Shown here: one piece after another, positions 1 through 42,392 of the stretch
Numbering within the stretch: the first letter of the stretch is position 1
Layout: each line of letters begins with the position of its first letter
Assembly (NCBI GenBank): GCA_017936005.1
Contig: JAGBGK010000062.1
Span: 1 to 42,392 of the forward strand
DNA from: Tidjanibacter sp.
Lineage (GTDB): Bacteria > Bacteroidota > Bacteroidia > Bacteroidales > Rikenellaceae
Length of the DNA: 42,392 nucleotides
Direction: 5' to 3'
Notes under the pieces: model-generated
Seen by the model: the letters and a program-made list of their open reading frames with translations, nothing else
Told to the model about the DNA's origin: nothing
Database searches by the model: none
Translations under genes and position numbers: made by a program

Positions 1-26
1 CACGGGTTACGTTTTTGTTACCCGTG
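1..26. repeat. Hairpin repeat, CACGGGT/ACCCGTG arms, T-rich loop
   Basis: Arms at 1-7 and 20-26 are perfectly complementary around a loop rich in T. The same hairpin plan (CGGGTA arm, 8-10 base A- or T-rich loop, TACCCG arm) recurs at 19887-19908, 30940-30965 and 36577-36598, so this is a dispersed family and not a one-off terminator. The following bases 27-63 are a G-rich stretch with TTAGGGA-like units. Confidence 0.7.
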
Positions 27-63
27 AGGTGGGGTGTAGGGGCCTTAGGGAGTTTAGGGAATC

Positions 64-780
64 TCAGAACTTCAAATAGAAATCTTTGGTCAGAGTTACA
101 TAGTCGGGCGAGTAGCCAAAGGGATCTTCGGGAGAGTGAATGGTTAGTTCTGTGCGTTCGGTAGGCCTCGCCCTGCGACCAAACTCCAAAAGTACTCTGA
201 TGGGTGCAGAGGTCGCTTTGGAGCGCACATCCATACGTCTTGTTAGAAACAGTCCGCACCGTGCAGATGCCAGCACCATATCACTCGCGACATCACAAGG
301 TAGTACCACCGACAGGAGTCCATCCTCCGCAAGCAGTCGTGAGGCCGAGTGGGCCAGAGCATCAAAGGTGAGTGTTGTGGTGTGTCGTGCGTTAGTGCGT
401 GCCTCGTCGGGCGAGAGGAGCGAGTTGACAAAATAGGGAGGGTTGCTGACGATGTGGTCAAAGGGGGTGTCGGTATGGTACTCCTGCACGGCGCACTCCA
501 CCACCGAGAGCCTGTCGGACCACGGTGATGCGGTGAAGTTATTGGCAGCCTCCGTTGCACTTGGGGAGTCAATCTCCACACCAACAACTTCCGCGCTCCA
601 TTGGGCTGTACGTTGTGCCGCCATAAGTGCCACAAGGCCTGTGCCGCACCCAATGTCGAGGATGCGCCTATGACTCTCGTCCAACCTCACCCAAGCACCG
701 AGTAACACTCCATCGGTCCCGACTTTCATAGCCGAGAGTTTTTGTGTGATGTTGAACTGCTTGAACCTAAAATCAGACAT
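64..780 (-). CDS. trmN6: tRNA1(Val) (adenine(37)-N6)-methyltransferase
   Basis: This class I SAM-dependent methyltransferase of the YfiC/TrmN6 family is predicted to methylate N6 of A37 in tRNA-Val. The N-terminus MSDFRFKQF..MKVGTDGVLLGAW is typical of the family. Motif I (LDIGCGTG, about residues 42-49) binds SAM, and NPPYF (about residues 114-118) is the N6-adenine methyltransferase motif IV. The frame stays open upstream to an ATG at 801, but those seven codons lie in the 7-base repeat at 790-823, so the ATG at 780 is the better start (238 aa, normal length). It is the last gene of the minus-strand operon from ruvA. The stop at 64 is followed by the hairpin at 1-26. Confidence 0.88.
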   Translation of the reverse strand: MSDFRFKQFNITQKLSAMKVGTDGVLLGAWVRLDESHRRILDIGCGTGLVALMAAQRTAQWSAEVVGVEIDSPSATEAANNFTASPWSDRLSVVECAVQEYHTDTPFDHIVSNPPYFVNSLLSPDEARTNARHTTTLTFDALAHSASRLLAEDGLLSVVLPCDVASDMVLASARCGLFLTRRMDVRSKATSAPIRVLLEFGRRARPTERTELTIHSPEDPFGYSPDYVTLTKDFYLKF

Positions 781-789
781 AATATTATT

Positions 790-823
790 GTCGACCGTCA
801 ACCGTCGACCGTCGACCGTCGAC
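790..823. repeat. Heptanucleotide tandem array (GTCGACC unit)
   Basis: About five copies of a 7-base unit, GTCGACC with one GTCAACC variant, fill most of the 47-base gap between the DUF2400 and trmN6 genes. The same unit, or its complement GGTCGAC/GGTTGAC, occurs near 9490, 19780, 20000, 30860 and 35140. Confidence 0.85.
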
Positions 824-827
824 GGGA

Positions 828-1604
828 CTATTCATTAATTACTCTGTGTGAGATACCTGCTCCAAAGAGTGCAAAATCGTATTTCACGGGGTCCTCGGGG
901 TCGAACTCCCTCAGTGTGGAGGTAATCTCCTCCACCGCTTTCCAATCGTTCTGTTTGCGCTCCAAGAGTCCCAAGCCACGCCCCACATTACCGCTGTGCA
1001 CATCGAGGGGTAGGTATAGGGCCGAGGAGGGTATCCTCTCCCACAGGCCGAAGTCCACGCCGTGGGGGTCACGACGCACCATCCAACGGAGATACATATT
1101 GAGCCTCTTACAAGCCGCACCTTTGGCTATGGACGAGAGGTGTTTCTCGCTACGTTGTGGGTGGGGAAAATCAAAAAACTCCTTGCGGAAATCGGCCAAC
1201 ACGAGGCGCATATCCTCCGACTTCTCCCAACGGCTCTGGAACCACTCGCCCAGCGAGCCGCACTCACCGCACAATCTTCGGAGGGCCAGCACGAAGCACC
1301 TCAAATCTTCGCCATTAAAGGTGCGGTGAACGTAGGAGCTGAGGCACTCCAACTCACTCTCCGACGCGCCCATAACAAAGTCGTAGGGCCTGCGGTCGAG
1401 GTAGTCCATCATACGATTGGCACTCTTGACAATGGCTTTGCGGTTGCCCCACGCTATGGTGGCGGCCAGCAGACCACTAACCTCCTTGTCCAACGGGTTG
1501 GAGAAGGAGTGGGGTATGGATATGGGGTCCGGCTCTATGAAGTCCACACAGTCGTAGTGGAGGTGGAGCTCGTCGAGGAGTTCTTTAAGTTCGGGTTTGG
1601 TCAT
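828..1604 (-). CDS. TIGR02757 / DUF2400 family protein
   Basis: A 258-residue protein recognised as the DUF2400 (TIGR02757) family common in Bacteroidetes. Visible family features are LLAATIAWGNRK near residue 45, a central Cys-containing helical region, and the C-terminal block DVHSGNVGRGLGLLERKQND followed by a conserved segment ending PVKYDFALFGAG. The family appears related to helix-hairpin-helix DNA glycosylase folds, but no biochemical role is established to my knowledge, so no function is assigned. It starts 14 bases after the stop of the ABC transporter gene, which supports co-transcription. Length is normal for the family. Confidence 0.85.
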   Translation of the reverse strand: MTKPELKELLDELHLHYDCVDFIEPDPISIPHSFSNPLDKEVSGLLAATIAWGNRKAIVKSANRMMDYLDRRPYDFVMGASESELECLSSYVHRTFNGEDLRCFVLALRRLCGECGSLGEWFQSRWEKSEDMRLVLADFRKEFFDFPHPQRSEKHLSSIAKGAACKRLNMYLRWMVRRDPHGVDFGLWERIPSSALYLPLDVHSGNVGRGLGLLERKQNDWKAVEEITSTLREFDPEDPVKYDFALFGAGISHRVINE

Positions 1605-1618
1605 AGCTATTTTGGTGT

Positions 1619-2302
1619 TTACTCGGCACTCTGCTGTTGCAACTCTCCATCTACGATTGTGAGCCTACGGTCGCTCATTGCCGCCAACTCGCCATCGTGG
1701 GTAACCACCACAACCGTAAGCCCAAGTCTATCCCTCAGGTCGAAAAAGAGGCGGTGAATCTCACCCCTTGTGCGAGTGTCGAGGTTGCCCGAGGGCTCGT
1801 CGGCAAGGAGTAGGTGTGGGTGGTTTATCAACGCACGCGCAATGGCAACCCTCTGTTGTTCGCCACCGGAGAGTTGTGAGGGTTTGTGTGAGAGCCTCTC
1901 GGAAAGGCCCACCAACGCCAACAACTCCCTCGCTTCGGCCTCCACCTCACCCTTATTACGGCCGGCAATCAAGGCTGGGATGCAGACGTTTTCCAGAGCC
2001 GAAAATTCGGGCAATAGGTAGTGGAATTGGAACACAAGGCCCACACGTTGGTTGCGGAAATCGGCAGCGGCATCCGAACCAAGAGTGCCAACATCCACAC
2101 CATCGACCACCACACGCCCCTCGTCAAACGAGGAGAGTGCACCAATGGCGTGAAGGAGGGTTGTCTTGCCCGCACCGCTGGGGCCTACAATGGCAACCAC
2201 CTCGCCACGTCCAATCTCCATAGAAACACCTTTGAGGACTTCGAGCTCGCCATAACGCTTGCGCAGTCCTTCAACTTTGATAATGCTGTTGTGTATTGTC
2301 AT
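1619..2302 (-). CDS. lolD: LolD-type ABC transporter ATP-binding protein
   Basis: A 227-residue ATPase of the LolD/MacB-like group, which pairs with FtsX-type permeases; LolD drives release of lipoproteins from the inner membrane. Walker A is GPSGAGKTT (about residues 40-48), the signature is [15 protein letters not shown], and Walker B is [12 protein letters not shown]. The frame is open to 2398, but the extra N-terminal codons overlap folP and look uncharged with family sequence. The ATG at 2302 overlaps the folP TGA as ATGA, which suggests translational coupling. No permease gene is adjacent, so the exact partner (LolCE or another FtsX-like pair) cannot be read here and the symbol is a best guess. 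Confidence 0.8.
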
Positions 2303-3126
2303 AACCTGTGTGTTTTTTCGAACATATCCACCGTGGCCCTCGCCTCGGCAACATCGTGTACTCTCAGCACCGCCGCACCGCCACACAACGCCTCCCAATG
2401 GAGTGCTGTGGTAGCAGCAAGTGTTGCGTTGTCGGTGGGTTGTGTTCCCAAACTCTTGTATATAAAACTCTTGCGCGAAATGCCAACCAACACGGGGTAA
2501 CCCAATGCGGTAATCTCACCTATTCCACGCATCAGTTCGTAGTTCTGCTCCACATTTTTGGCAAAGCCAAAGCCGGGGTCAATAATTACCTCCCCAACGC
2601 CCTTCGAGGTGAGCCACTCGGCCCTGCGTGCGAGGTACTCCCTCACCTCGGCTACCACATCGGCATACTCCACCGGTGCGTGCATACTCTGCGCTCCGCC
2701 AATGGTGGTGCCTACGGTGTGCATCGCCACCATAGGTGCGCCCCAATGGGCCACCACATCAACCATACGTTCGTCGGCCTCGCCTGCTGTGATGTCGTTG
2801 ATGATGATGTCACTCCACCTCGACAGCACCGCTTCGGCAACCTCGCTGCGGAAGGTGTCAACCGAAATATGCACCTCGGGAGCCACCCTGCGGGCCTGCT
2901 CCACAGCCGAGAGTACCCTGCGCAACTCCTCTTCCACGGCCACCTCCACAGCACCGGGGCGTGTGGAGTAGCCACCAATATCTACAATGTCGGCACCCTG
3001 AGCAACCACCTCTGCCACCCTACGGGCCACAGCCTCCTGGCACTCCACTCGGCTGGGAGCATAGAACGAGTCGGGCGTGGCATTCACAATGGCCATCACT
3101 TTGCGATATGGTGCGGGATGTTTCAT
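2299..3126 (-). CDS. folP: Dihydropteroate synthase
   Basis: FolP condenses 6-hydroxymethyl-7,8-dihydropterin pyrophosphate with p-aminobenzoate to make dihydropteroate in the cytosolic folate pathway. The N-terminal signature VMAIVNATPDSFY and the second signature block IVDIGGYSTRPGA are clear. Later motifs are ISVDTFR, IINDITAG, IIDPGFGFAKN and LVGISRKSF. The ATG at 3126 shares its A with the coaE TGA (TGATG); a GTG at 3129 is the alternative start. The 3' end overlaps the start of the ABC transporter gene by four bases. At 275 residues the length is normal. The close overlaps on both sides indicate one transcript. Confidence 0.95.
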   Translation of the reverse strand: MKHPAPYRKVMAIVNATPDSFYAPSRVECQEAVARRVAEVVAQGADIVDIGGYSTRPGAVEVAVEEELRRVLSAVEQARRVAPEVHISVDTFRSEVAEAVLSRWSDIIINDITAGEADERMVDVVAHWGAPMVAMHTVGTTIGGAQSMHAPVEYADVVAEVREYLARRAEWLTSKGVGEVIIDPGFGFAKNVEQNYELMRGIGEITALGYPVLVGISRKSFIYKSLGTQPTDNATLAATTALHWEALCGGAAVLRVHDVAEARATVDMFEKTHRL

Positions 3127-3716
3127 CACTTTTTCAACTCTCTAACCCACTTATCAAGCGCCTCCACTTGTGGTAGTAGGGGCTCCACCCCGTCGGCATT
3201 GACGACAAAATCTGCCCTCTTTGCGAACTCCTCTCCACTCATTTGGCGAGCCATACGTTCCCTGATCTGTTCGGGCGTAGCTCCATCACGGGCCACACAC
3301 CTCTGCACCCTTATCTCATCGGGGGCCACCACTGCCACGCTCACATCGTAGTGCCCCTCCAATGGGGAGGAGAAGAGGAGCGCACTTTCGAGCACAACGT
3401 AGGGGCCACTCTGACAGGCCACCCACTGCTCGTAGTCCTCCACCACTCGTGGGTGAACAATGGCGTTGAGCCGGCCCAATAGCTCCTTGTCGGCAAAGGC
3501 CCTCTGGGCGATGTAGGGGCGATTGAGCACACCCTCCTTGTAGGCTTCGGGGCCGAAGAGAGCCTCGACCTCGGCAACCACTTGGGGGTGGGAGTTCATA
3601 ATCTCCTTGGCACGGGAGTCGCTGTCATAGACCTCCACGCCGCCCACCTCGGCAAGCAGCCTGCACACGGTACTCTTACCGCTACCAATTCCACCCGTTA
3701 TGGCAAGTCGCTTCAT
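3126..3716 (-). CDS. coaE: Dephospho-CoA kinase
   Basis: CoaE phosphorylates the 3'-hydroxyl of the ribose in dephospho-CoA, the last step of coenzyme A synthesis. The P-loop GGIGSGKST lies at residues 8-16. It is followed by a DSDSRAKEI segment equivalent to the D-x-D-x-x-A block, the NAIVHPRV region, VLESALLFSS, and the lid-type R-rich segment ERMARQMS. Its length of 196 residues is typical. It lies 12 bases downstream of the YbbR-like gene, an arrangement often seen in Bacteroidetes, and its stop overlaps folP. Confidence 0.95.
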   Translation of the reverse strand: MKRLAITGGIGSGKSTVCRLLAEVGGVEVYDSDSRAKEIMNSHPQVVAEVEALFGPEAYKEGVLNRPYIAQRAFADKELLGRLNAIVHPRVVEDYEQWVACQSGPYVVLESALLFSSPLEGHYDVSVAVVAPDEIRVQRCVARDGATPEQIRERMARQMSGEEFAKRADFVVNADGVEPLLPQVEALDKWVRELKK

Positions 3717-3728
3717 CGTTTAGGACTG

Positions 3729-4145
3729 TTAGTTGTCAATTTGCACGTAGGGCATACGGCTCACCGACACAACCTTGATGTCGGCATTGCGGATGGAGAT
3801 GGCATTGAGGAGCGACTCCTGCCCCACCTCCCACGTGTTCTCCTCGCCCTCTACGGGTGTGAGTTCCACATCACCACGTTTGAGTTTCACGGGTTTGCGC
3901 TTGAAGTAACGGGCCGAAAGGATGTTGTGGCCGCTACCCTGCACCACACAGGTTACCCTATGTCGGTCGCCCTCAACACTCACCACCACCGGCACCTCGG
4001 CCGTGTAGGAGTACTGCAACTTCGACACATACCACAGCACAAACGACAAGCCCAGCATCACCAAAAACAATGGCGTAACCTTGCGCCCGATGTGGGCCAC
4101 ACAAAAATCCTTAACCTTCAAAAAAATATCGCTCAACTTTTTCAT
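3729..4145 (-). CDS. YbbR-like membrane-anchored protein (short form)
   Basis: A 138-residue protein with a basic N-terminal segment, one predicted transmembrane helix (about residues 23-41, TPLFLVMLGLSFVLWYVS), and an extracytoplasmic beta-rich tail. Position immediately before coaE and the WYVSKLQYSYTAEVPV transition after the helix match the YbbR-like proteins found upstream of coaE in Bacteroidetes. Those I recall are about twice as long with several YbbR repeats, whereas this one has room for about one. The assignment rests on context plus the anchor region. In other phyla YbbR is linked to c-di-AMP cyclase control, which cannot be inferred here. Confidence 0.65.
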   Translation of the reverse strand: MKKLSDIFLKVKDFCVAHIGRKVTPLFLVMLGLSFVLWYVSKLQYSYTAEVPVVVSVEGDRHRVTCVVQGSGHNILSARYFKRKPVKLKRGDVELTPVEGEENTWEVGQESLLNAISIRNADIKVVSVSRMPYVQIDN

Positions 4146-4182
4146 AGCCTTGTTGTTTTATTTTTCTTGCCCCGTAGTCAGC

Positions 4183-4223
4183 GACAACTGATAACTGATA
4201 ACTGATAACTGACAACTGACAAC
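4183..4223. repeat. Heptanucleotide tandem array (AACTGAT/AACTGAC unit)
   Basis: Nearly six units with exact 7-base spacing, three AACTGAT then AACTGAC variants, sit in the 80-base gap between ruvA and the YbbR-like gene. The array ends only two bases before the ruvA stop codon. It has the same period as the GTCGACC arrays but a different unit. Confidence 0.85.
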
Positions 4224-4225
4224 TT

Positions 4226-4825
4226 CTACAACTGTTTGAGGGCCAAGCGGATGACAACCTCCACCTCGGCCGAGGGATTCTCTTTGAGCACCCTCTTAAC
4301 AACCTTCTCCGAGGCAGCCTTACCGAAGCCCAGCATACCGAGTGCTGCAACAGCCTCCGTGTAGACCTCCGAAGATACAGCCACAGGAGCAGACACATCG
4401 GCCGACAGAGCACCACCCGCAACCACAGCAGCAACCTTATCCCTCAGGTCAACAATAATCTTCTGTGCCGTTTTCAGGCCGAGGCCCTTCACATTTTTCA
4501 GCAACACGGCATTCTCGGTGGATATGATGGTCGATAGTTCCGAGGGGGTGTAGGTCGAAAGTATCATACGGGCCGTTCCGCCACCCACTCCCGACACCCC
4601 AATAAGCAGTCGGAAGAGGTCCCTCTCGGTGCGCTCGGCAAAACCGTAGAGTTGCTGGGTGTCCTCCCTGACAACGTAGTGTACATAGACAAGTGCTTCT
4701 TCCCTACCCTCCAAAGCGGTGTAGGTCTGCAACGATATGGCCACAATATAGCCCACGCCGCCACACTCCACAACGGCATAGGTGGGTGTCAGTTCGGCAA
4801 TGGCTCCTCTCAAATAGTCGTACAT
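4226..4825 (-). CDS. ruvA: Holliday junction branch migration protein RuvA
   Basis: RuvA binds four-way DNA junctions and recruits the RuvB motor in recombinational repair. The N-terminal OB-fold starts MYDYLRGAIAEL. The tandem helix-hairpin-helix region contains LIGVSGVGGGTARMILS and LKNVKGLGLKTAQKIIVDL (about residues 70-125). The C-terminal domain that contacts RuvB ends VVIRLALKQL. The 199-residue length is normal. GVSGVGGG replaces the more usual GVxGVGPK in the first hairpin, a mild change. It is the first gene of the operon running to trmN6; a -7 box lies at 4853-4860. Confidence 0.95.
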   Translation of the reverse strand: MYDYLRGAIAELTPTYAVVECGGVGYIVAISLQTYTALEGREEALVYVHYVVREDTQQLYGFAERTERDLFRLLIGVSGVGGGTARMILSTYTPSELSTIISTENAVLLKNVKGLGLKTAQKIIVDLRDKVAAVVAGGALSADVSAPVAVSSEVYTEAVAALGMLGFGKAASEKVVKRVLKENPSAEVEVVIRLALKQL

Positions 4826-4852
4826 AGTTCAAAAAGTATGTTTATAATATGG

Positions 4853-4860
4853 CAAAGTTA
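4853..4860 (-). promoter_or_regulatory. Bacteroidetes -7 box for the ruvA operon
   Basis: On the minus strand this reads TAACTTTG, a full match to TAnnTTTG. It lies 27 bases upstream of the ruvA ATG. No clear -33 TTTG box is seen at the expected spacing. Confidence 0.6.
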
Positions 4861-4901
4861 ATAAAAACCCAAGAAGTTATGGAGGCTTTTGCGAATTTTT
4901 G

Positions 4902-4909
4902 TATATTTG
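4902..4909 (+). promoter_or_regulatory. Bacteroidetes -7 box for the OmpH-like gene
   Basis: TATATTTG, 46 bases before the start codon at 4956, facing away from the ruvA promoter. A TTTG at 4888-4891 is too close to serve as a standard -33 box. Confidence 0.65.
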
Positions 4910-4955
4910 CCCCACTGAAAAATATTAACCAATCAAAATAGAAAACATTTTAGAG

Positions 4956-5543
4956 ATGAAAAAAGTTTTGTTTGCGGTTGTAGTCCTCGCTATGGGCCTG
5001 GCCGCTTGCACCAACCAGAACGCACCCAAAGCCGAGAACGCAGAGGCCACCGAGACTACCGCAACAACCACCGGTAAGATTGCCGTTTACTTTGTTGACC
5101 AGGTAGTGTCGCAGTACCAGATGGCCATCGACAAGCAGGCTGCTTTCCAGAAGGAGTATGAGGCAAAAACCAAAGACCTCAACGCCAGCGCACGCAAATT
5201 GGAGAAGGATTTCAACGCTTTGCAGGACAAGGTAAACAAGGTACTTATCACCCGTGCTGATGCCGAGAAGGAGGCTGCAAAGATTCAGGAGCGTCAGGCT
5301 GCTCTCCAAGCACGCAGCGAGAAGGCTTCGGCAGAGTTGGCAGAGAAGGAGCAGGTTATGACCAACCAGATTTTCAACGCCATCTATGAGTATGTTGCCT
5401 CTCTCAACGCCGAGGGCGAGTATGACATCATTCTGGCCAGCCAGACCGGTGCTCCCGTAGTTAGCGTTAAACCCGAGTTGGACCTCACCCAGAAGATTAT
5501 CGAGGGCCTCAACGCCGCATACACTCCCGAGAAAACAAAATAG
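4956..5543 (+). CDS. OmpH/Skp-like periplasmic lipoprotein
   Basis: A 195-residue protein with a lipoprotein signal peptide; the lipobox LAAC places the lipidated cysteine at residue 18. After a short Ala/Thr/Glu-rich linker comes IAVYFVDQV, the start of the OmpH (Skp) domain, then a long Lys/Glu/Ala-rich helical segment (about residues 60-140) able to form the coiled-coil tentacles of Skp. The C-terminal strand region includes YDIILASQTGAPVVSVKPELDLTQKII, broken here only as a description of the conserved tail. Skp holds unfolded outer-membrane proteins in the periplasm. Lipid anchoring is less usual for Skp and suggests membrane tethering. It is monocistronic, with its own promoter and a strong terminator. 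Confidence 0.8.
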   Translation: MKKVLFAVVVLAMGLAACTNQNAPKAENAEATETTATTTGKIAVYFVDQVVSQYQMAIDKQAAFQKEYEAKTKDLNASARKLEKDFNALQDKVNKVLITRADAEKEAAKIQERQAALQARSEKASAELAEKEQVMTNQIFNAIYEYVASLNAEGEYDIILASQTGAPVVSVKPELDLTQKIIEGLNAAYTPEKTK

Positions 5544-5586
5544 GTCGGCCTACATCCGTCAACCGACGGGTAATGTCAGACAAAAA

Positions 5587-5621
5587 AACTCCTGATAAGT
5601 GGGTGCTTATCAGGAGTTTTT
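5587..5621 (+). terminator. Rho-independent terminator after the OmpH-like gene
   Basis: A perfect 13-bp stem (5587-5599 with 5606-5618) closes the loop TGGGTG and is followed by a T run. Confidence 0.9.
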
Positions 5622-5623
5622 CG

Positions 5624-5631
5624 TATATTTG
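5624..5631 (+). promoter_or_regulatory. Bacteroidetes -7 box for the AlkA-Ogt gene
   Basis: TATATTTG directly after the terminator and 30 bases before the ATG at 5662, so the repair gene starts a new transcription unit. Confidence 0.65.
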
Positions 5632-5661
5632 TGGTGCTAACCCCAAAAACGCCACAACACT

Positions 5662-6825
5662 ATGAACTCGCTATTCCCATTCATCGACAAGGTCGAGAGG
5701 CTCCGTGAGTCCGACCCACGCATGGCGCAACTAATAGAACGCTTCGGGTACATCGAGCGCAACACCCAACGCCCACTCTTTGGAGCTCTTGTAGAGAGCA
5801 TAGTGAGTCAACAGGTGGCCTCCGCATCGGCCGAGAGGGTGGTGCGTAGGATTGCCACCGCAACAGCACACGATATCACCACCGCAACCATAGCATCACT
5901 TGGCACAGAGGGGCTGAAAAGGTGCGGAGTGTCGGCTCGCAAGGCCGAGTGGATTATGGCAGCAGCCGAGAGGTTTGCCGAGGGGGAATTTGAGGAGGAA
6001 ACCCTCAAAAAATTGAGCAACGAGGAGGTCATCGAGAGGCTGACATCGCTGGGAGGCGTTGGAAGGTGGACGGCAGAGATGATGCTCATCTTCTCGCTTG
6101 GCAGGGAGGATGTACTTCCTACGGGGGATTTGGGTATACGCAAGGCTCTTGCAGTCCTCTATGGCGAGCGTAGGCTCACAGCCAAAAGGTGGGCACACTA
6201 CCGCAGGCTCTTCGCTCCCCACTGCTCCATTGCCTCGTTCTACCTCTGGGCCTACGCCAACAACCTGCCCAAGAAGATGACGGAGGTAACCATCCGTCCG
6301 CTCACTTTCGGCAGGCTGAAAGATAGGCGCATAGCCTACGAATACTACCCCACCCCGCGTGGCGAATTGCTTATTGCGTCCACTTGTAAGGGCGTGTGCC
6401 GCGTGGCCTTTGCCGACGACAGAGAAGAGGCACTCGACGAGTTGAGGGCGGAGTTCAGGGGCGCCACCTTCGAGCAACGCAGCGAGGAGTGCCACAAGCA
6501 GATACTGCGCGCCATTGAGCGCAAGAGTTCCACGGGTATAACCCTCTATTTGCAGGGTACCCCCTTCGAGCGCAAGGTATGGAGGGAGGTGGTGAAGATA
6601 CCCTACGGTATCACGGCAAGCTATGCCGACATTGCCGCACGCACGGGCTACACCAAGGCCTACCGCTCGGTGGGCAACGCCGTGGGAGCCAACCCCGTAG
6701 CGATTGTTATCCCCTGCCACCGCGTCATCCACGCCGACGGTACGCTGGGCGACTACAACGCCGGCGCGGAGAAGAAACACACCCTCATCGAACGAGAGAG
6801 AGAAATTAACAACATTATATTATAG
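5662..6825 (+). CDS. Fused 3-methyladenine DNA glycosylase (AlkA-type) and methylated-DNA-cysteine methyltransferase (Ogt-type)
   Basis: Two alkylation-repair enzymes in one 387-residue chain. Residues 1-205 form a HhH-GPD glycosylase: IVSQQVASASA near 47-57, the helix-hairpin-helix LTSLGGVGRWTAEMM at 127-141, and TGDLGIRKAL with catalytic Asp156. Residues 225-387 form an O6-alkylguanine-DNA alkyltransferase: FERKVWREVVKIPYGITASY, then PCHRV at 351-355 with acceptor Cys352. The first domain would excise N3-alkylated purines and the second would take alkyl groups from O6-guanine. No frameshift separates them, so it is a true fusion. No Ada-type regulatory domain is visible. It heads a run of genes to 8838 with small gaps. 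Confidence 0.92.
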   Translation: MNSLFPFIDKVERLRESDPRMAQLIERFGYIERNTQRPLFGALVESIVSQQVASASAERVVRRIATATAHDITTATIASLGTEGLKRCGVSARKAEWIMAAAERFAEGEFEEETLKKLSNEEVIERLTSLGGVGRWTAEMMLIFSLGREDVLPTGDLGIRKALAVLYGERRLTAKRWAHYRRLFAPHCSIASFYLWAYANNLPKKMTEVTIRPLTFGRLKDRRIAYEYYPTPRGELLIASTCKGVCRVAFADDREEALDELRAEFRGATFEQRSEECHKQILRAIERKSSTGITLYLQGTPFERKVWREVVKIPYGITASYADIAARTGYTKAYRSVGNAVGANPVAIVIPCHRVIHADGTLGDYNAGAEKKHTLIEREREINNIIL

Positions 6826-6833
6826 TTTACCAC

Positions 6834-7580
6834 ATGAAAAAGAACCTTGTTATCACTCTGCTGATTACGGCCCTCTTCTTTTCTTGCGGACCAGCCATCG
6901 ATGACAACAACTTGCCCAATCAAGTGGAGATAGAAGACCATTTGAAACCCTTTGTGGGCTATTGGGATGCCGACAAAAAAAGTTACCGCGACACCCACGA
7001 GTGGTATTTTGCTCCCGACAAAACCTGTCAGTACTTCGTTGCAGACATTCTCAAAGGACAGGGTGTGTGGGATTTCAACCCTACAACGAGTATCCTTGCC
7101 ACAACCATTGAGTCGAACCAATGGACAGTAACCCTCACCAGCGACAACTCGTGGGCCGGTGTGTGCCTCGATGGTTCAAACTCCTCGATTGCCTTCAATC
7201 GACTCTCAGACGCCAAGATGGCAAAGTATGCCATTGTGGGTAGCTGGGAAGGCGAGTCGGGAGAGAAGATAACATACGCTCATTACCAAAAGTTTTCTGA
7301 TTTTTCGCAGTGGGGAAATGTTTCGAGTATTACAGACAATTGGAAACTATGTTACCACTTTTGCAGATTCTCGGAGTGGGGTGAAGATTACGATGGAGTC
7401 GTACTGCGCCTAAATGGAAGATGCTACGTTGATGACTACGGAGATATTTTGGGTTACGACACCCTAACAATGTACCTCACCGACGGCTGCATTATGAACA
7501 AGTTCTTGTGTAAACAAGATAAGGCTTATGGCAATAGTATCCTCTTCCACCGAGTGGAGTTGACCGCAGAGGAGAAGTAG
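6834..7580 (+). CDS. Lipoprotein of unknown function
   Basis: A 248-residue protein with lipoprotein signal peptide (lipobox FFSC, Cys18). The mature part is rich in Trp, Tyr and Asp and looks beta-stranded. It contains two similar blocks, YWDADKKSYRDTHEWYFAPD and GSWEGESGEKITYAHYQKF, which resemble the start of lipocalin-like folds where a GxW motif opens the barrel. That fold is only a suggestion. It starts 8 bases after the repair fusion gene, so it is probably co-transcribed, although no functional link is evident. I do not recognise a named family. Confidence 0.7.
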   Translation: MKKNLVITLLITALFFSCGPAIDDNNLPNQVEIEDHLKPFVGYWDADKKSYRDTHEWYFAPDKTCQYFVADILKGQGVWDFNPTTSILATTIESNQWTVTLTSDNSWAGVCLDGSNSSIAFNRLSDAKMAKYAIVGSWEGESGEKITYAHYQKFSDFSQWGNVSSITDNWKLCYHFCRFSEWGEDYDGVVLRLNGRCYVDDYGDILGYDTLTMYLTDGCIMNKFLCKQDKAYGNSILFHRVELTAEEK

Positions 7581-7623
7581 AGTATAAACATCTAAAACAC
7601 CACATAGTTTCAATAGACACGTT

Positions 7624-8454
7624 ATGAAAAAGAACCTTTTTGCCCTCTTGGGCGCCCTGATAATGACCACCTCGGCGTGGGCGTTTTCCCACGAGGCCAT
7701 TGGCGTACACAGCGCAGCGATGAACAAGGATGTGATGGTGAGCGTCATCACCCCCGACAGTTACAATCCTAAGAGCGCAGAGCCATACAACGTACTCTAT
7801 CTGTTGCATGGCCACAGTGGCGACAATACGGGTTGGTTGCGTATGGGAAACATCGGCCCCGCTGCCGACCAATACAACCTCATAATCATCTGTCCCGACG
7901 GAGATACAAGTTGGTATTGGGATAGTCCCATCAACCCCGCCTTGCGCTATGAGACATTCGTGGCGGGGGAGCTTGTTGCGTGGGTGGATGCCAACTATCC
8001 CACCAAAGCCGACCGTACAGGCAGGGCCATTACGGGCCTCTCGATGGGTGGACAGGGTGCGCTCTTTTTGGCCATTCGCCATCAGGACACCTTTGGTGCT
8101 GCGGGTAGCACTTCGGGTGGTGTAGATATTCGCCCCTTCCCCACCAAGTGGAATATGTCCGACAATCTGGGTACCATTGAGGAGTACCCACAACATTGGG
8201 AGGAGTTTGCGGTGATAAATCAGGTGGACAAACTCCCCACCGATGGTTCGATGGCACTCATTATCGATTGCGGTACGGGCGACTTTTTCTATAAGGTCAA
8301 CTGCGCGCTACACGAGAAACTCTTGGCCCTCGGCGTACACCACGACTTCATCACCCGCCCCGGCAAACACAATTGGACCTATTGGACCAACTCCATTAAG
8401 TACCAACTACTCTTCTTCGACAACTACTTCAAAAGCAATAAAGCAACAAAATAA
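7624..8454 (+). CDS. Secreted esterase of the esterase D / feruloyl-esterase-like alpha/beta hydrolase family
   Basis: A 276-residue protein with a Sec signal peptide ending AWA at residue 20. The fold is the putative-esterase alpha/beta hydrolase: YNVLYLLHGHSGDNTGW near residue 55, the nucleophile elbow GLSMGG with Ser140, a likely acid Asp220 in IIDCGTGDFF, and His249 in RPGKHNW. Relatives remove acyl groups from glycans or hydrolyse S-formylglutathione; the export signal favours a periplasmic or surface role on acylated carbohydrate. It follows the lipoprotein gene by 43 bases and precedes the DUF3127 gene by 15. The real substrate cannot be read from the sequence. Confidence 0.85.
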   Translation: MKKNLFALLGALIMTTSAWAFSHEAIGVHSAAMNKDVMVSVITPDSYNPKSAEPYNVLYLLHGHSGDNTGWLRMGNIGPAADQYNLIIICPDGDTSWYWDSPINPALRYETFVAGELVAWVDANYPTKADRTGRAITGLSMGGQGALFLAIRHQDTFGAAGSTSGGVDIRPFPTKWNMSDNLGTIEEYPQHWEEFAVINQVDKLPTDGSMALIIDCGTGDFFYKVNCALHEKLLALGVHHDFITRPGKHNWTYWTNSIKYQLLFFDNYFKSNKATK

Positions 8455-8469
8455 AACGAGATACATTTT

Positions 8470-8838
8470 ATGGAATTCAAAGGACTTGTATACAAGGTCT
8501 TGCCCGTGGTTAAGGGCCAAGGCGCAAGGGGCGAGTGGACCAAACAGGAGGTTGTGTTCGAGATGCCCGATGAGTTTAACCGCAAGCTGTGCGTGGGTTT
8601 CTGGGGCGACAAGGCTTTGGATGCCGCAGGACTCAAACCCGGTGAGATGGTGGAGGTGAGCATCAACCTCGAATCGAGGGAGTACAACGGCCGCTGGTAC
8701 ACCGAGGCAAGGGCGTGGAAACTCACCCGTGCTGCTGCCGAGCCCGCACCTGCCGCTGCACCCGCACCAGATGTGGCACCCTTCCCCACAGCCGAGCCTG
8801 CATACTCCTCGCTCCCTGAGGACGATATGCCGTTCTAA
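8470..8838 (+). CDS. DUF3127 protein with SSB-like acidic C-terminal tip
   Basis: A 122-residue protein whose first 85 residues match the DUF3127 family (MEFKGLVYKVLPVVKGQGARG, VVFEMPDEFNRKLCVGFWGD, REYNGRWYTEARAWKL). The strand pattern is compatible with a small OB-like barrel. Residues 88-116 are a low-complexity Ala/Pro linker, and the chain ends EDDMPF. That layout, domain then flexible linker then acidic tip ending in Pro-Phe, is the layout of single-stranded DNA-binding protein, whose tip recruits repair and replication proteins. DNA binding is an inference. It sits in the same gene run as the alkylation-repair fusion. Confidence 0.85.
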   Translation: MEFKGLVYKVLPVVKGQGARGEWTKQEVVFEMPDEFNRKLCVGFWGDKALDAAGLKPGEMVEVSINLESREYNGRWYTEARAWKLTRAAAEPAPAAAPAPDVAPFPTAEPAYSSLPEDDMPF

Positions 8839-8840
8839 AA

Positions 8841-8880
8841 GCTGTTAACCATTAGCTATTAGCTGTCAGCTACTTGTCAG
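8841..8880. repeat. Heptanucleotide tandem array (ATTAGCT/GTCAGCT unit)
   Basis: About five degenerate units of 7 bases (GTTAACC, ATTAGCT, ATTAGCT, GTCAGCT) start three bases after the DUF3127 stop. The complement of this unit forms the array at 29140-29180. Confidence 0.7.
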
Positions 8881-8894
8881 GGCAGAAAGGGAAT

Positions 8895-8959
8895 TTAGGG
8901 AGTATAGGGAGGTTAAGGAATTGCAAGTGCCTTATCACTAACCTCACTATATTCCCTAA
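8895..8959. repeat. Long imperfect inverted repeat
   Basis: Arms of 21 bases at 8895-8915 and 8939-8959 are complementary at 19 of 21 positions around a 23-base loop. The left arm consists of TTAGGGA/GTATAGGGAGG units like those at 36-60. No T run follows, so it is not a standard terminator; it is more likely a repeat element copied in inverted orientation. Confidence 0.7.
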
Positions 8960-8980
8960 GCTCACCTAATTTTAACTCTA

Positions 8981-9475
8981 ATGAAAATTGGTATAATATC
9001 AGACCTCCACGGCACCTTCGACGACCACTTGGCGAGATTTCTCGACGAGGTGGACGAGGTGTGGTGTGCGGGCGACATTGGCGGACAAGGCGAGGCTTTG
9101 GAGCCACTGCGAGCTATGGGTAAGAGAGTGGTGGCAGTGTATGGCAACATCGACGACCACACAATGAGGCTCACCTACCCCGAGTGGCAGTGCTTCGAGA
9201 GGGAGGGCGCACGGGTGCTGATGACCCACATTGGCTTTCGTGGTGGCCGCCCACTGCCGAGTGTGGCAAGCCGACTACGCACTCTACGGCCCACCATTTT
9301 CGTCTGCGGCCATAGCCACATCCTGCGTGTCTACTACGACAAGACCTACGGGGTGCTGTGTATCAACCCCGGAGCTGCGGGTTGCTATGGTTTCCACAGC
9401 GTGCGTACCGCTGTGCGCTTCGACCTCGTTGGGGGCGAGCCCTCCAACCTTGAAGTGTGGGAACGAAAAAGATGA
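8981..9475 (+). CDS. YfcE/MJ0936-type metallophosphoesterase
   Basis: A 164-residue calcineurin-like phosphoesterase with the full metal-binding set: SDLHG (Asp8, His10), GDI (Asp32), GNID (Asn56), MTHIG (His83) and GHSH (His111, His113). It is cytosolic, with no signal peptide. Relatives such as E. coli YfcE hydrolyse phosphodiesters in vitro with poorly defined natural substrates, so the biological role is open. It is separated from DUF3127 by a 142-base repeat-rich gap and shares a bidirectional terminator with the convergent locus at 9584. Confidence 0.9.
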   Translation: MKIGIISDLHGTFDDHLARFLDEVDEVWCAGDIGGQGEALEPLRAMGKRVVAVYGNIDDHTMRLTYPEWQCFEREGARVLMTHIGFRGGRPLPSVASRLRTLRPTIFVCGHSHILRVYYDKTYGVLCINPGAAGCYGFHSVRTAVRFDLVGGEPSNLEVWERKR

Positions 9476-9486
9476 CTATCAACGGT

Positions 9487-9526
9487 TTGACAATTGACGG
9501 TCGACGGTTGACGGTTGACGGTCGAC
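9487..9526. repeat. Heptanucleotide tandem array (TTGACGG/TCGACGG unit)
   Basis: About five 7-base units alternating TTGACGG and TCGACGG directly abut the terminator at 9527. Confidence 0.85.
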
Positions 9527-9565
9527 AAAAAGATGGGCGCACCGCATTGGTGCGCCCATCTTTTT
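9527..9565. terminator. Bidirectional terminator between convergent genes
   Basis: A perfect 17-bp inverted repeat, AAAAAGATGGGCGCACC at 9527-9543 with its complement at 9549-9565, closes the loop GCATT. It has a T run on both strands and serves the phosphoesterase gene and the uptake locus. Confidence 0.92.
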
Positions 9566-9583
9566 CATATCAGTCGTTACGAC

Positions 9584-11470
9584 TTATTTCACTTTCTTGT
9601 AGAGAACAACCTCGTAAGTCTTAACGGTCTTACCGGTCTCCTCATCCAACTTCTGATTCTGTTTTATAAAGGTGGTGTAGATATCACCACTCTTAGTCTT
9701 CTGCATATAAGCGGGGTTACCATTGTAGCTAGACTCGCCAAGGTCAGCGGGATAGGTCCAAGTCTGAGTCTCGGGATCGATGGTAACGAGTTTCATAGTC
9801 TCGGTCTTGCTCGAGAAGTAGATAACGATGGGGTTACCATTCTCGTCGAACTCGAAGTCGAATGCAGCGTCGCTACCCTGAGGATCCTGGATGGGACTGT
9901 AAACCTTCTCAAGGGTATCGCCTGCAAGTTTAAAGAACTGCAAGTTCCAGTTACCAACGCCACCGGGCTGCTCACCGAGGAGGAAGTAGAGGTCGCCATT
10001 AGAGAAGCCCTTCATAGTACCAAAGTAGGTTGCAATCTCAACGGCACCCTCCATCTTGAACTCGTTAACAGCGCAAGTCCAAGCACCGGCCGAGTATTTG
10101 TAAACCGAGGTGGTCTTCTCGTTCTGGTTAGCACACATTACATAAACATCATTTCCGGCAGCAGATACGCGATTGAGGTAGGTCATCTGGGATGCATCAC
10201 GACCACCAACGGAACCAACGTGGCTCCAAGCGGTACCATCCCACATACCAACGTGCAAACCACGTTTAATTACACCATAGTCGGCAATGTCGGCACTTGC
10301 AGTTGTAGCAGCAAAGAGTTTACCATCTGCACTAACATCGATAGGAGTACGCCATTTGCTCAAACCGGTGTGTTTGTCCATCTCACCCTGTGCGCCAATC
10401 ATCTTCCACGACGAACCGTCGTACATCATAACGGTCAGTTTGCTCGAAGCAGCATTGTCTTGATACATAGCATATACCTTACCACCACGTGCAGCCAAGG
10501 TGATGTAGGTTGCACGTTTAGCCGAGAATGCAGGCTCACCAACAACAACCAATTTGCTTCCATCCCACTTCTTAACAGTCAGGCGGTCATCGGTAACATC
10601 ATTTACGGTGCTGGTCTCTGTGTGAGCAATGTAGAGGTCGCCGGTTACGGGGTCAATATCCATTGCATACTCAGCACGAGGAAGCTCTGCAATCGAAGCA
10701 ACTTTCTGCCACGACTCACCGTAGGTATCCTTCACGATTTTGATGACATACTTGGTCTCGATGCCTGCTTTCTCATCGGTAACAGTGATGTCGATGGGGA
10801 ACGAGCAGTCAACGTTGCCTTTCCATACATAAGCGGTAGGAGCAGCCTCCTCGCCCTCTGCGGGAGCAGCAGGCTCCTGCAAAGTTGCAACCTCGCCGTT
10901 CATAGTAACAACGTCGTCCATAGTAGCCTCAACGGTCAGAGTGTAGGTCTGGTTAGCATCGCCAGAGAAACCTACGGTCATAGTCGAAGCAATCGAGATA
11001 GGCTCAACATCTGCGGTAATCTTACCCTCGTTGTCGGCAGCAGCAAAAACCACTTTCGACAACTCTGCGATACCGTCGGTGGTACCGGCAGTGATGGTGT
11101 ACTCTTTCGAGATAAGCGCCATCTGGTCCTCAACCTTAACAACAACAGGCTCGGTGAGGTCGATGGTCCACTCGCCACTTACGATAGCTGCACCATCAAC
11201 GGTTGCAACGTCGTCCTGGCTCAAAGTGAAGGTGGGAACAAGTGCGGTAACAGCAACGCCCTCGGGAAGAGCAACAAGGATGGTACCCTCTGCATTGTTG
11301 ATTACTGCACCATAGTTGCGAGTGAGTTCCAACTCGGGGTTGGCCTCGGCGGTAATGGTGAACGAAGCGAATTCCGCTTTGCCATCGGTCTTGGGCTCTT
11401 TGGGGCCACAAGAGCACATCAGTGCGCTAACGGCACCAATGAGAAGAGCAATTTGTAAAAACTTTTTCAT
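9584..11470 (-). CDS. Surface lipoprotein with beta-sandwich repeats and a C-terminal beta-propeller
   Basis: A 628-residue lipoprotein (Cys21 in MCSC). Residues 30 to about 265 hold beta-sandwich modules of the kind in DUF5018-like proteins (VAVTALVPTFTLSQDDVATV, IDITVTDEKAGIETKYVIKI). From about 270 to the end, repeated blades such as LTVKKWDGSKLVVVGEP, LTVMMYDGSSWKMIGAQG and LHVGMWDGTAWSHVGSVGG indicate a Kelch/BNR-like propeller. It is the last gene of the SusC/SusD locus, in the position of SusE/SusF-like or other binding lipoproteins, so a surface binding role for the locus substrate is likely. The start at 11470 gives a clean signal peptide. Confidence 0.82.
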   Translation of the reverse strand: MKKFLQIALLIGAVSALMCSCGPKEPKTDGKAEFASFTITAEANPELELTRNYGAVINNAEGTILVALPEGVAVTALVPTFTLSQDDVATVDGAAIVSGEWTIDLTEPVVVKVEDQMALISKEYTITAGTTDGIAELSKVVFAAADNEGKITADVEPISIASTMTVGFSGDANQTYTLTVEATMDDVVTMNGEVATLQEPAAPAEGEEAAPTAYVWKGNVDCSFPIDITVTDEKAGIETKYVIKIVKDTYGESWQKVASIAELPRAEYAMDIDPVTGDLYIAHTETSTVNDVTDDRLTVKKWDGSKLVVVGEPAFSAKRATYITLAARGGKVYAMYQDNAASSKLTVMMYDGSSWKMIGAQGEMDKHTGLSKWRTPIDVSADGKLFAATTASADIADYGVIKRGLHVGMWDGTAWSHVGSVGGRDASQMTYLNRVSAAGNDVYVMCANQNEKTTSVYKYSAGAWTCAVNEFKMEGAVEIATYFGTMKGFSNGDLYFLLGEQPGGVGNWNLQFFKLAGDTLEKVYSPIQDPQGSDAAFDFEFDENGNPIVIYFSSKTETMKLVTIDPETQTWTYPADLGESSYNGNPAYMQKTKSGDIYTTFIKQNQKLDEETGKTVKTYEVVLYKKVK

Positions 11471-11538
11471 CTCTCTTTCGTTTTAATTAGTTAGACTTGT
11501 GTTTGTTTTGTTGTTTTATAAAGTTTGGTTTTAGTTCA

Positions 11539-12018
11539 CTATTTCTTTGTGAAGACATACGAATTAAACAGCCTATCGGGGCCGAGGTAGCCGAGGTGGA
11601 ACTCGCCGATTTCGCTACTCTCCACGCTCCTTATCGCAAAGGTTACGGTGTTGTCCTTCGTTGGGTCGAAGTTATCGGTCTTCCTCCACGATATACGGAT
11701 GGGCTGTGGATCGTAGTTTTTGAACGTCAGAGGGCTCTTGGTGGTGGACTGGATGACAAAATCCACGCCCTCCTTCAAACCATCGCCCACGATTACATCG
11801 TAGTAGACCTGGATGGGCTCGTTAAACTTCCTGCAACTCAAATGCACAAACAACTCACTGGAAATGTTGTTGCCCGTTGCGGAGATGGTTGCCGAGCCAC
11901 CACCATTCTCGTCCATAATATACACAAAGGGTTTATCGAGGGGTTGTGGCTCCTCATAGCAGCCCCACAGCGCTGTGGCTGCCAACACAATCATTGCTAT
12001 TTTTAGTATCTGTTTCAT
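11539..12018 (-). CDS. Small SusC/D-associated lipoprotein
   Basis: A 159-residue lipoprotein (Cys20 in ALWGC). The mature region is a single predicted beta-sandwich: FVYIMDENGGGSATIS at the start, VYYDVIVGDGLKEGVDFV in the middle, and a conserved-looking end LGYLGPDRLFNSYVFTKK. Similar small lipoproteins lie between SusD and the last lipoprotein in many Bacteroidetes loci; a DUF4843- or Calx-beta-like family is plausible but not certain. The gaps are 68 bases downstream and 146 upstream, the latter with 7-base repeats. Confidence 0.72.
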   Translation of the reverse strand: MKQILKIAMIVLAATALWGCYEEPQPLDKPFVYIMDENGGGSATISATGNNISSELFVHLSCRKFNEPIQVYYDVIVGDGLKEGVDFVIQSTTKSPLTFKNYDPQPIRISWRKTDNFDPTKDNTVTFAIRSVESSEIGEFHLGYLGPDRLFNSYVFTKK

Positions 12019-12035
12019 ATTCTTTTCTTTTTGTC

Positions 12036-12163
12036 AAACGTCAAACGTCGTTTCTTTCTATTTTATAACAAGGTTGCAACTCTCTTTTTACTCCGGTATC
12101 CCTCCACGTCTATCCATCGACGTCAGACCATTGACGTTAGACGTTAGACGTTGGACGTTAGAC
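12036..12163. repeat. Intergenic heptanucleotide repeats (AAACGTC and GACGTTA units)
   Basis: The gap between susD and the small lipoprotein gene holds two short 7-base arrays, a two-unit AAACGTC array near 12036-12050 and a four- to five-unit GACGTTA array at about 12131-12163. The bases between them show no gene. The GACGTTA array ends next to the susD stop codon. Confidence 0.75.
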
Positions 12164-12164
12164 A

Positions 12165-13643
12165 TTAATTTACATAACCATCGTTTTGTTTCATCGACTC
12201 GTTGGTATCCATCTCGGTTTGGCAGATGGGCAGTGCGAAGCGGTAGTCGGGCCAAGCAAGGCTCTTCATCGTGGAGGTGGTAGAAGCACCCCTTTCGAGG
12301 TTGTGGCCCAAGCGGGTGATGTCGAACAAGCGGTGGCCCTCCATATTGAGCTCCCTAACCCTCTCGTCCTCAATAATCTTCAACAACTCGTCAGCGTCCT
12401 TATAGGTGAGTGTAATCTCCTCCACCGTCTTACCCATAGCCCTTGCTTGCAGAGCCTTGATGTCCTCGGCAGCCCTCGCCAAGTCGGGCGAACTCTTGCG
12501 GCACAAAGCCTCGGCGTGGATGAGGTACATCTCCGAGCCACGCAGAATGAAGAGGTCTGTACGGCGGTTGCGCTCGTCGGTAATGCGCTTATAGGCACAA
12601 TACTTACAGAAGGCATTATAGGAAGGCTGTGTCATAGTGCTCTCCATACTCTCGGGGATGTAGGTGAGCAGGTCGGCACGAATATCGCCACTCTCAAAGA
12701 GGCTGTGTAGTTTCTTGGCAGGCTCCACCTTGATAATACGGCTGGGGTCGCACAGCGCGTTCATCGAGCTCGACAAGTCGTAGCCATTGATGCGGAAGAT
12801 GGTCTCCTCGCCCACTACCGAAGCAGCATCGCGGAACATATCAATATACTTATCGTGGGGAGTGAGTGTGATCTCGCCCATAACCTCCTCGGCCATCTTA
12901 GCAGCATTCTCCCAATCGCCCTTGTGGAGATAAACCCTCGCTTTGAGAGCCTTACAAGCCAGCGCACTTGCATAGTAGACACTCTCGGGCTGCTGGGCAA
13001 TGGCAAACAGCGCAATTGCATCATCGCAGTCTTTGAGCACCTGTGCGTAGGTCTGTGCCACGGTGGAGCGAGCAATGACATCCTCAAAGCCCGGTACCCA
13101 CGTCACAACAGGAACTCCAAGGTGCGAAGCATCGGGAGTGTAGATGTAGGAGTGGCCATAGACTTGGCAGAGGTCGAATGTTACCAGCGCACGAATGAAG
13201 AGCGCCTGAGCAAAAATCATATCAATCTCCTTCTTGTTCTGCGCAAAACTCTCATAAAGAGGCTCGCCATAGTAGAGGATGTTGTTTGCATTGGAGATAA
13301 CATCATATCCCTTGCGCCACACATTACGAGGGAAGCCTGCATCGTCGGCAGGAACACTCAGGTAGTCATAGATACGGGTTATCTGCTCGTTGGCATTCAG
13401 GCGCACAACATCGACCATATCACCCATAATCTCCGGGTAGCGCACATACTCGTCGTCGTAGAACTCGGCCAGCGTGCGGTGAAGACCCCTGCCTGCGGCT
13501 CGAAGTCCGTCAAGCTCGGCAAAGAAGGTCTCAATGGTACTCTTACCAATGGTGGGCACCTCCAAGAAGCTCTCGCAACTACTCAACGACACAGTCGCCG
13601 AGAGTGCCAATACCATAAATATATTTTTAATTTTCATATTCAT
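12165..13643 (-). CDS. SusD/RagB-family nutrient-binding outer-membrane lipoprotein
   Basis: A 492-residue lipoprotein (SLSSC lipobox) of the SusD family, the surface lid that delivers ligand to a SusC channel. The N-terminal segment CESFLEVPTIGKSTIETFF is typical. The tetratricopeptide-like helical core includes FAQALFIRALVTFDLCQVYG and the run around DCDDAIALF. The C-terminal block GHRLFDITRLGH and the end RFALPICQTEMDTN are family hallmarks. It lies 27 bases downstream of susC and is clearly part of the same operon. The ligand is unknown; the metalloprotease gene upstream suggests peptides. Confidence 0.95.
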   Translation of the reverse strand: MNMKIKNIFMVLALSATVSLSSCESFLEVPTIGKSTIETFFAELDGLRAAGRGLHRTLAEFYDDEYVRYPEIMGDMVDVVRLNANEQITRIYDYLSVPADDAGFPRNVWRKGYDVISNANNILYYGEPLYESFAQNKKEIDMIFAQALFIRALVTFDLCQVYGHSYIYTPDASHLGVPVVTWVPGFEDVIARSTVAQTYAQVLKDCDDAIALFAIAQQPESVYYASALACKALKARVYLHKGDWENAAKMAEEVMGEITLTPHDKYIDMFRDAASVVGEETIFRINGYDLSSSMNALCDPSRIIKVEPAKKLHSLFESGDIRADLLTYIPESMESTMTQPSYNAFCKYCAYKRITDERNRRTDLFILRGSEMYLIHAEALCRKSSPDLARAAEDIKALQARAMGKTVEEITLTYKDADELLKIIEDERVRELNMEGHRLFDITRLGHNLERGASTTSTMKSLAWPDYRFALPICQTEMDTNESMKQNDGYVN

Positions 13644-13670
13644 ACTCTTTTGCTTTCGTCGGTTAGAGGG

Positions 13671-16600
13671 TTAGAAGGTCAGTGACAACTCTCCGGTGAA
13701 GGTGCGGCTACGGCCGGCACGACCGAAGGCGTAGTTCTGATAGGAGTTCTTTTCGGGGGTGTAACCGGGGGTCCAAATGTATGGATTGTCGGCCATCAGC
13801 GAGATGGTTGCGCCCTGAACACCAACCCTCTTACAGAGCTCTTTGGGTACCGTGTAGCTCAACGCCACGGTCCTAATCTGGATGTTGGTACGGTCGTAGA
13901 GGAAACGAGTCGAGCCCATCGAGCCGAGTGCATCGTTATCGTTGGCAATCTTGGGGTTGATGGACAAGTCGCCCGGCTGACGCCAGTGCTCCAATGCGTT
14001 CACCGAAGCATTCTCCGAAATGGAGTCATTACCATCGTCCACGCCAATCGAAGAGCACATATCGTAGCCACCAAATTGGTAGTTGGCCTGGATGCGCAAC
14101 GAGAAGTTCTTATAGCGGAACGTATTGATGAAACCACCCTCCAACACGGGTACTTTCGAGTAGTCGGGGTTTATCACACGGTTGTCGTAGGAGAACGAGA
14201 AGGTGAGGTTACCGTTCTTATCATACCACATAGGCCTACCGGTTGCAGGGTCAACACCTGCCCAGCGCACCAGCCACCAGTGGTTCTTACTTGCACCCTC
14301 CATCCAAACGGTATCGAAGAAACCGGTGTGGTTACCCTTGTAGAGTTTCACAATAAGGTTCTCGTTGTGCGAGCCGTTGAAATCGGTACGCCACTCGAAG
14401 TCGGGAGTCTTAACATTCACCGTCGAGAGCGAGAACTCGATACCGAGGTTCTGAATCTCACCCACGTTACGGGTTACACCGCCATCGGTAATAACCATCG
14501 AAACACGGCCATCGTAGAGAAGGTTGTCGGTATATTTCTCATAGCCCTCAACTTCGAGAGTCACCCTATCCCACAGCGTGAACATAATACCCAAGTTGGT
14601 GGTGCGGGTATTCTCCCACGAAAGGCCGGGGTTGGGCACTTTCGAAATGGTTGCACCCATCGAGCCGCCATAGGTATTACCGTCGCCATAGGAGTAGGAG
14701 CCCAATGCCGAGGAGGTGTCCACACGCGAGTTACCACTATTACCATAGGAGGCTTTCAGTTTGAGCAGAGTAACATCGCTATTGTCAAACCAATCCTCGT
14801 TGTGCACATTCCACGACAAACCGATTGCCGAGAAAGTACCAAAACGTGCATACTTGCTAAACGAGCTATAACCCTGCTTACGAGCAGTCAGCGTGAGGTA
14901 GTAGCGCTGGTCGTAGGAGTAGGACAATTGGCCGAGGTAGGACAACGAACGGGTATATTTCATATTGGACGAGCCGTCAATTGTGGAGGAATCCACATAG
15001 GCAATCTCCTTGATGAAGTCATTGGCAAAGCCGTGGCCTGTAACATACATTGTGCGGTACTCCTTGTGCACAAACTCAATGGCCGCAAGCGCACCCACTT
15101 TGTGTTTGCCGAAGGTGCGGTTGAAGTTCAGTCGGTTGATGGAGTTGGCCGTGAGCGAGAAGACACCTGCCCTACGCGAGTAGCCGTTCAGACCGCTCTC
15201 ATACATACCGTCCAACGTGTTGCGCGAGTCGTAGATAGCCTCGGCTGTGGAGGTGTAGCTTGCACCATTCTGGGTGGTAAACGAAAGACCCTTGATTGGC
15301 CCCCACTCCAATGTCACGTTACCGTCGCCACTAAATGTCTTCTGGTTGTTGTCGCTGTACATACGGTTGGGAACCTCGTTGGAGTTGAACTTCGACTTGT
15401 AGAGTTCATACTCGCCCGTAACGGAGTTCTTCCTATAATAATAGTTGTACAACTTGGGCGTTACCCCGTCCTCCTCAAAGGGAGTGTAGATTGGCAACTC
15501 CGAGAGAGTGTACAAACCATTTGCCGAGAAGAGTTCGTTGTTGTTGTAGGAACCCGAGAGGTTTACGCTCAATTTGAGGTTGCGGCTGAGGTTGTAGTTA
15601 CTCTTACTACGAATCGAGATACGCTCCTGCGAGTCGCCAATGGTGGTGGAGTTCTGCTTGTAGTAGCTACCCGACACATAGTTGTTAACATTCTTACTAC
15701 CGCCACTTGCCGAAAGGTTAACCTGTGTGGTCTGACCAATGCCGTTGTAAACATCAAACCAATCGGTATCCACGCCGGTATATTTGGTAAACTCATTATC
15801 GCGATAGGGGAAGTTCTCGGCCTTCTCGCCCGAGTTCAACCACGCCTCCATAGCATAGCCTCTCCACTGTTCTGCATTCATATATTTGATGCGAGTCCTA
15901 TCGTCCAGCTCAGAGATACCATACCTCAACGAAGCATTAAGGCGAGTTTTCTGGCTACGTCCCTGCTTGGTGGTAACGAGGATTACGCCATTGGCACCAT
16001 CGGCACCATAGAGCGCGGTGGTAGCAGCATCCTTCAACACCGTCATCGACTCGATATCGTCGGGGTTGATGAACGACAGAGGGCTGACGTTTGCACTTGT
16101 ACCCTCTACCGAGTTGCTTTTGTTACCCGTGTAGATTGGAATACCATCCACAATCCACAAAGGCTCGCTCGATGCACTCAGCGAAGCATCACCACGAACT
16201 CGTGTGGTGTAGCGCACGCGTGTTCCGTCGCCATCCGACTCGATGCTCACACCCGGCACAAGGCCCGCCAACATATTGTCGATACGTGCAGCAGGCATCT
16301 GCACCAGCGACTCGGAGTTGACCTGAAAAGCCGAGCCTGTCAGGTCGGAGCGTTTCTGCACCAAGCCATAACCGGTGGTGATTTCAATCTCCTCCATCAC
16401 GGTTGCGCCACCCAACATTGCCACGTTAATCTCGGTGCGCTTGCCAATAACAACCTCTTGGTCCTCCATACCCATATATGAGAATACGAGGACGGTTTTG
16501 TCGGTTGCGCCCTTGACTTTGATGACATACTCACCGTTTTTGCCCGAGGCAATACCCGTTGTGGCATTCTGAACCATAACGGTAGCACCAACGAGTCCTT

Positions 16601-16727
16601 CGCCCGTTGTGCCATCCACGATGCGACCCTTGATGGTGCGATCACCTCCTTGTGCATTGGCCGATGCGAGCGACAAGAACATCGCTACCATCACTCCCAA
16701 CACAACATTTAGTCGAAATTTATTCAT
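13671..16727 (-). CDS. SusC/RagA-family TonB-linked outer-membrane protein
   Basis: A 1018-residue TonB-dependent transporter of the SusC family. It has a Sec signal peptide (to about residue 25, ANA-Q), a carboxypeptidase-regulatory-like domain (IKGRIVDGTTGEGLVGATV), the SusC linker VMEEIEITTGYG, then a plug with PGVSIESDGDGTRVRYTTRVRG broken here for length, LWIVDGIPI and the signature SMTVLKDAATTALYGADGANGVI. The rest is the barrel, ending in GELSLTF with a terminal Phe. With SusD it forms an energised uptake pore. Its length is normal for peptide- or glycan-importing members. No anti-sigma or hybrid two-component gene is adjacent. Confidence 0.95.
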   Translation of the reverse strand: MNKFRLNVVLGVMVAMFLSLASANAQGGDRTIKGRIVDGTTGEGLVGATVMVQNATTGIASGKNGEYVIKVKGATDKTVLVFSYMGMEDQEVVIGKRTEINVAMLGGATVMEEIEITTGYGLVQKRSDLTGSAFQVNSESLVQMPAARIDNMLAGLVPGVSIESDGDGTRVRYTTRVRGDASLSASSEPLWIVDGIPIYTGNKSNSVEGTSANVSPLSFINPDDIESMTVLKDAATTALYGADGANGVILVTTKQGRSQKTRLNASLRYGISELDDRTRIKYMNAEQWRGYAMEAWLNSGEKAENFPYRDNEFTKYTGVDTDWFDVYNGIGQTTQVNLSASGGSKNVNNYVSGSYYKQNSTTIGDSQERISIRSKSNYNLSRNLKLSVNLSGSYNNNELFSANGLYTLSELPIYTPFEEDGVTPKLYNYYYRKNSVTGEYELYKSKFNSNEVPNRMYSDNNQKTFSGDGNVTLEWGPIKGLSFTTQNGASYTSTAEAIYDSRNTLDGMYESGLNGYSRRAGVFSLTANSINRLNFNRTFGKHKVGALAAIEFVHKEYRTMYVTGHGFANDFIKEIAYVDSSTIDGSSNMKYTRSLSYLGQLSYSYDQRYYLTLTARKQGYSSFSKYARFGTFSAIGLSWNVHNEDWFDNSDVTLLKLKASYGNSGNSRVDTSSALGSYSYGDGNTYGGSMGATISKVPNPGLSWENTRTTNLGIMFTLWDRVTLEVEGYEKYTDNLLYDGRVSMVITDGGVTRNVGEIQNLGIEFSLSTVNVKTPDFEWRTDFNGSHNENLIVKLYKGNHTGFFDTVWMEGASKNHWWLVRWAGVDPATGRPMWYDKNGNLTFSFSYDNRVINPDYSKVPVLEGGFINTFRYKNFSLRIQANYQFGGYDMCSSIGVDDGNDSISENASVNALEHWRQPGDLSINPKIANDNDALGSMGSTRFLYDRTNIQIRTVALSYTVPKELCKRVGVQGATISLMADNPYIWTPGYTPEKNSYQNYAFGRAGRSRTFTGELSLTF

Positions 16728-16782
16728 AAGTGGTTATTTAGTTTTTTGTTTTGTCGTTTTCAGTTTGAACCTCAACAGAAGA

Positions 16783-19464
16783 CTACTTCCTTCCTTCGAG
16801 TTTCATATTAATCATCTCCAACAAATTCTGATAGTGAACCTTGTTGGTACCCGACGAGCGGGCAATCAGTTTTTCGAGCTTTGCCTTGGTGCTCAACACC
16901 TCGCCAAAGAAGTGCATCTGGGTCTCATCAACAGCCTTCATATTAACAGATTTCTGGATGCCGTAGCCAGCAGGGCCAAACGAGGTTTCATTTTCAAAGA
17001 GCATCGAAGCAACCGCGCTCTTACCGTTCTCCTCCTCATACTGCCTGAGCTGCTCGGCATAACGTTCCACAAGGCCGCTCTCGTCCAAATCGAAGGCAAG
17101 AATGTGATCCACCGAAGGAGCATAGGCCTCCTCTGCCAACGAGGTAAGGCTTGCCGACATAAGGCTTGCCTTGTTGCAACCGATAAGGAGCATAGTATTC
17201 ACCCAGTGCCTCTGTTTCATCCTATCGTGTAGTGTGAGGTTTTTACCTGCATTGGTGGGAGCCCACACCCAGTTGCGACACTCTTTCATCCACTCCTCCA
17301 AGGTGAAAGCCTCACCCTCGGGCGCCAAGTATGAACAGAGTGCAATGGGAGCGTAGGTGCTGAAAATGGCCCTTGCGTGGTTGAAGGCAACCACCTCAGA
17401 CCTGTTTATACGCAGGCGGAACTTCTCCGTGAGGGGCTCGTTATCAATCCATCCGCAGTTGTCAACCTGCTTCATAGCCCAACGCAGAGCCTTCTTCTGA
17501 TAGTCGGCATCCACAGGCACAGCCCTCTGTGCTGCATCTTTGGCGTGTGTGGAGGTGAGGTAGACACCGCCCACATTGAGCAGCACGGCATTCATATAGC
17601 GGTTATACTGTTTTACGAGTACATCGTAGAGAGCTTCGCGATATTTACCATAGGAGTCCTCCTCGTCGCCAATCCACTCGCCCATATGTTTCACAATATA
17701 TTGGAGATTCTGTACACCATACTGCGAAGCCTGCACGGGGTCGTCGCTGAGGTCTTCTTCAATGGCGCTAGGGTCCAAGCGTACGCCTGTCTGCTGGCGG
17801 CCATAGCGATAGGTTTTGTCGCCTGCCTTCTCGGCTACCCACTGCTCCAACACCTTGGCCTCGGCCCACATATCCTCCGCCTCGGGCACGGGTTTGTAGG
17901 CATACTCCACAAGCCAATAGTCATAGGCACCCAAATCGGGAGGAGTGAGTTTCACACCCTTATCCTCGGGCTGGGCCACATAGTTGAACCTTGCGTAGTC
18001 CATAATACTCGGAGTGGTGCCATACTGTTGGGTGTACTCTGCGTTTCGCAACGACTCCACAGGCACCGATGCCGAGGCCGACATATTGTGCATAAAGCCC
18101 AAGCAGTGGCCAACCTCGTGTGCCAACACGTAGGCCCACGATTCATCCCTCACCTCGGGATCGAGGCGCAGGCTGCGCACCCTCTCGTCCACCTGTGCGG
18201 TCTGCACAAAACGCCACGAATGGAGCGTGCCGACAAGGTCGCTATACACAATCACCGAAGCGTTGATAATCTCGCCCGAACGGGGATCCACCCACGAGGG
18301 GCCCATAGCATTTGCTGTGGTCGATGGGAGCCAACGTACACAAGAGTATTTGAGGTTGTCGGGGTCAAACTCGGGGTCATCCTTCGGATAGTCCAACACA
18401 CGGACAACATTCTTGAAACCAATCTTCTCAAAGGCCATATTCCACCTCTCGATACCCTCCTTTGCGGGCTTACGCAACTCGGCAGGGAATGCGTCATCGA
18501 GGTAGAAAACGATGGGTTTGACAGGCTCCACCAACTCGCCCCTTGCATAGGCCTCCTTGTCGGCAGGCTCCACACGCCAGCGGTGGATGATGGAATAGGT
18601 GTCGCTCTGCTCGGTGGGAGCGTCAAAAGTGGTGCGGTTCGAAAGAAAGATACCAACCCTCGAATCGGCAATCCTCGGACGTGCAGGCTCCTCGGGCAGA
18701 AGGAGAATGGTGCGAGTAACCAAAGAGGTTACGGCAACGGTCGCCTTTCCACCAAGGATATCCTCTACCGTAGCCTTACCGGAGAGGTAGGAACGAATGC
18801 TAACATTATCCTCAAACGCTTTGGTTTCGCCCAGGTGGAAGAGATTGTCGTCCCACTTCACAGTCAATGAAGCAACAATGCTCGATTTGTTGGCAATGGG
18901 CACAAGCTCCTTCACCGAGCTCTTCAACAGTGGGGTAATCTCAAACACAGTGGCCAAGCTATCGGGAGTCTGACAAGCCGTCTTGAACTTCATCATAATG
19001 GGGTCGAGGTTCACCCTCTTCACAGCCTCGCTCTGCTCCTTCTTGTGATCGGGAATGACGTTCACCTGAGTGAGGTAAACCATAGTGTCAATCTTCACAA
19101 AACGACAGTGGAGGGGCTTCTGGGGTTTGTAGCCCACCGAACCCAACGAACCATTGCTGATCTCGCTGATGGTGGAGGCAATGAGTACATCCCTACCAAA
19201 GAGGTCGTTGCTCATCTCGGCATAGAGCTTATCACCCACGGTGTGAAGGGTCATAAAACCGCCCTCCGCAGTGGTGCACTTACTCTTGTCGCCAAAGAGT
19301 TTTTCATACTTGGACTTGGATTTCTTCGCTTTGGACTCAACGACAGTGGTGTCGTTCTGCTTTTTCTCCTTCTTACCAAAAGGCCACACGGCAGCCTCTG
19401 CACTCACAAGCGAGAAGAGGAGCATTGCTCCTACTAACCCAACCTTAATACTACATTTCTTCAT
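16783..19464 (-). CDS. Zinc-dependent metalloprotease (DUF5117/DUF4953-type metzincin)
   Basis: An 893-residue secreted protease. The signal peptide begins MKKCSIKVGLVGAMLLF and ends near AEA at residue 24; the ATG at 19464 is preferred over one at 19506 for this reason. The zinc motif HEVGHCLGFMH spans residues 449-459, with ligands His449, His453 and His459 and catalytic Glu450; SIMDYARFNY downstream is the Met-turn. N-terminal and C-terminal blocks match the large Bacteroidetes metalloproteases carrying DUF5117/DUF5118-type domains. It is the first gene of the operon and lies 55 bases before susC, so cleavage of protein before SusC/D import is a reasonable model. Confidence 0.9.
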   Translation of the reverse strand: MKKCSIKVGLVGAMLLFSLVSAEAAVWPFGKKEKKQNDTTVVESKAKKSKSKYEKLFGDKSKCTTAEGGFMTLHTVGDKLYAEMSNDLFGRDVLIASTISEISNGSLGSVGYKPQKPLHCRFVKIDTMVYLTQVNVIPDHKKEQSEAVKRVNLDPIMMKFKTACQTPDSLATVFEITPLLKSSVKELVPIANKSSIVASLTVKWDDNLFHLGETKAFEDNVSIRSYLSGKATVEDILGGKATVAVTSLVTRTILLLPEEPARPRIADSRVGIFLSNRTTFDAPTEQSDTYSIIHRWRVEPADKEAYARGELVEPVKPIVFYLDDAFPAELRKPAKEGIERWNMAFEKIGFKNVVRVLDYPKDDPEFDPDNLKYSCVRWLPSTTANAMGPSWVDPRSGEIINASVIVYSDLVGTLHSWRFVQTAQVDERVRSLRLDPEVRDESWAYVLAHEVGHCLGFMHNMSASASVPVESLRNAEYTQQYGTTPSIMDYARFNYVAQPEDKGVKLTPPDLGAYDYWLVEYAYKPVPEAEDMWAEAKVLEQWVAEKAGDKTYRYGRQQTGVRLDPSAIEEDLSDDPVQASQYGVQNLQYIVKHMGEWIGDEEDSYGKYREALYDVLVKQYNRYMNAVLLNVGGVYLTSTHAKDAAQRAVPVDADYQKKALRWAMKQVDNCGWIDNEPLTEKFRLRINRSEVVAFNHARAIFSTYAPIALCSYLAPEGEAFTLEEWMKECRNWVWAPTNAGKNLTLHDRMKQRHWVNTMLLIGCNKASLMSASLTSLAEEAYAPSVDHILAFDLDESGLVERYAEQLRQYEEENGKSAVASMLFENETSFGPAGYGIQKSVNMKAVDETQMHFFGEVLSTKAKLEKLIARSSGTNKVHYQNLLEMINMKLEGRK

Positions 19465-19562
19465 ATCTAAAAGCATAAAATTAATCATCACTCCAACGGT
19501 GTGCACTCATTCCCAGAGAATCGCAACAAAAATCTCAATGCGGAAAATTATCTCGCACAATA

Positions 19563-19570
19563 CAAATATA
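19563..19570 (-). promoter_or_regulatory. Bacteroidetes -7 box for the protease-SusC/D operon
   Basis: TATATTTG on the minus strand, 98 bases before the protease ATG. The nearest upstream TTTG (19596-19599) is 25 bases away, longer than the usual 19-21, so the promoter is probable but not ideal. Confidence 0.5.
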
Positions 19571-19685
19571 TGTATATTTATCTATCGTTGTACTCCAAAC
19601 TTTCAAAAAAATATTGTTTTGTGCAGATTTTCCACATTTCTTTCTCAAAAATAAACCGCCCCATCAGGCCACAATGTCATTTGAG

Positions 19686-20036
<351 letters not shown>

Positions 20037-20072
20037 AACGCAGAGAGCGGGATGAATGCAAGGAATACAAGA

Positions 20073-20115
20073 AAACCACCTCCGAAGTTTACCAACGTAA
20101 ATGAGGAGGTGGTTT
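20073..20115. terminator. Hairpin with perfect 11-bp stem
   Basis: AAACCACCTCC (20073-20083) pairs with GGAGGTGGTTT (20105-20115) around a 21-base loop. The T tail is better on the minus strand, so it may be a second terminator for leftward transcription from the small RNA region. Confidence 0.55.
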
Positions 20116-20159
20116 ATCGCAGTATGACGCCGCAGTCGCCCGCTATTGTGCGTTTTTGG

Positions 20160-20272
20160 AAAAAAGTTGGGGATATCTCACGATATCCCCAACCCCCCAA
20201 CTTAAAATACTGATTATGAAAGAATCACTAAAACAACAACAGACACTCCAACGGAACACCCGCCGCTGTTTT
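20160..20272 (-). ncRNA. Putative orphan small RNA, about 110 nt
   Basis: The minus strand carries a full promoter (-33 TTTG and -7 TACTTTTG, 19-base spacer, see 20279-20309), no convincing ORF, and a strong terminator. Predicted structure from 5' to 3': a weak stem AACAG/CUGUU (20266-20270 with 20238-20242), a short stem (20223-20227 with 20211-20215), and the terminator stem GTTGGGGATATC/GATATCCCCAAC (20193-20182 with 20177-20166), loop GTGA, then six U from 20165-20160. The 5' end is inferred from the -7 box. I cannot match it to a named RNA family. Confidence 0.6.
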
Positions 20273-20278
20273 ATGACA

Positions 20279-20309
20279 CAAAAGTAATAAATTTTGCTAT
20301 TGTTCCAAA
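20279..20309 (-). promoter_or_regulatory. Consensus Bacteroidetes promoter for the orphan small RNA
   Basis: On the minus strand a TTTG at 20309-20306 is followed by exactly 19 bases and then TACTTTTG at 20286-20279. This is the best full -33/-7 pair noted in the window and points away from the ureohydrolase gene. Confidence 0.7.
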
Positions 20310-20330
20310 CATTTTACCAGTTTTTTAGAC

Positions 20331-20338
20331 TATTTTTG
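20331..20338 (+). promoter_or_regulatory. Bacteroidetes -7 box for the ureohydrolase gene
   Basis: TATTTTTG, matching TAnnTTTG, 73 bases before the ATG at 20412. It is divergent from the small RNA promoter. Confidence 0.55.
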
Positions 20339-20411
20339 TCGGAAGAAACAAATCATACCCCACAAAAGAGGGAAACACACAACCACAAAGCAACACAAAA
20401 CACGTATTGAT

Positions 20412-21452
20412 ATGAGTGTTAAAGAGTATAACCCATCGGATGTTGGTGCTGCCAACGGCAACTATTTCGGAATGCCTTTCACGCCGGAGGAGTCGGCACT
20501 TGTCTTGGTCTCTATACCCTGGGGCGTTACGGCCTCCTATGGCGGAGGTCAGGAGGATGCACCCGATGCAATCATTGGGGCCTCGGTGCAGTTGGACTTC
20601 TACGACCCTGTGAGCCCCGACGAGTGGCGCAAGGGTATCGGCACGGTGCCCATCGACTACTCGGTGCAGGACCGCAGCAAGATGTTGCGTAGTGAGGCAC
20701 GCAGGGTGATTAACTTTTTGGAACGCGGCGGCGATGTGGACAAGAACGCGCGTATGGGCGCACGCATCGGCAGGATTAATAAGGGGTGCGAGGAACTCAA
20801 CGCGAAGGTGTATGAGCAGACCTCCGAGTGGCTCAACAGGGGTAAGTTGGTGGGCCTTGTGGGTGGCGACCACAGCGTGCCTCTGGGCTATATCAAGGCT
20901 CTGGGTGAGAGGCACGGCTCGCTGGGTGTGTTACATATTGATGCACACTGCGACCTGAGGAACGCCTATGAGGGTTTCACCTACTCGCACGCATCCATTA
21001 TGTACAATGTGTTGCAACAGGTGCCGCAGGTGGAGAAGTTGGTGCAGGTGGGCATCAGGGACTACTGCGACGACGAGGTGGCCCTTGCGAGGGAGAACAA
21101 CAAAGTGGTGCAGTTCGACGACTACCTCCTCTCAACTGCGAGGTTTGAGGGCACCACTTGGACGGAGCAGTGCAAGGATATTGTGAGCCACCTTCCGCAG
21201 AATGTCTACATCAGTTTCGACATCGACGGTCTTTCGGCCGACAACTGCCCCCACACGGGTACGCCTGTGGTGGGAGGATTGAGTTTCAATCAGGCCCTCT
21301 ACCTGCTGGATAGCGTAGTCAGGAGTGGGCGTAAGATTGTGGGTTTCGACCTTGTGGAGGTTGCTCCGAGCGAGGGTAAGGACGAGTGGGATGCCAACGT
21401 GGGCGCACGAATGTTGTGGAAAATGTGTGGGTTGATACTAAAATCTAATTAA
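20412..21452 (+). CDS. Agmatinase/formimidoylglutamase-family ureohydrolase
   Basis: A 346-residue binuclear-metal ureohydrolase. All six expected metal ligands can be placed: GGDHS (His154), DAHCD (Asp177, His179, Asp181) and SFDID (Asp270, Asp272). The following GLSADNCPHTGTPVVGG loop shapes substrate choice and differs from the classical DxxDPxFAPGTGTP form. The N-terminal GASYGGG-like region and length are those of Bacteroidetes agmatinase-family proteins. Agmatine to putrescine is one possibility and would feed the spermidine genes at 33949-36405, but formimidoylglutamate or another guanidino compound cannot be excluded. It is apparently monocistronic. Confidence 0.85.
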   Translation: MSVKEYNPSDVGAANGNYFGMPFTPEESALVLVSIPWGVTASYGGGQEDAPDAIIGASVQLDFYDPVSPDEWRKGIGTVPIDYSVQDRSKMLRSEARRVINFLERGGDVDKNARMGARIGRINKGCEELNAKVYEQTSEWLNRGKLVGLVGGDHSVPLGYIKALGERHGSLGVLHIDAHCDLRNAYEGFTYSHASIMYNVLQQVPQVEKLVQVGIRDYCDDEVALARENNKVVQFDDYLLSTARFEGTTWTEQCKDIVSHLPQNVYISFDIDGLSADNCPHTGTPVVGGLSFNQALYLLDSVVRSGRKIVGFDLVEVAPSEGKDEWDANVGARMLWKMCGLILKSN

Positions 21453-21459
21453 AATAGTT

Positions 21460-21467
21460 ATATTTGC
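21460..21467 (+). promoter_or_regulatory. Bacteroidetes -7 box for the FKBP gene
   Basis: TATATTTG, eight bases after the ureohydrolase stop and 54 bases before the FKBP ATG. Confidence 0.65.
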
Positions 21468-21521
21468 GACCTGTTCGAGAAATAACAATCGAAATTAACC
21501 AAATAAACACTTAACAAAACA

Positions 21522-22214
21522 ATGAAAAAAGTACTTGTAATTTTGGCCTCGGTAGCAATGGTTTGCTCGTTGGCTTCTTGCGGTGGTGGTCGTGCTATGA
21601 AGAACGACGTTGACACCCTTTCGTATGCTTTGGGTACCGACTTTGGTGGCTCGTTGGCACAGTTGGTTGGCTCGTTGGAGGACGAGTTGGATATGAAACT
21701 CTTCTACAAAGGCGTTGAGGACGCTTTGGCAGAGGAGGCAGTAATGGACCGCGAGAGCGCATTTGCATTCTTGCGTGAGTACTTCAACGTGGTTGCTCCC
21801 CAGAAGGCTTTGGAGAAATCGCAGGCCTACCTTGCAGAGATTGAGAAGGGTAAGAACGTGAAGAAGACCGAGAGCGGCCTTTTGTATGAGATCGTTCGCG
21901 AGGGTAACCCCGAGAAGAAAGCTGTGAACGATGCCGACCAAGTGAAGGTTATGTATGAGGGTAAGCTCAAAAATGGTAAAGTATTCGACTCTTCCTACGA
22001 GCGTGGCGACACCATCACCTTTGCACTCAACCAGGTTATCAAAGGTTGGAGCGAGGGTATGAAACTCGTTGGCGAAGGTGGCGAGATCAAGTTGTGGATT
22101 CCCTCGGAGCTGGGCTACGGTATGAGGGCTCCCCAGCAGATCGGCCCCAACCAGGCACTTGCATTCACCGTTGAGTTGGTGGAGGTTATCCCCGCAGAGG
22201 TTGAGGAGAAATAG
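21522..22214 (+). CDS. FKBP-type peptidyl-prolyl isomerase lipoprotein
   Basis: A 230-residue lipoprotein (Cys20 in SLASC). Residues 30-105 are the helical FKBP N-terminal dimerisation region (DTLSYALGTDFGGSL). Residues 115-225 are the isomerase domain: VKVMYEGKLKNGKVFDSSYE, VIKGWSEGMKLVGEGG and IPSELGYGMRAP. It would assist folding of envelope proteins by proline isomerisation in the periplasm. The last codons (EVEEK) and the terminator are repeated almost exactly at 24050-24126. It has its own promoter and terminator. Confidence 0.93.
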   Translation: MKKVLVILASVAMVCSLASCGGGRAMKNDVDTLSYALGTDFGGSLAQLVGSLEDELDMKLFYKGVEDALAEEAVMDRESAFAFLREYFNVVAPQKALEKSQAYLAEIEKGKNVKKTESGLLYEIVREGNPEKKAVNDADQVKVMYEGKLKNGKVFDSSYERGDTITFALNQVIKGWSEGMKLVGEGGEIKLWIPSELGYGMRAPQQIGPNQALAFTVELVEVIPAEVEEK

Positions 22215-22273
22215 TTCCCCGAATAACCGCACGGATTATGGACCGGACTACGAGAGTAGTTCGGTCTTTTTTT
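22197..22273 (+). repeat. 77-bp direct repeat, copy 1 (FKBP 3' end plus terminator)
   Basis: This segment covers the last five FKBP codons, the stop, and the terminator. It matches 24050-24126 at 74 of 77 positions. The two copies flank the two-gene lipoprotein cassette. Confidence 0.9.
22241..22273 (+). terminator. Terminator of the FKBP gene
   Basis: GACCGGACTAC pairs with GTAGTTCGGTC (one G-T pair) around a GAGA loop, then seven T. Confidence 0.9.
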
Positions 22274-22283
22274 GCTCTAAACT

Positions 22284-22315
22284 ATTGGATATTACATCTT
22301 TATTGAGTATTTTTG
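22284..22315 (+). promoter_or_regulatory. Promoter of the lipoprotein cassette
   Basis: The -7 box TATTTTTG at 22308-22315 is preceded by ATTG at 22284-22287, a one-base variant of the -33 box, with a 20-base spacer. The gene starts at 22383. Confidence 0.6.
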
Positions 22316-22382
22316 CAAAATAGGGAAAGGGATATTGGATGCGAATGGTAACTTATGACAAACCTAATCAAAACTAACTTCC

Positions 22383-23156
22383 ATGAAAAAGCTTGCAATC
22401 ATACCCATTTTGTTCTTCTGCTTCACGTCGTGTGTCAGCAGAGTAGTTGATTGGCACGATGTTACAATACCTTCGTTTGTCTACGACTACCGAGAGCTAA
22501 ATGAAGAGATTGGTTGGCAGTTTAACCACAATGAGTTGAGGTTGGAATATGTAACACCTTGGGAAAGTCGCAAAGTGGTCGCAACTCTTGGGTTGCTAAA
22601 AGAGAAATATGCAACGCCGGAAAGTCGAGAGGCCCATCGCAAGTTGAGCAACAAACACGGAGATTGTGAATATAACTACAAATACAGATACGAACACAGC
22701 CTCAACCTTTTCGTAGATTACGACCGCCCAACTGCATACAGCGAAGATTTTGTGGAGATACGAATATCAAGCAATTCTGATTACGACCAAAGTCATTTAG
22801 CAGGAAGCTCCTTGGCCGACATCACAACATTTGTGGGATATTCATACAAAGAGTTCATTGATAGCGGTTATACTTTTGTCAACGAATGGCTATATGGAAC
22901 ACCCCTATACCACTGCAAAGAGATACACAAAATGGTGAACGAACTTACGATTGCCGACCTGACACTCTTGGCAAGCCACACTTTTTCGAACATCAAAGTT
23001 CCCTCCTATCCCCAAAATAAATTCGACTTTGCGCTCATTTTCAACATAGCACCGACCTTGTCGCAACAGCACACTTTGGAGATTGTGTTTGTGTCGGACG
23101 AGGGCGAGGAGTTCCGTTTTGAGGTGGATGTGGATTTTGCAGCTACCGAGGAGTAA
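22383..23156 (+). CDS. Lipoprotein of unknown function, cassette paralogue 1
   Basis: A 257-residue lipoprotein (Cys17 in FTSC). No named family is recognised with confidence; DUF5034-like is a guess. The middle has SSNSDYDQSHLAGSSLADI and YKEFIDSGY, which recur in the next gene as SSADYDDKHLAGTPLSDI and YKPYIDSNY. The C-terminal 29 residues before the last few (from TLSQQHTLEIVF to VDVDFA) are identical in both proteins. The upstream 23-base segment at 22342-22364 is also repeated before gene 2. Predicted to be a beta-rich envelope protein. It has lower GC than its neighbours in places. Confidence 0.72.
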   Translation: MKKLAIIPILFFCFTSCVSRVVDWHDVTIPSFVYDYRELNEEIGWQFNHNELRLEYVTPWESRKVVATLGLLKEKYATPESREAHRKLSNKHGDCEYNYKYRYEHSLNLFVDYDRPTAYSEDFVEIRISSNSDYDQSHLAGSSLADITTFVGYSYKEFIDSGYTFVNEWLYGTPLYHCKEIHKMVNELTIADLTLLASHTFSNIKVPSYPQNKFDFALIFNIAPTLSQQHTLEIVFVSDEGEEFRFEVDVDFAATEE

Positions 23157-23266
23157 CAAACACTACACAACAAATCTAAATACAGCAGAATACGATTTTG
23201 ATTGGTGGTTCCGAATGGTAACCTACGACAAACCAAATGTCCAATAGACAAAATTATTCCCTTGTC

Positions 23267-24067
23267 ATGAAAAGATTTGCAACATACCTTATGGCAATAA
23301 TTTTGACAAATGGCTTCTATGGCTGCTGGCGAGAGCCGCAACCCCATTTGGGCGTGGTGTTTGCCGAAACTTTCATACAAAGATATGTGGATTTAGTCAA
23401 CACCTGTTGGGAGTTCGACCGCAGCACCAACACCCTCTATATGGCCGTGGCAGATAGCAGTATTGATGGCCCCGAATATGGCGACTGTGCTCATTGGATG
23501 TCCTGTTTGTGTTGTTGGGAGCCCGACTGCCAAAGAGAGCTATGCTTGCGGCATAGGCAATTGAGCAAAAAGAACAACGACACAGCCTACAATAGAAACA
23601 TTGAAAAAGAAGATCAATTTGACACTGCCGCCATCGGGTACAATTTTACAAAAATAGAGATTGTCAGCAGTGCGGATTATGATGACAAACATCTTGCGGG
23701 AACACCTCTATCCGACATTATTATGATGGAATGTAGTAGCTATAAGCCCTACATTGATAGCAACTATTTCGAGGAAACACACCCACCGTTTTATCAGAAT
23801 TTGGCCTCCAAATGCACGGTAATAAACAAAAGACTGTGTGATTTTACGCTACCAGACTTATCGATACTGACGGTCAAGTATTTTAGGCAAAAGAAAATAA
23901 ATCACTGCGTTCTAAACCACGATTTTAAGTTCACTTTTGAAACCACTCCCACCTTGTCGCAACAGCACACTTTGGAGATTGTGTTTGTGTCGGACGAGGG
24001 CGAGGAGTTCCGCTTTGAGGTGGATGTGGATTTTGCGCCGACAGCCGCCGAGGTTGAGGAGAAATAG
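23267..24067 (+). CDS. Lipoprotein of unknown function, cassette paralogue 2 (mosaic 3' end)
   Basis: A 266-residue protein with lipidated Cys20 (GFYGC) if translated from the ATG at 23267; an upstream start at 23237 would bury the signal peptide and is rejected. It is a diverged paralogue of the previous gene, sharing the DYD..HLAG..L.DI block. It is unusually Cys-rich in the segment around residues 80-105 (SCLCCWEPDCQRELC). Its 3' end is mosaic: 86 bases almost identical to gene 1, about 12 unique bases, then 77 bases almost identical to the FKBP 3' end and terminator, so it ends EVEEK like FKBP. Confidence 0.72.
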   Translation: MKRFATYLMAIILTNGFYGCWREPQPHLGVVFAETFIQRYVDLVNTCWEFDRSTNTLYMAVADSSIDGPEYGDCAHWMSCLCCWEPDCQRELCLRHRQLSKKNNDTAYNRNIEKEDQFDTAAIGYNFTKIEIVSSADYDDKHLAGTPLSDIIMMECSSYKPYIDSNYFEETHPPFYQNLASKCTVINKRLCDFTLPDLSILTVKYFRQKKINHCVLNHDFKFTFETTPTLSQQHTLEIVFVSDEGEEFRFEVDVDFAPTAAEVEEK

Positions 24068-24126
24068 TTCCCCGAATAACCGCACGGATTATGGGCCGGA
24101 CTACGATGGTAGTTCGGTCTTTTTTT
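24050..24126 (+). repeat. 77-bp direct repeat, copy 2
   Basis: Matches 22197-22273 at 74 of 77 positions and supplies the stop codon and terminator of the second cassette gene. Stem at 24094-24104 with 24109-24119, then a T run to 24126. Confidence 0.9.
24094..24126 (+). terminator. Terminator of cassette gene 2
   Basis: GGCCGGACTAC with GTAGTTCGGTC around a four-base loop, then seven T. It is a copy of the FKBP terminator. Confidence 0.88.
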
Positions 24127-24237
24127 GTGCCAAAATTGTACATATTTTCATCCCAAGAGAACAACGATAGGATAAATTCACTACTTTCGCGGCCGAAACA
24201 ACAACACAACAACACACCAACTTTTATGTGGAACAGC

Positions 24238-24283
24238 CGAAAGGTGTAGGCCAAGCCGCACGCTTTGTGTGTGTCACCTTTCG
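24238..24283 (+). promoter_or_regulatory. Structured 5' leader of nhaA
   Basis: CGAAAGGTG (24238-24246) pairs perfectly with CACCTTTCG (24275-24283). Inside, GCACGC can pair with a GTGTGT stretch. The structure ends 21 bases before the nhaA ATG, close enough to affect ribosome access. A possible -7 box TACTTTCG lies at 24182-24189. A riboswitch role is speculative. Confidence 0.5.
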
Positions 24284-24304
24284 CACAATCTCTAACCCAA
24301 ACTT

Positions 24305-25672
24305 ATGCAAAACAAAAGTAACGTATCAAAGAACTACACTTTTTTAAGTTTGTTCAAAAAATACTCCACAGCGAGTTTCTGGCTCATCGCTGCCACCATT
24401 GCAGCCCTCGTGTGTGCCAACGTACCCGGAATTAAGGAGTGGTACTTCCACCTGTGGAATCAACCCATCTCGCTCTCGTTTGGCGACTTCAACTTTTTCA
24501 GCCACGGCGGCCACGCAATGACCTTCGGAATGTTCATCAACGACTTCCTGATGGCTCTCTTCTTCCTCTCGGTGGGTTTGGAAATCAAGAGGGAGATTCT
24601 CGTTGGCGAACTTTCGTCCATAAAGAAAGCCATTCTTCCCATCATTGGTGCTTGCGGCGGTATGCTCATCCCCGTTGCCCTGTTCGCCCTCTCGTGCCCC
24701 AACGACCCGCTGATGCAGAGGGGTATGGCCATCCCTATGGCCACCGACATTGCCTTCTCGTTGGGTGTGTTGGCTATGTTTGGCAAGAGGGTACCGCTGA
24801 GTTTGAAGGTCTTTTTGACAACCCTTGCTGTGGCCGACGACTTGGGCGGTATCATCGTCATTGCGCTGTGCTACACTTCGGAAATCAGTTGGGCATTCTT
24901 GGCTCTCGCACTGCTCTGCATCGTTGTGATGATTTTGGGCAACAGGATGAAAGTTATGAGCAAGACATTCTACCTTGTGGTGGGTGTCATCCTATGGTAT
25001 GCGATGCTCAACTCGGGCATCCACGCCACCATCGCAGGTGTGATTGCCGCCTTCTGCATACCCGCAAGTTTGAGCAAGGGCTCGCAGTACTACATCGAGC
25101 GCATCCGTAACAACATCAACGAGTTCCCCAAAACAGAGGTTACCGACAAAAACCACGTCGTGGTGCTCTCCAAAGACCAGATTCAGACCTTGAAGAGTAT
25201 CGAGTCGGCATCCGACCACCTCATCAGCCCATTGCAGAAATTGGAGGACGATTTGAGCGAGTTCATCAACTACATCATCCTTCCCGTGTTTGCCTTTGCC
25301 AATGCGGGTGTGGATTTGAGTGGTTTCCACATTGGCGACATCTTCTCGGGTGTGAGCCTTGCGGTGATGTTGGGCTTGGTAGCAGGCAAATTTGTGGGCG
25401 TATTCTCGTTCTCGTGGCTGGCCATCAAACTCAAAATCGCATCGATGCCTTCGGGTAGCAATTGGAAAGCCTTTGCGAGTGTGTGTATGCTCTGCGGCAT
25501 TGGTTTCACGGTGTCGATGTTCATCGCCGACCTCTCCTACTCGCCTCTGGGTGCCGATGGCAGGGCTATGCTCGACAGTGCCAAGTTGGGTATCCTCTGC
25601 GGCACCATTCTCTCGGCAGCGTTGGGCGCACTACTCCTCAAACGCAACCTACCCCAAGCGGAGGAGAAATAG
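24305..25672 (+). CDS. nhaA: Na+/H+ antiporter NhaA
   Basis: A 455-residue inner-membrane antiporter exchanging cytosolic Na+ for external H+ in pH and salt control. Twelve hydrophobic helices are expected. Key family segments are NDFLMALFFLSVGLEIKRE, MAIPMATDIAFSLGVLA (Asp148, equivalent to E. coli Asp133) and LAVADDLGGI (Asp178 and Asp179, equivalent to Asp163/164, the ion-binding pair). A longer hydrophilic loop at about residues 255-320 with SKDQIQTLKSIES is common in NhaA outside enterobacteria. A hairpin leader precedes it and a strong terminator follows. Confidence 0.96.
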   Translation: MQNKSNVSKNYTFLSLFKKYSTASFWLIAATIAALVCANVPGIKEWYFHLWNQPISLSFGDFNFFSHGGHAMTFGMFINDFLMALFFLSVGLEIKREILVGELSSIKKAILPIIGACGGMLIPVALFALSCPNDPLMQRGMAIPMATDIAFSLGVLAMFGKRVPLSLKVFLTTLAVADDLGGIIVIALCYTSEISWAFLALALLCIVVMILGNRMKVMSKTFYLVVGVILWYAMLNSGIHATIAGVIAAFCIPASLSKGSQYYIERIRNNINEFPKTEVTDKNHVVVLSKDQIQTLKSIESASDHLISPLQKLEDDLSEFINYIILPVFAFANAGVDLSGFHIGDIFSGVSLAVMLGLVAGKFVGVFSFSWLAIKLKIASMPSGSNWKAFASVCMLCGIGFTVSMFIADLSYSPLGADGRAMLDSAKLGILCGTILSAALGALLLKRNLPQAEEK

Positions 25673-25700
25673 CACCGAGGGACTCCCCGAATACTACACA

Positions 25701-25734
25701 AGCCGTACTGCATCACACAGTACGGCTTTTTTTT
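25701..25734 (+). terminator. Terminator of nhaA
   Basis: AGCCGTACTG pairs perfectly with CAGTACGGCT around CATCACA, followed by a run of eight T. Confidence 0.93.
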
Positions 25735-25791
25735 GCATAATAAAAGATAAAAAATATAGGTGTAAACGACTCTTTTCTCGAACGAATTTTT

Positions 25792-25799
25792 TATATTTG
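25792..25799 (+). promoter_or_regulatory. Bacteroidetes -7 box for the sulfatase genes
   Basis: TATATTTG, 81 bases before the sulfatase ATG at 25881. Confidence 0.65.
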
Positions 25800-25880
25800 C
25801 GAAATGGAATAGTATCCACCTGCTCCACGTGGGAGGAACAAGCCTAAACACAACCGAAAACTTTGCTACCTAAATTGGCT

Positions 25881-27287
25881 ATGAAGATAGAAAAACTCAC
25901 CCACTCGGCACTCCTTGCAGGTGCTATGATGGCCCCTGCTGCTGTGGAAGCATCCACACCCGCCCCTAAGGAAGAGAGTCGCCCCAACATCATCCTCATT
26001 ATGACCGACCAGCAAACCGCCTCGGCAATGAGTTGTGCGGGCAATCCCGACCTTCTCACCCCTGCAATGGATGCGTTGGCCGAAGATGGCGTGAGGCTCG
26101 AAAGGGCATATTGTCCGTTCCCGTTGAGCGGCCCGTGCAGGGCTTCGATGATGACAGGACTGATGCCCACCGAGATTGGCGCCACCGACAACGGCATCCA
26201 ACCCGACGAGGAGGCTATGTGCCGCAGTATCGGCTACCTGATGAGGGATGCCGGCTACGAGACAATGTATGCCGGCAAGTGGCACGCCAGCGAGGTAAAC
26301 CTCCCCGAAGAGGGACGTGGCTTTAAGAAGGTGTGCAATATGGACGACCGCACGATGGTTGACAACATAGCCTCGGCACTCGCCGAGAGGGAGACTCAAA
26401 AACCGCTGTTCCTTGTCGCCTCGTTCCTCGACCCGCACGAGATATGCGAGTTTGCACGCAGCCAAACACTGCCCTATGGCGAGGTGGATATTCCTCGCAC
26501 GGAGGAGTGTCCCAACCTACCTATGAATTTCCAAAAATCAACCTACGAGCCCGAGGCCATAGGCTTGCGTAAGGCCTCCCACCCTCGCTCCCACCCCACC
26601 GCCACCTACACCGAGGACGATTGGAGGGAGTATCTGTGGGCATACTATCGCCTGACCGAGAGGGTGGATAAACACGTGGGCGACCTTGTGGCCCTGCTCA
26701 AAGAGAGTGGGCTCTACGACTCGTCGCTCATTCTCTTTTGTAGCGACCACGGCGATGGCGCAGCCTCCCACCATTGGAACCAGAAGTGGATATTGCAGGA
26801 GGAGTGTGTAAACGTACCACTGATAGTGAAGGCCCCCAAGAGCGACCGCAAAGCCCTCCGTGGTGCCACCAACACCACCGCACTCTCCAACATTGGTCTG
26901 GACCTTGTGAGGACCATCTGCGACTATGGCGGTGTGGAGTTGGACGAAGATAAATATAGGGGTAAGTCGCTGCGTGGCGTGCTCCACAAGGAGGATGCTC
27001 CGTTGCACGAAGAGGTGTTTATCGAGACGCTACTCTCGGAGATTAACGTGAGGGGCTGGGCCATCGTGGAGGGCAAATATAAATATGTGCTCTACAACCA
27101 CTTCCGCAATCGCGAACAACTCTTCGATATGGAGAACGACCGTGGGGAGATGGTCAACCTTGCGGTGGAGGCCAAGCACAAAGACACCATCGCCCGATTG
27201 AGGAAGAAGATGTATGCTTGGGGCCTCCACACGGGCGACAAACAACTCATCCGTGCATTGCAACCTCTGGTTGAAAAGAGTAATTAG
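25881..27287 (+). CDS. S-type sulfatase 1 (arylsulfatase superfamily)
   Basis: A 468-residue sulfatase. After a signal-like N-terminus, RPNIILIMTDQQ (metal Asp43) opens the catalytic domain. The formylglycine motif is SGPCR at residues 83-87, so Ser83 must be oxidised by an anaerobic radical-SAM maturase encoded elsewhere. YAGKWHAS and FCSDHGDGAASHHWNQKW carry the other active-site residues. A TTG at 25863 is in frame, but the ATG at 25881 gives the better start. It cleaves a sulfate ester from a glycan; the subfamily cannot be fixed by eye. It is the first gene of a likely four-gene unit with a second sulfatase, a PHP protein and a ROK kinase. Confidence 0.9.
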   Translation: MKIEKLTHSALLAGAMMAPAAVEASTPAPKEESRPNIILIMTDQQTASAMSCAGNPDLLTPAMDALAEDGVRLERAYCPFPLSGPCRASMMTGLMPTEIGATDNGIQPDEEAMCRSIGYLMRDAGYETMYAGKWHASEVNLPEEGRGFKKVCNMDDRTMVDNIASALAERETQKPLFLVASFLDPHEICEFARSQTLPYGEVDIPRTEECPNLPMNFQKSTYEPEAIGLRKASHPRSHPTATYTEDDWREYLWAYYRLTERVDKHVGDLVALLKESGLYDSSLILFCSDHGDGAASHHWNQKWILQEECVNVPLIVKAPKSDRKALRGATNTTALSNIGLDLVRTICDYGGVELDEDKYRGKSLRGVLHKEDAPLHEEVFIETLLSEINVRGWAIVEGKYKYVLYNHFRNREQLFDMENDRGEMVNLAVEAKHKDTIARLRKKMYAWGLHTGDKQLIRALQPLVEKSN

Positions 27288-27289
27288 AG

Positions 27290-27320
27290 GGCAGAAAGAG
27301 CAAGAAAGAGCAGAAAGGGA
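27290..27320. repeat. 9-base tandem repeat (GCAGAAAGA unit)
   Basis: About three units of the 9-base family, also seen at 19937-19975 and 36500-36520, fill the gap between the two sulfatase genes. Confidence 0.75.
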
Positions 27321-27337
27321 ATTTGAATTTTGAATTT

Positions 27338-29005
27338 ATGAATAACAGACTTTTATCCGGTGCGGGCATTGCGTTGCCCGTGGCAGCAGCACTCACGGGG
27401 TGTGCCGAGAAGGCCCCCGAGAGGCCCAACATTATTATTATGATGACCGACGACCACACGTGCAGGGCGTTGAGTTGCTACGACAGTAGCCTGATGCACA
27501 CCCCCAACCTCGACCGTTTGGCCGAAGAGGGTATGCTCTTCGAGAACTGCTATGTGGCCAACGCCATATCGGGCCCTTCGAGGGCGTGTATCCTCACGGG
27601 TAAGTATAGCCACGCCAACGGCTTTACGGACAACTCACGCACCTTCGATGGCGACCAACAAACATTCCCCAAGTTGCTCCACGAGAGTGGCTACCAGACC
27701 GCAATGATTGGCAAGTGGCACCTCAACAGCGAGCCACAGGGCTTCGACTATTGGAGCATACTGATTGGTCAGGGCGAATACTATGCGCCACAATTCTGGG
27801 AGCAGGATGGCGTTGTGGTCGAGGAGGGCTACGTCACGGACATCATCACCGACAAGGCCATCGACTTTATTGACAACTGCGACACAGAGCGTCCCTTTGC
27901 GATGCTCTACTACCACAAGGCACCCCACCGCAACTGGATGCCCGCACAGCGACACCTCGGTATCTACAACGACCACACCTTCCCCGAACCAGCCACCCTG
28001 CTGGACGATTACAGCGGACGAGGCACCGCTGCACGAGAGCAGGAGATGGAGATTGGAACGCATATGTGGCCCGAGTGGGACCTCAAAGTGATGACTCGCG
28101 AGCAGCTCGAAGCACCCTACGACTTGGGCGATTGGAGCAACGCCAACGTGGCCGATGTGAGCCGTGCCAACAACCACCGAGCCTCAGTCGAGCAGTTCAA
28201 AGCTGCGTGGGACCGTATGACCCCGGAGGAGAAGGCCCGTTGGGACGAGGCCTACGCTCCCCGCATCGAGGAGTGGAAAGCGATGCAGAAGCGTGGAGTA
28301 AGCGAGGAGGAGATTGTCCGCTGGAAATATCAGCAGTATATGAGGGACTACTGTGCCGTCATCAAGGCCGTTGACGAGAACGTGGGCCGACTGATGGCTC
28401 ACTTGGAGAGCATTGGCGAGCTGGACAACACCATCATCATCTACACCTCCGACCAGGGTTTCTTCCTCGGCGAACACGGCTGGTTCGACAAGAGGTTTAT
28501 GTATGAGGAGTGCCACCGCACACCCCTCTTAGTGCGCTACCCGAAGGCTGTGAAGGCCGGCACACGCACCAAAGCACTCGCTATGAACATTGACTTTGCC
28601 CCCACCCTGCTCGAATTTGCCGGTGTGGAGATACCCGAGGATATTCAGGGCCGCTCGCTGGTGCCCGTGCTCACCTCGCGCAAGGGCGCAGTGCCCACAG
28701 ATTGGAGGGAGGCGGTCTATTACCACTACTACGAGTACCCCTCGTGGCACTCGGTGAAACGACACTACGGCATCCGCACCAACGACTACAAACTCATCCA
28801 CTTCTATAACGACGTGGACGAGTGGGAACTCTACGACCTGCGAGAGGGTGTGCAGGGTGAGATGAACAACGTTTACAACCACCCCGACTATGCCGACACA
28901 AGGGCCGAACTACACACCCTGCTCCAAGAGGTGCAAAGGGAGTGTGGCGACACCGACCCAATGGAGAGAGAGTTTGAGTGGTTCAAGGGAGCAGGAAGCC
29001 TTTGA
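27338..29005 (+). CDS. S-type sulfatase 2 (N-acetylglucosamine-6-sulfatase-like lipoprotein)
   Basis: A 555-residue lipoprotein sulfatase (Cys22 in LTGC) if started at the ATG at 27338. RPNIIIMMTDDHT carries the metal aspartates 38-39, and SGPSR at residues 78-82 is the formylglycine motif with Ser78. IGKWHL, HKAPHRNWMPAQRH and SDQGFFLGEHGWFDKR are strong signatures of the group containing mucin-desulfating and N-acetylglucosamine-6-O-sulfatases. Lipid anchoring places it in the envelope. Together with sulfatase 1 it suggests attack on a sulfated host or algal glycan, with mucin or glycosaminoglycan as candidates. Confidence 0.9.
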   Translation: MNNRLLSGAGIALPVAAALTGCAEKAPERPNIIIMMTDDHTCRALSCYDSSLMHTPNLDRLAEEGMLFENCYVANAISGPSRACILTGKYSHANGFTDNSRTFDGDQQTFPKLLHESGYQTAMIGKWHLNSEPQGFDYWSILIGQGEYYAPQFWEQDGVVVEEGYVTDIITDKAIDFIDNCDTERPFAMLYYHKAPHRNWMPAQRHLGIYNDHTFPEPATLLDDYSGRGTAAREQEMEIGTHMWPEWDLKVMTREQLEAPYDLGDWSNANVADVSRANNHRASVEQFKAAWDRMTPEEKARWDEAYAPRIEEWKAMQKRGVSEEEIVRWKYQQYMRDYCAVIKAVDENVGRLMAHLESIGELDNTIIIYTSDQGFFLGEHGWFDKRFMYEECHRTPLLVRYPKAVKAGTRTKALAMNIDFAPTLLEFAGVEIPEDIQGRSLVPVLTSRKGAVPTDWREAVYYHYYEYPSWHSVKRHYGIRTNDYKLIHFYNDVDEWELYDLREGVQGEMNNVYNHPDYADTRAELHTLLQEVQRECGDTDPMEREFEWFKGAGSL

Positions 29006-29180
29006 AAATGGAAAATGGAAGCAAATGCGAGTAAGCGAGAGCAGAGATTGCTTGCAAGCTATGCCGAGCGGGAGCATTTTAGAGCAAGCAAAGCTTGGTC
29101 AATTGAAAATTGAGGGCATATCATAAAACTAACATAAAAAACAGCTAATGACTAATAGCCAACAGCTAACAGCAAACAAT
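29006..29180. repeat. Intergenic repeats before the DUF3604 gene
   Basis: GGAAAAT units (29006-29018), a unique-looking stretch with GCTTGCAAGC and GAGCAAGCAAAGCTTG (29050-29100), GAAAATT units (29102-29113), and a 7-base CAGCTAA/TAGCCAA array at about 29140-29178 that abuts the ATG at 29181. No gene is seen. Confidence 0.7.
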
Positions 29181-30845
29181 ATGAACAGAAGAAACTTTTT
29201 GAAAAAATCGGGTTGGACCGTGCTCGGTCTGGCTGCCACAGGCTCGGTACTCGGAGTGGCGGGCTGCACATCGGACAAAGAGAGTGGTAAGTATGTAAAG
29301 GCTGTGCCTGCCGAATTGAAGAAGATGCTCGAAGGACTCGGCGAAATGAAGATATGGTGGGGCGACGTACACAACCACTGCAACGTAACCTACGGACACG
29401 GCGACCTCGGCGATGCCATCGCCGCCGCAAAGGAACAGTTGGACTTCGTGTCCATCACTCCACACGCCCTGTGGCCCGACATCCCCGGTAAGGGCGACCC
29501 GAGGTTGGAGTGGGTTATCGAATACCACGAAAGTGCATTCCGCAGGTTGAGAGCAGGCGGCTGGGAGCCCTACGTCAAGGCCCTCAGGGAGGCCAACGTG
29601 GACGAGAAGTTCCTCACCTTCACCTCCTATGAGTGCCACTCGATGGAGCACGGCGACCACGTGGCCCTATGCTACGACTACGACACCCCTCTGTTGGAGT
29701 GTAAGAGTGTGCCCGACCTGAAACGTAAACTCAAAAAGTATAAGGCCTTCGTTACTCCCCACCATATGGGCTACATCACCGGTTTCAGGGGCTACAATTG
29801 GGACGCCTTCAAGCAGGACGAGCAGACCCCCTTTGTGGAGATGTACTCGCGCCACGGCTTGGCCGAGAACGACCAGGGCGATATGGACTACCTGCACGAT
29901 ATGGGCCCCCGCACTTGGGAGGGCTCGGTGCAGTATGGACTCGACAAGGGCCACAAGTTTGGCCTGATGTGTTCCACCGACCAACACGCAGGCTACCCCG
30001 GTAGCTATGGCGACGGCCGTATCGGTGTGGTGTGCGACAAACTCGACAAGGAGAGCCTTTGGAACGCTATGGCCGCAAGGCACGTTTGCGGTGCCACGGG
30101 CGACAAGATTAAGATTGACTTCCGCATCAATGGCGCAAGGATGGGCGACGTTACCTCGGGCAACACAAGGGAGATTTATGTGGCGGTGGAGGCTATGAAC
30201 CACATCGACTATGTGGACATCATCAAGAACGGCCAATGCCTCTCGCGCCTGAGTGCACCCCACACGGTGGTTAAGCCCACCGAGCAGACCATCAGGGCAA
30301 AGGTTAAGATTGACTTCGGCTGGAACAGAGAGGAGGAGTATGTACATTGGCAGGGCCGCCTGCGCCTCTCGGAGGGCACACTCAATGGCGTGCAACCCTG
30401 TTTCCGTGGTGCGGCATTCACTTCGCCACAGCCCGGTGAGCCCGAGTTCCGCACAAGGGTAAACCGACTCCTCAATACCACCGACAAGAGCGTGGATATT
30501 GACCTCTACTCCACCAAGAACCCCAACACCACCACCCCCGCAACACAGGGCGTGGTGCTGGACGTAACAATGCCACGCAATGGGAAGATTATCGCCGAGG
30601 TGAACGGTCAGAAGTTCGCCTACACCCTCGACGAGTTGTTGGAGGGTAGTAAGGCACACTTTATGAGGGGTTGGCTGAGCGAGGCTGTGCAGTTCCACAG
30701 GGCGGCCACAGAGAACACCTTTGCCGTGGGCGAGGTGCTGACCGACAACGTTCCCGAGAAGGATACCGACTACTACTATGTTCGTGTGCGCCAACGCAAT
30801 GGACAGTGGGCTTGGAGTTCGCCAATCTGGGTGGAGAAGAACTAA
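29181..30845 (+). CDS. DUF3604 / PHP-like predicted metal-dependent hydrolase, lipoprotein
   Basis: A 554-residue protein. The N-terminus has a twin-arginine-like start (NRRNFLKK) followed by a hydrophobic stretch and lipobox VAGC (Cys29). The core begins KIWWGDVHNHCNVTYGHGDL with His64 and His66, the first metal motif of PHP-type hydrolases, then FVSITPHALWPD, FVTPHHMGY and CSTDQHAGYPGSYG. These match the DUF3604 family. The C-terminal 200 residues are beta-rich. The substrate is unknown, but the neighbours (two sulfatases, a sugar kinase) suggest a role in glycan breakdown, perhaps on a phosphate or sulfate ester. The upstream ATG at 29148 lies in repeat DNA and is rejected. Confidence 0.82.
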   Translation: MNRRNFLKKSGWTVLGLAATGSVLGVAGCTSDKESGKYVKAVPAELKKMLEGLGEMKIWWGDVHNHCNVTYGHGDLGDAIAAAKEQLDFVSITPHALWPDIPGKGDPRLEWVIEYHESAFRRLRAGGWEPYVKALREANVDEKFLTFTSYECHSMEHGDHVALCYDYDTPLLECKSVPDLKRKLKKYKAFVTPHHMGYITGFRGYNWDAFKQDEQTPFVEMYSRHGLAENDQGDMDYLHDMGPRTWEGSVQYGLDKGHKFGLMCSTDQHAGYPGSYGDGRIGVVCDKLDKESLWNAMAARHVCGATGDKIKIDFRINGARMGDVTSGNTREIYVAVEAMNHIDYVDIIKNGQCLSRLSAPHTVVKPTEQTIRAKVKIDFGWNREEEYVHWQGRLRLSEGTLNGVQPCFRGAAFTSPQPGEPEFRTRVNRLLNTTDKSVDIDLYSTKNPNTTTPATQGVVLDVTMPRNGKIIAEVNGQKFAYTLDELLEGSKAHFMRGWLSEAVQFHRAATENTFAVGEVLTDNVPEKDTDYYYVRVRQRNGQWAWSSPIWVEKN

Positions 30846-30849
30846 ATCT

Positions 30850-30926
30850 TCTCCACCGTCAACAGTCAACCGTCAACCGTCAACCGACGATTGACAGCCG
30901 ATGATTGACAACCGACGATTGAAAAT
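30850..30926. repeat. Heptanucleotide tandem arrays (GTCAACC and GATTGAC units)
   Basis: About four GTCAACC units are followed by degenerate GATTGACAGCC/GATTGACAACC units, starting five bases after the DUF3604 stop. Confidence 0.8.
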
Positions 30927-30939
30927 TCTCCTCCTTTTT

Positions 30940-30965
30940 CACGGGTATCTTTTTTGTTACCCGTG
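30940..30965. repeat. Hairpin repeat CACGGGTA/TACCCGTG
   Basis: Arms at 30940-30947 and 30958-30965 enclose a T-rich loop. It is the same family as 1-26. A pyrimidine-rich inverse copy of the 9-base repeat follows (CCCTTTCTGCC). Confidence 0.75.
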
Positions 30966-31022
30966 ATGACAGGGAGGTCCCTTTCTGCCTTTTGGCTCTT
31001 TTGACAACACAAAACATTCGCT

Positions 31023-31955
31023 ATGAACACAACTCGCTATGCCATAGGCATTGACCTTGGTGGCACAACAATCAAATATGCGCTAATTTCCTCCTCGGGA
31101 GAGTTTCTCTTTGAGGGGCTCACACCAACCCCTGCAACCGAAGGTGCCGAGGCCGTGTTGGTGGCCCTCTGTGGGGCTGCCGACGAGTGCCTGATGGCGG
31201 CAAAGGAGAAGGGTGTGGAGGTCGAGGGTATCGGCATTGGTACCCCCGGCATCATCTCGCCCGATGGCCAGAGCGTGCTCGGTGGTGCGGAGAACATCGA
31301 GGGGTGGGAGAACGTGAACGTGGGCGCAAGGCTCACGGCCCACACGGGACTCTTCACCCTGCTGGGCAACGATGCCAACCTTATGGCCCTCGGCGAAACG
31401 CTCTACGGAGCAGCCCGAGGGGCCGAAGATGTGGTCTTTCTCACCGTTGGTACGGGCATTGGTGGCGGAGTGCTGATTGGCGGCAGGTTGCAGGGCGGCT
31501 GGCAAGGCCGAGGTATGGAGTTGGGCCACATTGTGTTGGTGGCAGGTGGCGAGAGGTGCGCTTGTGGTGCGGTGGGGTGCTTGGAGCACTACGCCTCCAC
31601 CTCGGCACTCGTGCGCCGCTATGCCGAGCGCAAAGGTATAGCACCCGAACAGACCAACGGCCGAGAGATTGTTGCCCGCTACCACGAGGGCGAAACGGAG
31701 GCAATCCACACAATGGAAGAACATTGGGAGTGGTTAGGGCAAGGAATTAGAAGTTTTATTAATATCTTTGCGCCGCAAAAAGTGGTCATTGGCGGAGGTA
31801 TCTCGGAGGCAGGCGAGTTCTACTTCGAGGGCATCCGCAGGCACACGGCTGCCAATATGATGGAGGTGTGCGGTGCCCACACGGAGATTGTGGCTGCCAC
31901 CCTCGGCAACCGTGCCGGCTCGCTGGGCGCAGCAGGACTCATTTTGCAACAGTAG
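31023..31955 (+). CDS. ROK-family sugar kinase (glucokinase-like)
   Basis: A 310-residue ROK kinase that phosphorylates a hexose or N-acetylhexosamine with ATP. The phosphate-binding motif is IDLGGTTIK (residues 10-18), the catalytic aspartate lies in GNDAN (Asp117), and TVGTGIGGG (141-149) follows. The zinc site is CACGAVGCLE (Cys179, Cys181, Cys186), with His169 in ELGHI. Bacteroidetes enzymes of this type act on glucose or N-acetylglucosamine or related sugars; placement after sulfatases fits a desulfated amino sugar, but this is inference. No ROK DNA-binding domain is present. Confidence 0.9.
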   Translation: MNTTRYAIGIDLGGTTIKYALISSSGEFLFEGLTPTPATEGAEAVLVALCGAADECLMAAKEKGVEVEGIGIGTPGIISPDGQSVLGGAENIEGWENVNVGARLTAHTGLFTLLGNDANLMALGETLYGAARGAEDVVFLTVGTGIGGGVLIGGRLQGGWQGRGMELGHIVLVAGGERCACGAVGCLEHYASTSALVRRYAERKGIAPEQTNGREIVARYHEGETEAIHTMEEHWEWLGQGIRSFINIFAPQKVVIGGGISEAGEFYFEGIRRHTAANMMEVCGAHTEIVAATLGNRAGSLGAAGLILQQ

Positions 31956-31997
31956 AAAAACAACCACATATACAAAAAAACAAAACATTAATAATCA

Positions 31998-32138
31998 ATG
32001 AATTACAAAAGTTTCGCAGGGGAAATCAAAATGTACATTGCTCCTACAATCGAAATCACTGACCTTGCCGTTGAGCAGGGTATCGCAATCTCCACTCCCG
32101 AGTTTGACGACACCATTTTCTGGGAGGACGAGAAGTAG
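31998..32138 (+). CDS. 46-residue acidic small protein preceding a fimbrillin-like gene
   Basis: ATG at 31998, TAG at 32136-32138. The product runs MNYKSFAGEIKMYIAPTIEI then TDLAVEQGIAISTPEFDDT and ends IFWEDEK. The pattern [K]-x-Y-I-x-P-x-I-E-x-x-x-L-x-V-E-Q-G-x-A resembles short proteins I recall next to fimbrillin-like and other surface genes in Bacteroidales. An internal ATG at residue 12 would give a 35-residue product. There is no signal peptide and the C-terminus is strongly acidic. It lies 42 bases after the ROK kinase and 29 before the fimbrillin-like gene. Function unknown. Confidence 0.72.
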   Translation: MNYKSFAGEIKMYIAPTIEITDLAVEQGIAISTPEFDDTIFWEDEK

Positions 32139-32167
32139 TATTAACCCACACACAAGAGAGAAGAACG

Positions 32168-33745
32168 ATGAAAAAGTTTAGCACAATCGCAATCCTCGCA
32201 CTGATGGTAGTGGGTTGCAACAACAATTACGACAATGTGGAGCCCACCGTCGAGGGCACTCCTATGACCATTGTGGCCACCACAGCCGATGATGCTGTCG
32301 AGGGACGTACCGCACTCAACACCGCCGATGGCAAGACCGTGGTGTGGAAAGATGGCGACAAGATTGGTGTGTTTGGCCAATACAATAATGTTGCTATTTC
32401 CAAGGATGGTAAGTACCAAAACGAGTTCACCATCACCTCTGGCGCAGGCACAACAAGTGGCGAGTTTGAAGGTGTGGTTGCAGGTCTGGACGAGGTAGAG
32501 ACCAACGTAGATGGCCAATTTTTGCGCTACAATGCCTACTATCCTTTGAACGCTGCAAATGCCACCAAGAAACAGTTTCAACTCGTTGGTACACTCAACG
32601 CTTTGCAGAACTATGACGTCACTGCCGAGTACAACGATATGAGTGCAGATGATGTTTTGGTTGGTAGGTATATCTATGGTACAAAAGAGGATACCACCAT
32701 CCCCTTTGTATTCCAACACCTCTTTGCAATGATGACCTTCGAGGTTAGCAACCACACCGCAGAGCCTATCGTGGTTGACAAGATTGAGATGACCACCGAG
32801 GAGGGACTCTATCTGAGTGGTAGCTACACTCTCAACCTCACCAAGTTCCCCTATGGCACTCAGACGGCTGTGTTCAACAGCGGTAGCGCAAGTGTTGGCG
32901 TGAGTGTGAGCAATGGTAGTGTAGCCGCAGGCCAGAAGATTAACGCACGCCTGATTTTCAACCGCTGGGCCGACACCAATGGCAAGGCCCTCACCGTTAA
33001 GGTCTATACCGACAAGGGTACCCAGACCTTCAACAAGACCGCAACCGACTTCTCGGGCAACAACAGCTGGGGCTTGCGCCTTGCATTGGACCCCAGCGCA
33101 ATGGAGAAAGAGACCGTTACTGTTGACAACTACGTTGCCGGAATGAAGGAGATTGGCACAGGCTCCTACCCCTCCAAAATCAACACCGGTGGCACATTCT
33201 GTGTGATGCAGGATTTCACTAAAACATCCACCTACCAAATCGAAACCGCAGAGGATGTAACAATCGTTGGTCGCTACACCGTAGATGGTGTTCCACAGCA
33301 GACCGCAACGATAACCATCACTCCTGCTGTAACAGCCGCACACGGTGGCAACAATATTGTCATCAAAGACTTGATTTGGAAAGGTGGTATGAGTGACGAC
33401 AACCAAGTGTTCCGAATGAGCAAGGCTGTTGTGGATATCAATAGTGTAACCATCGAGAACTGTATTATCGATGGTCAAGGTTTGGCGAAACCACTTTTTA
33501 TCTTCTGTAACGGCAGCAACTGTGTTAAGAAGATTGTTGTTAGGAATTGCAAACTCATCAACATCAACAACAACACCATCGCAAACTTTGCACAGACCGG
33601 TGCTGCAAATATTGAGAGTTTCACTTTCGAAAATAACGTTATTGAGACCCCCAAGAGCCGCGCTCTTGAAAACTTCTTCAAATTCAACGACGGACATACC
33701 ATCACCGTTTCCTACGAGGGTTCGACCGTTGTTAAAGTACAGTAG
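32168..33745 (+). CDS. Fimbrillin-like lipoprotein with C-terminal beta-helix region
   Basis: A 525-residue lipoprotein (Cys17 in VVGC). The N-terminal 300 residues resemble BF2867/Mfa-type fimbrillin domains: MTIVATTADDAVEGRTAL, TVVWKDGDKIGVFGQ, YNAYYPLNA, FVFQHLFAMMTFEVSN. From about residue 385, short repeated strands (IVIKDLIWKGG, VTIENCIIDG, IVVRNCKLININNN, FTFENNVIETP) look like rungs of a right-handed beta-helix as in DUF4957/DUF5123-type modules. It is probably a cell-surface adhesin or binding protein. The partner small ORF upstream suggests a two-gene unit. A weak terminator follows. Confidence 0.8.
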   Translation: MKKFSTIAILALMVVGCNNNYDNVEPTVEGTPMTIVATTADDAVEGRTALNTADGKTVVWKDGDKIGVFGQYNNVAISKDGKYQNEFTITSGAGTTSGEFEGVVAGLDEVETNVDGQFLRYNAYYPLNAANATKKQFQLVGTLNALQNYDVTAEYNDMSADDVLVGRYIYGTKEDTTIPFVFQHLFAMMTFEVSNHTAEPIVVDKIEMTTEEGLYLSGSYTLNLTKFPYGTQTAVFNSGSASVGVSVSNGSVAAGQKINARLIFNRWADTNGKALTVKVYTDKGTQTFNKTATDFSGNNSWGLRLALDPSAMEKETVTVDNYVAGMKEIGTGSYPSKINTGGTFCVMQDFTKTSTYQIETAEDVTIVGRYTVDGVPQQTATITITPAVTAAHGGNNIVIKDLIWKGGMSDDNQVFRMSKAVVDINSVTIENCIIDGQGLAKPLFIFCNGSNCVKKIVVRNCKLININNNTIANFAQTGAANIESFTFENNVIETPKSRALENFFKFNDGHTITVSYEGSTVVKVQ

Positions 33746-33774
33746 GTTGACCTAAGGAAGACCGACACTCTATG

Positions 33775-33813
33775 CCGAGCCGACAGCCCACAAGGTTGTC
33801 GGCTCGGTTGGTT
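33775..33813 (+). terminator. Terminator after the fimbrillin-like gene
   Basis: CCGAGCCGACA (33775-33785) pairs perfectly with TGTCGGCTCGG (33797-33807). The T tail is interrupted (TTGGTTT). Confidence 0.75.
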
Positions 33814-33831
33814 TATGTGCTGGGATGCCTG

Positions 33832-33868
33832 TCCATTTTCCATTTTCCATTTTCAATTTTCAATTTAT
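33832..33868. repeat. Heptanucleotide tandem array (TCCATTT/TCAATTT unit)
   Basis: Three TCCATTT units then two TCAATTT units, exactly 7 bases apart. It ends six bases before the -7 box at 33874 and so covers the expected -33 region of that promoter. Confidence 0.85.
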
Positions 33869-33873
33869 TACCC

Positions 33874-33881
33874 TATATTTG
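33874..33881 (+). promoter_or_regulatory. Bacteroidetes -7 box for the carboxyspermidine dehydrogenase gene
   Basis: TATATTTG, 67 bases before the ATG at 33949. The upstream region that should hold the -33 box is the repeat array. Confidence 0.65.
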
Positions 33882-33948
33882 TAGGTTGGAAAATTTGTAG
33901 CAACAAAAACAAACGATATATAAACACACAAAAACAGACCTAACGACT

Positions 33949-35139
33949 ATGTGTAAAGTACTCATTATCGGTGCAGGCGGCGTTGGTACCGTCGTGGCAC
34001 ACAAGGTGGCCGCAAATCCCGTATTCTCGGAGATTATGTTGGCCAGCCGCACAAAAAGTAAATGCGACCAAATCGCTGCCGCAATCGGTGGCGACCGCAT
34101 CCAGACCGCCAAGGTGGATGCCGACAGCGTGCCCGAATTGTGCGAGTTGATGCGCTCGTTCAAGCCCGACATCGTTATCAACGTAGCACTCCCCTATCAG
34201 GACCTCACCATTATGGATGCCTGCTTGGAGTGTGGTGTGAACTACCTCGACACGGCCAACTATGAGCCCCTGGATGAGGCACACTTTGAGTACTCGTGGC
34301 AGTGGGCCTACCGTGAGAGGTTTGAGAAGGCCGGACTCACCGCCATCCTCGGTTGCGGTTTCGACCCCGGTGTGAGCGCAATATTCACCGCCTATGCTGC
34401 CAAACACCACTTCGACGAGATTCACTACCTCGACATCGTGGACTGCAACGCCGGCAACCACGGCAAGGCTTTCGCCACCAACTTCAACCCCGAAATCAAC
34501 ATCCGTGAGATTACCCAGAAAGGCCGCTATTGGGAGAATGGCGATTGGGTTACCACCGGCTCGCTCGAAATACACAAGACACTCAACTACCCCAACATCG
34601 GCCCGAGGGAGAGCTACCTGCTCTACCACGAGGAGTTGGAGAGCCTTGTGCTGAACTTCCCCACCATCAAGAGGGCAAGGTTCTGGATGACCTTCGGTCA
34701 GGAGTACCTCACCCACCTGAGGGTTATTCAGGATATCGGTATGGCACGCATCGACCCCATTATGTACAACGGACAGGAGATTGTGCCCATCCAATTCCTC
34801 AAAGCAGTGCTGCCCGACCCCAAAACTCTCGGTGAGAACTACCACGGCGAGACCTCCATCGGTTGCCGCATCAGGGGTATCAAGGATGGCAAAGAGAAGA
34901 CATATTATATCTACAACAACTGCGACCACGCAGAGGCCTACAAGGAAACCGGTACGCAGGCCGTGAGCTACACCACAGGTGTACCCGCCGCCCTCGGTGC
35001 TGCAATGTTCGCCAAAGGCTTGTGGGTAAAACCCGGTGTACACAACGTGGAGGAGTTCGATCCCGATCCATTCTTGGCCGAGCTCGGACCTCAGGGCCTG
35101 CCTTGGGTTGAGTTGCACGATGTGGACTTGGAACTGTAA
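33949..35139 (+). CDS. Carboxynorspermidine/carboxyspermidine dehydrogenase (saccharopine dehydrogenase family)
   Basis: A 396-residue NADPH-dependent enzyme that condenses aspartate semialdehyde with a diamine (putrescine for carboxyspermidine, diaminopropane for carboxynorspermidine). The Rossmann motif is IIGAGGVGTV (residues 6-15), followed by ASRTKSKCDQIA for NADP binding. INVALPYQDLTIMDACLECG and GCGFDPGVSAIFTAYA are typical of this subgroup. The next gene encodes the matching decarboxylase, which confirms the role. This route to spermidine replaces the SAM decarboxylase pathway in many gut Bacteroidetes. Confidence 0.93.
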   Translation: MCKVLIIGAGGVGTVVAHKVAANPVFSEIMLASRTKSKCDQIAAAIGGDRIQTAKVDADSVPELCELMRSFKPDIVINVALPYQDLTIMDACLECGVNYLDTANYEPLDEAHFEYSWQWAYRERFEKAGLTAILGCGFDPGVSAIFTAYAAKHHFDEIHYLDIVDCNAGNHGKAFATNFNPEINIREITQKGRYWENGDWVTTGSLEIHKTLNYPNIGPRESYLLYHEELESLVLNFPTIKRARFWMTFGQEYLTHLRVIQDIGMARIDPIMYNGQEIVPIQFLKAVLPDPKTLGENYHGETSIGCRIRGIKDGKEKTYYIYNNCDHAEAYKETGTQAVSYTTGVPAALGAAMFAKGLWVKPGVHNVEEFDPDPFLAELGPQGLPWVELHDVDLEL

Positions 35140-35187
35140 GTCGACCGTCAACCGTCGACCGTCGACCGACAACCGATAACCGACAAA
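35139..35187. repeat. Heptanucleotide tandem array (GTCGACC to GATAACC units)
   Basis: GTCGACC, GTCAACC, GTCGACC, GTCGACC, then GACAACC, GATAACC and GACAAAT, all in 7-base register. It shows drift of the unit along one array. It starts at the stop codon of the dehydrogenase gene. Confidence 0.88.
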
Positions 35188-35191
35188 TTTT

Positions 35192-35231
35192 AGGGGCCTT
35201 AAAGACCTTCGGGACATTAAAGCCCCTTTTT
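35192..35231 (+). terminator. Terminator between the two spermidine genes
   Basis: AGGGGC..TTAA (35192-35200) pairs with TTAA.GCCCCT (to 35227), one bulge on each side, followed by five T. It may reduce read-through into the decarboxylase gene. Confidence 0.7.
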
Positions 35232-35274
35232 GCTAATCAAAAAAATACATTAGACGTTAGACAAAGAAGTAATT

Positions 35275-36405
35275 TTGAATTACTACAACACCGTTCCGTC
35301 GCCTTGCTACGTTTTGGAGGAGGCGGAGTTGATGAAAAATATGGCGGTCATTGACCGTGTGCGCAAGGAGGCCGGCGTGGAGATTATCGTGGCCCTGAAA
35401 GCCTCGGCTATGTGGAGCATCTTCCCCATCCTGCGTGAGCACTCCGACGGCGCAACGGCAAGTTCGTTGGCCGAGGCAAGGCTCGTCTATGAGGAGTATG
35501 GCCAGAGGGCACACACCTACGCACCCGTATATACCGACTCCGAGTGGGAGGAGATTATGAGTTACAGCGACTACATAACCTTCAACTCTCTGGGCCAATG
35601 GCATAGGTTTGCTCCGCAGGCTATGCTGAGGGGTATATCGTGCGGCCTGCGCATCAACCACGAGTACTCCACCGTGGAGACCGACCTCTACAACCCCGCA
35701 TCGCCCACCAGCCGCTTGGGTGTGAGGGCCGAGGTGCTCACCGAGCTGCCCGAAGGTATCGAAGGCCTCCACTTCCACTCTCTCTGCGAGAGCGATGCGG
35801 AGGACTTGGTGGCCACATTGGAGGTCGTGGAGCAGAAGTTCGGACACTACCTCGACCGCATCAAGTGGCTCAATATGGGCGGAGGACACCTTATGACAAG
35901 GAAGGGATACAATGTTGACCTGCTCATCAGCACTCTCCGTGAGTTCAAGAGCCGACACCCCCACCTGCGCATCATCCTCGAACCCGGCAGTGCCTTCACT
36001 TGGAGGACGGGTACCCTTGTAGCCACCGTGGAGGACATCGTGGAGGGCGGTGGCGAGCGTACAGCCGTGCTTAATGTGTCGTTTGCGTGCCATATGCCCG
36101 ACTGCTTGGAGATGCCCTACAAGCCCGCAGTGGTGGGTGCACACGACCCCGAGGAGGGCGAGGAGAGGTGGCGTATCGGTGGCAACAGTTGCTTGGCAGG
36201 CGATTGGGTGGGCCATTGGGCCTTCGACAAACGCCCCGAGGTTGGCGATAGGATAGTCTTTGAGGATATGATACACTACACTATGGTCAAGACCACTATG
36301 TTCAACGGAGTGTCGCACCCCTCGATTGCCATTGCCCACACCAACGGAGAGGTGGAGATTGTACGCCGCTTCGGCTATGAGGACTACAAAAACCGAATGG
36401 GATAG
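35275..36405 (+). CDS. nspC: Carboxynorspermidine/carboxyspermidine decarboxylase
   Basis: A 376-residue PLP enzyme (alanine-racemase fold) that removes CO2 from carboxy(nor)spermidine to make (nor)spermidine. The PLP lysine is Lys42 in IIVALKASAMWS. HFHSLCES, LNMGGGHLMTRKGY, LEPGSAFTWRTG (236-246), SFACHMPDCLEMPY and GGNSCLAGD (Cys306) are family motifs; EPGSAFTW is the Bacteroidetes form. There is no ATG at the conserved start: the best start is TTG at 35275, with an in-frame TAG at 35251 inside a TAGACGT repeat just upstream. The gene may be translated poorly or from this TTG. The partner dehydrogenase gene is 135 bases upstream. Confidence 0.92.
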   Translation: MNYYNTVPSPCYVLEEAELMKNMAVIDRVRKEAGVEIIVALKASAMWSIFPILREHSDGATASSLAEARLVYEEYGQRAHTYAPVYTDSEWEEIMSYSDYITFNSLGQWHRFAPQAMLRGISCGLRINHEYSTVETDLYNPASPTSRLGVRAEVLTELPEGIEGLHFHSLCESDAEDLVATLEVVEQKFGHYLDRIKWLNMGGGHLMTRKGYNVDLLISTLREFKSRHPHLRIILEPGSAFTWRTGTLVATVEDIVEGGGERTAVLNVSFACHMPDCLEMPYKPAVVGAHDPEEGEERWRIGGNSCLAGDWVGHWAFDKRPEVGDRIVFEDMIHYTMVKTTMFNGVSHPSIAIAHTNGEVEIVRRFGYEDYKNRMG

Positions 36406-36419
36406 AGGGAGTTCAAACT

Positions 36420-36717
36420 TGAAAATTGAAAATTGAAAATTGAGAATTTACCCTCGCCTACGTTAGGAGAGGGTGCCGAAGGCGGGTGAGGTCTGTAAAA
36501 GGGCAGAAAGAGCAGAAAGAGAATGGAAAATTCAAAATTCTCCTTCTCCTTAAACTCCTTAAATTCCCAAAACTCTCGGGTAACAAAAAAGATACCCGCG
36601 AAGCAAAGCAAAGGAAAGTAGAAAACTCTGCGCCAACGGCGCACCTTAATTTTCCATTTTCCATTTTCAATTTATAAAGTCGTTAGACGATTGACGTTAG
36701 ACGTTAGACCATTAAAT
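36420..36717. repeat. Composite intergenic repeat island
   Basis: In order this holds: a GAAAATT array (36421-36441); the palindrome CCCTCGCCTACGTTAGGAGAGGG at about 36450 followed by TGCCGAAGGCGGGTGAGGT; the 9-base GCAGAAAGA array (36500-36520); CTCCTTAAA units (36545-36565); the CGGGTA/TACCCG hairpin (36577-36598); a small palindrome TGCGCCAACGGCGCA (36628-36642); a TCCATTT array (36650-36674); and a GACGTTA array (36690-36710) ending at the next start codon. No gene is seen. The same modules occur at 19686-20036. Confidence 0.85.
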
Positions 36718-37074
36718 ATGATGAAGATTGCAATTCCTACAAGAGAGGGCCGTGTGGATGACCACTTTGGCCACTGCGACCACTACACCATTTTCACCAT
36801 TGAGGACGGAGCCATTGTCGGCTCCGAGACGCTCCCCTCGCCACAGGGTTGTGGGTGCAAGAGCGGCATCGCCTCGGTGTTGGCCGAGATGGGCGTGGAG
36901 GTTATGCTGGCCGGTAATATGGGCCAGGGTGCCAAGAACGTCTTGGAGCGCAACGGCATAAGGGTTGTGAGGGGCTGTTCGGGTAGTGTGGAGGTGCTGG
37001 TGCAGATCTACCTGCGTGGCTTTGTCTTCGACAACGGCCAGGCGTGCGACCACCACGAGTGCGGACACCATTAG
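36718..37074 (+). CDS. NifX/NifB-like dinitrogenase iron-molybdenum cofactor family protein
   Basis: A 118-residue cytosolic protein of the NifB/NifX superfamily: KIAIPTREGRVDDHFGHCDHY at the start, TLPSPQGCGCKSGIAS, VMLAGNMGQGAKNVL and RGCSGSVEVLVQIYL. The C-terminus is Cys/His-rich (CDHHECGHH), probably metal-binding. Members outside nitrogen fixers are thought to handle Fe-S or other metal clusters; no nif genes are present, so nitrogenase assembly is unlikely. ATGATG at 36718-36723 offers two adjacent starts; codons further upstream fall in repeats. It is apparently monocistronic. Confidence 0.85.
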   Translation: MMKIAIPTREGRVDDHFGHCDHYTIFTIEDGAIVGSETLPSPQGCGCKSGIASVLAEMGVEVMLAGNMGQGAKNVLERNGIRVVRGCSGSVEVLVQIYLRGFVFDNGQACDHHECGHH

Positions 37075-37154
37075 TTGGAGCCAACCACTCATCACGCATA
37101 GGCATTGGCAGACACACCAAAAAAGGCGGAAAAATAAAAAAATTCACGAAAACG

Positions 37155-37185
37155 CTTGCAGAGTAGAAAAAAGTTCGTATATTTG
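37155..37185 (+). promoter_or_regulatory. Promoter of the tRNA-Arg gene
   Basis: CTTG at 37155-37158 (one-base variant of TTTG), 19-base spacer, then TATATTTG at 37178-37185. The tRNA starts 13 bases downstream. Confidence 0.72.
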
Positions 37186-37197
37186 CACTCGCAATTC

Positions 37198-37271
37198 GGC
37201 TCCGTAGCTTAATTGAATAGAGCATTTGACTACGGATCAAAAGGTTACAGGTTTGAGTCCTGTCGGAGTCA
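37198..37271 (+). tRNA. tRNA-Arg (anticodon ACG)
   Basis: A full cloverleaf of 74 bases folds by eye. The acceptor stem is GGCTCCG with CGGAGTC (one G-T pair), the D stem GCTT with GAGC, the anticodon stem TTTGA with TCAAA around CTACGGA (anticodon ACG), the variable loop AGGTT, and the T stem ACAGG with CCTGT around TTTGAGT. The discriminator is A. CCA is not encoded. D-loop position 19 is A and T-loop position 56 is T, in place of the usual G and C. The A34 would need deamination to inosine to read CGU, CGC and CGA. Confidence 0.95.
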
Positions 37272-37275
37272 CAGA

Positions 37276-37301
37276 GGGTTGGCACAACGCCAACCCTTTT
37301 T
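37276..37301 (+). terminator. Terminator of the tRNA gene
   Basis: GGGTTGGC pairs with GCCAACCC around ACAAC, followed by five T. Confidence 0.92.
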
Positions 37302-37404
37302 GTTTATGTCCTATATCTCCTCCTACACCACGCAAAATCCCCTTTCTGAACACGGCAAAACAAACAAAATTAACCACACCGCACTTTTTTCTCAAAAATT
37401 ACGT

Positions 37405-37412
37405 TACCTTTG
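37405..37412 (+). promoter_or_regulatory. Bacteroidetes -7 box for the lipoprotein-barrel genes
   Basis: TACCTTTG. Transcription would start near 37419, which rules out the upstream in-frame ATG at 37410 and supports a start at 37458 or just after. Confidence 0.65.
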
Positions 37413-37457
37413 TGGGATGTATGCCCGTCCCTATGGGACGGCCCCACAAAAACACAA

Positions 37458-38588
37458 ATGACAATGATGAGATTTTTCAAACTGTTAATACTCGCTCTCG
37501 GTGCAATGGTCGCCCTGACCGCCTGCTCCAAAGAGCCCGAAACACCCGACGTTTCGTTTGCCTACTCGACATACACTTACACCGAAGGCTACGACGGTTG
37601 CTACGTTGCCGTCTATCAGATGGAGAGCCCTGTGGAGTGGCCCGTGGAGGTAACCATCCAGGGTAAGGTTGTGGCCGGCAAGGACAACACCGGCAAGGAG
37701 TTCGGGTGGAGCGACCTTATCGAATTTGAAATCGACGACAACCAGCCTGAGTATGTCGTTAGGAGCATAGACGACAAGACTTTCGAGGTCTCGGGTATCC
37801 GAGTAACATATTCGGAGTACAATAAAAAAGTATTCTTCAAGAGCAAACCCAACAATTACCTCCAACAGGAAACAATCAAAATGGAGTTTGAGATTGTGGC
37901 TGTGAAAGGCTCCACCATCGGTAGTAGCAAGAAGACAACCCTCACGCTCGTGGACGACGAGAAGGCTCCGCTCATCAAGGTGGGATACTACAACACCGAG
38001 TACACCCCCTTGGTGGAGGCTGTAAACACCAAGAGTGGCTCGTTCTACTTGCGACTCTACAAGACCGACAAATATGAGTATGTGACAAGTGGTTGGTTTG
38101 GTCTGAACCGCCCACGCCTTGTGGGCACATTTGACCCCGAGGCACAGACTCTCACATTCGATGGTACCGACTACGACCACCGTCGTTGGTTCGCCAAAGA
38201 GGGCGAGGAGGTGAATCGTGTGAACGCCTTTGAGAACGACACCCTTTGGGCCTACTCCCGAGAGGGCGACGTGGTCAAACAGATTTTGAAGTTCTATGGT
38301 GGCGGTGCTTCGGGCAAGGAGCCCATCGTCATCAAGACCGACAAGATTGAGGAGAACGCCTCGGGCTACTTGGTGGAGATTACGGGCGAGTGTGGTTTCC
38401 AGATTTGGAACTACGACAGTGCCAAAAAGGCCACAACCACCTTTGCGGGCACTTGGGACGGCTTGGATGGCTCGACCAAGATGACGCACTCCCAGACCGA
38501 CTACGAGGTTGACACCCAGAGCCGCAGTGTGGGCACCGACTACCCCACCCCCTTCTCGCAGTGGACCATCGGCACAATTAACGACTAA
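37458..38588 (+). CDS. Lipoprotein with Calx-beta-like N-terminal domain
   Basis: A 376-residue lipoprotein (lipobox LTAC, Cys23; ATGs at 37464 and 37467 are alternative starts). Residues 30-165 look like a Calx-beta or DUF1735-like sandwich (VSFAYSTYTYTEGYDGCYVAVYQ, broken here as FAYSTYTYTEGYDG and YVAVYQ; FEIVAVKGSTIGSSKKTTLTL). The second half is beta-rich with a FAGTWDGLDGS segment near the end. It lies 15 bases before the small barrel gene and shares its promoter, so the two may form an envelope pair. Function unknown. Confidence 0.72.
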   Translation: MTMMRFFKLLILALGAMVALTACSKEPETPDVSFAYSTYTYTEGYDGCYVAVYQMESPVEWPVEVTIQGKVVAGKDNTGKEFGWSDLIEFEIDDNQPEYVVRSIDDKTFEVSGIRVTYSEYNKKVFFKSKPNNYLQQETIKMEFEIVAVKGSTIGSSKKTTLTLVDDEKAPLIKVGYYNTEYTPLVEAVNTKSGSFYLRLYKTDKYEYVTSGWFGLNRPRLVGTFDPEAQTLTFDGTDYDHRRWFAKEGEEVNRVNAFENDTLWAYSREGDVVKQILKFYGGGASGKEPIVIKTDKIEENASGYLVEITGECGFQIWNYDSAKKATTTFAGTWDGLDGSTKMTHSQTDYEVDTQSRSVGTDYPTPFSQWTIGTIND

Positions 38589-38603
38589 ACAGACTTGATT
38601 GCT

Positions 38604-39260
38604 ATGAAAAAGATTATCATATCGGCATTGTTCATCCTGACGGCCCTCTTCTCGGCCGAGGCACAGAGTGGCAAGAGTGCAAAGGAGATTCGCCAGCAGT
38701 ATTTTGTGTGCGGCCCCCGTGTGGGACTCTCCTCGCCCACGCAGCACGCTATCACCAACACGACCGACCTCAACTCTATGCTCAATGGCCTCAATGCGGG
38801 TGTTCAGTTGGGCGGCTACCTGAGGGGTATGCTCCCCATCAAAAAGACGGGCGTGGTGCTCTATGCACAGCTGGATGCTGTGTGGGCTATGGATTGGTAC
38901 ATCGGTAAGAACTCCAACAACGCTCTTGCAGGTTGTTTCAACTTCCCGCTGATTATCGGTGGAGGCTATAAGTTCTCCAACGGGTTGTTCCTGCGTGGTG
39001 GCTGGGGCCCAACGTGGACGGGCAACATCTTCGCCACGGCCAACACCTCGTTTAAGGACACCGACAACGCCTACCAAAATGCTGTGGCCGATATGCTGGA
39101 TAGGGACCCCTGGGGCCACTGCTCGGAGATTGGCGTTGACTGGAAGGAGTGGACAATCGACCTTCGCTACCACAACCAATTCCGTTCCATCGACTACACA
39201 CGCTTGGCAGACGACGTCCGCTTTATCTCGTGGGGCCTCGCTGTGGGCTACCGTTTCTAA
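38604..39260 (+). CDS. Small outer-membrane beta-barrel protein
   Basis: A 218-residue protein with a Sec signal peptide (MKKIIISALFILTALFSAEAQ). Alternating hydrophobic strands (VGLSSPTQHAI, AGVQLGGYLRGMLPI, GVVLYAQLDAVWAM, LIIGGGYKFSNGLFLRGGWG) and a terminal WGLAVGYRF with final Phe indicate an 8- to 10-strand barrel like the PorT/OMP-beta-barrel families of Bacteroidetes. A TTG at 38595 is in frame, but the ATG at 38604 fits the signal peptide. Role unknown; it is co-transcribed with the preceding lipoprotein gene. Confidence 0.8.
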   Translation: MKKIIISALFILTALFSAEAQSGKSAKEIRQQYFVCGPRVGLSSPTQHAITNTTDLNSMLNGLNAGVQLGGYLRGMLPIKKTGVVLYAQLDAVWAMDWYIGKNSNNALAGCFNFPLIIGGGYKFSNGLFLRGGWGPTWTGNIFATANTSFKDTDNAYQNAVADMLDRDPWGHCSEIGVDWKEWTIDLRYHNQFRSIDYTRLADDVRFISWGLAVGYRF

Positions 39261-39294
39261 TTGCCAAATACCATATTAAGCCTAAAAATTAACA

Positions 39295-40263
39295 ATGATG
39301 GAGTTGTTGGAAATATTAGGCTGTTTCTTGGCCGTTCTATTCTCTTGCGTCCTAATCACAAGAAAGGGTGGGTTGTGCAAATCGCGTTTGTTTACCATCA
39401 CCCCTATCTTCTGTTTTCTCATTCCGCTGCTAACCACTACGCCTAACAACAATGGTCAGAAGCCCAAAATTGTGAGAACTGCGATCGAGTATGAAGTTCT
39501 CCAAGATAAGTTGTATTCAAGATTGTACGAATCCAATAATATATTGGAAGAAGACTCCTTATTAACAGAACGAGACAAAGCAGATAAAGCCGAGGAGGAA
39601 AGACAGGCCATTGCCACCCAGCGAAGCCAAGAGGCATTAGCCAACCCTATAAGTAAGGACCTCTTCAAAAAGTCCCACCTCAACACCGCAAAGCGGCTAA
39701 TCAAATATGTTGAGAGAGAAGAGTATGACCGCTTCAAATCTTGCCTCAACAGCGTTTCGCTCCCAAAAGGTACAGATCTAAAAGTTAGACTGTGCGAAGA
39801 GAATGGCATTGGGGACATTAGCGAACTCTACGTGGAACTACCCGACGGAGAAAAGGATTTTCATATTTTCAGGCAACTGGCGATAAAACCTTCGAGCAGT
39901 GGCGCTTGGCAAACCTACCTACTCCTCTCGCTTGAATCGGTCCTTCCAATGTATTGGCACGCTTGTTACGGAGAGAGAACCTATATATTCAACGAAGCCG
40001 ACCTGACACAACTCACCCAAAATAAAATCGATTATTACGCCGATGCTGCGGTAGTTGACAGCATACGAAACAAAAAATTCGACCTAACCCCCACAATCAT
40101 TGGCAAGGGAGATACCTACCATGTCACTTGCTGCTATTGGAGTCCATTTGCCGGCTTAATCCGAGAGTGTATGGAGGTCATTTTCAAGGATGGGAAAGTC
40201 TATGACGTACACAGGTTCGCCTTGGAGGTACTACACGAATACAGGTGTGGCGTTGTTTTTTAG
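39295..40263 (+). CDS. Membrane-anchored protein of unknown function
   Basis: A 322-residue protein. Two hydrophobic helices near the N-terminus (about residues 4-21 and 33-49) form a hairpin anchor. A charged, probably helical segment follows (residues 85-125, with DKADKAEEERQA), then a mixed alpha/beta C-terminal domain (residues 150-322) with several Cys and Tyr residues. No family is recognised. It has lower GC and less biased codon use than neighbouring housekeeping genes. It lies 34 bases after the barrel gene and ends at a bidirectional terminator shared with clpX. Confidence 0.68.
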   Translation: MMELLEILGCFLAVLFSCVLITRKGGLCKSRLFTITPIFCFLIPLLTTTPNNNGQKPKIVRTAIEYEVLQDKLYSRLYESNNILEEDSLLTERDKADKAEEERQAIATQRSQEALANPISKDLFKKSHLNTAKRLIKYVEREEYDRFKSCLNSVSLPKGTDLKVRLCEENGIGDISELYVELPDGEKDFHIFRQLAIKPSSSGAWQTYLLLSLESVLPMYWHACYGERTYIFNEADLTQLTQNKIDYYADAAVVDSIRNKKFDLTPTIIGKGDTYHVTCCYWSPFAGLIRECMEVIFKDGKVYDVHRFALEVLHEYRCGVVF

Positions 40264-40273
40264 CCACAAAAAC

Positions 40274-40302
40274 AAAGGGAGAAGCGCAATGCTTCTCCCT
40301 TT
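40274..40302. terminator. Bidirectional terminator between convergent genes
   Basis: AAAGGGAGAAGC (40274-40285) pairs perfectly with GCTTCTCCCTTT (40291-40302) around GCAAT. Confidence 0.85.
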
Positions 40303-40326
40303 ATTGTATATAGTGGGCACACCACC

Positions 40327-41598
40327 TTACTTCATGCCATTGAGCATCTTCGCCCTCTCCATACGCTCCTTGGCGTAGGGCAGCGTAACCCTGAACTCCT
40401 TGCTCTCCGACGAGGGCAACTCAAACATCGCATCGGTCATTATGGCCTCGCAAATGTTCCTCAAACCACGAGCCCCAAGGCGGAACTCCTGTGCCTTCTC
40501 CACAATGTAGTCCAGCACGTCGTCGTCAAACTCCACCTTCACGCCGTCCAACTCAAAGAGGCGCACATATTGTTTGATGATGGAGTTCTTTGGCTCGGTG
40601 AGAATCTGGCGCAGAGCCTCCCTATCAAGCGGTTGGAGGTAGGTCAGCACCGGCATACGGCCCACCAACTCGGGGATGAGTCCAAACGAGCGCAAATCCT
40701 GCGGAGTGATATACTGCATCAGATTCTTGCGGTCGATACGCACCGTTGCACTTTGGTTGAAACCAACAACGCGGGTGTTGAGCCTATCGGCAATCTTCTT
40801 GTCGATGCCGTCAAAGGCGCCACCGCACACAAAGAGAATGTTGTTTGTATTGACCTGCACAAACTTCTGCTCTGGGTGCTTACGTCCGCCCTGTGGTGGC
40901 ACGTTCACAACCGTACCCTCCAAAATCTTCAACAGAGCCTGCTGCACTCCCTCGCCACTCACATCACGAGTGATGGATGGGTTGTCGCTCTTGCGTGCAA
41001 TCTTGTCCACCTCGTCGATGAAGACAATGCCCCTCTCGGCCTGCTCCACATCGTAGTCGGCCACCTGTAAGAGGCGCGAGAGAATACTCTCCACATCCTC
41101 GCCCACATAGCCTGCCTCGGTGAGCACCGTGGCGTCCACAATGGCAAAGGGCACCTTCAAGAGGCGTGCAATGGTGCGAGCCAACAAGGTTTTACCCGTA
41201 CCCGTCTCACCCACCATAATGATGTTGGACTTCTCAATCTCCACCTCGTCGTTGACAGCCTTTTCGGTTCCTTTGGCGAGGATACGCTTGTAGTGGTTAT
41301 AGACCGCCACCGAGAGAGTCTTCTTGGCAGCGTCCTGACCAATCACATATTTGTCCAAAAACTCCTTAATCTCGGCAGGCTTGGGCACATCCTCCCTACG
41401 AATGGGAGCACCCCCCTTGGCCGTTTTCTTCTTCTTGGAGGCGTTCTGCTCCTGCAACACATCATAGCCCCTCTCCACGCACTCGTCGCAGATGGTCGCA
41501 CCATTCATACCCGAAAAGAGCATACCCACCTCGGCAGCACTGCGTCCACAGAAGGAACAACAATCGTAGCCTCCGCGCTTGTTATTATCTTTTGCCAT
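40327..41598 (-). CDS. clpX: ATP-dependent Clp protease ATP-binding subunit ClpX
   Basis: ClpX unfolds tagged proteins and feeds them to ClpP. The 423-residue protein has the N-terminal zinc-binding domain (Cys14-x-x-Cys17 and Cys37-x-x-Cys40), Walker A GETGTGKT (130-137), the pore loop GYVGED (163-168), Walker [14 protein letters not shown] (191-203), the ClpP-docking region near [14 protein letters not shown], and the C-terminal sensor-2 motif GARGLRN. Length is normal. It starts 13 bases after clpP, so the two form an operon. Confidence 0.97.
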
Positions 41599-41611
41599 AG
41601 TGTCTTTGCAC

Positions 41612-42292
41612 CTATTTGTCGTTCAACGCCTTACGGCTCACCAACACCTCGTCGATGAGTCCATACTCTTTGGCCTCCTCGGCCCTCATCCAATAGTCCC
41701 TGTCGGCATCGGCTGCGATGCGCTCGATGGGCTGACCGGAGTGGGAGGAGAGAATCTGGTAGAGCTCCTGCTTGTATTTGAGAATCTCTCGTGCAGTAAT
41801 CTCAATATCCGAAGCCTGTCCCTGCACACCACCCAGCGGCTGGTGAATCATCACCCTGCTGTGTGGCAGAGCCGAACGCCTACCCTTTGCACCTGCGGTG
41901 AGCAACACAGCACCCATAGATGCTGCCATACCCGTACAGATGGTCGACACCTGTGGAGCAACAAGCTGCATCGTGTCGTAGATACCCAAACCTGCCGACA
42001 CACTACCACCGGGCGAGTTGATGTAGATTTGGATGTCCCTCTCGGGGTCTTGCGTTTCGAGGAAGAGTAGTTGCGCCTCGATGATGTTGGCCACATCGTC
42101 ATCAATGGGCGCACCGAGGAAGATGATGCGGTCCATCATAAGCCTCGAAAAAACATCCATCTGCGCCATATTAAGTTTGCGCTCTTCGATGATTGTCGGC
42201 GACACGTATGCGTCGGTAAACGACTGATACCTGTGCAGGTTGAGCGACGAGATGCCCTGCGAAAGGGCAAATTTTTGAAACTCGTTTTTCAT
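41612..42292 (-). CDS. clpP: ATP-dependent Clp protease proteolytic subunit ClpP
   Basis: A 226-residue serine protease subunit with the complete triad: Ser125 in GMAASMGA, His150 in [11 protein letters not shown] and Asp199 in ADRDYW. The segments [18 protein letters not shown] and EYGLIDEVL are family hallmarks. The N-terminus is about 25 residues longer than in E. coli ClpP and may be processed. It precedes clpX. A -7 box at 42356-42363 drives the pair. Confidence 0.97.
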
Positions 42293-42355
42293 ATCTTGTG
42301 TGTGTTCTAATTGTCAACTAATGCAAACCTCGCACCAATGGCGCAAATGGTCGCT

Positions 42356-42363
42356 CAAAGATA
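42356..42363 (-). promoter_or_regulatory. Bacteroidetes -7 box for clpP-clpX
   Basis: TATCTTTG on the minus strand, 63 bases before the clpP ATG. Repeat DNA of the GAAAATT/GGAAAAT family starts at about 42373, again in the expected -33 region. Confidence 0.6.
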
Positions 42364-42372
42364 CGAAACAAA

Positions 42373-42392
42373 TTGAGAATTGAAAATGGAAA
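42373..42392. repeat. Heptanucleotide repeat (GAGAATT, GAAAATG units), cut by the window end
   Basis: Units in 7-base register of the same family as at 19690, 33832 and 36421. The array continues beyond the window. Confidence 0.6.

What the first reader, a model, noticed from the sequence alone, without database searches (positions are those of the whole stretch)
790..36710. Intergenic arrays share a strict 7-base period but use different units
At least ten gaps hold short tandem arrays in 7-base register: GTCGACC (790, 35139), AACTGAT (4183), ATTAGCT (8841), TTGACGG (9487, 19781, 19996), GACGTTA (12131, 36690), GAAAATT or GGAAAAT (19690, 36421, 42373), CAGCTAA (29140), GTCAACC (30850) and TCCATTT (33832). 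The unit drifts within single arrays, as at 35139-35187 from GTCGACC to GATAACC. The arrays are never inside recognised genes and often touch a stop or start codon. Heptanucleotide short tandem repeats (STRR) are known in heterocystous cyanobacteria; AACTGAC is a rotation and complement of a unit I recall from there. A constant period with a changing unit suggests a copying or slippage process that fixes length and not sequence.
Basis: partly seen in the sequence, partly recalled or inferred. Interest (0 to 1): 0.72.

Follow-up and report, generated by a model that had tools for sequence, protein, structure and literature searches.

The report
Shuffled seven-base repeats between bacterial genes
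In a gut bacterium of the genus Tidjanibacter many gaps between genes hold short repeats that step by seven bases; they come from a small shared vocabulary, change length in whole steps and seem to be swapped between gaps together with small hairpin elements, so they look like a fast-moving repeat family rather than a new copying rule.

Summary
In 442 kb of the window's genome (Tidjanibacter sp., Rikenellaceae), period 7 gives 71 intergenic and 2 coding arrays; the next period, 9, gives 16 and 3. Twenty dinucleotide shuffles average 0.0 arrays, against 61. Arrays sit in variable intergenic slots with dispersed hairpin modules (24 of 48 array gaps, 5 of 215 others). Between two species 96% identical, some arrays differ by 7, 14 or 21 bases, 5 of 18 shared slots keep the same dominant unit, and in 10 of 26 array slots another slot of the same genome matches better than the orthologue (1 of 48 array-free gaps; 7 of 26 with arrays masked). 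An 80-bp hairpin element, M3, lies in 7-base register inside arrays (25 of 27 copies, 2 tied). Best reading: known heptanucleotide repeats, grown by slippage and spread by exchange between slots. Period-7 dominance and slippage are in print; slot exchange here and M3 were not found in my searches.

The parts
790..823 (+). F1 array (GTCRACC), next to the stop of the - strand gene 828-1604
4186..4224 (+). F4 array, AACTGAT/AACTGAC = rotation of TAACTGA; 1 nt from the stop end of gene 4226-4825 (-)
   Evidence: unit as in PMC4679880
8840..8872 (+). weak F5 array (AGCTATT), 69% matches
   Evidence: only; fails the score of 9
8888..8922 (+). period-9 array AGGGAATTT
9496..9526 (-). F1 array (reads GACGGTY on +), 20 nt after the stop of gene 8981-9475
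12033..12049 (+). short array GTCAAAC
12133..12167 (-). F2 array (GTCYAAC; reads GACGTTA on +)
   Evidence: related array in the orthologous, shorter gap of G013
19689..19731 (+). F3 array (GAAAATK)
19732..19778 (+). module M1, hairpin CTCCCCTAAGTTAGGGGAG..., dispersed
19780..19811 (-). F1 array
19838..19871 (+). F3 array
19883..19935 (+). module M2 region (CGGGTATTAAAAAAGATACCCG), dispersed
19909..19986 (+). period-9 array AGGGCAGAA; overlaps the end of the M2 region
20000..20029 (-). F1 array
20032..20157 (+). module M5, ends AAAAACGCA ... TGCGTTTTT (inverted), dispersed
27322..27337 (+). short F3-like array (TTTGAAT)
29004..29020 (+). F3 array, left flank of M3
29021..29100 (+). M3, 80-bp element ending in a hairpin, inside the F3 array
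29101..29115 (+). F3 units, right flank of M3 (AATTGAAAATTGAGG)
29140..29178 (+). F5 array (AACAGCT), 71% matches
   Evidence: from 29157
30858..30886 (+). F1 array; same slot in G010 with changed units, in G013 with other content
30930..30966 (-). module M2
33832..33866 (-). F3 array (reads TCCATTT on +)
35140..35186 (+). F1 array drifting GTCGACC to GATAACC, starting at the base after the stop of gene 33949-35139
36415..36448 (+). F3 array
36498..36521 (+). period-9 array AAAGAGCAG
36568..36629 (+). dispersed module region around M2 (CGGGTAACAAAAAAGATACCCG)
36627..36645 (-). module M4 (GGTGCGCCGTTGGCGCAGA on the - strand)
   Evidence: place counted from the array at 36649
36649..36673 (-). 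F3 array, inverted relative to 36415
36686..36709 (-). F2 array (reads GACGTTA on +)
42371..42392 (+). F3 array at which the contig ends

Best explanation
The arrays are a lineage-amplified set of intergenic heptanucleotide tandem repeats of the kind known from cyanobacteria, Xanthomonas and Beggiatoaceae. Shown: (1) period 7 dominates and the arrays are intergenic; (2) units come from a few families with one to three variable letters; (3) some arrays differ between close species by whole heptamers; (4) the slot between two genes persists while its content, arrays plus hairpin modules, is replaced, often by content like that of another slot of the same genome. Inferred: copy number changes by replication slippage in 7-nt steps; slot contents spread by ectopic recombination or copying that uses the arrays (seen in 48 of 263 sampled gaps) as patches of homology, and in part by movement of the modules themselves; arrays survive mainly behind stop codons because little there selects against them. 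No regulatory role is needed to explain the data.
For: Period and place: (61 arrays inside 263 gaps, mean 0.0 over 20 shuffles). Vocabulary: 72 of 73 arrays fit one of three templates at 70% identity or more (the template fit is loose); in F1 position 4 is A 47% / G 45%, the other positions 91-99% fixed over 128 units; both GTCGACC and GTCAACC occur in G010, G013, G016 and G017 (listing). Counts in G000: 156 hits of (GTYRACC)x3 and 197 of the F3 pattern, 0 for both reversed controls (overlapping hits in one array counted separately). Slippage: clean differences of 7 (77 v 70, 38 v 45), 14 and 21 bases between G013 and G017; 6 of 15 indels inside arrays are multiples of 7 against 13 of 142 elsewhere, P 0.004. 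Exchange: a paralogous slot beats the orthologue in 10 of 26 array slots (G013 side) against 1 of 48 array-free gaps, P 6e-5; G017 side 10 of 26 against 2 of 48, P 3e-4. With the period-7 and period-9 arrays masked: 7 of 26 against 1 of 48 (P 0.002) and 7 of 26 against 2 of 48 (P 0.007). One clear case: slots L243:18161 and 19484 score 100 and 172 against each other within each genome but 57 and 39 against their orthologues. Modules: 24 of 48 array gaps against 5 of 215 others. Tolerated position: stop side preferred; arrays per kb 2.5 in convergent, 1.2 in co-directional and 0.7 in divergent gaps.
Against: No donor-recipient event was caught; exchange is inferred from similarity, and part of the paralogue signal is mobile modules (M3 itself at L243:3233) rather than conversion. 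Masking the arrays lowers 10 of 26 to 7 of 26. 9 of the 15 indels inside arrays are not multiples of 7 (some come from badly alignable pairs). Why 7 and not 6 or 8 is not explained by anything tested here. The same word (AATTGAN) in 50 of 173 Bacteroidales genera could also mean a sequence preference of slippage, or selection. Selection for fixed letters (a binding protein) is not excluded.
Confidence: 0.6

Rival explanations
1. Footprint slippage alone: each array is born where it stands because the replication machinery slips in 7-nt steps, whatever the sequence; no exchange between gaps.
For: Period 7 dominates in Tidjanibacter and in a sample of other Bacteroidales (33 of period 7, 7 or fewer for every other period from 5 to 12); whole-heptamer length differences; rare odd units exist (AAACAAC, ACTGCTG).
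Against: Independent births would give many unrelated units; here the F1, F2 and F3 words dominate. The variable letter is the same in arrays at many sites; CpG decay would make TTGA about as common as TCAA in F1, which it is not (C at position 3 is 99%). Slot contents match other slots better than the orthologue in 10 of 26 cases, 7 of 26 with arrays masked.
Confidence: 0.17
2. The arrays are binding sites for a protein acting on DNA or RNA (for instance a translational regulator, as proposed for TAACTGA repeats); the fixed letters are contact positions.
For: Near-invariant letters with one free position in F1.
Against: Arrays favour the stop side (17 of 43 within 15 nt, null 6.9), not the start side (8, null 7.0), and convergent gaps; 11 of 23 genomes of the genus show neither the F1 nor the F3 pattern; unit and content change between 96%-identical species. 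No gene set was tested for shared function.
Confidence: 0.1
3. The arrays are scars or targets of a mobile element: M3 makes a 7-bp target duplication, and repeated insertion and loss leaves tandem heptamers.
For: In 25 of 27 M3 copies tested the flanks join best in exact 7-base register, 2 tied with other shifts; 33 of 36 copies have flanking heptamers at least 6/7 identical, more than permuted flanks of the same subtype and genome (P 0.0005); a copy with one unit on each side exists (L199); one copy lies in a GTCTAAC array (L140:146).
Against: None of the copies listed lies in an F1 array, one of the commonest families; arrays occur in genomes where the M3 pattern was not found (G018, G020, G022) and in many other genera, where M3 was not sought. 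At L243:3233 the heptamers flanking M3 are not copies of the 7-mer at the empty site. M3 may simply insert into arrays, or be carried with them.
Confidence: 0.07
4. The pattern is chance or an assembly artefact.
For: The genome is a draft of 80 contigs with 88.8% estimated completeness, and contigs tend to end at arrays.
Against: 61 arrays observed, mean 0.0 over 20 shuffles; the same families in separately assembled species; repeats make assemblies break, they do not create arrays inside contigs.
Confidence: 0.01

Closest known systems
TAACTGA heptamer direct repeats (MacGregor 2015, PMC4679880: abstract, passages and section 10 read)
   Same: Heptanucleotide, intergenic, tandem, patchy across lineages incl. 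five Bacteroidetes; one window array has the same unit up to rotation (4186-4224); mixed heptamers in one gap; indels mostly in 7-nt increments between close Cyanothece strains.
   Different: In the genome studied most sets lie just before start codons and related heptamers are rare as repeats; here several families coexist, arrays favour the stop side, and hairpin modules are interleaved.
GGGAATC repeats of Xanthomonas and GGGGA(C/T)T repeats of Nostoc (Rehm 2015, PMC4692102: passages read)
   Same: Heptamers, mostly intergenic, nearer the 5' neighbouring ORF (28 v 160 nt on average), mostly between the same genes in sister species with strong length and sequence variation.
   Different: Those are G-rich and can fold into quadruplexes; none of the 73 arrays here holds GGG or CCC. 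That paper follows one motif per genus; several families coexist here. It finds its repeats at more conserved locations than controls, unlike the slots here.
Long simple sequence repeats of 5-11 nt (Mrazek 2007; not held in the library, known here only as cited by the two papers above)
   Same: Heptanucleotides reported as the most abundant class in most genomes; 7-nt polymerase footprint proposed.
   Different: Slot exchange and modules are not mentioned in the citations I read.
STRR heptanucleotide repeats of heterocystous cyanobacteria (recalled; named as fingerprints in an abstract listed)
   Same: Tandem heptamers dispersed in the genome (recalled).
   Different: Other phylum and, as far as recalled, other units.
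REP/MITE-type dispersed intergenic palindromes (recalled as a class)
   Same: Modules M1-M5 are short, dispersed and hairpin-forming or with inverted ends.
   Different: No Y1 (RAYT-type) transposase in any of the 12 genomes with the F3 pattern; M3 shows no terminal inverted repeats by eye.

Membership tests
Intergenic heptanucleotide tandem repeats (LSSR class) | period 7 over-represented against other periods | tested here: met
   71 intergenic arrays of period 7, 16 of period 9, 7 of period 14, at most 3 for any other period from 2 to 24; mean 0.0 in shuffles
Intergenic heptanucleotide tandem repeats (LSSR class) | located between genes | tested here: met
   71 of 73
Intergenic heptanucleotide tandem repeats (LSSR class) | copy number differs between close relatives in steps of 7 | tested here: met
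   7, 14 and 21 base differences between G013 and G017; 6 of 15 in-array indels are multiples of 7 v 13 of 142; the other 9 are not. Strains of one species could not be compared
TAACTGA repeats | direct repeats of TAACTGA | tested here: met
   window 4186-4224; the only such array of score 12 or more in the 442 kb sample; related AACTGAC at L056:19032
TAACTGA repeats | placed just upstream of start codons (as in the Beggiatoaceae genome studied) | tested here: not met
   the window array ends 1 nt from a stop codon; over all arrays no start-side excess
Cyanobacterial STRR | unit sequences of the cyanobacterial STRR families | not tested
   no cyanobacterial genome was searched
G-rich quadruplex heptamers (Rehm 2015) | runs of three or more G in each unit | tested here: not met
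   0 of 73 arrays contain GGG or CCC
REP elements with RAYT | Y1 transposase (PF01797) in the genome | tested here: not met
   0 of 12 genomes with the F3 pattern; 1 of 23 in the genus, G007, which has no F1 or F3 hits; several genomes are incomplete
Phase-variation repeats | array alters reading frame or promoter spacing | not tested
   arrays lie mostly outside genes and on the stop side; promoters were not mapped
One common heptamer template for all families (own idea) | families more alike than letter-shuffled units | tested here: not met
   P 0.18 to 1.0 for seven pairs

The most novel reading that the evidence does not exclude
Heptamer arrays are both landing sites and products of a minimal mobile element. 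M3 (about 80 bp, no open frame looked for, a hairpin at its 3' end whose two arms change together, no transposase known) enters at one phase of a heptamer array, duplicates exactly one 7-base unit, and on loss leaves the extra unit behind. The constant period would then be the target-duplication length of an unknown recombinase, which would explain a fixed length with a changing sequence in one step.
Probability: 0.06. Interest if true: 0.85.

Novelty: new variant of a known kind. Interest (0 to 1): 0.5.

Why it matters
Heptanucleotide repeats have been noted in scattered bacteria, by 2007 at the latest, without an agreed cause (as told in PMC4679880 and PMC4692102). Here two closely related species (96% identical) show the turnover: steps of 7, unit replacement and replacement of gap contents, with array-free gaps as an internal control. 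That makes two questions testable: whether slippage really prefers 7 nt, and whether short arrays act as recombination patches that reshuffle intergenic DNA. M3 offers a marker element whose insertion register can be measured. It also suggests why such genomes break at these places in assembly.

Tried and rejected
One common template for all units (a TCNA or TTGA core in shared register): the families are no more alike than letter-shuffled ones (P 0.18-1.0 for seven pairs), and neighbouring arrays share phase in only 4 of 9 pairs, three of those four having the same TGTTAT spacer, so one dispersed junction. Not supported.

TGA (a stop triplet) in every unit as a reason for the vocabulary: 15 of 25 array units from loci L062-L138 against 7.0 in shuffles (one of the 25 is an N stretch). 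A lead only; units are related by descent, so the null is too easy.

RAYT/REP origin of the modules: no Y1 transposase in the 12 genomes with the F3 pattern. Rfam: only a tRNA in the window at gathering scores. Plasmid or phage origin: no match for window:19680-20160 (BLAST's low-complexity filter was on).

Translation-start regulation as for TAACTGA: no start-side excess.

Target duplication for M3: not decided. At L243:3233 the empty site in G013 (TTTTTCAATTTATTTTGG) against the filled one in G017 fits either insertion of M3 with its heptamers or an in-register deletion; the outgroup gap (L059) carries other arrays, so the direction stays open. At L194 two relatives lack both M3 and heptamers; at L139 the relative has one and a half units.

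Mended on checking: the M3 register claim was 27 of 27, where ties counted for shift 0; one search gives 25 strictly best and 2 tied. The paralogue test was repeated with arrays masked because arrays of one family match each other anyway.

Dropped before counts: gap pairs with a flanking hit under 75% identity, on different records or out of range; gaps under 30 bases on either side, so 74 of 96 pairs entered the paralogue test; badly alignable pairs in the indel count; 1 of 73 arrays that fitted no template at 70% in the letter counts; M3 copies without a recognised right end or with short flanks (27 of 42 left ends used; 36 copies with another end pattern). The 42 left ends include one probable coding-sequence false hit (L198).


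Full report
Setting. The window is contig C1 (positions 1-42,392) of a draft genome of 1.97 Mb in 80 contigs. The closest named records that one search returned are metagenome-assembled Tidjanibacter (Rikenellaceae) from yak and sheep gut (89% and 91% for one protein). SusC/SusD-type proteins fit Bacteroidota. 22 other species of the genus are held, and the set of relatives held one of the same family and 16 of the same order.

Is it there? Yes. Over 442,392 bases, period 7 gives 71 intergenic and 2 coding arrays, period 9 gives 16 and 3, period 14 gives 7 and 0, and no other period from 2 to 24 exceeds 3 intergenic. Twenty dinucleotide-preserving shuffles of 263 gaps average 0.0 arrays, against 61. 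Genes were called with a home-made scorer (86% coding); the sampled contigs had been seen through repeat hits, which may inflate density.

What are the units? Reading both strands and all rotations, most arrays fall in F1 GTCRACC, F2 GTCYAAC and F3 (GAAAATT, GGAAAAT, GAGAATT, CAAAATT), with rarer TAACTGA-like and AGCTAAC-like ones. Sorted to the nearest of three templates, 26 arrays go to F1, 13 to F2, 33 to F3, and 1 fits none at 70% (the sorting forces rare units into a family). Within F1 one letter is free (A 47%, G 45%, T 8%) and the other six are 91-99% constant over 128 units. F2 varies mainly at one letter (position 4, 73%; three others at 86-88%), F3 at three (73-85%). The 70% cut adds to the constancy, but not to its concentration at one position. 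CpG decay would yield TTGA as often as TCAA in F1; TTGA is rare (C 99% at position 3). So sequence is not free. I first thought that all families shared one template; the test did not support it.

Where do they lie? Between co-directional genes 17 of 43 arrays are within 15 nt of the stop codon (null 6.9 +- 1.7), 8 within 15 nt of the start (null 7.0 +- 1.7); density is highest in convergent gaps (2.5 per kb) and lowest in divergent ones (0.7). This resembles the description of Xanthomonas heptamers (PMC4692102, passages) and differs from the Beggiatoaceae genome (PMC4679880).

Who has them? The F1 pattern (three units) hits 9 of 23 genomes of the genus and the F3 pattern 12 of 23 (one of them, G011, once); the other 11 have neither. 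AATTGAN x3 hits 59 of 247 genomes and 50 of 173 genera of the order. The reversed control of that pattern is itself a heptamer word and hits too: 31 of 247 genomes and 228 hits against 696, by my count of the table, 94 of the 228 in one genome (G166). The pattern fixes six letters and says nothing on other words. In 80 loci fetched around one gene (1.29 Mb), period 7 has 33 arrays and no other period from 5 to 12 more than 7; 9 of the 33 lie in two loci of array-bearing Tidjanibacter, L059 and L060.

Slots. Gap by gap, the window against G013, G017 and G010 shows, by eye, that gaps without arrays (the tRNA gap, promoters, terminators) mostly align, while gaps with arrays hold different arrays and modules between the same genes. 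Array gaps hold dispersed modules far more often than others (24 of 48 against 5 of 215; among gaps of 100 bases or more 23 of 39 against 5 of 102). The modules M1-M5 are short hairpins or have inverted ends, and several junctions with arrays recur.

Two close species. G013 and G017 share 122 orthologous genes in the sample, median 95.7% identity, and 96 orthologous gaps: 68 without arrays, 18 with arrays in both, 10 in one only. Of the 18, the best-matching dominant unit is the same in 5, alike at 5-6 of 7 letters in 11, unlike in 2 (one of the 5 is a T/G-rich low-complexity stretch, L187:4659). Clean length differences are 7, 7, 14 and 21. In-array indels are multiples of 7 in 6 of 15, elsewhere in 13 of 142 (P 0.004; without 1-nt indels 13 of 109, P 0.012). 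In 10 of 26 array slots the best match lies in another slot of the same genome rather than in the orthologue, against 1 of 48 array-free gaps on the G013 side and 2 of 48 on the G017 side. Arrays of one family match each other anyway, so I masked them: 7 of 26 against 1 of 48 (P 0.002) and 7 of 26 against 2 of 48 (P 0.007), with 2 of 26 on both sides at once instead of 8. What remains is largely matches of modules, which may move on their own. The clearest case of two slots evolving together is L243:18161 and L243:19484: local scores within a genome are 100 (G013) and 172 (G017), between orthologues 57 and 39. Only about a quarter to a third of each genome was held, so paralogue matches are undercounted. 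The stretches were mostly chosen around M3 copies and repeat hits, so the rate is not genome-wide; the array-free gaps come from the same stretches.

M3. An element of 79-81 bp (134 and 47 bp forms exist), starting GCAAATGCG and ending in a hairpin and GTC. Its left-end pattern (up to 2 mismatches) hits 32 times in G000, 39 in G016, 29 in G017, 23 in G013, 17 in G021, 14 in G005, 8 in G010, once in G019, and never in eight of the 16 genomes searched; the hit in G019 aligns with coding-like sequence conserved in G000. The right-end hairpin arms change together (CAAGC/GCTTG, AAAAC/GTTTT, CAAAC/GTTTG, CAGAC/GTCTG, AAAAT/ATTTT; alignment, read by eye, no formal covariation test). In 27 copies with both flanks, continuing the 7-base register with no base added or lost is strictly the best shift in 25 and tied in 2 (L141:13857 and L207, 3 of 7 matches each); 171 of 189 positions match, against 131.6 +- 5.3 when right flanks are permuted. 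With another end pattern 36 copies were scored: 33 have flanking heptamers at least 6/7 identical, and permutation within subtype and genome gives P 0.0005. One copy lies in a GTCTAAC array (L140:146). Whether M3 duplicates 7 bases or enters arrays without duplication is open.

How it works, in my judgement. Slippage changes copy number in steps of 7 (shown for several sites as length differences; slippage itself inferred). Exchange between slots spreads units and modules (shown as similarity; mechanism inferred, most simply ectopic recombination over shared heptamers, together with mobility of modules such as M3). Position behind stop codons fits tolerance. The choice of 7 is not explained; the polymerase-footprint idea is published and untested here.

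Literature. Eight searches gave two papers that I used, PMC4679880 (abstract, passages, section 10 read) and PMC4692102 (passages read); the rest I saw as listings only. Mrazek 2007 is not held. In these searches I found no description of heptamer slot exchange in Rikenellaceae nor of M3; most subscription journals are not covered.

Noticed in passing
window 42371-42392; starts of L039, L053, L055, L057, L058: Contigs often begin or end inside heptamer arrays: of 11 G000 stretches starting at base 1, 5 have an array beginning within the first 11 bases; the window also ends in one. The repeats probably cause the assembly breaks.
   Followed up: partly
window 19909-19986, 36498-36521, 36546-36575, 8888-8922: A second, period-9 class (units such as AGGGCAGAA, AAAGAGCAG, AGGGAATTT, CTCCTTAAA) shares the same slots; 16 intergenic and 3 coding arrays in the sample, and 18 intergenic in 60 kb of G005.
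   Followed up: partly
window 20032-20157; L039, L040, L041, L053 and others: Module M5, about 125 bp with ends AAAAACGCA / TGCGTTTTT, looks like a MITE; 13 copies listed. No transposase was sought for it.
   Followed up: no
L019:1420-1542 and L018:2626-2709: Palindromes (CAAATGCGAGTAGGCTTACTCGCATTTG; CAGATGCGAGTAAG..CTTACCCGCATCTG) resembling the left end of M3 lie in gaps beside the orthologue of window 35275-36405; M3 may derive from such a hairpin.
   Followed up: no
G021:C29:5351/5438, G021:C45:24518/24605, G017:C116:67622/67716, G016:C2:40612/40712: Tandem M3 copies whose starts are 87, 94 or 100 bases apart, i.e. separated by about one to three heptamers.
   Followed up: no
L187:1650-1768, L044:4512-4740: An M3-like variant (ends AACCCACCTTTGGTGGC ... 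CGCAACTT) sits in CTCAATT/CTCAACT arrays; not included in the M3 counts.
   Followed up: no
window 5662-6825: One protein with a DNA glycosylase-like N-terminal part and a C-terminal O6-methylguanine-DNA methyltransferase.
   Followed up: no
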